A DNA stretch of 38,436 nt, from the NCBI GenBank assembly GCA_020630735.1, contig JAHDIP010000030.1:1-38436 (forward strand). The letters run 5' to 3'. This stretch comes from Saprospiraceae bacterium. GTDB taxonomy: Bacteria; Bacteroidota; Bacteroidia; Chitinophagales; Saprospiraceae. Made by a program: the position numbers and the translations under genes. The notes beneath the pieces were generated by a model. That model was not told the origin of the DNA, did not search any database, and saw only the letters and a list, made by a program, of their open reading frames with translations. Numbering within the stretch: position 1 is the first letter of the stretch; each line of letters opens with the position of its first letter. Below are positions 1 through 38,436 of this stretch, in pieces.

Positions 1-148
1 CAATGGTGTCTTTCTAAATACTTATCTACGACGCATTTTTAGAGTGCCTTTGAAGGCTTAATGAAAGCTATGTGAATAATATATAAGTTTAGATTAAAAT
101 GGATTATTCAAATACTAAACAAAAGAATTGCTATTGCTCGATAGTTTA

Positions 149-1084
149 TCACAAGTGCAATACAATTTTCTTAAAATTTTTGCAGCGTTCGACTAACTCA
201 TATACATGTCTTACTTGTGTCAAATTCTTTTTGCTAAGCATGCCATTTTGGAGGTGATCGTAAATGATATTATGGGCACCTAGCTGAATGTAGAAAGGTA
301 GGAGTTCGTATTCTTTTTCAAGCAAGGTGCGCTCTTGAGTATACGAGTCGAGTAAAGCGCCGAGCAAACCAAAATCTAACTCTTGGTCTTTAGTAATACA
401 AAACCCGTTGATAGCAATTCCGATATCCATTAAAAGTTTTCCAGTGCCGAAGTTTTCAAAGTTCAAGAGTTTAAATTGTCCTCTAGGGTTAACACTAATA
501 TGTTGAGGGAGTACTTTGGTATGTAGTAAGCCAAAAGGTAAATCTTCATTTAATGCACCAGAGAGATATTCCGTTTGTCGTTTGAAAAAAGCAAAAACTT
601 CTGGGTATTTATATTGAGCCAGCGGAAAACTCTGGCAAAGAGATAAACAAGCTTCTATATTAAAACTATTTTTTCGATACAAATCATAAGGCACAGTGAG
701 GGTAGCTAGTTTCCCAATAATACGACCAACTTCATTGGCAGTAGCTGGAGTTGTTTTTGGCGACTCTCCTTGTAGTGATTCGTAAATAATGGCGTGTAAC
801 TTATTGCTCGAATAGATATAGTCTCCATTGCGTTGTGCAACAGGATAAGCGGTCGGAAAGTTAACACTACTTAGTAGTGCGAGCAAGTTTAGCTCTGTTT
901 GTAAAGCATTATTTTGCGGGCTCGAAAAGGTTCGGAGTATAAACTTTCCTTTAGATGTTTCTATGCGATAATCTTGACTATCGTGAAACATCGATCGGAT
1001 AGATTTGACTCTTCCCAAGTCGTAGTAGAGAAATGCTTCTCTTACAAAAGAAACCCTGTTCTCCTGATTAGTGATATGTTCCAT
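149..1084 (-). CDS. Homoserine-kinase-II/APH-fold protein, probable pseudokinase
   Basis: 311 aa with the layout of type II homoserine kinases and aminoglycoside-phosphotransferase-fold kinases: an N-lobe with a GKFILRTF strand (about residues 46-53), a hinge, then a catalytic-loop region LLHTKVLPQH (186-195) and a metal-loop region LLNFENFG (206-213), followed by LLMDIGIAING, as in family members. The family normally has HxD with a downstream Asn in the first loop and an Asp before Phe in the second. Here the Asp is Lys190, the Asn is His195 and the metal-binding Asp is Asn208, so phosphotransfer looks impossible. The reading frame is intact over the normal family length, which argues for a retained non-catalytic protein rather than a dead gene. 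It is the last gene of a minus-strand run after gldD, separated by 409 bp. Start is the ATG at 1084. Function unknown; binding or regulatory role inferred only. Confidence 0.75.
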   Translation of the reverse strand: MEHITNQENRVSFVREAFLYYDLGRVKSIRSMFHDSQDYRIETSKGKFILRTFSSPQNNALQTELNLLALLSSVNFPTAYPVAQRNGDYIYSSNKLHAIIYESLQGESPKTTPATANEVGRIIGKLATLTVPYDLYRKNSFNIEACLSLCQSFPLAQYKYPEVFAFFKRQTEYLSGALNEDLPFGLLHTKVLPQHISVNPRGQFKLLNFENFGTGKLLMDIGIAINGFCITKDQELDFGLLGALLDSYTQERTLLEKEYELLPFYIQLGAHNIIYDHLQNGMLSKKNLTQVRHVYELVERCKNFKKIVLHL

Positions 1085-1493
1085 TTTAATCGGTTTTAGG
1101 CAAAACGTAATAGTTGAACGTTTAACTATCAGAACTAAAATACCAACGAGATACTGGGATTAATGCGATAGCAAAGCCCAAAAATTAGTTTTTACCTTAA
1201 TAAAATGAATTAATGGTACTTGGTATAGAGATACAAGCGCAAAAAAGGCTTTCACATACAATTAGGTAAGCGTTTTAATGCGTGTAGTTTCTCCAACTTT
1301 GCTCATAGTTTGTTCGTTGTATATTAAATCGACCGTTAATATAACTGTTTTTATTTAATTGATTATCACAGATACGAGAAAATTTTGCATAAGTTAGAGC
1401 ACTTACTTTTACTGTAAATCAATGAATTGCATCTATTTTTAACAAATAAAAATTATAAAATATGTGTAAAATTTTGATTAGTTTATTGTTAGC
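1085..1493. other. Gene-free stretch between gldD and the pseudokinase
   Basis: About 410 bp, very AT-rich. I find no convincing reading frame, RNA gene or strong terminator hairpin in it. There is only a weak imperfect palindrome around 1108-1128 (ATAGTT and AACTAT arms around AACGTT). It presumably holds the 3' end of the gldD transcript and the promoter of the pseudokinase gene. Confidence 0.5.
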
Positions 1494-2093
1494 CTAATCT
1501 TCAACCCATTCGAAGGTGTTGATCATGTGCATGATGTCTGCTTTTACAAAATCGTAGATTGGCGCAAGAGAGTCGGGTTTTGCTTGGGTATTGAAATAAA
1601 GTGAACCTCTTAAAAAATGATGGGTACTATCGCTTAGGTAGAATTGGAAAGGAGAAGCAACGGGACCATCGATATCAAAAACAAAACCATTAACATTATT
1701 ATCTTTTTGTATTGGTAGTTCGTCAATATAGTTAGCCTTGATATTATGTTTGCTTACGAGCTTGAAAGCATCATTGCGGAGCTTTTCGAAGTTATTTTCC
1801 TTATTGATAGGGTAATAGCTACAATAGATGCGAGTATCAAAATGTGGTGTGTGTAAATCAAACCAACAGGAACTGGTTGGTTTTTCACCAAAAAAAGACG
1901 TATCCTGTTGTACATTGGTATATACTGGATATTCAAATTTGAAATCACAATAATTTTCGTTGAAGGCTTGGTATTTTTTTTCAGGAAAATCAACTTTAGG
2001 ATAAGCACGTGGCTTTGGGGTGTAAACGATATCGTCGCCACAAGAACAAAATATTACAGAAACCAGAAGGAAAAATAAAACTCTATAAATCAT
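1494..2093 (-). CDS. gldD: Gliding motility lipoprotein GldD
   Basis: 199 aa. An N-terminal hydrophobic segment (4-15) ends in Cys18 followed by GDD, the lipobox plus acidic residues that mark surface-directed Bacteroidota lipoproteins. The mature part carries GldD hallmarks: YTPKPRAYPKVDFPEKKYQ after the lipobox, a CWFDLHTP stretch, SKHNIKA, and ASPFQFYLSDSTHHFLRGSLYFN near the C-terminus, ending in a Trp-containing tail. GldD is required for gliding in Flavobacterium and is linked to type IX secretion; its biochemical role is not settled. It starts 4 bp after the gldE stop codon, so the two are almost certainly cotranscribed, as in other Bacteroidota. Confidence 0.92.
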   Translation of the reverse strand: MIYRVLFFLLVSVIFCSCGDDIVYTPKPRAYPKVDFPEKKYQAFNENYCDFKFEYPVYTNVQQDTSFFGEKPTSSCWFDLHTPHFDTRIYCSYYPINKENNFEKLRNDAFKLVSKHNIKANYIDELPIQKDNNVNGFVFDIDGPVASPFQFYLSDSTHHFLRGSLYFNTQAKPDSLAPIYDFVKADIMHMINTFEWVED

Positions 2094-2097
2094 AAAA

Positions 2098-3525
2098 TTA
2101 ATGCTGTTCTTGAGGTAAAGTAATCATTATTTTTTCGATGCGTCGTTTGTTGACGGATAAGATTTTGAAGCGATAATTTTCGTAAGCTACTTCTGCTTTT
2201 TTTCTAGGAATGTCACCTAATACTTCGAGTACGAGACCTGCAACAGAATCGGCATCACCTTTCACTTCATCGAAGGTTGTAGTATCTACACCAATTACTC
2301 GACAAACATCATTGAGGAGTGTTTTACCTTCAAATGAATAATTAAAATCATCAATTTTTTCGTAGTCAACATCTTCCTGTGCATCAAATTCATCTCTAAT
2401 TTCCCCAATGACTTCTTCCATGATATCCTCTAAGGTTACGATACCAGAGCTACCACCGTATTCATCTACAACTATTCCCATGTGTAGGCGTTGAGATTGA
2501 AACTCTTTTAATAAGTCATTAATTTTTTTTGCTTCAGGAACGTAGAGTATGTTTGCACGAATTAATTCTTGCCACTCAAAATCTTCGTCTGTTTTATCAA
2601 TATGAGGTAATAAGTCTTTTACATATAAGATTCCGACAATATGATCCAAATCTTCTTCGTATACAGGCAATCTTGAATAGCCCGATTCCTTTACGACTTT
2701 CATGAGATCAACAAAACTGATGCGAAAATCGATTCCTACTACATCTACTCTCGACCGCATAATTTGTTTGACAGAAACTTCTCCAAATTTTACAATCCCC
2801 TTCAAGATATCGACTTCTTTTTTGTCACTTGTGCCGTTGTTACTAACGGTTAACTCTATCGCTTTGTCAATTTCTTCACGACTAGCAGAGTTGCCATTTT
2901 GTGTGCTTTTTTCTAATCGTCGTTCAATGATACTCGTTCCTTTCACCAATAAGTTGCTCAATGGGCTAAAGAAACGATTGAGTCCCATTAATGGTAATGA
3001 CATCATTCGAGCGATTTTGATATTATTGAGCTTAGCGTATACTTTAGGAGCAACCTCTCCAAATAAAACCAAAAGAAAGGTTACAACAACGGTTGTAATT
3101 AAAAAATTGATACCACGGCTTAAAGACTCTACAGACCAAGGTAAGGCTAAGGTATTTAAGATTCTATCGGCCCAAGACTGGCAGATTTCAGGAGGTAATA
3201 TTTGTCGAAATAAAAATTCAGAAACAATAACAATAGCAATGTTAATAAAGTTGTTGCAAATCAATATTGTTGCTAGGAGTATTCTAGGAAATTTTTGAAG
3301 TTGAATAATACGCTTAGAAGATGCTTGTTCTTCGTTTTCGAGTTCTTGCAAGTCGTTATGACTTAGCGAAAAGAAGGCAACTTCAGAACTAGAAATAAGA
3401 GCCGAGCCGAGTAATAAAACGATAATAAAACAAATAGATAAGATAACCTCAGTTGGAGGAAACCCTAAAAGAGGAATAAAAAGCAGAAAAGTAATGGAGT
3501 ATAAATAACCCGGTTCGGATTCCAA
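2098..3525 (-). CDS. gldE: GldE, CNNM/CBS-domain membrane protein
   Basis: 475 aa. Order of parts: hydrophobic N-terminus and CNNM (DUF21) membrane domain with segments near 8-22, 26-48, 80-106 and 138-162; a CBS-domain pair from about 225 to 345 containing VKQIMRSRVDVVGID and GYSRLPVYEEDLDHIVGILYVKDL; VVDEYGGSSGIVTLEDIMEEVIGEI; and a C-terminal CorC/HlyC domain (about 385-470). It resembles Mg/Co transport-associated CorC and Borrelia haemolysin-like proteins. The gene lies between ssb and gldD, the conserved place for gldE. The start is a TTG codon at 3525, chosen because the following residues (ESEP...) match the usual GldE N-terminus and no upstream in-frame ATG fits; the next Met is deep in the protein. 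GldE is reported to compensate partly for loss of GldB in Flavobacterium. Confidence 0.88.
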   Translation of the reverse strand: MESEPGYLYSITFLLFIPLLGFPPTEVILSICFIIVLLLGSALISSSEVAFFSLSHNDLQELENEEQASSKRIIQLQKFPRILLATILICNNFINIAIVIVSEFLFRQILPPEICQSWADRILNTLALPWSVESLSRGINFLITTVVVTFLLVLFGEVAPKVYAKLNNIKIARMMSLPLMGLNRFFSPLSNLLVKGTSIIERRLEKSTQNGNSASREEIDKAIELTVSNNGTSDKKEVDILKGIVKFGEVSVKQIMRSRVDVVGIDFRISFVDLMKVVKESGYSRLPVYEEDLDHIVGILYVKDLLPHIDKTDEDFEWQELIRANILYVPEAKKINDLLKEFQSQRLHMGIVVDEYGGSSGIVTLEDIMEEVIGEIRDEFDAQEDVDYEKIDDFNYSFEGKTLLNDVCRVIGVDTTTFDEVKGDADSVAGLVLEVLGDIPRKKAEVAYENYRFKILSVNKRRIEKIMITLPQEQH

Positions 3526-3590
3526 TGTTGTATTTTAAGTTAATTGAACGAATAGTTAATATGCTTGTTTCGTTCCAAAAGATAAAAGTT

Positions 3591-3631
3591 AAAGTAAGCT
3601 ATTGTGATCGTACATCACAATAGCTTACTTT
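3591..3631 (-). terminator. Perfect 18-bp hairpin after ssb
   Basis: Arms at 3591-3608 and 3614-3631 are perfectly complementary over 18 bp with a 5-nt loop. The stem begins with A and ends with T runs on both strands. It lies 10 bp past the ssb stop codon (minus strand), so it should end or attenuate the mutY-ssb transcript before gldE. This implies a separate promoter for gldE-gldD, or readthrough. Confidence 0.8.
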
Positions 3632-3641
3632 TTATAGTTCA

Positions 3642-4109
3642 TTAAAACGGAAGATCATCTTCGCCAGCATCGCCAGAAGCTTTTGCGTTTTCTTGTACAG
3701 GAGCAGCACTCGTCGTTGTACTTGTAGCTGCAGGAGCGTTAGCTTCGGTTGGGAAGTTGTTACTATTATAATCACTTCCACCTTCACGACGTTCTAACAG
3801 TCTAAAGGTATTAGCCACTACTTCTGTAGTATAACGATCGTTTCCATCTTTATCTTGCCATTTCCTGTGCGTAAGTTTACCCTCTACAAAAATGAGTTTA
3901 CCCTTTTTTAGTTGTTGCTCAGCACGCTCGGCTAATTGTCTCCAAACGACTACATCATGCCACTCTGTTTGTTTTTGCCATTCGCCATTTTTGTCTTTAT
4001 AACTTTCGTTTGTTGCTACAGAAAACTTGGCAACTACAGAGCCATTTTCTAGACGACGTACTTCTGGATCTCGCCCTAAGTTTCCTATTAAAGTTACCCG
4101 ATTGATCAT
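3642..4109 (-). CDS. ssb: Single-stranded DNA-binding protein
   Basis: 155 aa. N-terminal OB fold starting MINRVTLIGNLGRDPEVR, with SVATNESYKDKNGEWQKQTEWHDVVVW and the GKLIFVEGKL strand typical of bacterial SSB. A low-complexity Ala/Thr/Ser linker (about 115-145) leads to the acidic tip DDLPF, which recruits replication and repair proteins. Protects single-stranded DNA in replication, recombination and repair. It sits 55 bp downstream of mutY and upstream of gldE, an order conserved in Bacteroidota. Start is the ATG at 4109. Confidence 0.97.
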   Translation of the reverse strand: MINRVTLIGNLGRDPEVRRLENGSVVAKFSVATNESYKDKNGEWQKQTEWHDVVVWRQLAERAEQQLKKGKLIFVEGKLTHRKWQDKDGNDRYTTEVVANTFRLLERREGGSDYNSNNFPTEANAPAATSTTTSAAPVQENAKASGDAGEDDLPF

Positions 4110-4164
4110 TGTTTATGCTTGTTTTAGTAAAGGAATAATAAGAATTAATAGCATCAATTCTTTA

Positions 4165-5262
4165 TTAAAGTAATTCTAAATATAACGAATTATCTTGTAA
4201 ATACCAATCAATAATTTTTGGAAATGCAAATTTAACTAAGTTTTTTCGTTCTGTCTTCATATAAGAATCATTATTCACATCAAAATCACCTTTGATGCTT
4301 ATTTCCCAAAAAGTAGCGATAATGTATTGATGACTTAATGTCTGCTTAAATGGCTTTGATTTTTTCTTAATCGTAGCGTTATTGGAGGTCATTAGTTGTT
4401 TCCATATATCTGTTTCAAAGAGTTCTGTACGATCTATATCTTTTTCTGTCTCAATCAGAGGAAATTCATAGAGGTTTTGCCAAATATCCTTCTGTAATCG
4501 TTTGTTTATCCATACGGTATTTTTTTTGTTGATCACCAAATAACTAAAGTAACGAGTTCTTTTTTTGAGCTTCTTCTCCTTGAAAGGTAGGTTTGCTACT
4601 TTTTGTGTTTGAAGTGCTGTACAATTCTTTTGCAGCACACAAGTAGTACAATTTGGTTTTTTAGGGGTACAACAAGCAGCACCAAAATCCATTATAGCTT
4701 GATTATAAGCAGCAGCTTTTTTATGGTCTATTAGTTCGTCAGCTAATATCTTAAATTCTTTTCTCCCTTTTGTCGAATCTATAGGTGTTTCAATCCCAAA
4801 ATGACGAGCAAGCACTCTAAAAACATTCCCATCCAGTACAGCATGAGGTAAGTCGTAAGCAAAAGAAGCTATAGCGGCTGCAGTATAGGGACCTACACCT
4901 TTTAGGTTTAATATAGTATCATAGGTTGTTGGAAAAACACTATCCAATTCGTAAGCAATATATTTTGCTGTAGCATGTAAATTTCTTGCACGAGAGTAGT
5001 AACCTAGTCCTTCCCAAGTTTTCATTACCTCATCTTCGGGAGCATCCGCAAGCTCTTTTATAGTAGGATATTGTCGTTTAAATTTTAGAAAATAATTTAG
5101 CCCTTGTTCTACTCTTGTTTGTTGCAAAATGATCTCAGAAAGCCAAATTAAGTATGGTTTTTTTTCTCCTTTCCAAGGCATTGGGCGTTCATGAGTAGTT
5201 GCCCACTCAAGTAATAAAGTAGTGAAGGCTTTTTTCTTTTTAGTTGTGGCTTGTTTTTTCAT
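4165..5262 (-). CDS. mutY: A/G-specific adenine glycosylase MutY
   Basis: 365 aa. HhH-GPD glycosylase domain with catalytic Glu43 in SEIILQQTR, helix-hairpin-helix LKGVGPYTAAAIASFA (120-135) and catalytic Asp144 in VLDGNVFRVL. A [4Fe-4S] loop follows with Cys198, Cys205, Cys208 and Cys214 in the C-x6-C-x2-C-x5-C spacing. The C-terminal part (about 230-350) is the NUDIX-like domain that recognises 8-oxoguanine. It removes adenine opposite 8-oxoG and prevents G:C to T:A transversions. All expected catalytic and cluster residues are present and the length is typical. It is the first gene of the mutY-ssb unit; start is the ATG at 5262. Confidence 0.96.
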   Translation of the reverse strand: MKKQATTKKKKAFTTLLLEWATTHERPMPWKGEKKPYLIWLSEIILQQTRVEQGLNYFLKFKRQYPTIKELADAPEDEVMKTWEGLGYYSRARNLHATAKYIAYELDSVFPTTYDTILNLKGVGPYTAAAIASFAYDLPHAVLDGNVFRVLARHFGIETPIDSTKGRKEFKILADELIDHKKAAAYNQAIMDFGAACCTPKKPNCTTCVLQKNCTALQTQKVANLPFKEKKLKKRTRYFSYLVINKKNTVWINKRLQKDIWQNLYEFPLIETEKDIDRTELFETDIWKQLMTSNNATIKKKSKPFKQTLSHQYIIATFWEISIKGDFDVNNDSYMKTERKNLVKFAFPKIIDWYLQDNSLYLELL

Positions 5263-5280
5263 AAGTATGCTACAAATATA

Positions 5281-5313
5281 AAAAAGCTTGGCTGCATTGC
5301 AGCCAAGCTTTTT
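5281..5313 (-). terminator. Terminator after the response regulator
   Basis: Arms 5281-5294 and 5300-5313 pair perfectly over 14 bp (A-run, then GCTTGGCTG) around a 5-nt loop. With A and T runs at the two ends it can work on both strands. It lies 36 bp past the stop codon of the minus-strand response-regulator gene and just upstream of mutY, separating the two units. Confidence 0.85.
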
Positions 5314-5348
5314 ATTTTCTTTTGGGTGGGTGTAAGGAATTTAAGTGA

Positions 5349-6074
5349 TTAGACTTCTTCGCTACTTTTAACTAATAATTGGAATCCATTACCATGAATA
5401 TTGACGATTTCAATATTAGTATCTTTCTTTAAGTATTTGCGGAGTTTGGTAACAAAAACATCCATACTACGAGCCGTGAAGTAGTTGTCTTCTCCCCAAA
5501 TCTTCGTCAAAGCTTCAGAACGAGGTAAGATATCGTTCATGTACATACAAAACATTCGAAGTAATTGAGCTTCTTTGGGAGAAAGTTTTTCTTTTTCGTT
5601 CTCGCTATTTTCTCCATTGTACGTAAGAATACGTAATGGGAAATTGAAATGATATTTTCCAATATCAAATTCTTTGACTTCTTCTTTAGGATCTTCTTTC
5701 TGTTGACTTCTTTTAAGAATTGCCTGAATTCTGTATAGAAGTTCTTCAGAATTAAACGGCTTCGTGATGTAGTCGTCAGCTCCAATTTGAAAGCCTTGTA
5801 ATACATCATCTTTCATAGCTTTTGCCGTTAGAAAAATGATTGGCATATCTTTGTCTTTCTCTCTAATCTCTTTTGCAAGAGTAAAGCCATCTTTTTTAGG
5901 CATCATTACATCGAAAATACAAAGATCAAACTCACCACGGTTATAGCTTTCTAAACCTTCAGCTCCATCTGTAGCAAGTGTTACATGGTACTCATGCATC
6001 TCTAGATATGAGCGAAGAACATCACCAAAGTTTTGGTCATCTTCTACAAGTAAAATTCTGTTGTTATTCGTCAT
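5349..6074 (-). CDS. OmpR-family response regulator (RprY-like)
   Basis: 241 aa. Receiver domain (about 5-120) with the acidic pair in LVEDD, phosphoacceptor Asp55 in CIFDVMMP, Thr83 in FLTAKA and Lys105 in YITKPF. A C-terminal winged-helix DNA-binding domain (about 135-235) contains KLSPKEAQLLRMF and RSMDVFVTKLRKYLKKD. It is expressed with the sensor kinase that starts upstream on the same strand (56 bp gap) and should be its partner. The pair looks like the RprX/RprY systems of Bacteroidota, whose signals vary between species. Target genes cannot be read from the window. Start is the ATG at 6074. Confidence 0.93.
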   Translation of the reverse strand: MTNNNRILLVEDDQNFGDVLRSYLEMHEYHVTLATDGAEGLESYNRGEFDLCIFDVMMPKKDGFTLAKEIREKDKDMPIIFLTAKAMKDDVLQGFQIGADDYITKPFNSEELLYRIQAILKRSQQKEDPKEEVKEFDIGKYHFNFPLRILTYNGENSENEKEKLSPKEAQLLRMFCMYMNDILPRSEALTKIWGEDNYFTARSMDVFVTKLRKYLKKDTNIEIVNIHGNGFQLLVKSSEEV

Positions 6075-6130
6075 CGTTAATTATTTTTCTTTAAAGGAAT
6101 TTGGGCTATTAATGTTATACGGATATAAAG

Positions 6131-7657
6131 CTATTGAGTTCCTGTTTTAAAGGGAAAAGTCAAAATAAAACTACTTCCCTTACCCAGATCACTTTTTACA
6201 TTAATTTGCCCCTTATGAGCGGTCATCATTGCTTTTACATAGCTAAGTCCCAAACCAAAGCCTTTTACATCATGCAAATTACCAGTATGAACTCGATAAA
6301 ACTTGTCAAATATATGTTTTAGTGATTCTTTGTCCATTCCAATACCTTTGTCCTGAATAATAACTTCAACTCCGTCCCTTACATTGCGTGTATGCACAGA
6401 AATTTCTGGTTTTTGGGGCGAATATTTATTAGCATTATCCAGTAAATTATGAATAATATTTGAAATATGAGTCAAATCGCCCTCAATATTTGGTTTAGTT
6501 GCATTAAGATTAGCCGTTACAGTACCTCCTTTTTGTTCTACTTGAAGGCTTGCATTTCCTACTGCTTGCTGTATCAATTCATGTAGATTAATCTTTGTTT
6601 TTTTGAGTTCAAAATCTTGTTTGTCTAACAAAGCCATTTGTAGCACTTTTTCTACTTGGCTAAGCATGCGTTTGTTCTCTTGTTTGATAATGTTCGCAAA
6701 ACGCTTGACTTTCGACTCGTTACCTACGATCATTGGGCTAGAGATAGAATCAGCAGCCAAAGATATAGTAGCAATAGGTGTTTTAAACTCATGTGTCATA
6801 TTATTAATAAAATCCGTTTTCATTTCGGATACTTTTTTCTGTAAAAATATGACTTGAATGGTATAGGCAAAGCAAAATAGTATAATTCCTGTAAAAAGAA
6901 TAGATGCCAATAATACATTCCAAACAGTGCCCCAAACAATACTACTTTTACTAGGGAATTGAATCATCAGCCAGCCATTGATGGAACTATCACTTGGAAA
7001 TAAGCCTATACTATATTTTGACTCATAAAGTGAATTGTGCCCAGGCAAAACAGCAGCAGTACTTTCATTTTGGTTTGAAGTGGCACTAAACTCATCAACT
7101 ACATAGGAATCATTGATAATAACAAAACCATTTTTACGACTAGAGAAAATGCCATATTCGTAATTTATGTTGATTCCATTACTTGCGAGTTCTTGTTTTA
7201 GTATTTTGCCCACTTTTTTTACATCGACCCGATCTTCGATATTTTGTGGAGGACTCATAAATTCTTTCAGTAAGAAGAATTCTATTATGTTAACTCTTCG
7301 TTTAGCAGAACATTCATCGCAGTTACAGTCAGTGTCAGAAGGAAAATGATTATAGTAATCATTTTCAAGCAAGATAGTAGTGTCTAAGCCAAACATGAGT
7401 TCCATCGCATAATCGACTACATGGCTATTCCCGTTTCGACCATCAACATGAGCATTATGATTTTTGAAAAGTATAGAGCGGTTTTCTTCTTCTTCCAATT
7501 TTTTGGAAACTTGCATGAGTGATTGTGCAATAATAGCATCAAACTGAGCTTCGTTTTGGCGAATACTTTCATTGATCCAACTCATCTGCAACCAAACTAT
7601 TCCAATTAGTGCTGCTGTCATCAAACCAATAATATACCAAATTGCTCTTTTATTCAT
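6131..7657 (-). CDS. Two-component sensor histidine kinase (RprX-like)
   Basis: 508 aa. Membrane segment 1 at about 5-25, a large periplasmic sensor region (28-243), membrane segment 2 at about 245-270, then HisKA with phosphoacceptor His289 in MTHEFKTP and a HATPase_c domain with N box NIIHNLLDNANKYSP, G1 DKGIGM, F box IFDKFYRV and G2 GFGLGLSYV. The kinase core is complete. The sensor part contains a tight cysteine cluster, DCNCDEC (Cys111, 113, 116), that could bind a metal or be redox-active (inference). The gene is directly upstream of the response regulator. A degraded copy of its sensor half lies immediately upstream, and a 15-bp leader sequence AAATTGAAGTAATGT (as read on plus) occurs just before both start codons. 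Confidence 0.93.
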   Translation of the reverse strand: MNKRAIWYIIGLMTAALIGIVWLQMSWINESIRQNEAQFDAIIAQSLMQVSKKLEEEENRSILFKNHNAHVDGRNGNSHVVDYAMELMFGLDTTILLENDYYNHFPSDTDCNCDECSAKRRVNIIEFFLLKEFMSPPQNIEDRVDVKKVGKILKQELASNGININYEYGIFSSRKNGFVIINDSYVVDEFSATSNQNESTAAVLPGHNSLYESKYSIGLFPSDSSINGWLMIQFPSKSSIVWGTVWNVLLASILFTGIILFCFAYTIQVIFLQKKVSEMKTDFINNMTHEFKTPIATISLAADSISSPMIVGNESKVKRFANIIKQENKRMLSQVEKVLQMALLDKQDFELKKTKINLHELIQQAVGNASLQVEQKGGTVTANLNATKPNIEGDLTHISNIIHNLLDNANKYSPQKPEISVHTRNVRDGVEVIIQDKGIGMDKESLKHIFDKFYRVHTGNLHDVKGFGLGLSYVKAMMTAHKGQINVKSDLGKGSSFILTFPFKTGTQ

Positions 7658-7684
7658 TTATCTAAATTGAAGTAATGTGAAATA

Positions 7685-7712
7685 TATACTGAAAACCAAT
7701 ATCAGGTGATAT
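7685..7712 (-). repeat. Possible remnant of the 105-bp intergenic repeat
   Basis: Read on the minus strand, this ends with TTGGTTTTCAGTATA, close to the 3' end of the full repeat copies (TTTGGTTTCAGTATA). It is preceded by a short palindrome ATATCA..TGATAT that may stand for the usual 5' hairpin. It could be a copy with nearly all the centre lost. The match is short and may be chance. Confidence 0.3.
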
Positions 7713-7719
7713 GAAGAGA

Positions 7720-8326
7720 TTATATTTTTTTAAAAATGATTCGTATTAAATAAATAAAACCCAACGAAATAATACTTATAAGTAGAATACTTGTTAGTAA
7801 TGGTGGCCAAATAGTCTTCCATATAAAACTTGTATTGTTTGGAATAACAACCATTAAGTTACCAAAGCTAGTGGTATTTTTATCTATAGGTAAAAGTACA
7901 CTATATTTAGTTTCTAACAATGGATTATAGCCCGCTAAATATGTAATAGTATTTTCTTGTTTGGGAGTAAGTCCAGTTACAAGATAGTAATCATTTATAA
8001 TTAAGGTGTTCTTTATCTTTGTTTGAGTAAATACCATATTCAAAATCTATTATTTTTCTTCTATCTGTAAGTTCTTGCTTTAAGAGTTTACCTATTTTTT
8101 TAGCATCTAATTGATCTGCTAGTAATAGAGAATGAAAAAAAGTATTTATAAGAGTAGTTTTTTCTACTTGTTCCGCTACATGTACTAATGACTCATAGAT
8201 TGATTGATCAAATTTTTTTTCATTTTGACTGATACTTTCATTGAACCAAATCAGAAGTAATGATATAATACCAATAAGCCCAATTGTCACGAAGCCAATT
8301 ATTATGTAGATCGCGTTTTTTGTCAT
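7720..8326 (-). pseudogene. Truncated, frameshifted duplicate of the sensor-kinase N-terminal half
   Basis: Two overlapping minus-strand frames (7991-8326 and 7720-8043) together match the first 270 residues of the adjacent kinase: a first membrane segment followed by NESISQNEKKFD (kinase: NESIRQNEAQFD), KKIGKLLKQEL (KKVGKILKQEL), FEYGIYS (YEYGIFS), then in the other frame TLIINDYYLV (VIINDSYVV), NPLLETKYSV (NSLYESKYSI) and the second membrane segment. The switch needs a +1 shift near 8018-8040. About 70 sensor residues, including the Cys cluster, are absent, and the whole kinase domain is missing; the frame stops right after membrane segment 2. The 15-bp leader before the kinase start (7664-7678) is repeated at 8332-8346, which points to a tandem duplication including the leader. 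Confidence 0.85.
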
Positions 8327-8610
8327 CCTGAAAATTGAAGTAATGTAAAACTCTTGAGCTTAGTTTACTGTTTCTTAAACAATATTACTAAGGGATGAGT
8401 CCTACAAAAATATGCATTATGACATGCCTATTCTTCACTTTAACAGACCTTTAACTTTTCTTTTAGAGAAACCTTAAAATATTCGTTTTAGCTTTGCTTA
8501 GTAACGAATAAAAAAAGGAGAACGATATTTTGGTTAAGAAAAATTTAACTTTAACCAATCATAAATTATTCTTTAGTCATTCGTTACCCAAACCACTTTA
8601 GACTCGAACA

Positions 8611-8712
8611 TATACAGAAACCAAAATGGTTTTTCGGATTGCCAAACAAAGCTACTGAAAATTAAACAATAGCTATCTATGATGATCCGAAAACAGAATA
8701 CCAGTAGGTATA
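8611..8712 (-). repeat. Intergenic repeat, copy A (reverse)
   Basis: 102 bp. On the minus strand it starts TATACCTACTGGTATTC (5' hairpin ATACC-TACT-GGTAT) and ends AAACCATTTTGGTTTCTGTATA in two halves (3' hairpin AAACCA-TTT-TGGTTT). Between them TTTTCGGAT pairs perfectly with ATCCGAAAA. It lies in the 464-bp gap between the divergent sensor-kinase duplicate and the PDZ-protein gene. The rest of that gap holds only a hairpin with TTGGTTAA/TTAACCAA arms (8530-8537 and 8551-8558) and no gene. Confidence 0.85.
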
Positions 8713-8790
8713 AATTTATTTGATCGAGTAACATTGAAAACATGATCTATTTTTTCGCCGTTACTTTTAACCAGCTAAACCTTCCTTACC

Positions 8791-10170
8791 ATGAAAAAAG
8801 TAAACGTTACTACAGTTAGTCTCAAAATTCTAGCCGCTTTTCTATTTCTTTTAAGTACGAATGTAGCTTTCGCTCAAGCGAATGAAAGACTTAAAAAGAA
8901 AATTATAATTTCCACTAAAATTACAGACAATAATGGAAATGAACAAATAGAAAAAATTATCAAAAAAGGTGCTGATGCAGAGAGTATCAATTTAGACGAA
9001 TTAATCGCAAGAACTCAACAAGATGAATTTGTTGATGTTATAGTTGAAGAAGCTGATAATCTTACCGCTCGTAGAGGAGACCTTGTTGGAGATATTGAGA
9101 TCGAAGAATACGTCGCTCCAATGGCAAGACGCTATAATGTTGAACCTACTTTCGAAGAAAGTGATAAAGCCTTTTTAGGAGTTTTTTGTTCCATGCCTTC
9201 TGAGAAAGGGGTAAGTATTGTTAGTGTAATCAAAAATAGTGGCGCTAGCAAAGCAGGACTTTTAGGCAATGATGTGATTACGCATATCAACGAAGCTAAA
9301 GTACATTCTCATGCAGAATTGGTTGCAGTATTGCAAAACTACAAAGCAGGCGATGAAGTAACTGTACGTTTCTTGCGAAATACATCTGCTCAACAAGTGC
9401 AAGCAACATTGACTTCTCCAATCATTAATAATCGTCATTCTAATTATGGATTTAGTCGTTGTACAACTCCAAGTAGAACGATAGAAGTACCTCAGAAGCC
9501 TCAACTTGGTGTTTATATTGATGATAATGCTCGTGGAGTATTGGTGACTGAATTAATAGAAAACTCAGCAGCTCAAAAGGCTGGTTTAGTAGAAAACGAT
9601 ATCATTTACAAAGTCGACAATAATGATGTTACAACAGCAAATCAGTTAATAGATTTGATGAAAGAATATAGCGTTGGTGACGAAATAAAAGTTCGTTTAT
9701 ATAGAGCCGACAAAAAAGAAAAATTTAATGTAGTACTTGGTGCTGCTCCTGTTAAAGATTGGAAAATCGGCGGTTGCGGATTACAGTCTCAACCAAAAGA
9801 GCAATACCAATTGAGAAGGCGAGTAATCCTTATAGATAAAGAACCTGAATTAGATATTAATGCTCTTACTGAATCGTTAGTAGAAGAAAATATTAATACT
9901 GAATTAGAGTTTAAGCGATTTGAGTTATTTCCAAATCCAACGAATGGTTTATTAACAGTGAAGTTTTCAACATCAAATGAAATGCCATTAAGAGTAGCGA
10001 TTTTGGATGTAGCTGGTAAAGAAATTTTTAGCGAAGATGTTGTGCAATCTACAATGGTTTACGAACGACAAATTGATTTGACAAGTAATACACCAGGTAT
10101 TTATATTTTAAAAATCACACAAGACAAAAAAGTATTTACTGAAAAAATAATTTATTCTAATCAAGACTAA
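8791..10170 (+). CDS. Exported two-PDZ protein with T9SS sorting domain
   Basis: 459 aa. A signal peptide ends at about Ala28 (NVAFA-QA). PDZ domain 1 spans about 128-205 (FLGVFC...GASKAGLLGNDVITHIN) and PDZ 2 about 238-317 (QLGVYI...AAQKAGLVENDIIYKVD). From 378 to the end there is a type A T9SS sorting domain: FELFPNPTNG, VAILDVAGKEIF, PGIYILKITQDKKVFTEKII. The protein should cross the inner membrane by Sec and be delivered to the surface or medium by T9SS. The PDZ arrangement recalls HtrA-type proteases, but there is no protease domain, so a peptide-binding or scaffolding role is inferred. It is transcribed divergently from the two-component system. Followed by a terminator. Confidence 0.88.
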   Translation: MKKVNVTTVSLKILAAFLFLLSTNVAFAQANERLKKKIIISTKITDNNGNEQIEKIIKKGADAESINLDELIARTQQDEFVDVIVEEADNLTARRGDLVGDIEIEEYVAPMARRYNVEPTFEESDKAFLGVFCSMPSEKGVSIVSVIKNSGASKAGLLGNDVITHINEAKVHSHAELVAVLQNYKAGDEVTVRFLRNTSAQQVQATLTSPIINNRHSNYGFSRCTTPSRTIEVPQKPQLGVYIDDNARGVLVTELIENSAAQKAGLVENDIIYKVDNNDVTTANQLIDLMKEYSVGDEIKVRLYRADKKEKFNVVLGAAPVKDWKIGGCGLQSQPKEQYQLRRRVILIDKEPELDINALTESLVEENINTELEFKRFELFPNPTNGLLTVKFSTSNEMPLRVAILDVAGKEIFSEDVVQSTMVYERQIDLTSNTPGIYILKITQDKKVFTEKIIYSNQD

Positions 10171-10199
10171 TATTGAATTAAGACGCCATAATAAATAGA

Positions 10200-10235
10200 A
10201 AAAGGCTTTTTTGTCAATTGATGAAAAAGCCTTTT
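10200..10235. terminator. Bidirectional terminator between convergent genes
   Basis: Arms 10200-10211 (AAAAGGCTTTTT) and 10224-10235 (AAAAAGCCTTTT) form a 12-bp stem with a 12-nt loop, with A/T runs on both sides. It sits between the PDZ-protein gene (plus) and the convergent hypothetical gene (minus, stop at 10242), and can serve both. Confidence 0.8.
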
Positions 10236-10241
10236 CTTATA

Positions 10242-11072
10242 TTATTTTTTGCCTTTCAAAGATGGGATATTATTGAAGTTAATGCGTGGTGTTTTGTTTT
10301 TTACTTCCGAATAAATACCAAGTCGTAAGGTAATCATAAAATTGAGTAATTCGTCTTGTTGTTCTCTAAGGTACTTATCCTGTTCGTCAATTTTGGTCAT
10401 GGCTGCTTGAAGCTTTTTTCGTTCTTCTTCAGCAATATCTATTTTGACTTGTTCCCTACCCAAATCAAGTATTTTCTTTTCTATTTTTACAAAGGGATAA
10501 AGCTCTTTGTTTTTTAGAGCGATTTGCTCTGCTAGTGATTTGCCAGGGTTCATATCTTGACTCTTTCTAGCAAAAATAACATCGACAATATCTGCTAATT
10601 GTGCATTAAGACCAAGGTCTTCGTACAATTCATTATTGCGGAGAATACTGGTGATAATAATTTTTTCTAACCAGTTTTTTCTATCCTTATCAATACCTTC
10701 AGCGAGTTGAAGTACAAAAAATGTTTCATCACTTTTAGTAGCACTAAGTACTGTTTGCTTTACAGAATAAAACGTAATAAGAATGTTTCCTTTGATGACC
10801 TCATTTATGATAGCGTAATAGATCACCTGTTCAAAATATTCTTGCCAAGCATCAAAGATGGACCACTTTTGAGGAACAAAATCATAGCTAGGTAAGTTGC
10901 CTAGTGAAGCGACACTGATGGGATAGGAGAGATCGAAATCTTCAGCACCAACAAGTACCAATTGTTGAAGTCTACTTTTGGTCGTTTTACCTACTTCTCT
11001 ACCAAAAACAACAAAAGGACTCACCGTTTCTTCCGAAGGAATATCAATAATTTTTACGCTTATATCTTTCAT
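10242..11072 (-). CDS. Hypothetical protein with C-terminal coiled coil
   Basis: 276 aa, not recognised. No signal peptide or membrane segment, so probably cytoplasmic. An N-terminal alpha/beta-looking region (1-130, with IIDIPSEE and VVFGREVGKTT) is followed by a charged helical region. A likely coiled coil lies at about 205-250, rich in Glu, Lys and Gln, with EEERKKLQAAMTKIDEQ. The tail is basic (SLKGKK). Start is the ATG at 11072. It faces the PDZ gene tail to tail, and repeat copy B lies 81 bp upstream. The frame is long, has no competing frame and uses codons like its neighbours, so it is likely real. No function can be assigned from the sequence. Confidence 0.7.
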   Translation of the reverse strand: MKDISVKIIDIPSEETVSPFVVFGREVGKTTKSRLQQLVLVGAEDFDLSYPISVASLGNLPSYDFVPQKWSIFDAWQEYFEQVIYYAIINEVIKGNILITFYSVKQTVLSATKSDETFFVLQLAEGIDKDRKNWLEKIIITSILRNNELYEDLGLNAQLADIVDVIFARKSQDMNPGKSLAEQIALKNKELYPFVKIEKKILDLGREQVKIDIAEEERKKLQAAMTKIDEQDKYLREQQDELLNFMITLRLGIYSEVKNKTPRINFNNIPSLKGKK

Positions 11073-11153
11073 TGAATAAATATTACTTTCCTAGGTATTA
11101 ATAGTCAGTCAAAATAAAAATGAAAAGCTCAAGCGTATCCTTTGTGCATTTTA

Positions 11154-11258
11154 TATACCTACTAGTATTCAGTTTAAGGATCATCATTCGTAGCTATCCA
11201 TTAATTCTCAGTAGCTTTAATTGATTGATAATCCCAAAACTACTTTGGTTTCAGTATA
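11154..11258 (+). repeat. Intergenic repeat, copy B (forward)
   Basis: 105 bp, TATACCTACTAGTATTCAG at the 5' end and CTTTGGTTTCAGTATA at the 3' end. Aligned by eye without gaps it matches copy D at 87 of 105 positions. It begins 82 bp upstream of the hypothetical gene's start and ends 24 bp past the stop codon of the acyl-CoA ligase gene, where I see no separate terminator; its 3' hairpin could serve as one (inference). Confidence 0.9.
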
Positions 11259-11282
11259 ATGCATTCAAATTAAAGCATATGC

Positions 11283-12956
11283 TCATTTTTTCTTAGCTTC
11301 ATCTCGTAGCTTTCGGCGTAAGATTTTACCTACATTAGTTTTCGGCAGTTCATCTCTAAATTCTACTTCTTTGGGAACTTTATATCCTGTCAGATGTTCT
11401 CTCGAAAACTGAATGAGTTCATCTGCTTTCAGAGACTTATCTTTTTTCACCACAAAGATTTTGACCACTTCACCAGATTTCTCGTGTGGGATACCTACTG
11501 CCGCTACTTCCAGCACTTTTTCGTGCATAGCGATCACATCTTCGATCTCATTTGGATACACATTAAATCCAGATACCAAAATCATATCCTTCTTTCGATC
11601 TACAATTTGGAAAAAACCATCTTCAGACATTTTACCGATATCACCAGTACATAGCCAACCATCTACAATGGTTTCACTTGTAGCATCAGGACGATTATAG
11701 TAGCCTTTCATTACCTGAGGTCCTTTTATCTGAATCTCGCCTACTTCACCCGGAGCAACAGGATTTCTTGCTTCATCAACAATACGCATATCGGTCGAAG
11801 GAATAGGAATACCGATTGTACCTAAGCGACCAGTTCCATCTATTGGATTAACAGAAGCCACGGGCGAAGATTCTGTCATGCCAAAACCTTCTGCTAAGTA
11901 ACAGCCTGTTACTTTTTGCCAACGCTCGGCTACAGCTCGTTGTACAGCCATACCTCCACCTACAGTAGCTTTCAAGGTGCTAAAGTCTAATTTTTCGAAA
12001 TCTTTATGATTAAGTAAAGCATTAAATAAAGTATTAACACCAGTCATTAAGGTAATCTTATTCTTTTTAAAGGCATCAATCACAGTTGGTAAATCACGAG
12101 GGTTTACGATTAAAACAGTAGTTGTACCTATACTCATAAAGGCCAAACAATTAACCGAAAAAGCAAAAATATGATACATCGGTAGTGGCGATAATGCTAC
12201 TTCCTCTGCTTCTTTAAGATTAGGCATCAAGATAGAGCGTACCTGTTCCATATTGGCTACGAGGTTGCGATTCGTCAACATAGCACCCTTAGCAACGCCA
12301 GTTGTACCTCCTGTGTATTGAAGCAAAATAGTATCATCAGCCGCACCTTGATGAAGGGTAAGTGAAAACTTTTTACCCTGACTTAACGCTTCTTTAAAAG
12401 ACACCGTATTAGGAATCGAATATTTAGGAACGAGTCTTTTGACATGGCGTACTACTAAATTTACCATTCTCCCTTTTACGGTACCTAGCAATTCACCAAG
12501 ACTGGTAACAATAGTTGTTTTGATGGGAACATCTCCCAAAATTTGTTCAAGATTAGCTGCATAGTTTTCAGAAATAACAACAGCTTTTACACCAGCATCT
12601 GTAAATTGATGTTTCATCTCTCTTGGTGTGTACAATGGATTGGTATTGACAATGATCAATCCTGCTCGCAAGGCACCAAATAAAGCAATAGGATATTGCA
12701 AAAGATTAGGCATCATCAATGCAATTTTGTCGCCAGCCTCTAAACCTCTTGATTGCAAATAAGCTCCAAATTGTGTAGAATATTTATCTAATTCTGCAAA
12801 GGTTATTCCCTTACCCATGCAGATGAACGCTGTTTTATGTTTGTATTTTTTAAACGTTTCCTCTATCATATCTACCAAAGAGGTATAGGCATCAGCATTA
12901 ATATTTGCAGGAATGCCATTCGAATATAGTTTTAGCCAAGGTCGTTGTTCCGCCAT
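11283..12956 (-). CDS. fadD: Long-chain fatty-acid-CoA ligase
   Basis: About 557 aa from the ATG at 12956. ANL-superfamily adenylating enzyme: P-loop-like YTGGTTGVAKGA, GFGMTESSP, then TGDIGKMSEDGFFQIVDRKKD and ILVSGFNVYPNEIE, the signature of fatty acyl-CoA synthetases, and a C-terminal PKTNVGKILRRKLR with the catalytic Lys. It activates long-chain fatty acids with ATP and CoA for beta-oxidation or lipid synthesis. The frame stays open to 13007, but I prefer the ATG at 12956: MAEQRPWLKLYSNGIPANIN matches the usual FadD N-terminus (PWLK.Y..G.PA.I), and the extra 17 codons run into repeat copy C. The gene is bracketed by repeat copies B and C in opposite orientation. Confidence 0.92.
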   Translation of the reverse strand: MAEQRPWLKLYSNGIPANINADAYTSLVDMIEETFKKYKHKTAFICMGKGITFAELDKYSTQFGAYLQSRGLEAGDKIALMMPNLLQYPIALFGALRAGLIIVNTNPLYTPREMKHQFTDAGVKAVVISENYAANLEQILGDVPIKTTIVTSLGELLGTVKGRMVNLVVRHVKRLVPKYSIPNTVSFKEALSQGKKFSLTLHQGAADDTILLQYTGGTTGVAKGAMLTNRNLVANMEQVRSILMPNLKEAEEVALSPLPMYHIFAFSVNCLAFMSIGTTTVLIVNPRDLPTVIDAFKKNKITLMTGVNTLFNALLNHKDFEKLDFSTLKATVGGGMAVQRAVAERWQKVTGCYLAEGFGMTESSPVASVNPIDGTGRLGTIGIPIPSTDMRIVDEARNPVAPGEVGEIQIKGPQVMKGYYNRPDATSETIVDGWLCTGDIGKMSEDGFFQIVDRKKDMILVSGFNVYPNEIEDVIAMHEKVLEVAAVGIPHEKSGEVVKIFVVKKDKSLKADELIQFSREHLTGYKVPKEVEFRDELPKTNVGKILRRKLRDEAKKK

Positions 12957-12984
12957 TATTTTATCTAATTGATATTGAAAAATG

Positions 12985-13091
12985 TATACTGAAAACTTAA
13001 ACGGCAATCTGAATTGCCAATAGTTATAAGGTCTTGAAGATTAAACGATTATCAATAATAATGAACATTTAACCGAATACCGGTAGGTATA
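12985..13091 (-). repeat. Intergenic repeat, copy C (reverse, divergent)
   Basis: 107 bp. On the minus strand it starts TATACCTACCGGTATTC (hairpin ATACC-TACC-GGTAT) and ends TTTTCAGTATA. The middle differs from the other copies and carries its own hairpin GGCAAT-TCAG-ATTGCC. It lies 28 bp upstream of the chosen fadD start and also in the leader side of rpsA. Confidence 0.75.
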
Positions 13092-13277
13092 TTTCTTTGG
13101 ATTTTACGGATTTCTAGGTATAAATGTTTGAATTTTGGTCGATCTAATCGGTTTACAATTAATCTAAAACCCCTTTGAGGGCTTAATATATTAATATTTT
13201 GTGAGATTTTTAATGATAAAAAGGTGTAAAGTGCTAATTTTCAATGAATTTAGCTTTTTTTATAGGTAAAAAAAGTG

Positions 13278-13285
13278 TACTTTTG
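13278..13285 (+). promoter_or_regulatory. Bacteroidota -7 element for rpsA
   Basis: TACTTTTG fits the Bacteroidota -7 consensus TAnnTTTG and lies 65 bp upstream of the rpsA start codon. I do not see a clear TTG -33 element at the right spacing. The rest of the gap between fadD and rpsA (12957-13349) holds repeat copy C and a small CCCTTTGAGGG hairpin (13171-13181), no gene. Confidence 0.55.
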
Positions 13286-13349
13286 CACCGCTAAATTTAG
13301 ACTGGTAAAAAAGTCTATTATTTCTTAACCTTTAAAATGGGATTCTTTA

Positions 13350-15728
13350 ATGTTGAACGACGAGAATCTAGAAAAAGAAGAGTCAAATCAGGAAACTCCT
13401 GAGCACACTAGTGCCACAGCGGTTGACTCTGCCAAAAAGGAAGATGTTCAAGTTGCCGCTCAAGTTACGGCTCATGATGATTTTGATTGGGACTTAGGTA
13501 ACGACAAACATGCACTTCCTTACACAGAAGATCAAGTAGCTAAATACTTGAAAGAATACGAAGGAACGTTAACTTCTGTAATCGAAAACGAAATTGTCAC
13601 TAGTACAGTATCTGCTATCTCGGCTAGAGATGTAATACTTGACATTAATTACAAATCTGATGGCTTAATTCCAATTTCGGAATTCAGAGACACGCCTGAC
13701 CTTAAGGTTGGTGACAAGATCGATGTCTATGTAGAAAAGCAGGAAGATGAAAGAGGTCAATTGGTATTATCTCGACGTAAAGCGAAGCTTTTACGTGCTT
13801 GGGAAAGTATCGTAGACTCTTACGAAAATGGAACTGTAATAAAAGGTACCGTTATCAGCAAAACGAAAGGTGGTCTTATTGTAGATGCCAATGGTTTGGA
13901 AACGTTCTTACCTGGTTCACAAATTGATATCAAACCTATCATCGATTATGATGCATATGTTGGTAAGACAATGGAGTTTAAAGTAGTGAAAATCAATGAG
14001 CAAATTAAGAATGCTGTTGTTTCTCACAAAGCACTTATAGAAAGTGATCTTGCTGAACAACGTGAAGCTATTATTGCTAGCCTTGAAAAAGGACAAGTAC
14101 TTGAAGGTTTAGTGAAAAACATTACAGACTTCGGTGCATTCCTTGATCTTGGTGGTGTAGATGGACTATTGTATATCACAGATATTTCTTGGGGACGTAT
14201 TTCTCACCCAAGTGAAATATTAGCATTAAATCAGAAAATCAATGTTGTTGTTCTTGATTTTGATGAGAACAAGAAACGTATTTCTTTAGGTCTTAAACAA
14301 TTACAACCACATCCGTGGGAAGTATTGGATGCAGAGATTAAAGAAGGTTCTGACGTAAAAGGTAAAGTTGTCAATATCGAAGACTACGGTGCATTCCTAG
14401 AAATTATGCCTGGTGTTGAAGGTCTTGTTCACGTTTCAGAGGTTACTTGGAGTAACCAACCTGTAAATGCACGTGAATTCTTCAAACTTGGTCAAGAGTA
14501 TGATGCAAAAGTTGTTACTATAGATCGTGATGATCGTAAGATGTCTTTAAGTATCAAACAACTTTCTAAAGACCCTTGGAGTGAAATAGAAACGATCTTC
14601 CCTCTAAATAGTCGCCATACAGGTGATGTTAAAAACTTAACACCTTATGGTGTATTTGTTGAATTGAAAGAAGGAATTGGTGGCATGGTTCACATTTCTG
14701 ACCTTTCTTGGACAAAGCGTTTTTCTCACCCATCTGAGTTTACTAAAGTAGGTAACGACATCGAAGTTGTTATTCTAGATATAGATAAGAATAGCCGTAA
14801 GCTTTCATTAGGACACAAGCAGATTGAAGAGAATCCTTGGGATACATTCGAAAACGTATTCCCTATTGGCTCTTATCACCAAGCTACAATTGTTCGTCGT
14901 GATGATAGAGGTGCTATTGTTCAGTTACCATATGGTCTTGAAGCATTTGCTCCAATCAAACACATCCGAAAAGAAGATGGTCAATTGGCAAATGTTGAAG
15001 AAGAGTTAACTGTAAAAGTAATCGAATTTAATAGAGATGATAAGCGTATCTTAGTTTCTCACTTACGTTACTTAGACGACATCAGAAAAGAAGCTGATGA
15101 AGCTATACGTAAAGAGAAAGGCGAAGCACGCGAAACAACTCGTAAGCAAGTTAAAAAGACACAGTCTAAAGTTGAAAGAGCAACTCTTGGTGATTTAGGC
15201 GTCTTTTCTGGTTTAAATTTGGCTGATGACAAAACGGCTAAAGCAGAAGCTCCTAAAGTAGAAACACCGAAGGAAGAGCCTAAAGCTGAAGCACAGAAGG
15301 AAGAAACAGCTCCAGAGGTTGTTGCTGAAGCAAAAGTTGAAGCAAAAGCTTCTGAAGAAGCTCCTGCTCCTCCTGTTGTAGAAGAAGAGATTGAGGAAAT
15401 CGAAGAGATTGAGGAGTTAGATTTGGACTTAGATGATACACCTGCAGCTGCTGTAGCTACAGAGGCACCTTCTGCTAGTGATGATCTTAAGAAAATCGAA
15501 GGGGTTGGACCAAAGATAGAGCAATTGCTTAAAGATGCTGGTATTCATACTTGGGCTAAACTTGCTGAAACAGCTCCTGAAGCTATTAAAGAAGTGTTGG
15601 TTGCTGCTGGTAGTCGTTACCAAATGCATGATCCTACTACTTGGCCTGAGCAAGCTGAAATGGCTGCTAAAGGCGACTGGGATGCACTAAAGAAATGGCA
15701 AGATGAGCTAGATGGTGGTCGTGCTTAA
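13350..15728 (+). CDS. rpsA: Ribosomal protein S1 with C-terminal helix-hairpin-helix extension
   Basis: 792 aa, longer than the usual 550-600 aa. Acidic N-terminus (1-65), then six S1 RNA-binding domains at about 70-145, 160-230, 247-317, 330-402, 415-490 and 500-578; clear ones are KGQVLEGLVKNITDFGAFL, GKVVNIEDYGAFLEI and HTGDVKNLTPYGVFVEL. A basic helix (about 590-620) is followed by an Ala/Pro/Glu-rich linker with a very acidic EEIEEIEEIEELDLDLDD run, and from about 711 a globular module with helix-hairpin-helix LKKIEGVGPKIEQLLKDAGI, then HTWAKLAE and WPEQAEMAAKGDWDALKKW. S1 brings mRNA to the 30S subunit, which matters in Bacteroidota because Shine-Dalgarno sequences are weak. The HhH module suggests additional nucleic-acid or protein binding (inference). 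Has its own promoter and terminator. Confidence 0.95.
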   Translation: MLNDENLEKEESNQETPEHTSATAVDSAKKEDVQVAAQVTAHDDFDWDLGNDKHALPYTEDQVAKYLKEYEGTLTSVIENEIVTSTVSAISARDVILDINYKSDGLIPISEFRDTPDLKVGDKIDVYVEKQEDERGQLVLSRRKAKLLRAWESIVDSYENGTVIKGTVISKTKGGLIVDANGLETFLPGSQIDIKPIIDYDAYVGKTMEFKVVKINEQIKNAVVSHKALIESDLAEQREAIIASLEKGQVLEGLVKNITDFGAFLDLGGVDGLLYITDISWGRISHPSEILALNQKINVVVLDFDENKKRISLGLKQLQPHPWEVLDAEIKEGSDVKGKVVNIEDYGAFLEIMPGVEGLVHVSEVTWSNQPVNAREFFKLGQEYDAKVVTIDRDDRKMSLSIKQLSKDPWSEIETIFPLNSRHTGDVKNLTPYGVFVELKEGIGGMVHISDLSWTKRFSHPSEFTKVGNDIEVVILDIDKNSRKLSLGHKQIEENPWDTFENVFPIGSYHQATIVRRDDRGAIVQLPYGLEAFAPIKHIRKEDGQLANVEEELTVKVIEFNRDDKRILVSHLRYLDDIRKEADEAIRKEKGEARETTRKQVKKTQSKVERATLGDLGVFSGLNLADDKTAKAEAPKVETPKEEPKAEAQKEETAPEVVAEAKVEAKASEEAPAPPVVEEEIEEIEEIEELDLDLDDTPAAAVATEAPSASDDLKKIEGVGPKIEQLLKDAGIHTWAKLAETAPEAIKEVLVAAGSRYQMHDPTTWPEQAEMAAKGDWDALKKWQDELDGGRA

Positions 15729-15770
15729 TTGAAATCGTGTTTAAATTTAGTTTTAACTAAATAGATATAA

Positions 15771-15804
15771 AAGCCCTAATCAGTTTTCTGATTGGGGCTT
15801 TTTT
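15771..15804 (+). terminator. rpsA terminator
   Basis: Arms 15771-15783 and 15788-15800 form a 13-bp stem (one G-U pair) with a TTTT loop and a T-run to 15804, 43 bp after the rpsA stop. I see nothing else convincing between here and the rhodanese gene. Confidence 0.9.
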
Positions 15805-16045
15805 GTGCCCACCTCTTGCCGGTCTATTGGTGTTTAGTAACACTCAATTAATAAGTTATTGATTTGCAATAGGAATTTTGTTTTCAGTCGAGGCATTTTT
15901 TTTAAGAATAGTCTAGCTATTGTTAAAAAAAATAACGAAGGATGAAGACAAAAGAACATCGGCAAATCGTTAAGTTATTATTTTAGCGTTACTTAGTTCC
16001 AAAATTATTATATTACGATTTAATTATACATTTAAATTGATTGAA

Positions 16046-16462
16046 ATGAAAAATGCGATCTACCTTTCTTTACTCTTTTTTTCTCTTACTTTTTTTGCTT
16101 GTCAGTCAGATTCATCGACAGGAACAAGTACAACAAGCCCTAATAAAACATTAGTCATAAAAGGAAAACTAGAACCAGCAACATTTAAACGGAAGTTAGC
16201 TGCGAGTCCTGATGCCTTACTTATAGATGTGCGTACTCCTCAAGAATTTGACCAAGGACACTTGGATAATGCACTGAATATAGATTATCATGGAGATGAT
16301 TTTGACCAAAAAATGGCAGCTTTAGATAAATCAAAACCTGTTTTTTTATATTGTAAAAGTGGTGGGAGAAGCGGTAAAACCTTTCATAAATTAAAGAAAA
16401 TGGGCTTCAAAGATGTATATGATATGAAAGGTGGTTATACAGCATGGTCAGAACTAAAATAG
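16046..16462 (+). CDS. Rhodanese-domain lipoprotein
   Basis: 138 aa from the ATG at 16046; a TTG three codons upstream (16037) is in frame but unnecessary. Signal peptide with lipobox LTFFAC (Cys19), then a Ser/Thr-rich spacer. The single rhodanese domain runs from about 45 to the end: LLIDVRTPQEFDQGHLDNALNID, active-site loop CKSGGRSG with the catalytic Cys, and KDVYDMKGGYTAW. It should be attached to a membrane on the periplasmic or outer side and handle sulfane sulfur or act in thiol chemistry; the substrate is not visible. It is followed by 110 bp and the carotenoid operon, but a functional link is not evident. Confidence 0.9.
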   Translation: MKNAIYLSLLFFSLTFFACQSDSSTGTSTTSPNKTLVIKGKLEPATFKRKLAASPDALLIDVRTPQEFDQGHLDNALNIDYHGDDFDQKMAALDKSKPVFLYCKSGGRSGKTFHKLKKMGFKDVYDMKGGYTAWSELK

Positions 16463-16537
16463 TTTTGTTTAATCTTTTTACATAAAAAGTTAAACAAAAT
16501 ATGAAATAGAATGTTATCTTGATGTCGTTTACTATAT

Positions 16538-16551
16538 TAGACTTAAGTCTA
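16538..16551. promoter_or_regulatory. 14-bp perfect palindrome upstream of crtI, possible operator
   Basis: TAGACTTAAGTCTA is a perfect palindrome ending 21 bp before the crtI TTG start codon and in the only gap (110 bp) ahead of the crt operon. Position and symmetry fit an operator for a dimeric regulator of pigment synthesis, or an mRNA hairpin near the start codon. No regulator gene lies beside it. Confidence 0.4.
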
Positions 16552-16572
16552 TAATTCTTAAAAAAACAAACG

Positions 16573-18048
16573 TTGTCAAAAAAGGTAATTGTAATAGGAT
16601 CTGGATTTGCTGGTTTGTCTGCAGCAACACACCTTGCACACAAAGGGTATGATGTCACCATCTTAGAAAAAAATAAGGTAGCTGGCGGTCGTGCAAGAAA
16701 GTTCGAAGTAGATGGTTATACCTTCGATATGGGCCCAAGTTGGTACTGGATGCCTGAAGTATTCGACGAGTATTTCGAATATTTTGGAAAAAAACGTTCA
16801 GACTATTATGACCTTGTGCGCTTGGACCCATCGTATTCTATCTTTTTTGGAAAAGATCAACGAATGGATGTTCCTGCTGGAGTAGATGCATTATGCGAAC
16901 TATTCGAACAGTACGAAGCAGGAAGTAGTAAAAAACTAAAACAATTCTTAGCAGAAGCTAAATATAAATACGAAGTTGGAATGAAAGAATTTGTCCGAAA
17001 ACCAGGACATTCTATCATGGAATTTGCCGACTTTAGAGTTCTTAAAAGCATGTTTCGTTTGCAGATGTTTCAGTCGATGTCTACACATGTACGAAAGCTT
17101 TTTAAGAATCGACAACTAATCGAATTATTAGAATTTCCAGTTTTATTCTTGGGTGCTACGCCTGAAAAAACACCAGCGCTCTATAGTCTGATGAACTATG
17201 CAGATATGTCGCTTGGTACTTGGTATCCGATGGGAGGTATGCACAAAATAATAGAGGGTATGATTCGATTGGCGAAAGAGCAAGGAGTAACGATAAAACT
17301 AAGTCAGGAAGTAAAAGAGATCATTGTACCAAACGGTCATGCTAAGAATGTGCGCACTCAAGACACCACCTATGAGGCAGACATTGTAGTAGGGGGAGCC
17401 GACTATCATCATATCGATCAAGTACTATTAAAACCAGAACATCGTAACTACTCCGATAAATATTGGGACAAGCGAGTAATGGCGCCTTCGTCTTTGTTGT
17501 TTTATTTGGGTGTCAATAAACGAGTTAAAAATATTCATCATCACAACCTATTCTTTGATGAAGATTTTAAGCAGCATGCAATTGATATTTACGAAACGCC
17601 GAAGTGGCCAGACAAACCATTGTTTTATGTTTGTTGCCCTTCAATTACCGACTCAAGTGTAGCACCTGAAGGCTGTGAAAATTTATTTGTCCTTATACCT
17701 CTCGCACCAGGTCTAGAAGATAATGATGCTGTTCGAGAAAAATATTACAATATCGTAATGAATCGATTAGAAGATTTGACAGGACAAGAGATTCGTAGCC
17801 ACGTGACATACAAGCGTGCATTTGCACATAGAGATTTTGTCAAAGACTATAATGCGTTTAAAGGTAATGCTTATGGTTTGGCAAATACCTTGATGCAAAC
17901 GGCATTTTTGAAACCGAAACTAAAAAGTAAGAAGGTTAAAAATCTTTACTATGCAGGCCAACTGACGACCCCTGGTCCAGGGGTGCCTCCTTCACTTATT
18001 TCGGGTGAAGTAGTCGCAGAAGAAATATATAAAAGCATTCAACCATAA
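16573..18048 (+). CDS. crtI: Phytoene desaturase
   Basis: 491 aa. FAD-binding Rossmann motif at the N-terminus (VIVIGSGFAGLSAATHLA, then VTILEKNKVAGGRA), the DGYTFDMGPSWYWMPEVFD segment of CrtI-type desaturases, and the C-terminal FAD motif YYAGQLTTPGPGVPPSLISG. Converts phytoene to lycopene by successive desaturations. The start is TTG at 16573: stop codons at 16507 and 16552 close the frame upstream without a suitable ATG, and the FAD motif begins only four residues later. First gene of a three-gene carotenoid operon; crtB follows after 29 bp. A palindrome lies just ahead of the start. Confidence 0.93.
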   Translation: MSKKVIVIGSGFAGLSAATHLAHKGYDVTILEKNKVAGGRARKFEVDGYTFDMGPSWYWMPEVFDEYFEYFGKKRSDYYDLVRLDPSYSIFFGKDQRMDVPAGVDALCELFEQYEAGSSKKLKQFLAEAKYKYEVGMKEFVRKPGHSIMEFADFRVLKSMFRLQMFQSMSTHVRKLFKNRQLIELLEFPVLFLGATPEKTPALYSLMNYADMSLGTWYPMGGMHKIIEGMIRLAKEQGVTIKLSQEVKEIIVPNGHAKNVRTQDTTYEADIVVGGADYHHIDQVLLKPEHRNYSDKYWDKRVMAPSSLLFYLGVNKRVKNIHHHNLFFDEDFKQHAIDIYETPKWPDKPLFYVCCPSITDSSVAPEGCENLFVLIPLAPGLEDNDAVREKYYNIVMNRLEDLTGQEIRSHVTYKRAFAHRDFVKDYNAFKGNAYGLANTLMQTAFLKPKLKSKKVKNLYYAGQLTTPGPGVPPSLISGEVVAEEIYKSIQP

Positions 18049-18077
18049 ACTGAAAACAATCTAAAATAGTTTAGACC

Positions 18078-18914
18078 ATGATGGAATTATACAATACTAC
18101 TTGTCAGGAATGTAGCAAACTAATTACTAACCGCTACAGTACTTCTTTTTCGATGGGCATTCGTGTGTTTGACGAAAAATTTAGAATGCCTATTTATTCG
18201 ATTTATGGTTTTGTGCGTTTTGCAGATGAAATCGTTGATACCTTTCACCAATACCCGAAAGAAGATTTATTATCCCGTTTTCGTGAAGATACTTATAAAG
18301 CAATAGAGGATCGTATTAGTCTAAATCCTGTATTGCATGCTTTCCAAGAAGTAGTTCACGAATACGATATAGAACGAGAGTTGATAGATGCATTTTTGGA
18401 TAGTATGGAAATGGATTTACATTTTCATACGTACGAAGATAAAATGTATAAGCAGTACATTTATGGTTCTGCAGAGGTAGTAGGTTTGATGTGTTTGCGC
18501 GTTTTTTGTGAAGGAGATAGAGCACGTTACCAACACCTCGAAGGGCATGCTTGTAGCTTAGGAGCTGCTTTTCAGAAAATCAACTTTTTGAGAGATATGA
18601 AGAGCGATTTTGATGATAGAGGACGTGTATATTTTCCTGGAGTCGACTATCGAAAGTTTACACAAGAAGATAAAATTCGTATTGAAAATGAAATAAAAGC
18701 AGACTTTGATGATGCCTATAAGGGAATTATACAATTACCTGATGGTGCTAAATTTGGAGTCTACTTAGCTTACGTTTATTACATTAATCTTTTCAAAAAA
18801 ATAAAAAAGGCACCAGTAGAACGAGTGAAGGAAGAACGTATTAGAGTGAATGATGGAAAGAAAGTTTATCTTTTATTTAGTACAGCTTTCAAAAATAGTT
18901 TTAACTTGTTGTAA
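18078..18914 (+). CDS. crtB: Phytoene synthase
   Basis: 278 aa, squalene/phytoene synthase family. The first Mg-binding aspartate motif is ADEIVD in YGFVRFADEIVDTF (about 45-58), the second is NFLRDMKSDFDDRGRVYFP (about 170-190). It condenses two geranylgeranyl diphosphates to phytoene, the first step of C40 carotenoid synthesis. Length and both motifs are normal. It sits 29 bp after crtI and 12 bp before the lycopene cyclase gene. Two adjacent ATG codons (18078 and 18081) are possible starts. Confidence 0.92.
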   Translation: MMELYNTTCQECSKLITNRYSTSFSMGIRVFDEKFRMPIYSIYGFVRFADEIVDTFHQYPKEDLLSRFREDTYKAIEDRISLNPVLHAFQEVVHEYDIERELIDAFLDSMEMDLHFHTYEDKMYKQYIYGSAEVVGLMCLRVFCEGDRARYQHLEGHACSLGAAFQKINFLRDMKSDFDDRGRVYFPGVDYRKFTQEDKIRIENEIKADFDDAYKGIIQLPDGAKFGVYLAYVYYINLFKKIKKAPVERVKEERIRVNDGKKVYLLFSTAFKNSFNLL

Positions 18915-18926
18915 AATATTTTTTTA

Positions 18927-19760
18927 ATGAAAAGGACATGGGTGCTATTGTTTTTGCCTCTAGTATTAGTCGCAATACTATGGGGAACAGATAATGTACT
19001 TCAAAATAATTTATCTTATTCAGTAGATCAACTTGCGGTGTTTTCTTTTTTGGAAACACCGTATTTGTATTTATACCTACACATTTTTACCGTTATTCCT
19101 GTTTTTTTTTTAAGCTTCGATAAAAAAGTTCATTACTATAAAAAATGGAAATTTTTATTTCCTGCAATTTTTATAGTTGGAGTAGTATTTATTTTGTGGG
19201 ATGTTTTTTTTACAGCAGTAGGGGTCTGGGGATTTAATCATGACTACTTAGCTTTCGATTCTATATTGGGATTGCCACCAGAAGAATGGCTGTTTTTTAT
19301 CACTGTTCCTTTTGCTACAGTATTTATCTATGAATGTTTGAAGTGCTATATAACAAAGCCTTTGTTGGTAAGTGTTGATAAAATGTTGACAATTGCATTA
19401 GTCATTCTGTTTTTGGTTGTAGGATTTACATCTTGGGGACGACTTTATACTTGCACGACTTTTCTTTTGACGGGCTTCTTTCTGTTATTCCATTTTTTTA
19501 CGATTAAAGAAACGTATCGTGGGCATTTTTATATAGCGTACCTAATTAGTTGGTTGCCATTTTTATTGGTCAATGGTGTATTGACAGGAGGCTTTACAGA
19601 AGCGCCAATTGTCGTTTATAATCCTGAAGAATATCTAGGTATTCGAATTGTGTCTGTACCTTTAGACGATTCAGTATATTCTTTTTTATTATTGTTGGCA
19701 AATATCAGTATTTATGAATACCTAAAATCTACTAATAGCCGCCATCTTCAAAATCAATAA
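18927..19760 (+). CDS. Lycopene cyclase, fused CrtYc-CrtYd membrane type
   Basis: 277 aa, polytopic membrane protein. The first cyclase-domain repeat carries FFLSFDKKVHYYKKWKFLFP, WDVFFTAVGVWGFNHDYL and the PPEEWLFFITVPF motif; the second carries FLLTGFFLLF, GHFYIAYLISWLPFLLVNGVLTG, LGIRIVSVPLDDSVYSF and ends with YEYLK. This is the heterodimeric-type cyclase fused in one chain, as in other Bacteroidota; it should make beta-carotene from lycopene. About 40 residues with an additional hydrophobic segment precede the usual N-terminus (which would begin near ETPYLYLYLHIF), with no internal ATG at that place. The last 29 bp overlap the 3' end of the convergent AsmA-like gene. No downstream hydroxylase or ketolase is in the window. 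Confidence 0.9.
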   Translation: MKRTWVLLFLPLVLVAILWGTDNVLQNNLSYSVDQLAVFSFLETPYLYLYLHIFTVIPVFFLSFDKKVHYYKKWKFLFPAIFIVGVVFILWDVFFTAVGVWGFNHDYLAFDSILGLPPEEWLFFITVPFATVFIYECLKCYITKPLLVSVDKMLTIALVILFLVVGFTSWGRLYTCTTFLLTGFFLLFHFFTIKETYRGHFYIAYLISWLPFLLVNGVLTGGFTEAPIVVYNPEEYLGIRIVSVPLDDSVYSFLLLLANISIYEYLKSTNSRHLQNQ

Positions 19761-22464
19761 ATTCTTCTTCGCCATCATAGTCTTCTTCAGGAATATCTGC
19801 TTGGATAATTTCTTCTTGAGCAGTATTTGTTTTTGCAGCTTGTTTTTTAGGAGTTGTTTCTTCTTCCTCTTCATCATCCCAACCTTCAATAAAGTCTGCA
19901 TCGTCTGACCCATCCGAATCGTCAAATTCTGGGATGCCGTTATTATCTAACCATTCTTTAGGTTCGTTGACTGTAGCTACAGAACCAAATTCTTTTTTCA
20001 GTATTGCTCGTATTTCTCGGCGGTGGTGATCGCTTCGAGCAAATCGTTTTTTGACACCTCTTCTATCGGACTCCATTTTGTATTTATCAACTGTACCAAA
20101 AACGTGATAATAAATATTGAACCAACCTTTTTTCTTTGCTTTTTGAGCCCCCTTACCTGCGTCGTACTTTTTGAACTTATTAAAAATTACCTGAGCAGCA
20201 TTCACTTTTACATTATAATCCATCTTGTAATCAAAAGACTGCTGACCACTGACCGTTAGATTAAGCGCATTACTTTGAATAAACATGGCTGGTAAGTAGA
20301 GTGTCTGTTTTTTTATTTCAAAGACATTATAGAGATGTTGAAATTTGATATGGCGAAGGTCTCTAATTTTGATGTAGTCTGAAAAGTCGTAGAGCATTTC
20401 GTAGCGAACCAACTCTCCATCTTTGATACCTACATCACCCAAAACATTTAGCTTGTCCATTAAAAAATTGCCTTCTTCATCCCAGTATGCTTTTACTAAG
20501 AATTTGGTGTCTAGTTTTCCTTTAATGTGTTTATCTTGAAGGAGTTCTTGTCCGAAATTTTCATTTTGACGGAAAAACTCTTTTACATCTATTTGGTCAC
20601 CTTCTATTTTTGTTCTTAAGTAAGGACGATCTTTAAAGAAGACCTTTCCATCCATCGAAATTTCGCCTTTCATAGCCATAGCACCGCCTTTCATCTTCAA
20701 TTCATTATTATCAAATTCAAAAATGGCAGAAAGACTAGTTCCATTAATTTTATTGTAATTAAATTCTTCAATATTGGTTCTAAAAGTACCTTTCAAGAAA
20801 TTGGTAAAGCGTTCTCTACTTTGTGTTTGAGCTACCTTAAGAGAGTCCATGACTTCCTCTTCTACATCACCTTCTTCAATTTGGATATCCGAAATAGCGA
20901 CTAAACGGTCAATATCTAATTCCTTGCCTGTTAGAGTTGCATTAAACTTTAATTCTGCTTTTTTACTATTTAGAGAATCGGCAAAAAGGACAGGGAGTAC
21001 ATTGAGAAAAGTACCATTAAGTTTGAGGTCATTACCTGCTCCTTCAAGTTCTACATCTTTTACAACCAAACTATTACCCATTAATTTAAACATTCCTTTG
21101 TCAAGGGTAAGTCGTTCTTTATTAATTTTTAACTCAGCATCGTCAAACTCAATGATTCCTGAAGTTTGCACTCGATCTATTCGGCTTGTACTGAGCATAT
21201 CCTCATAGCGACCTTTGAGACGCAAGTTCTTAATTTCTATCTCACCATCGCCATCCGTAATAGATGGGCTATTAAATAAACCATACATAGAACCAAGGGG
21301 CAAAACGCCATCTAAAACAAAATCAATTTTAGGATCATCTAAGTCAGAAACACGCAACTTAGATTCGATTAGTTCCCTATTAAAATAACCTTTGAAATCA
21401 GAAATATCAAATATTGTACTTTTATTAGACGGATTTTCTCCATTCGTAAAGCGAGCGGTGAATTCAACATCTTTTAAAGCATTAGCTAGCTTGTCGCTAC
21501 TAATGTAGCCATCTGTTAAACTTAGTTTAGCATTTATTGCCGGACTTTCTTTTTCATTCAATCGACCATTTACTGTTCCATTACATACAAATCGACCTCT
21601 ACTATTTATTTCACCAAAATAAGAGAGATATTCTTCAGGTAGCAATTGCACCATACTTTCAACACTACCCTCTTTACTTGTTAGTATAAGATCGAAGTCG
21701 GTATAGTTACTTTTTGATTGTACTAGTCCGCCTACTTTAAAAACATTTGATTCTATTCCTAGATTGACGTCTTCGAATTCATAGGTCCCTTCTGTAAAGT
21801 CAACATTTATTTTAGCATCATAATCAATATCTTTTCCTACGAAGTAACGACCATCCGAAAGTTCGACAAAATCTGTTTTTATATTTGCAAAACTAGTGAG
21901 AGAAAAATCATCATTAGAAAACTCTCCAGAGTTTAAACCTTCGTTGATGAGCATACTCATTTCTTGTTTTGATCGCTCATCTTTATAGCGAAGTCGAACA
22001 TTTTTGAAACGAGCTTCTTCAAGTGAAATGGCAAAATCACTGCTTTCGCTGCTTGTTGTTTCTTCTTCTTCTAAAAGAATATTATAGTTTCCCTTTCCGT
22101 TCTTATCAATATTTATATATAACGCTCCATTTTCAATGACCACTGACCGTACCTTTATACTAGACCCAAAAAGACTTAGGAGCCCAAATCGAAAAGAAAC
22201 GTTATCGGCTCGTAGCAATGTATCTGTACTAGAATCCTCAAGCACTATTTGGCGGAGATTAACGGATGCATTTGGAAAACCCGAGAGGAGAGATAGGTCA
22301 AAATCACTTATCTTCAATTCTGATTTCAACTGTTTATTGATTTCTGTAAGGAGGCGATTACCTATTTGTTGCTCAAAAAAGGCAGCAATAATGACTAGTG
22401 TCAATATGATAACCAAAAAGAAAATTCCAAAGCCAATTGCAAGTTTTTTGCGAAATCCTTTCAT
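19732..22464 (-). CDS. AsmA-like large envelope protein
   Basis: 910 aa. One N-terminal membrane anchor (about 8-30, GFGIFFLVIILTLVIIAAFF) is followed by the AsmA-family opening: LKISDFDLSLLSGFPNASVNLRQIVLEDS and VSFRFGLLSLFGSSIKVRSVVIENG. The rest is beta-strand-rich repeats expected to lie in the periplasm. AsmA-like proteins form long grooves thought to carry phospholipids between membranes or affect outer-membrane assembly. The C-terminal 100 residues are strongly acidic and probably disordered, ending FIDFEDGGY. The gene faces the carotenoid operon and overlaps the cyclase gene by 29 bp at the 3' ends. Confidence 0.85.
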   Translation of the reverse strand: MKGFRKKLAIGFGIFFLVIILTLVIIAAFFEQQIGNRLLTEINKQLKSELKISDFDLSLLSGFPNASVNLRQIVLEDSSTDTLLRADNVSFRFGLLSLFGSSIKVRSVVIENGALYINIDKNGKGNYNILLEEEETTSSESSDFAISLEEARFKNVRLRYKDERSKQEMSMLINEGLNSGEFSNDDFSLTSFANIKTDFVELSDGRYFVGKDIDYDAKINVDFTEGTYEFEDVNLGIESNVFKVGGLVQSKSNYTDFDLILTSKEGSVESMVQLLPEEYLSYFGEINSRGRFVCNGTVNGRLNEKESPAINAKLSLTDGYISSDKLANALKDVEFTARFTNGENPSNKSTIFDISDFKGYFNRELIESKLRVSDLDDPKIDFVLDGVLPLGSMYGLFNSPSITDGDGEIEIKNLRLKGRYEDMLSTSRIDRVQTSGIIEFDDAELKINKERLTLDKGMFKLMGNSLVVKDVELEGAGNDLKLNGTFLNVLPVLFADSLNSKKAELKFNATLTGKELDIDRLVAISDIQIEEGDVEEEVMDSLKVAQTQSRERFTNFLKGTFRTNIEEFNYNKINGTSLSAIFEFDNNELKMKGGAMAMKGEISMDGKVFFKDRPYLRTKIEGDQIDVKEFFRQNENFGQELLQDKHIKGKLDTKFLVKAYWDEEGNFLMDKLNVLGDVGIKDGELVRYEMLYDFSDYIKIRDLRHIKFQHLYNVFEIKKQTLYLPAMFIQSNALNLTVSGQQSFDYKMDYNVKVNAAQVIFNKFKKYDAGKGAQKAKKKGWFNIYYHVFGTVDKYKMESDRRGVKKRFARSDHHRREIRAILKKEFGSVATVNEPKEWLDNNGIPEFDDSDGSDDADFIEGWDDEEEEETTPKKQAAKTNTAQEEIIQADIPEEDYDGEEEFIDFEDGGY

Positions 22465-22651
22465 TGTATATCTTTAACGTTAAAATGATTTTATAGATTC
22501 AGTGATTGATTTGAAATTCAAAACAACCGCATTGATAAGAATATATTCGACAAAACTATGGGCGAATAGGACTTACAATATATTAAGATTAAAATTAATA
22601 ATATAACGAAAATAAAAGTTGAATTATTTTTAGAATTATTTTAAAAAAGAC

Positions 22652-22682
22652 TTGCATTCTATTCCAAGGTGTTATATATTTG
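22652..22682 (+). promoter_or_regulatory. Promoter of tRNA-Val
   Basis: TTG at 22652-22654, a 20-bp spacer and TATATTTG at 22675-22682 match the Bacteroidota -33/-7 promoter (TTG ... TAnnTTTG). The tRNA begins 15 bp after the -7 element, as expected for a start close to the mature 5' end. Confidence 0.75.
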
Positions 22683-22697
22683 CATTCGCTTTTATAG

Positions 22698-22775
22698 GGG
22701 CGGCTAGCTCAGTTGGTTCAGAGCACCTGGTTTACACCCAGGGGGTCAGGAGTTCGAATCTCTTGCCGCCCACCA
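22698..22775 (+). tRNA. tRNA-Val (anticodon UAC)
   Basis: 78 nt. The acceptor stem GGGCGGC pairs with GCCGCCC, followed by A and an encoded CCA. The D arm is GCTC...GAGC, the anticodon stem CCTGG/CCAGG encloses the loop TTTACAC with anticodon TAC, and the T arm contains GTTCGAATC. The anticodon reads GUA and related valine codons. It stands alone between a promoter and a terminator. Confidence 0.97.
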
Positions 22776-22776
22776 A

Positions 22777-22810
22777 AAAAAGAGACTATCATAATTGATG
22801 GTCTCTTTTT
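22777..22810 (+). terminator. tRNA-Val terminator
   Basis: Arms 22777-22790 and 22797-22810 form a 14-bp stem (one G-U pair) with a 6-nt loop and a T-run, starting directly after the CCA end of the tRNA. Confidence 0.88.
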
Positions 22811-22854
22811 ATTTGTAAATATGAAAGATTTAGTATCTTCTAAGTTTAAAATAT

Positions 22855-22919
22855 TACACTAATAGACATAAAAAAAGCCTACCGATAATTCAGTAGGCTT
22901 TTTTATGTCTATTAGTGTA
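22855..22919 (-). terminator. Very long hairpin after tonB
   Basis: Arms 22855-22882 and 22893-22919 pair over 27 bp with a single bulged A and a 10-nt loop. The A/T run lies inside the stem. The stem begins one base after the tonB stop codon on the minus strand. It works as a bidirectional terminator between the tRNA and tonB, but it is much longer than termination requires. Confidence 0.75.
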
Positions 22920-22920
22920 T

Positions 22921-23859
22921 TTATCCTTCCAAACGGAATTTTACAGGTAAGTTGAAATAAACCTTTACAGGCTTTCCTCTTTGCTTACCAGGAGTCCACT
23001 TTTGTGGCATATTGTTCATCATTTGTACAATACGAAGTGCTTCTTTACCACACTGTGCACCAATATCTCGCACAATTTGAGGTTCTTCAACACTACCGTC
23101 TTTGCCCACAACGAATCGAATTACCACGGTACCTTCTACACCATTTTCACGTGCGATAGCAGGATACTTGATATTCTTATAGATAAATTCAAGCATTTTC
23201 TTAGTTGCACATTGTTTTTTAGCAGCATCATCGCCAGGTTCGTTTTCACAACCAGGGAAACGAGGCATTTGCTCCACAACTTTGAAAATTTCTTCCACTT
23301 CTGGTTCTGGTGGTGGTGGTGGTGGCGGAGGCGGTGGTGGTGGTGCTTCAGGTTCTGGCTCAGGTTCTGGCTCAGGAGCTTCCACAACATCTTCTTCTTC
23401 GACCGATTGATCGACAAATTCTACTTCTTCTTCCTCTTCAATTTCCTCTTCAGGAACTTCCTCAATAGCTGGAGGAGGTGGCGGCGGAGGAGGAGGAGGT
23501 GGTTCTGCAGTACGAGGTGGCTCGATTTCAATGTCTTCCTCAAACTCCATAGCATCATCAGGGATGACAACTACAGGATCGTAGCTTGTCCAGCTAAAAG
23601 CAAGGACAGTAAGACCAACAGCCACTGCTAAACCTGCATTCAGGAACGTTCCACTTAGCCCAAACACATCAGCTTCGGGATATTTGCTACGTCCTGTGAT
23701 TAAAGATTTTGTAGGTTTGCCGTTGTGCTTTGAGGTAAGGGTGCTATTTTTAGATAGGTTTGATAATCGCCCACGCATAGCAATGATAAACATTACTATA
23801 AGTGCAACTATCCCCAGCATCGTAGCTACCAACGGTAAACCTGGAATCGCAATATCCAT
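22921..23859 (-). CDS. tonB: TonB-family energy transducer with extra N-terminal membrane segment
   Basis: 312 aa. Membrane segments at about 8-28 and 70-90; the second (FLNAGLAVAVGLTVLAFSW) is the normal TonB anchor. A basic loop (29-60) lies between them. The periplasmic spacer has two long proline runs separated by Glu-rich stretches and a PE repeat. The C-terminal TonB domain (about 190-312) has KVVEQMPRFPGCE, YPAIARENGVEGTVVIRFVVGKDGSV and ends YFNLPVKFRLEG. It transmits proton-motive force, via ExbB/ExbD, to outer-membrane receptors. No exbBD genes are in the window. The start at 23859 lies one base from the vanZ-like stop, so the two are probably cotranscribed. A start at Met28 would lose the first segment. 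Confidence 0.88.
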   Translation of the reverse strand: MDIAIPGLPLVATMLGIVALIVMFIIAMRGRLSNLSKNSTLTSKHNGKPTKSLITGRSKYPEADVFGLSGTFLNAGLAVAVGLTVLAFSWTSYDPVVVIPDDAMEFEEDIEIEPPRTAEPPPPPPPPPPPAIEEVPEEEIEEEEEVEFVDQSVEEEDVVEAPEPEPEPEPEAPPPPPPPPPPPPEPEVEEIFKVVEQMPRFPGCENEPGDDAAKKQCATKKMLEFIYKNIKYPAIARENGVEGTVVIRFVVGKDGSVEEPQIVRDIGAQCGKEALRIVQMMNNMPQKWTPGKQRGKPVKVYFNLPVKFRLEG

Positions 23860-23860
23860 A

Positions 23861-24235
23861 TCATCTAGGTTTTAGTGTATAATTAAATAATTTCCATCCT
23901 AAGAAGGAACCAATAATATTAGCAATAATATCATAAATTTCAAAATATCTATGCGGAAAAAAGCCATATTGCATTAATTCCATTAAGATACCATAAAAAA
24001 TACTGATTCCAAGTGCTATCACAACTATTGTTTGTGACAGGTTTTGATTTTTGTTAAGAAAGCCTCTTAGCAGCAAAAAAGTAAGTATGCCATATACAGT
24101 AAGATGACCTACTTTATCTGGTGAAAATAAATCCCACCAAGACTCTGGCAGATTTACTCCTGGTCCAATTGACAATATTAAAATGACAATACTCCAGATA
24201 AATGCTGGTAGAAAAGACAGCAAAGTGTGCTTCAC
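23861..24235 (-). CDS. VanZ-like membrane protein
   Basis: 124 aa with about four membrane segments (near 5-22, 42-60, 70-92, 100-118). PDKVGHLTVYGILTFLL and the FPHRYFEIYDIIANIIGSFLG segment are typical of the VanZ-like family, whose role is mostly unknown. Starts with GTG at 24235. It lies 75 bp downstream of gcvH, a neighbourhood I recall as common in Bacteroidota, and abuts tonB. Confidence 0.85.
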   Translation of the reverse strand: MKHTLLSFLPAFIWSIVILILSIGPGVNLPESWWDLFSPDKVGHLTVYGILTFLLLRGFLNKNQNLSQTIVVIALGISIFYGILMELMQYGFFPHRYFEIYDIIANIIGSFLGWKLFNYTLKPR

Positions 24236-24310
24236 AAGCTTTCTTATATTATATTAGATGCAGTAAAAAATGATTTTGGTGTGAAGGAGTTAATTTTTTC
24301 TAAAAAAAAA

Positions 24311-24700
24311 TTAACTTACAAGTTTTGTATAGGCTTCAGCGTCCATAAGATCATTTAATTCTTCAAGGTTTGTTAGTTCAATTTTGACGATCCATCCTTT
24401 ATCGTAGGGATCTTCATTGATAATAGCAGGGTTATCTCCTTCTGCTTCATTTAGTTCAGGATTAAACTCTAGTATTTTTCCAGAAACAGGCATAAATAAT
24501 TCAGAAGTTGTCTTTACAGCCTCTACTGTTCCGAAAACAGCTTCTTTTTCAAGCGTTTCACCTACCGTTTCTACTTCAATATAGACTAATTCGCCAAGTT
24601 CACTTTGTGCAAAGTCCGTAATACCTATATAAGCAGTATTTCCGTCTATTTTTAGCCATTCATGCTCTTTTGTATATTTTAAACCTGCAGGAAATTCCAT
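24311..24700 (-). CDS. gcvH: Glycine cleavage system H protein
   Basis: 129 aa. Opens with [27 protein letters not shown] and carries the lipoylation site Lys63 in [18 protein letters not shown]. The C-terminus [13 protein letters not shown] is also typical. The lipoyl arm shuttles the aminomethyl group between the P, T and L proteins of glycine cleavage; those partners are elsewhere. Normal length. Start is the ATG at 24700. Confidence 0.96.
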
Positions 24701-24921
24701 AATACAATTGTTGATTTAATGTATAAAAATTGAAGTCGCTTAAGAATGACTATTATGATTATAAAAGTGATCAAAAGACTTTTTAAGAAGTCAGTAAGCA
24801 TTTTTAAACAACGTTATTACTCAGCTACAGATTTTATAAATCTAAGCAGCCCAAAAATAAATTAATTTTTAGAGCTTTTATACTAGATCGTCAATAAATT
24901 GGTGAGAGATGGAAAGAAAAC

Positions 24922-25026
24922 TATACCTACTGGTATTCAGTTTAAGGATTATTATTAATAGCGATTGTTTGATTCTCAGTAACTTCAATCGTTTGGTAAT
25001 ACTAAAACCACTTTGGTTTCAGTATA
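24922..25026 (+). repeat. Intergenic repeat, copy D (forward)
   Basis: 105 bp, TATACCTACTGGTATTCAG at the 5' end, CTTTGGTTTCAGTATA at the 3' end. Contains the 5' hairpin ATACC-TACT-GGTAT and the 3' hairpin AAACCA-CTT-TGGTTT. Repeat positions 19-33 pair with 73-87 at 13 of 15 places. It lies 9 bp from the citrate synthase terminator. The rest of the 389-bp gap to gcvH contains no gene. Confidence 0.9.
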
Positions 25027-25035
25027 GAAAGGATA

Positions 25036-25070
25036 AAAAAAGCTAATCTGAATAACAGATTAGCTTTTTT
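25036..25070 (-). terminator. Citrate synthase terminator
   Basis: Arms 25036-25050 and 25056-25070 (AAAAAAGCTAATCTG and its complement) form a perfect 15-bp stem with a 5-nt loop and A/T runs on both sides, 20 bp after the stop codon of the minus-strand citrate synthase gene. Confidence 0.88.
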
Positions 25071-25089
25071 ATTTTTAGAGAAGTGTCAA

Positions 25090-26415
25090 CTAATTATTTG
25101 CACTTACTTCTTGTTTTTCTAAGTATTCCATTACCCATTTAGTAGTAACAGATTTAGGTCGCTCTAGTGGGAAACCTAAGGCTCTAGACCAACAAAGGGC
25201 AGATAAAACACCTAAGGCTCTAGATACACCAAATAGTACTGTATAGTAACTAAACTCTTTCATACCATAGTGTACTAAGATAGCGCCAGAGTGCGCATCT
25301 ACATTAGGCCAAGGATTTTTTACTTTACCTAGTCCTTGTAATATTGGAGGAATAACTTCAAAGCATTTCCAAACTACATCAATAATTTCAGATCCATGTA
25401 TATATTCTTGAGCAAAACGTTTTTGTTCGATAAAACGAGGATCAGGTTGACGTAATACTGCGTGACCATATCCAGGAATGACTTTACCTGCAGCTAAAGT
25501 ACTATTTACATAGTCTTTAATTTGATCTTTGGTAGGACGTCTTGTACCCAAGGTATCAAGCATTCTGAAGATCCACTTGATTACTTCCTGATTTGCTAGT
25601 CCGTGTAATGGACCTGCTAATGCATTCATACCACCTGCTAAAGAGAAATAGGAATCACTTAAGGTCGAACCAACAAGATGTGTAGCGTGAGCAGAAGCAT
25701 TTCCACCTTCGTGGTCAGCATGAATAGTAAGGTACAATCTCATCAGACTTTTGAAATCTTCGCCTTCCACACCAAGCATGTGAGCAAAGTTAGCACTCCA
25801 ATCTAAGGAGATATCTGGAGCAATATGTTTACCACCATGATAGGTACGTCTATATATGTAAGCTGCTACACGAGGAAGACGAGCTATAAGGTTCATAGTG
25901 TCTTCATAAGTAGCGTCCCAATATTCGCTTTTATTCATTCCCTCAGCATAGCGCCTTGCAAAAACACTTCCTGTTTGCATCGACACAATAGCTGTACTAA
26001 GTTGTGTCATAGGGTGTGTATCTACAGGAAGCGAGTCGAGTACTTTGAATGTATGCTCAGGTACGATACTACGACGTGTCCATTGATCAGTAACCCATTT
26101 TACTTGTTCAGGAGTTGGAATTTCGCCAATAAGCATCAACCAAAAAAGACCTTCAGGTAAAGGTTCTTTACCACCAGGCACTTTAGGCAATAAATCTCTT
26201 AGCTCAGGAATAGAGTAACCCCTAAATCGAATACCATCATTAGGGTCAAGTTGGGAAGTTTCCCAAACCATACTTTTTACACCACGCATACCACCAAAAA
26301 CTTGACGAAGAACAACTTCATCTACTTTGGTATCTCCACGTTCTTTTAGTAAACTTTTTATTTGGGCTTTAAGTGCTTGAGATTTTTCAGCAAATTTCTG
26401 TTTAAGAGGATCCAT
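25090..26415 (-). CDS. Citrate synthase, mitochondrial/eukaryotic-like type
   Basis: 441 aa. Catalytic residues His271 (GPLHGLANQ), His318 (PGYGHAVLR) and Asp373 (NVDAHSG) are present. The sequence follows mitochondrial citrate synthases rather than the bacterial GltA type: the N-terminal VFGGMRGVKSMVWETSQLDP region, HADHEGGNASAHATHLVG, KNPWPNVDAHSG and YYTVLFGVSRALGVLS, followed by WSRALGFPLERPKS, are all characteristic of that type. It condenses acetyl-CoA with oxaloacetate to start the TCA cycle. The enzyme is expected to be a dimer without the NADH-binding region of Gram-negative GltA (family inference). Single-gene unit with its own terminator. Confidence 0.95.
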   Translation of the reverse strand: MDPLKQKFAEKSQALKAQIKSLLKERGDTKVDEVVLRQVFGGMRGVKSMVWETSQLDPNDGIRFRGYSIPELRDLLPKVPGGKEPLPEGLFWLMLIGEIPTPEQVKWVTDQWTRRSIVPEHTFKVLDSLPVDTHPMTQLSTAIVSMQTGSVFARRYAEGMNKSEYWDATYEDTMNLIARLPRVAAYIYRRTYHGGKHIAPDISLDWSANFAHMLGVEGEDFKSLMRLYLTIHADHEGGNASAHATHLVGSTLSDSYFSLAGGMNALAGPLHGLANQEVIKWIFRMLDTLGTRRPTKDQIKDYVNSTLAAGKVIPGYGHAVLRQPDPRFIEQKRFAQEYIHGSEIIDVVWKCFEVIPPILQGLGKVKNPWPNVDAHSGAILVHYGMKEFSYYTVLFGVSRALGVLSALCWSRALGFPLERPKSVTTKWVMEYLEKQEVSANN

Positions 26416-26586
26416 TTATGCTTCTAATTATAAAGATTTGGAATTGAATATTAATTTGTTTTCAGGCTTGAGTAAGGTTGTGCAAAGTTAATAAAATTGG
26501 TTGGAATTTTTCAATGTATATTGAAGTAACAACGGTAAGAATATTAAAAGTGTTGCATATAACGTTCAGTAGATATAATAAAAATT

Positions 26587-26627
26587 AAAAACGGTTAAAG
26601 TCTTTTCTCGAGACTTTAACCGTTTTT
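26587..26627 (-). terminator. Terminator of the small secreted protein gene
   Basis: Arms 26587-26603 and 26611-26627 form a perfect 17-bp stem (AAAAACGGTTAAAGTCT) with a 7-nt loop and A/T runs at both ends, 12 bp past the stop codon at 26640. Confidence 0.88.
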
Positions 26628-26639
26628 ATTATCAAAAAA

Positions 26640-27002
26640 TTACTCTTTTTTCATTTTGTTAGCTGCTCTCTTTTTTCGTTCAGCAGCTTGATTGTTACGG
26701 TATAATCTCATTTGCTCTTTATTGAGTAAACGTCTTACCGAAGCATCTGTACCATAGTCAATCGCTTGTATCTTTTTAGCGTAGACATCTGGGTTAGATG
26801 TTTTTAGCGACTCAATTTCAGCAAGGTTACGATATTTTCTTTGCTGAATGACAAGCATTTGTTGAGACTGCTTAGCATCTAAGTTGAACATTTTTACTAA
26901 AAGCTGCGTATCTTCGCTTGCTGTACTTTTTGCACCAGCAGATTGAGCAAATGTGCTTAAAGCAAAACAAAGCATGAAAGCACTAAAAAGTAATTTTTTC
27001 AT
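26640..27002 (-). CDS. Small secreted helical protein
   Basis: 120 aa. A signal peptide ends at about STFAQ-S (residue 19-20). The mature protein is charged and probably all-helical: TQLLVKMFNLDAKQSQQMLVIQQ, then YRNLAEIESLK and LLNKEQMRLYRNNQ, ending in a strongly basic tail (RKKRAANKMKKE). The pattern of a helical pair with a LDAxQ..QM motif recalls Spy/CpxP-like periplasmic proteins and DUF4890-type Bacteroidota proteins, but I cannot confirm membership. Start is the ATG at 27002. It stands alone with a terminator. Confidence 0.72.
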   Translation of the reverse strand: MKKLLFSAFMLCFALSTFAQSAGAKSTASEDTQLLVKMFNLDAKQSQQMLVIQQRKYRNLAEIESLKTSNPDVYAKKIQAIDYGTDASVRRLLNKEQMRLYRNNQAAERKKRAANKMKKE

Positions 27003-27169
27003 TGAGATATTATTTTTGATAAAAATTTTTAAGTTATGTTGTTGTTGATAGAAAGCTAAGTTACAATTTTATAACATATATTGTTTCTTTAAATAGTCTT
27101 TTTTGCCAAAAACCACATAAAATGACAGCTATTTACCTTTTTTATGAACAATTTTAAAACCCAAACTAA

Positions 27170-27757
27170 ATGCTAATCATACAGGATAAATTGATAAGTG
27201 ATGATGTTGTAGAAGAACAGTTTCTTTGCAATCTTTCTGCTTGTAAAGGCGCTTGTTGTTGGGAAGGCGATTCTGGTGCTCCTTTAGAAAAGGCTGAATT
27301 GGATATGCTTGATCAAATTTATGAAGATGTAAAACCCTTCTTAAGCGAAGAAAGTCGTAGGGTTTTGGAAGAAAAAGGGAAGTATACTTATTACAAAAAG
27401 CCTGGAGAATATGGAACTCCGCTTCTCGATAATGCAGCTTGTGCCTATATGACTTACTCTGATGATGGTATAGCACAATGTGGCATCGAGCAAGCTTATA
27501 AGGCTGGTCATACTGATTTTAAGAAACCGATATCTTGCCATTTGTATCCTATAAGAGTAACAGAAAATAAGGCAAATGGTTTTGAAGCTATAAATTATGA
27601 TCGCTGGGACATTTGTTCGGCAGCTTGTACCTTGGGTAAAGAAGAACAGCTTCCTGTTTATCAATTTTTAAAAGAAGCTCTAATCCGAAAATATGGAGCG
27701 GCTTTTTATGAAGAATTAGATCATGCTGCCCAATACATGAAAGATAAGGATGAATGA
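27170..27757 (+). CDS. DUF3109 family cysteine-rich protein
   Basis: 195 aa. Conserved cysteine clusters: CNLSACKGACCWEGDSGAPL (20-39), CAYM and QCGIEQAYKAG in the middle, and CHLYPIR and DICSAAC toward the end. This arrangement is that of DUF3109, a Bacteroidota relative of the YkgJ Fe/Zn-chelating proteins; metal binding is inferred from the cysteines. No signal peptide, so cytoplasmic. Start is the ATG at 27170. Downstream a hairpin (27830-27858, AAAGG/CCTTT plus CTTTG/CAAAG arms) lacks a strong T-run. Confidence 0.88.
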   Translation: MLIIQDKLISDDVVEEQFLCNLSACKGACCWEGDSGAPLEKAELDMLDQIYEDVKPFLSEESRRVLEEKGKYTYYKKPGEYGTPLLDNAACAYMTYSDDGIAQCGIEQAYKAGHTDFKKPISCHLYPIRVTENKANGFEAINYDRWDICSAACTLGKEEQLPVYQFLKEALIRKYGAAFYEELDHAAQYMKDKDE

Positions 27758-27888
27758 AGCTAGTTGCCCAAGCATTTTTTGTATAATAACATCCTTTAAC
27801 GTATAATTCTACTCTTTTTCAGTGAAAAGAAAGGTCTTTGAACTGTTACAAAGCCTTTAAAAACTTTGATTTTAACGGTTAAACCTGT

Positions 27889-27896
27889 TACCTTTG
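27889..27896 (+). promoter_or_regulatory. -7 element of the PpiD-like gene
   Basis: TACCTTTG matches TAnnTTTG. It lies 141 bp upstream of the start codon, leaving a long AT-rich leader that contains a TTTTCTCA/TGAGAAAA hairpin (27903-27910 with 27925-27932). No clear TTG -33 element at standard spacing. Confidence 0.5.
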
Positions 27897-28036
27897 CAAA
27901 GCTTTTCTCAAAATAAAAAAAAAATGAGAAAAAAAATCCTTTTTGATTTTCTTTTGTTAAAACGTAACAAAAAGGCAGTCAATTAGTTATATAATAAATT
28001 ATCATTAATTAACAAAAATTAAAATACCATAATAAA

Positions 28037-30160
28037 ATGGCTCTGATAGGACAAATACGGAAAAATAGTTGGATAATGATCGTTTTGGTGGGCTTAGGAT
28101 TGTTTGGATTCATCGTAATGGATATGTTTTCTGGTCAGCAAAGTGTATTTGGGTCTGGTCAAAACACGATGGGAAGCATCAATGGACGTAAATTAGACTA
28201 TAACGAATTTAGCAGAGCAGAGCAGGCTTTGTATAGTAATTCAGGAGGTGACGTTTTTGGTCGTCGTAATGCTTTATGGAACTATTTCGTCGAAGAATCT
28301 ATCGTAAAGGATGAGGCAAAAGCTTTGGGTTTAGGTGTAAGCAGAGATGAATTGCTTGACTTAGAATTTGGTGCTGATAACAAAGTTAGTCCAATTATTA
28401 GACAACGCTTTGCAGATCCTAATAACCCTAGGGTTATAGATCGGAATAGTTTGAATCAAATTAAACAAGCTATTGAAACTGATCAGATCAATCCTCAGTA
28501 TCGTTCTTTTTGGGCACACCAAGAAAAAGAAATCATTAAGGATAGATTGCAGTCTAAATTGAATGGTCTTGTACAACAAGGTATGTATACGCCTACTTGG
28601 ATGGCTGAATTGGCTAGTAATGACCAAAACCAAAAAGTAGAGTTTGCTTATGTAAAGGTGCCTTTTGATGAGATTGATGATGGTAATGTTGAATTAACAG
28701 ATGCTGACTATCAAAATTACTTGACAGAAAATGCAGGTCTGTATAAGCAAGATGAAGAAACTAGAAAAGTTGGTTATGTTTCTTTTGATGTATTGCCTAC
28801 GCAATCGGATTCTGCGAATTTAAGAAAAACGATTTCAGATTTAATTCCTAAATTTAAAAGCTCAACTGACGAAGCTGTTTTTGCAGAAAACAATTATGGC
28901 TCATACGATGCTGCTTATGTAAAAAAAGACGGCTTGAGTCCTGCTATTGCTGATGAATTATTCAATGCTGAAGTTGGTACTGTTGTAGGTCCTTATTTGG
29001 ATGGTAATGCGTATAATGCAGTAAAGCTAATAGATAGAATGACAGTTGCAGATTCTGTACGATCTAGACATATCCTAATCAGATCGGCTGGTGATCCTAT
29101 TAGTTTAGCACAAGCTCAAAAGACAATAGATAGTCTCAAAACTTTAATCGATGCAGGTACACATCGTTTTGATTCTCTAGCGGTTAAATTTAGCCAAGAT
29201 GCTTCCAATGCTTCTAAAGGTGGTGATTTGGGAAGTGCGACTCCAGGGATGATGGTGAAGCCATTCAATGACTTAATTTTTTATGATGCTGAGCCAGGAA
29301 AAGTTTACTCTGTTACAACTCGTTTTGGTGTTCACTTGGTTGAGGTCTTAAAGCGTAAGTATATTAAAAACGAGGAAGGTGTAAAAGTAGCCTATGTTCG
29401 TCAATCTATTATTCCTAGCGAAGACACAAGAAAGAATAAGTATAATGAAGTAATGGAGATTTTAGGAAATAATCGTGGAATAGAAGCTTTAACTAAAGTA
29501 GTAAACGATAGTCCTGATTTGGAAATGGAAGAAGGACCATTAGTGAAAGCTAATGACTTTAATTTTGGTGAATTAGGAAGTGGCCAGCCATCACGTGACA
29601 TTATAAAGTGGGCATTTACAGCTGATAAAGGAGATGTCTCTCCAACTATTTATACTTATCAAGATCCTGTAGAATTGTACGAAAACAAATACGTGATAGC
29701 TACACTACAAGCTATCCAACCTGCAGGTATGCCAACGGTTGCTAATCTTAAATCTGAGATAGAAGCTTTAGTTAGAAATCAAAAGAAAGGAGAATTTTTA
29801 GCGGGTAAAATTGGTGGTCAACAATTAGATGGTATTGCAAATTCATATAGTTCTGAAGTTGACACAGCTCGTAATGTAAACTTTTCATCTTCTTACTTAC
29901 AAGGATTAGGTAATGAGCCGAAGGTAATTGCTTCAGCATTTAACCTTCCTCTTAATAGTGTGTCTAAACCTATTACAGGAAATAATGGTGTATATGTATT
30001 GAAAGTATACAACAAACCAGCAGCAGCAACAACAGCGGCAAATATTCCAGCAATTCGCCGTTCTACTTCTGCTACAGCAAAAGGATATGTAGCTTCTCAG
30101 CTCATTCAATCTATGAAGAAGAATGTTGACATTACAGATAATCGTTCAAAGTTCTATTAA
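28037..30160 (+). CDS. Membrane-anchored peptidyl-prolyl isomerase, PpiD/SurA type
   Basis: 707 aa. Short cytoplasmic N-terminus (MALIGQIRKNSW), one membrane anchor (about 13-33), then a SurA_N-like chaperone region (about 45-200, GSINGRKLDYNEF...). A parvulin domain follows at about 343-440 with RSRHILIR, FSQDASNASKGGDLG, and a C-terminal region including another degenerate isomerase-like segment. It should be anchored in the inner membrane with the bulk in the periplasm and help exported proteins fold. Length and order match the roughly 700-aa PpiD-like proteins of Bacteroidota. It has its own promoter element and a strong terminator. Confidence 0.9.
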   Translation: MALIGQIRKNSWIMIVLVGLGLFGFIVMDMFSGQQSVFGSGQNTMGSINGRKLDYNEFSRAEQALYSNSGGDVFGRRNALWNYFVEESIVKDEAKALGLGVSRDELLDLEFGADNKVSPIIRQRFADPNNPRVIDRNSLNQIKQAIETDQINPQYRSFWAHQEKEIIKDRLQSKLNGLVQQGMYTPTWMAELASNDQNQKVEFAYVKVPFDEIDDGNVELTDADYQNYLTENAGLYKQDEETRKVGYVSFDVLPTQSDSANLRKTISDLIPKFKSSTDEAVFAENNYGSYDAAYVKKDGLSPAIADELFNAEVGTVVGPYLDGNAYNAVKLIDRMTVADSVRSRHILIRSAGDPISLAQAQKTIDSLKTLIDAGTHRFDSLAVKFSQDASNASKGGDLGSATPGMMVKPFNDLIFYDAEPGKVYSVTTRFGVHLVEVLKRKYIKNEEGVKVAYVRQSIIPSEDTRKNKYNEVMEILGNNRGIEALTKVVNDSPDLEMEEGPLVKANDFNFGELGSGQPSRDIIKWAFTADKGDVSPTIYTYQDPVELYENKYVIATLQAIQPAGMPTVANLKSEIEALVRNQKKGEFLAGKIGGQQLDGIANSYSSEVDTARNVNFSSSYLQGLGNEPKVIASAFNLPLNSVSKPITGNNGVYVLKVYNKPAAATTAANIPAIRRSTSATAKGYVASQLIQSMKKNVDITDNRSKFY

Positions 30161-30182
30161 AAATATACGCTTTTGTAAATAA

Positions 30183-30218
30183 AGAAAGGCTCACTTCATA
30201 AAAGAAGTGAGCCTTTCT
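30183..30218 (+). terminator. Terminator of the PpiD-like gene
   Basis: Arms 30183-30197 and 30204-30218 (AGAAAGGCTCACTTC and complement) form a perfect 15-bp stem with a 6-nt loop, 22 bp past the stop codon. The T-run after the stem is short, but the stem is GC-containing and strong. Confidence 0.8.
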
Positions 30219-30244
30219 CATTGGTTTCCTTTAAATAAAAAACG

Positions 30245-31093
30245 ATGCACAGGAAATTAGAACAAAATATAGAGAACCTTCTAGAAAATGGATATACGTT
30301 TTCGACAGGAGATTATATCAGCGAAGGATTTGATTTGTTTAAGCGGAATGCTGGACTTTTTATTGGTTTTATGATTTTGAGTTTTTTTCTTTCACTTATT
30401 GCAGGAGCAATTCCTAAAATCGGAGTTTTCCTAAATTCATTAGTCATTTCACCAATACTTGCAGTAGGGTATTTTATTGTGGCTGATAAAATCAAGAGAA
30501 ATCGGGACTATGATTTTGGTACCTTTTTCGAAGGCTTCCAACATGCACTGCCTCTAATTTTAGCAACAATTATAATGACGATCATTTTCATTATTGCCTT
30601 TTCCCCTAGTTTATATAGTTTATACAATTCAGGGATTTTTGATTTTTATACGGCCATTTTAGAGAATCCACTTGATATACCAGATTTTGATCCCATCTTT
30701 TCTTCCAATGCACTTACAGTATTAGTGCTCAATAGTCTGATCATTTGGTTTTTAATCGTTTGTTATACTTGGACTACACACTTTATCGTTTTTTACGGAT
30801 TAGATCCTTGGTCAGCGATGGAGGCCAGTCGTAAAATTATAATGAAAAGATGGTTTGCTGTATTTGGTTTGTATCTTGCCTTTTTCGGAATCTTTTTAAT
30901 AGGAATGTTAATAAGTTCATTAACCGCAGTTATGGCTCCTTTATTAGGTGTTTTTGTTTTAATTATAATGATGCTTGGAATACTTTTTGTCGGGCTTCCA
31001 ACAATATATTGTAGTATCTATGCTGCTTTTGCAGATGTGATTGGCTTTTTGGATGACGATGAAACGGATATATACGATCACTTTGTCAAATAA
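30245..31093 (+). CDS. Polytopic membrane protein of unknown function
   Basis: 282 aa with about six membrane segments (near 37-57, 62-80, 102-122, 158-180, 203-232, 236-262). The soluble N-terminus contains NGYTFSTGDYISEGFDLFKRNAGLFIGFM, a pattern seen in DUF4013/DUF975-like and glycerophosphodiester phosphodiesterase membrane-domain proteins. The tail is acidic (FLDDDETDIYDHFVK). No catalytic motif is visible. Starts 27 bp after the terminator of the previous gene, so it needs readthrough or its own promoter. Confidence 0.75.
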   Translation: MHRKLEQNIENLLENGYTFSTGDYISEGFDLFKRNAGLFIGFMILSFFLSLIAGAIPKIGVFLNSLVISPILAVGYFIVADKIKRNRDYDFGTFFEGFQHALPLILATIIMTIIFIIAFSPSLYSLYNSGIFDFYTAILENPLDIPDFDPIFSSNALTVLVLNSLIIWFLIVCYTWTTHFIVFYGLDPWSAMEASRKIIMKRWFAVFGLYLAFFGIFLIGMLISSLTAVMAPLLGVFVLIIMMLGILFVGLPTIYCSIYAAFADVIGFLDDDETDIYDHFVK

Positions 31094-31231
31094 CAACATA
31101 CATTCATGGGCAGGTTGTGCAATTCAATTATGAAAATGCTAAAGAATTAAAAAAATAATAATTTTAATCGAAAAAACACATTAATTCTAATAACAATAGT
31201 AGTTTGACTATGAAAACACATTAAAAATTAT

Positions 31232-31239
31232 TATTTTTG
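31232..31239 (+). promoter_or_regulatory. -7 element upstream of UDP-glucose dehydrogenase
   Basis: TATTTTTG matches TAnnTTTG and lies 150 bp before the start codon. A TTTG at 31203-31206 is 25 bp away, slightly too far for a canonical -33. The 296-bp gap 31094-31389 holds no gene that I can see. Confidence 0.45.
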
Positions 31240-31389
31240 TATCTCCGTTTAATTATTCTCTTGTCTCAAAAACCTACCCAACTCTAACTGACCAATTTGG
31301 CATGAGATTAGCTAATAAATATATTACATATTAGCTTAATGCTTATATATTATTTGTTTGCAGTTTTTATTCATTAAAATTATTATTAA

Positions 31390-32721
31390 ATGAAGTTAGC
31401 AATTGTAGGAACCGGTTATGTCGGCCTAGTATCAGGAACTTGTTTTGCTGAAACAGGTAATGACGTCGTATGCGTAGATATAGATGCAAAGAAAGTGGAG
31501 AGAATGCGTAATGGCGAAGTACCTATTTTTGAACCAGGCTTAGAGCTTTTATTTGAGCGGAATACAAAACAAGGTAGATTAACATTTACAACAGATTTAG
31601 CGAGTGCAATTAAAGATGCAGAAATTATTTTCTTAGCATTACCAACTCCTCCAGGAGAAGATGGATCAGCAGATTTATCTTATGTATTAGGTGTTGCAGA
31701 CCAACTCTCTTTATTTATTGATGATTATAAAGTAATCGTTGATAAAAGTACTGTACCTGTAGGTACTGCTGAAAGAGTACATGCAGCATTAGCAAAGAAT
31801 CTTAGCGAAGATCTTTTTGACGTAGTTTCAAATCCAGAATTTTTACGTGAAGGTGTAGCTGTAGACGATTTCTTGAAGCCTGATCGTGTAGTTATTGGTA
31901 CTAGTTCTGAAAGAGCTCGTAACACCATGAAAGCACTTTACGAACCTTTCGTACGTCAAGGTAATCCTATTATCTTTATGGATGAGCGTTCTGCTGAAAT
32001 GACAAAATATGCAGCTAACTCGTATTTAGCTACTCGTATTTCTTTTATGAATGAAATTGCTAACCTTTGTGAACGTGCAGGTGCCAATGTAGATATGGTA
32101 CGTAAAGGTATGGGAAGTGATAACCGTATCGGTAAGCGTTTCTTATTCCCAGGTGTTGGTTATGGTGGTAGCTGCTTCCCTAAAGATGTACAAGCTTTAG
32201 CAAAAACAGCTTCTCAACATGAATATGATTTCAAAATATTGAAGTCTGTAATGGAAGTTAATCGTTTACAGAAAAGTATCCTTTCTGAAAAAATTATTAA
32301 ATTCTTTAATGGTGATGTTAAAGGTAAAACGATCGCAATGTGGGGCCTTGCCTTCAAACCTAATACAGATGATATTCGTGAAGCACCAGCATTATACATT
32401 ATAGAAGATTTACTTAAAGCTGGCGCAAAGGTTCAAACATTCGATCCTGAAGGTATGGACAATGTGCGTGAAATCTATGGAGATAAAATCACTTATGCTT
32501 CTAACCAATATGAGGCATTAGAAAATGCTGATGTATTGGCTATCATTACAGAGTGGAGTGTGTTTAGAACACCTGACTTCTCTAAAATTGCTTCTTCATT
32601 AAGCCAAAAAGCAGTATTCGATGGTCGTAACCTTTACGATGTAGAGCAAATGAAAGACAAAGGTATTCACTACGAATCTATAGGTAGAATGCCTATCGTT
32701 TATAAAAATTCTTTAGCTTAG
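31390..32721 (+). CDS. ugd: UDP-glucose 6-dehydrogenase
   Basis: 443 aa. NAD-binding motif AIVGTGYVGLVSGTCFAETG at the N-terminus, substrate and cofactor segments LALPTPPGEDGSADLSYV, DKSTVPVGTAERV and SNPEFLREGVAVDDFLKPDRVV, catalytic Cys262 in GYGGSCFPKDVQAL, and the C-terminal UDP-binding domain (GLAFKPNTDDIREAPAL). It oxidises UDP-glucose to UDP-glucuronate for exopolysaccharide or capsule. UDP-N-acetylhexosamine dehydrogenases are related, but the length and motifs favour UDP-glucose. No polysaccharide cluster surrounds it. Confidence 0.92.
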   Translation: MKLAIVGTGYVGLVSGTCFAETGNDVVCVDIDAKKVERMRNGEVPIFEPGLELLFERNTKQGRLTFTTDLASAIKDAEIIFLALPTPPGEDGSADLSYVLGVADQLSLFIDDYKVIVDKSTVPVGTAERVHAALAKNLSEDLFDVVSNPEFLREGVAVDDFLKPDRVVIGTSSERARNTMKALYEPFVRQGNPIIFMDERSAEMTKYAANSYLATRISFMNEIANLCERAGANVDMVRKGMGSDNRIGKRFLFPGVGYGGSCFPKDVQALAKTASQHEYDFKILKSVMEVNRLQKSILSEKIIKFFNGDVKGKTIAMWGLAFKPNTDDIREAPALYIIEDLLKAGAKVQTFDPEGMDNVREIYGDKITYASNQYEALENADVLAIITEWSVFRTPDFSKIASSLSQKAVFDGRNLYDVEQMKDKGIHYESIGRMPIVYKNSLA

Positions 32722-32751
32722 TAACGGTCAAATAATAACTTCCCGATTTGT

Positions 32752-32849
32752 GGCTGGTATTTTAGAGTTAATATTTCGTCGAAAATACTCGTGATAGCTG
32801 GGCTATCACTGCGTTTTTCTCCTTATCTAAACTCAAAAATTCTATAGCC
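32752..32849 (+). other. Structured sequence downstream of ugd
   Basis: A foldable block between ugd and its likely terminator. An outer stem pairs 32752-32755 with 32846-32849 and, after an interior loop, 32759-32769 with 32830-32840 (10 of 11 positions). Inside is a strong 8-bp hairpin GTGATAGC-TGG-GCTATCAC (32791-32809). A 14-nt palindrome TTCTCTTAAGAGAA follows at 32916-32929. It could be a structured 3' UTR, a small RNA or an old repeat. No ORF. Confidence 0.4.
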
Positions 32850-32934
32850 AAAATGCGGAACTTATTTTTTACCCGTTACTTAAGAAGACAAATATCCTAT
32901 AGCTAAAAAATATACTTCTCTTAAGAGAATGCTT

Positions 32935-32977
32935 AGCAAGTTTGATGGTCAACTGATTATCAAACTTGCTTTTTTTT
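32935..32977 (+). terminator. Terminator about 215 bp after ugd
   Basis: Arms 32935-32946 (AGCAAGTTTGAT) and 32959-32970 form a perfect 12-bp stem with a 12-nt loop followed by seven or more Ts. It would end the ugd transcript, giving a long 3' UTR, or an independent small RNA. Confidence 0.85.
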
Positions 32978-33060
32978 GTCCAGTTTGAAACACCTATAAT
33001 TATTTTTTTACGAGTTGTTTGTTTTATTTAGTTGTTCTATACATCTTTACAGTAGTAAAC

Positions 33061-33135
33061 TATACCTACGGTTATTCGACTTTCTGATCAGCTTTAATTG
33101 ATTGGTAATCCGAAAATCATTTTGGTGTCTGTATA
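33061..33135 (+). repeat. Intergenic repeat, copy E (forward, internally deleted)
   Basis: 75 bp. Starts TATACCTAC and ends TTTTGGTGTCTGTATA; the right part, GCTTTAATTGATTGGTAATCC, follows copies B and A closely. About 30 bp of the centre is missing, but both ends are kept. Lies between the ugd terminator and the MORN-repeat lipoprotein gene. Confidence 0.8.
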
Positions 33136-33213
33136 TTTCACTCATTCTTAACATATTTAGATCAATATAATTAGGACATAAGTTTAAACGTTATAAAATC
33201 AAAACGAAAAAAA

Positions 33214-33843
33214 ATGACTAGACTAAGCTTCTTTTTTGTTTTACTAATTTTTAGCAGTTGCAAGAATAATTTGGAGACTGTTGAAAATAAAGATGATCAA
33301 GGAAATCTTATAGAGCGGTATACAAGAGATAAAGAGGATTTTTCGAAAATGGGACTGTATACTCGTTTTTTTAAAAATGGTCAAAAAGCAGAAGAGGCAA
33401 ACTATCAAAAAGATACTTTACATGGTGACCGTAAAATGTACTACGAAAATGGTCAAGTAGAAATTCATGAATTGTATCAAAATGGTCTTTTTGAAGGTGC
33501 ATACAAAACCTATTATGAAAGTGGTCAGTTGGCACAAGAGGGAAATTATATAAACAATCAGATGCAAGGGGAATGGAAACGCTACTATAAATCTGGTCAA
33601 TTGATGGAAGTAGCTACCTTTAAAGATAATGAAGAAAATGGTGCGTTTAAAGAATATCATGAAAACGGAAACCAAAAAGCAGAAGGGGAATACCTAAATG
33701 GAGATAATGAGCATGGTCTACTCAAGCTTTATAGTGAATCAGGAGAGTTGGAAAAGAAAATGCAATGTAAGAATGGGATTTGCCGAACGATTTGGACGAA
33801 AGAAGGGGGCGACCAAGAGATGCAAGAATCTATAAAATTATAA
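33214..33843 (+). CDS. MORN-repeat (YwqK-like) lipoprotein
   Basis: 209 aa. Lipoprotein signal LLIFSSC (Cys16), then about six tandem MORN_2-type repeats of 20-24 residues with the core Y-x-x-(N/S)-G-(Q/N), for example YYENGQVEIHELY, YYESGQLAQEGNY, YYKSGQLMEVATF and YHENGNQKAEGEY. Such repeats make an extended beta structure for protein or lipid contact. Bacillus YwqK-family antitoxins share the repeat, but the lipoprotein signal makes an antitoxin role unlikely here. It ends 33 bp before porQ and is probably cotranscribed with it, so an envelope or T9SS-related role is possible (inference). Confidence 0.85.
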   Translation: MTRLSFFFVLLIFSSCKNNLETVENKDDQGNLIERYTRDKEDFSKMGLYTRFFKNGQKAEEANYQKDTLHGDRKMYYENGQVEIHELYQNGLFEGAYKTYYESGQLAQEGNYINNQMQGEWKRYYKSGQLMEVATFKDNEENGAFKEYHENGNQKAEGEYLNGDNEHGLLKLYSESGELEKKMQCKNGICRTIWTKEGGDQEMQESIKL

Positions 33844-33876
33844 GGCCTATTTTAAGAACTACTTAGAACATAATAA

Positions 33877-34929
33877 ATGTCAAAAAAACTACCTTTATTT
33901 GTAAGCTTTCTATTTTTTGTATGTCTGACTAATGCACAAGTTGGTGGTGACAATGTATACGAATTTTTAAATCTTTCTCCTTCTGCTCGAACGACAGGTC
34001 TAGGAGGGAATCTCATTACAGTAAAAGACGATGACATAGCGCTTGCTTTTGCAAATCCTTCGGTGCTTAATTCGACAATGCACCATCAGTTATCATTCAA
34101 TCACAATATCAATGTTGCAGGTATTGGAAATGGATATGTTGCTTATGGCTATCATTTTGATGAATGGAAAACAACCTTTCAAGGTGGACTGAAATACATA
34201 TCTTATGGCGAGTTTGATGCAGCTAATGAATTTGGACAACAAGAGGGAACCTTCAAAGCTTCTGAGTATGCTTTAACAATTGGTGCAGGCTACCAACTCT
34301 ATGATAAAGTTTCGATAGGTACGAATATCAAGTATATTATTTCACAGTTAGAGTCCTATACATCCAACGGTTTGACGGGCGATATTGCTGCATTTTATCA
34401 AGACACCTCTAGTCGTTTTTCGGCGACATTAGTATTGAAAAATATCGGAGGTCAATTGACAACTTACCGTGCAGGCAATAACGAACCGATTCCTTATGAA
34501 GTTCAATTTGGTATCTCAAAACGCCTACGATATTTACCTTTCCGTTTATCTATAATCGTTCATAATTTACAGCGTTGGAATATTTTATATGATGACCCTG
34601 ATGCCGTAGACAATACTTTTTTCTTAGGCGAAGAACCTACACAGACGGATGAGGGTAATGAGTTTGTCCAAAACTTGTTTCGACACTTTATTTTTAATGG
34701 AGAGTTTTTACTGGGCAAAAAAGATAATTTCAGAATGCGAATAGGGTACAATCATTTTCAACGTAGTGATCTTTCTGTTGCTAACTTCCGAAACCTTGCT
34801 GGTTTTACAATGGGCTTAGGCTTAAAAATTAATCGCTTTAGAATTGACTACGGTCGCAACTTTTATCATCTAGCAGGAAGCCAAAATCATTTTAGTATTT
34901 CTACAAATTTTAGAGAATTTAAACGATAA
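33877..34929 (+). CDS. porQ: Type IX secretion system protein PorQ
   Basis: 350 aa. A signal peptide ends at about TNAQ (residue 21), followed by the PorQ opening VYEFLNLSPSARTTGLGGNLI and DDDIALAFANPSVLN. The body is a predicted outer-membrane beta-barrel of the PorV/PorQ (FadL-like) type and ends with an aromatic strand (FSISTNFREF). In Porphyromonas PorQ is part of the attachment complex with PorU, PorV and PorZ that processes and anchors cargo at the surface. Its presence matches the two predicted T9SS substrates here. Its stop lies 3 bp from the stop of the convergent glycosyltransferase gene. Confidence 0.9.
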   Translation: MSKKLPLFVSFLFFVCLTNAQVGGDNVYEFLNLSPSARTTGLGGNLITVKDDDIALAFANPSVLNSTMHHQLSFNHNINVAGIGNGYVAYGYHFDEWKTTFQGGLKYISYGEFDAANEFGQQEGTFKASEYALTIGAGYQLYDKVSIGTNIKYIISQLESYTSNGLTGDIAAFYQDTSSRFSATLVLKNIGGQLTTYRAGNNEPIPYEVQFGISKRLRYLPFRLSIIVHNLQRWNILYDDPDAVDNTFFLGEEPTQTDEGNEFVQNLFRHFIFNGEFLLGKKDNFRMRIGYNHFQRSDLSVANFRNLAGFTMGLGLKINRFRIDYGRNFYHLAGSQNHFSISTNFREFKR

Positions 34930-34932
34930 CTT

Positions 34933-36489
34933 TTACCTCCTTCTGAACGTATCAAAAACAGGTTGAACTCGTTCTGTCCAAAAATCGCTAAAGTCGGAAC
35001 GTTCATTTTGACAAAGATAAATTTGAGTGCCTTGTTCTCTAGCATAGGGATGCTCGATTGTTCCTACAATTTTTATATCATTGAAAATCGCTCTAATATC
35101 GTCGCCCAATTCATCATTGACATAAATTAAGGTATTGATGTTATCGTCTATTTTTTCGGGTGCCCAAAGACGATAAGTATCACTAAACGAAATAACAGGT
35201 GGTAGCTTATATTTTTTTCCAAAATGCATTACTGCTCCTGCTTGGCCATAATTTTCACAGTAGATCATACATTGCTTTTTGTTAGCAACTTGTTGATAAG
35301 CCAAGCCTACTTTCTCTCCAAACTCTTCCCAACCGAACATATCGGCATAGTCTTGTGGTAAAGCGTGAACTTGCCCATCTTCCCAGCGCATTGGCGATTC
35401 TAATTTTACTTTATGGATGAGAAACTGACAGTAAGACGCAAATTGATCTGCACTCAAAAAGGTAATACTTAAAGGCAAAACTAAAGAGGATACAAGAAAG
35501 ATATAAACTACTAAAGTTCCTTTAAGAATGTTCTTCTTAGCACCAATGATTTGTTCTAAATAATAAGCACCTGCAGCTATAGTAATCGGAAAAATACCTA
35601 AGGTGTAATAGCTCTTTCCGCTCAATACTAAAAACAAAAAGATAACACTAATAAAAATCCACCCAAGTAAACGAACGTTTTTTCCTGAAGGGGTAAATAA
35701 AAAGATAAGCCCAGCTACCCAAATAGGTATGGCTTGCAAATTCATCAAAAACTGATCAATGATAAAACTAAAGGGATCGACATTCACCAATTGGTTTTCT
35801 TGTAAGCCTTCCATGTGATTTACAACAGGAAAATTATAAGAGTACTGCCACCATAAATTGGGTAAGCAAATACAAACAGCAATTCCTATAGCAGCATAAA
35901 AGTGTTTAGATAAAAATAACTTCCGATAAGAAGTAAAGACTAAACCGACTAAAATTCCAATCACAAAAAAAATGGTCGAATATTTATTCATCATTCCTAA
36001 TCCAACAACAATACCTAGAGCATAGATGTAGTTGATCGATTCCGTTTTCAGATAACGTAAAATCAAAAACGAAAGTAAAGTCCAATAAAAGACTTCGAAA
36101 GGAACAGGGTTGTACATTGAAAATAAACGCAAATAGGCAGGAGATAACATAATGGCTAAACAAGCAATGAGCTGCGCATACTTTTTACCGCCATAGTCTT
36201 TTACCATTAAGCCCGTCATCAAAACGGTGGCAGCACCCAATACAGCAGGAATAAATCGAATGCTAAAAACAGAATCTCCAAAGACTTGGCTGATATAAGC
36301 GAAGAACCCGATCAAAGGAGGATTTGACCAAAAGCCAATATCTAAATGCTTACCCAAAGCCATGTATAAAAATTCATCTCTATGAAAACCGTAAGCACTA
36401 TTAGTTAGTAATCGAATGACTAGACTGATTGCAGTCAAGACTAAGATTAATTCTATACCAGTACACCATTTTTTTTGTGGAGTCTCCAT
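34933..36489 (-). CDS. GT39-type (ArnT/PMT-like) membrane glycosyltransferase
   Basis: 518 aa from the ATG at 36489; the frame is open to a TTG at 36519 but MSFYLKTIKQ adds nothing recognisable. About ten to twelve membrane segments. The first external loop has FHRDEFLYMALGKHLDIGFWSNPPLIGF, with the Asp-Glu pair and PPL motif of the PMT_2/GT39 family, which move a sugar from a polyprenyl-phosphate carrier onto lipid or protein on the periplasmic face. The C-terminal 150 residues form a soluble domain (EDGQVHALPQDYADMFGWEEF...). Acceptor and sugar cannot be told. Convergent with porQ with only 3 bp between stop codons. Confidence 0.85.
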   Translation of the reverse strand: METPQKKWCTGIELILVLTAISLVIRLLTNSAYGFHRDEFLYMALGKHLDIGFWSNPPLIGFFAYISQVFGDSVFSIRFIPAVLGAATVLMTGLMVKDYGGKKYAQLIACLAIMLSPAYLRLFSMYNPVPFEVFYWTLLSFLILRYLKTESINYIYALGIVVGLGMMNKYSTIFFVIGILVGLVFTSYRKLFLSKHFYAAIGIAVCICLPNLWWQYSYNFPVVNHMEGLQENQLVNVDPFSFIIDQFLMNLQAIPIWVAGLIFLFTPSGKNVRLLGWIFISVIFLFLVLSGKSYYTLGIFPITIAAGAYYLEQIIGAKKNILKGTLVVYIFLVSSLVLPLSITFLSADQFASYCQFLIHKVKLESPMRWEDGQVHALPQDYADMFGWEEFGEKVGLAYQQVANKKQCMIYCENYGQAGAVMHFGKKYKLPPVISFSDTYRLWAPEKIDDNINTLIYVNDELGDDIRAIFNDIKIVGTIEHPYAREQGTQIYLCQNERSDFSDFWTERVQPVFDTFRRR

Positions 36490-36782
36490 TTGTTTAATTG
36501 TTTTCAAGTAGAAAGACAATGATATTAAAAAATAGTTGCTTTAGAGAGTACTACTAAAATTATCATTAACACAGCGATTCAATGTTACATTAGTATCACC
36601 TATAATCATAGCCGAATTGGAAAGCAAAATAATTTTCTTACCTTGGCAAAAGAAGGAAATTATTAATTTTAACAAACCTAATAATCTTTAGTCTTGGGCA
36701 CTTTATATCATTTAATACATTGATTGATGTAAACTTATTCTTGTCTTTTATTGATTTATCAAACCTAAAATTATATTTATTG

Positions 36783-38216
36783 ATGAAAAAAATTACCTCT
36801 TATTGTAGTAAGCATCTGTTAAAAATGATGCTTGTTTTTTGTATATACGGAAGTTTAACACTAAATACTTTTGCACAAACTTGTCCACCTGCTGACCTAA
36901 TTATCTCTGAGTATGTAGAAGGAAGTTTTACCAACAAATGTTTGGAAATTTTTAATGGAACAGGTGCTGCTGTAAATCTTGATGGTTACTCTATTTATAT
37001 TTATTCGAATGGAGCAACATCCCCGACAGAGTGGATCGTACTTACTGGTATGTTAGCAGATGGTGATGTACACGTATCTTGTGATGGTGGTTCTGATCAA
37101 GTATTACTTGACCTTGCTGACCAAACTGGATTTTCTGCTTTTAGTGGTGATGATGCTGTAGCCATTGCAAAGAACGGTGTACCAATTGATATTTTCGGAA
37201 ATATTGGTTGTGATCCAGGAAGTGATTGGGTAGACGGAGATGTAGAAACCCGTAATCATACACTTGTCAGAATGCCAACGGTTACCGATGGAATTACGGT
37301 TGATCCAGCAGATTCGCCATGCGATTTTCCAACCTTAGGCACAGAGTGGATGCTTTTAGAACTTGATGACTACAGCAATTTAGGTATGCACACTTTTACA
37401 GCTTGTGATGCCCCTGCTACTTGTGATGTGCCTATGAATGTTACTGCAGCAGTGCTAAGTGGAAATGCTGTTCGTTTAGCTTGGGATGCTGCTGCTAATG
37501 CAGAGCGTTATCGTATTCGTTATAGAGTACCAGGAACAACTTGGACAGAGGTACTTACCGCAGGAACAGAAACGTTTCGTTTTCTAAATGCTTTAACCTT
37601 AAATACCGATTACGAATATCAAATCAAAACATTATGTGCGTCGGGTAATTCCGTATGGTCGCCTACTTATACTTTTGTAACGACTGGTGATGTTTGTGAT
37701 TTTCCAGAGTCAGCTACATCTTTTGGAATAACAGCAACAGGTGCATCTGTAGATTGGCCTGCAGATGCTGCAGATGATAAGTATAAGTTTAAATATAGAA
37801 GCGCAGGAAGTCCTTGGACAGAAATAATCATTACGCCAAATACAACGACTATAACTGGTTTAATGGCAAGCACTAACTACAAGTACAAAATAAAAACAAA
37901 ATGTGCAGGTGGCTGGACACAATGGGGAGCTAAATATGAGTTTACAACAGCAGCTTCATTTGTTGCGAATAATAGATTAGCTTCTAATGATTTACAGTTG
38001 TATCCTAATCCAGCAAGTGATCAACTGACACTAGATTTCGGAAAAGAAATAGAAGGCACCATTCAAATTATGAATGCTAATGGTCGCCAAGTCAGAAGTA
38101 TAAACATCAGTGGTTTTAACCAAACGATAGATGTATCTGATTTGACAACTGGTTTTTATTTCCTATCCATCAATACAGAAAATAATCAACTAATAGAAAA
38201 GTTTATTAAGCAGTAG
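36783..38216 (+). CDS. Secreted lamin-tail / Fn3 protein with T9SS sorting domain
   Basis: 477 aa from the ATG at 36783. An upstream in-frame TTG (36720) was rejected because the ATG begins a proper signal peptide (ending at about NTFA-QT, residue 31). Domains: lamin-tail domain (about 37-190, DLIISEYVEGSFTNKCLEIFN and GYSIYIYSNG), two fibronectin type III domains (about 214-300 and 305-392, YRIRYRVPGTTW and YKFKYRSAGSPW), and a type A T9SS sorting domain (404-477, LQLYPNPASDQLTLDF to LIEKFIKQ). Lamin-tail domains in secreted bacterial proteins often accompany nucleases or adhesins, but no enzyme domain is present. Probably a surface or extracellular binding protein. Followed by a terminator. 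Confidence 0.88.
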   Translation: MKKITSYCSKHLLKMMLVFCIYGSLTLNTFAQTCPPADLIISEYVEGSFTNKCLEIFNGTGAAVNLDGYSIYIYSNGATSPTEWIVLTGMLADGDVHVSCDGGSDQVLLDLADQTGFSAFSGDDAVAIAKNGVPIDIFGNIGCDPGSDWVDGDVETRNHTLVRMPTVTDGITVDPADSPCDFPTLGTEWMLLELDDYSNLGMHTFTACDAPATCDVPMNVTAAVLSGNAVRLAWDAAANAERYRIRYRVPGTTWTEVLTAGTETFRFLNALTLNTDYEYQIKTLCASGNSVWSPTYTFVTTGDVCDFPESATSFGITATGASVDWPADAADDKYKFKYRSAGSPWTEIIITPNTTTITGLMASTNYKYKIKTKCAGGWTQWGAKYEFTTAASFVANNRLASNDLQLYPNPASDQLTLDFGKEIEGTIQIMNANGRQVRSINISGFNQTIDVSDLTTGFYFLSINTENNQLIEKFIKQ

Positions 38217-38239
38217 CTTTATGCTTTAACAGAAAAAAG

Positions 38240-38274
38240 AAATGGGCTGTCTCAATTTTTGCGACAGCCCATTT
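38240..38274. terminator. Bidirectional terminator between the T9SS cargo gene and ileS
   Basis: Arms 38240-38251 (AAATGGGCTGTC) and 38263-38274 form a 12-bp stem with an 11-nt loop. It lies between two convergent genes, 23 bp from the plus-strand stop and 20 bp from the minus-strand stop. Confidence 0.8.
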
Positions 38275-38294
38275 TAAGTTTTATAGATAAAAAT

Positions 38295-38436
38295 CTAAGA
38301 ATTTAATTCCACCAAAATATCAAGGCTCACTTCATCCGTCAATTCAACTTTTTCGCCTTTCACATCTTGCTGAGTCGTGAGTTGAACCGCTAAGGTTTCG
38401 TTGCAGATGTAATCACTAAATTGAGCGATAGCATCA
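38295..38436 (-). CDS. ileS: C-terminus of isoleucyl-tRNA synthetase (partial)
   Basis: Only the last 46 codons and a TAG stop (38295-38297) are in the window; the gene continues past the right edge. The residues include AQFSDYICNETLAVQL, then EKVELTDEVSLDILVELNS at the end. The (D)YIC.ETLAV pattern followed by a short beta-type tail resembles the extreme C-terminus of Bacteroidota-type IleRS. With so little sequence this is a fair but not certain call. Confidence 0.6.
   Translation of the reverse strand, partial: DAIAQFSDYICNETLAVQLTTQQDVKGEKVELTDEVSLDILVELNS

What the first reader, a model, noticed from the sequence alone, without database searches (positions are those of the whole stretch)
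8611..33135. Dispersed ~105-bp structured intergenic repeat family, five copies in 25 kb
Copies at 8611-8712 (-), 11154-11258 (+), 12985-13091 (-), 24922-25026 (+) and 33061-33135 (+), all outside genes. All run from TATACCTAC to a GTATA end. Copies B and D match at 87 of 105 positions by hand. Each has a 5' hairpin such as ATACC-TACY-GGTAT (partly broken in B and E) and most have a 3' hairpin AAACCA..TGGTTT. An internal stem (repeat positions 20-33 with about 73-87) persists while its bases change: for example an A-T pair in copy D corresponds to a C-G pair in copy A, and U-G to C-G or U-A elsewhere. Copy E lost the centre but kept both ends. This fits either a MITE-like element (TA-flanked ends would suit an IS630/Tc1-type transposase) or a structured RNA/REP-like element.
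Basis: seen in the sequence. Interest (0 to 1): 0.72.

Follow-up and report, generated by a model that had tools for sequence, protein, structure and literature searches.

The report
Tiny jumping DNA repeat, high copy
The five repeats are copies of a roughly 105-base parasitic DNA element that inserts at the bases TA and is scattered, probably a few hundred times, between the genes of a little-known Saprospiraceae bacterium; it is a new family of a familiar kind of mobile element rather than a new structured RNA.

Summary
In detail: five related copies lie at the stated places between genes, and B and D match at 87 of 105. They belong to a family with roughly 260 detectable copies or fragments in this 6.6-Mb draft genome (Saprospiraceae, by one protein). 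Best explanation: a non-autonomous, MITE-like transposable element. Its inverted ends are imperfect and two-part (TATAC, then A8, A14, GTTT 19-22, GGAT 25-28). Insertion duplicates TA: joined flanks of 113 copies gave five readable paralogous empty sites, four with TA (one of these weaker) and one with TG. Flank base bias is symmetric, which suits a dimeric transposase on duplex DNA. A REP/RAYT or IS200-type element is contradicted by the TA duplication and by the lack of a Y1 transposase match. No IS630-type (DDE_3) transposase and no autonomous copy was found in the draft, so the mobilising enzyme is unknown. One genome of a second genus carries a diverged subfamily of about the same length. 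New family, known kind.

The parts
8611..8712 (-). Copy A, 102 bp; left end at 8712, right end at 8611; the outer TA at each end is read as the duplicated target
11154..11258 (+). Copy B, 105 bp, full length
12985..13091 (-). Copy C, 107 bp, the most diverged; ends 28 bases before the first in-frame ATG (12956) of an AMP-binding enzyme gene
24922..25026 (+). Copy D, 105 bp, full length, between the genes for GcvH (24311-24700) and citrate synthase (25090-26415)
33061..33135 (+). Copy E, 75 bp, internal-deletion derivative that keeps both ends
32717..32890 (.). Member of a different, palindromic intergenic repeat family; at 32863-32864 it has the empty TA that in a paralogue (L010) holds a copy of the 105-bp element

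Best explanation
The repeat is a non-autonomous DNA transposable element (a MITE) with a core of about 101 bp between duplicated TA dinucleotides. SHOWN: a few hundred dispersed copies; exact ends; imperfect two-part inverted ends in a fixed register; paralogous empty sites with a single TA (one with TG); two adjacent pairs of copies that share one TA; symmetric target bias; internal deletions that keep the ends. INFERRED: a DDE transposase acting in trans binds the inner inverted segments (about positions 19-33 from each end), cuts at the terminal TAC and joins the element into TA on duplex DNA, duplicating TA. A Tc1/mariner/IS630-type enzyme fits best by its TA rule (recalled). The enzyme is lost, or lies in the unassembled part of the genome, or is of a kind not searched for. 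Copies accumulate between genes because insertions into genes are selected against. The hairpins are palindromes within the end sequences, not a conserved RNA fold.
For: Empty sites: joined flanks of 113 copies against 489 kb of the genome gave five readable paralogous empty sites. L005/L099, L010/L122 (and five more members of that repeat, one in the window) and L009/L030 (and L015, same repeat) have TA where the copy sits; L114/L052 has TA when the two-base gap, which BLAST set five bases away, is placed at the junction by eye; L013/L042 has TG. Two adjacent pairs share one TA (L012, L108). Ends: in 69 copies of exactly 105 bp the two ends agree at positions 1-5 (97-100%), 8 (96%), 14 (97%), 19-22 (87-100%), 25-28 (91-100%), 32 (96%) and 33 (80%); identity over positions 6-33 is 0.49 in register against 0.13-0.35 at shifts of 1 to 6 either way (58 distinct copies). 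Flanks of 101 copies: C at -2 to -4 in 20 of 303 (background 14.0%), G at +2 to +4 in 16 of 303 (14.5%), T at -8,-9 in 99 of 202 (36.5%), A at +9,+10 in 104 of 202 (33.3%) (positions picked after viewing). Seven sets of identical near-full-length copies with different flanks, the largest of five. 129 of 130 copies overlap no ORF of 120 aa or more by 60 bp, whereas 74% of random placements do.
Against: No autonomous relative was found. PF13358 has no match in the genome. The single PF01609 hit is a gene cut by a contig end, with no such end recognised in the 2.1 kb held. A pattern for the ends that excludes the usual interior gave 5 places: three in copies of the element, one (L214) with only a weak model match (E 0.0015) beside it, and one (C36) in what reads by eye as a coding region. 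Many transposase families were not searched. The inverted ends differ at most positions from 6 to 18, and in the second genus positions 19, 25 and 28 agree in none of five copies. Per-copy flank palindromy is not above shuffles. A third close pair of copies (L118) does not share TA but lies one base apart. One of five empty sites has TG. Pairing of the hairpins is well kept and exceeds slid controls. No experiment shows movement.
Confidence: 0.92

Rival explanations
1. A structured RNA element (riboregulator, sRNA or attenuator family) dispersed by duplication.
For: Several single copies (A, L002, L003, L007 of eight folded) form three hairpins. Hairpin pairs are kept in 91-94% of cells, well above slid versions. 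The left hairpin is kept in the second genus (by eye). Copies lie between genes.
Against: RNAalifold gives 0 pairs on 89 copies. Covariation of left hairpin, right hairpin and inner stem is reached by 98, 342 and 488 of 500 shuffles; one left pair has two cells with a compensatory change. The right hairpin is lost in the second genus. TA empty sites and the register of the two ends are unexplained. No Rfam match at gathering threshold except a tRNA.
Confidence: 0.03
2. A REP/RAYT or IS200/IS605-derived (PATE) element mobilised as single-stranded DNA by a Y1 HUH transposase through its end hairpins.
For: A hairpin lies near each end in several copies.
Against: Y1_Tnp (PF01797) has no match in the genome; the control rings in 5 of 14 genomes. 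Such elements make no target duplication (recalled), whereas TA is duplicated here. Target bias is symmetric. The right hairpin is not conserved.
Confidence: 0.02
3. Dispersal by a reverse transcriptase: in the second genus one copy ends 17 bases before the presumed start of a retron-type RT gene, so the element could be an RT template RNA.
For: L218: the copy lies directly before an RT that matches PADLOC RT_XIII at 5.5e-187. The window's genome holds a partial homologue, 33% identical.
Against: In 54 stretches (the 30 RT loci plus 24 fetched) clear copies occur only in stretches of G332. The relatives that have enough upstream sequence show other upstream regions. One search lists this RT at one place only in G332, whereas G332 has eight full-length copies elsewhere. 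TA duplication and inverted ends point to a DDE enzyme.
Confidence: 0.02

Closest known systems
RUP of Streptococcus pneumoniae (PMC3049150, passages read)
   Same: About 107 bp, simple, AT-rich, 110 found in one genome, folds as a single strand with its inverted ends paired, presumed to move by an IS in trans
   Different: RUP ends resemble those of IS630-Spn1, common in that species; here no IS630-type transposase was found. No sequence comparison was made. That RUP duplicates TA is recalled.
Correia elements of Neisseria (PMC10969869, passages read)
   Same: High-copy bacterial MITE often near genes; its TA target is recalled, not from a call
   Different: First described at 204 bp; unrelated host; no sequence comparison was made here.
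MITEs of Bacteroidota: Porphyromonas gingivalis BrickBuilt and the Cardinium MITE (PMC4596501, PMC9769881; search listing and abstract starts only)
   Same: Same phylum (recalled), non-autonomous small elements
   Different: Not compared in sequence; no claim of kinship.

Membership tests
MITE (non-autonomous TIR element) | Short, without a transposase gene | tested here: met
   75-107 bp in the window; longest stop-free stretch 21-34 codons
MITE (non-autonomous TIR element) | Terminal inverted repeats | tested here: met
   Imperfect, two-part, in register
MITE (non-autonomous TIR element) | Target-site duplication shown by empty sites | tested here: met
   Five readable paralogous empty sites from 113 queries: TA in four (one weaker), TG in one; no strain-level empty site
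MITE (non-autonomous TIR element) | Many dispersed copies | tested here: met
   137 left ends, 205 right ends, 0 in controls; 25 copies or fragments in 640 kb
MITE (non-autonomous TIR element) | Autonomous relative with the same ends | tested here: inconclusive
   None found in a 434-contig draft with three transposase families and one end pattern
IS630/Tc1-mariner-mobilised element | TA target duplicated | tested here: met
IS630/Tc1-mariner-mobilised element | IS630-type transposase (DDE_3) present in the genome | tested here: not met
   PF13358: 0 matches; control rings in 3 of 14 genomes
REP/RAYT or IS200/IS605 element | Y1 HUH transposase in the genome | tested here: not met
   PF01797: 0 matches; control rings in 5 of 14 genomes
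REP/RAYT or IS200/IS605 element | No target duplication (recalled) | tested here: not met
Structured RNA family | Covarying stems | tested here: not met
Structured RNA family | Transcript | not testable with these tools
   no RNA-seq

The most novel reading that the evidence does not exclude
The element is moved by a TA-duplicating transposase outside the IS630 family, perhaps one not yet recognised, because identical, apparently recent copies coexist with no detectable DDE_3 or Y1 gene; its ends pair a short outer box with an inner box around a palindromic spacer.
Probability: 0.15. Interest if true: 0.5.

Novelty: new member of a known kind. Interest (0 to 1): 0.3.

Why it matters
It adds a well-delimited element family, with target rule and ends, in Saprospiraceae; two literature searches on that group listed no paper about such repeats (titles and abstract starts seen). 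It also shows how the inverted ends of a small element can be mistaken for an RNA stem, and that a draft genome with several nested small element families supplies its own empty sites.

Tried and rejected
Structured RNA: consensus fold and three stem counts, rejected.

Y1 and IS630-type transposases: no match. DDE_Tnp_1: one gene cut by a contig end. Autonomous copy by end pattern: none recognised. In 640 kb, isolated end-like matches with up to 2 mismatches were listed but not followed one by one; most look like chance, a few may be remnants.

Retron RT as driver: a striking adjacency in L218, not repeated in relatives; kept only as a rival.

IS30-like palindrome targeting, suggested by one second-genus copy that sits in the middle of a terminator-like palindrome (L288): flank palindromy over 101 copies is not above shuffles, rejected as a rule.

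Elsewhere: one exact right-end pattern in genome contigs 0 (own or near records may be left out), left-end and right-end patterns in viral contigs 0, plasmids and phages only hits at E 0.3-1. A pattern count with too narrow a gap gave 6 places and was replaced.

Rows dropped: spanning rows that were self-matches or matches to other copies of the element were left out, and L002, L006 and L046 were too diverged to read. In one search only copies of exactly 105 bp were used (69 of 144). In one search, 89 distinct copies of 98-108 bp. In one search, copies covering fewer than 81 model positions were left out. In one search two loci (L001, L018) were left out because they repeat the window and L050.

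Full report
OBSERVATION. The five copies align over their whole length. A sequence-only model finds the five at E of 1.2e-16 or better; the next window match is E 0.0037. These five are the model's own training rows. All lie between genes: A before a gene for a PDZ-domain protein with a secretion tail, B and C on either side of an AMP-binding enzyme gene, D between the genes for GcvH and citrate synthase, E before a MORN-repeat protein gene.

SCALE. In the window's own genome (6,635,307 bases, 434 contigs, 96% complete) the left-end pattern gives 137 places and the right-end pattern 205, with 0 in each reversed control (counts whole, listings capped). In 640 kb of other stretches (parts of six long contigs and 20 contigs picked by number) there are 25 matches, 9 of them full length, or about 39 per Mb. 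That scales to roughly 260 copies or fragments. The long contigs were known to me through earlier hits, which biases their figure upward (36 per Mb); the numbered sample gives 43 per Mb. The window, with 5 in 38 kb, is richer than average. Among the loci fetched around matches, plus the window (439 kb), there are 144 copies, 103 nearly full length. Seven sets of identical copies have different flanks, the largest with five members.

HOST. The citrate synthase is 84% identical to that of an uncultured Saprospiraceae bacterium, so the host is most likely in that family. This rests on one protein.

ENDS. The first 33 bases and the reverse complement of the last 33 share a fixed register: TATAC at 1-5, A at 8, A at 14, GTTT at 19-22, GGAT at 25-28 and positions 32-33 (69 copies). 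Identity over positions 6-33 is 0.49 in register and 0.13-0.35 at shifts of one to six either way (58 distinct copies).

TARGET. Copies have inserted into members of other repeat families of the same genome, so those families supply empty sites. Joined 100+100-bp flanks (shorter at contig ends) of 113 copies were compared with 489 kb of the genome. Five gave a readable empty site. L005 against L099, L010 against L122 and five further members of that repeat (one is window 32717-32890), and L009 against L030 and L015 show TA where the filled site has the copy. L114 against L052 (79% identical) shows TA if the two-base gap is moved five bases to the junction. L013 against L042 shows TG. The net gain is 103 bp: a 101-bp core plus a duplicated TA. 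Three further queries were too diverged to read. Two adjacent pairs of copies share a single TA (L012 1398-1502 with 1501-1605; L108 around 1457); a third close pair (L118) is one base apart. The flanks of 101 copies show a two-fold symmetric bias: C is rare at -2 to -4 (20 of 303) and G at +2 to +4 (16 of 303); T is enriched at -8,-9 (99 of 202) and A at +9,+10 (104 of 202) (the positions were chosen). This suits a symmetric enzyme complex on duplex DNA. Individual flank pairs are not more complementary than shuffled ones.

STRUCTURE. Single copies fold, four of eight into three hairpins, but RNAalifold on 89 distinct copies predicts no pair. The left hairpin keeps 93.4% of cells paired (shuffles 93.2%), the right hairpin 91.0% (91.1%) and ten inner pairs 94.3% (94.3%). 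These are far above versions slid by 1-3 columns, so the palindromes are real; but they do not covary: 98, 342 and 488 of 500 shuffles reach the observed score. Rfam reports only a tRNA in the window.

DRIVER. PF13358 (IS630-type DDE_3) and PF01797 (Y1) have no match in the draft genome; PF01609 has one, a gene cut by a contig end, without these ends in the stretch held. A pattern for the ends that excludes the usual interior gave five places and no autonomous element. Other transposase families were not searched. The TA rule makes a Tc1/mariner/IS630-type enzyme the likeliest driver (established knowledge, recalled), but it was not found.

DISTRIBUTION. Of 20 genomes in the first relatives search, own included, only the own one matched. 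An end pattern over 398 genomes of the family, own included, matched 2: the own genome (209 hits) and G332 of another genus (6 hits). Among 9 genomes of that genus a right-end pattern matched 3 (G332 with 10 places, G258 and G040 with one each). In G332 eight are full-length copies of about 105 bp (E 5e-10 or better), one is cut by a contig end (E 1.7e-8) and one is unclear; the hits in G258 and G040 are weak (E 0.5 and 0.05). In five G332 copies of 105 bp the two ends agree at positions 1-5, 8, 13, 14, 20-22 and 26 in all, at 24 and 27 in four, and at 19, 25 and 28 in none. The left hairpin is kept and the right one lost (by eye). One exact right-end pattern has no match in the named genome collection (84,980 genomes by the tool's description; own or very near records may be left out), nor do two end patterns in viral contigs.

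REVERSE TRANSCRIPTASE LEAD. One G332 copy ends 17 bases before the presumed start of a retron-type RT gene (RT_XIII). RT relatives were sought in 398 genomes (113 with a match at 1e-10). In 54 stretches, including 30 RT loci, clear copies of the element lie only in stretches of G332, so the adjacency is most simply one more insertion.

CONTEXT. 129 of 130 copies overlap no ORF of 120 aa or more by 60 bp, whereas 74% of random placements do; an insertion that broke an ORF could hide in this count. Neighbouring ORFs are tandem in 63, divergent in 23 and convergent in 14 cases, with 30 undetermined.

VERDICT. A new family of TA-targeting MITEs with an unknown mobiliser. The nearest analogue in size and habit is RUP of the pneumococcus (PMC3049150, passages read), whose presumed helper IS630-Spn1 is known; here none was seen. 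Searches for a description in print; none of the listed titles or abstract starts describes it.

Noticed in passing
window 32717-32890: Another palindromic intergenic repeat family (about 165-200 bp, ends like TTAGTAACGG..CCGTTACTTAA); matches also in L016, L030, L035, L050, L055, L099, L100, L117, L122 and others.
   Followed up: partly
L035 about 3008-3075; L015:261-395; L048 and L057 next to the copies: Further small element families inserted into or next to copies of the 105-bp element: an inverted repeat with AGAGTATGTTTTAAAATTTTG, a 135-bp insert identical in L015 and L030, and an AAGTGCTTGGACT element.
   Followed up: partly
L013:17-154 and L042:2849-3012: A repeat with GAAGTTGTTTAAAAAGTAT inverted ends; one member carries the 105-bp element.
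   Followed up: partly
L117:1462-1489 and L069:423-450: Remnants of about 29 bp that join both ends of the element at a shared GGTTT, probably internal deletions by microhomology.
   Followed up: no
L288 around 1425-1529: In the second genus one copy sits in the middle of a terminator-like palindrome (GCTGAT/ATCAGC), read by eye.
   Followed up: partly
L289 around 1425: A copy sits at the 3' end of a reading frame and would supply its stop codon (read by eye).
   Followed up: no
G332:C77 (L218, L261): Type XIII retron reverse transcriptase gene with the element directly upstream; 113 of 398 family genomes have an RT match at 1e-10, many of them distant.
   Followed up: partly
G000:C249:3-551 (L267): Partial retron-RT homologue (33%) running off a contig end in the window's own genome.
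   Followed up: no
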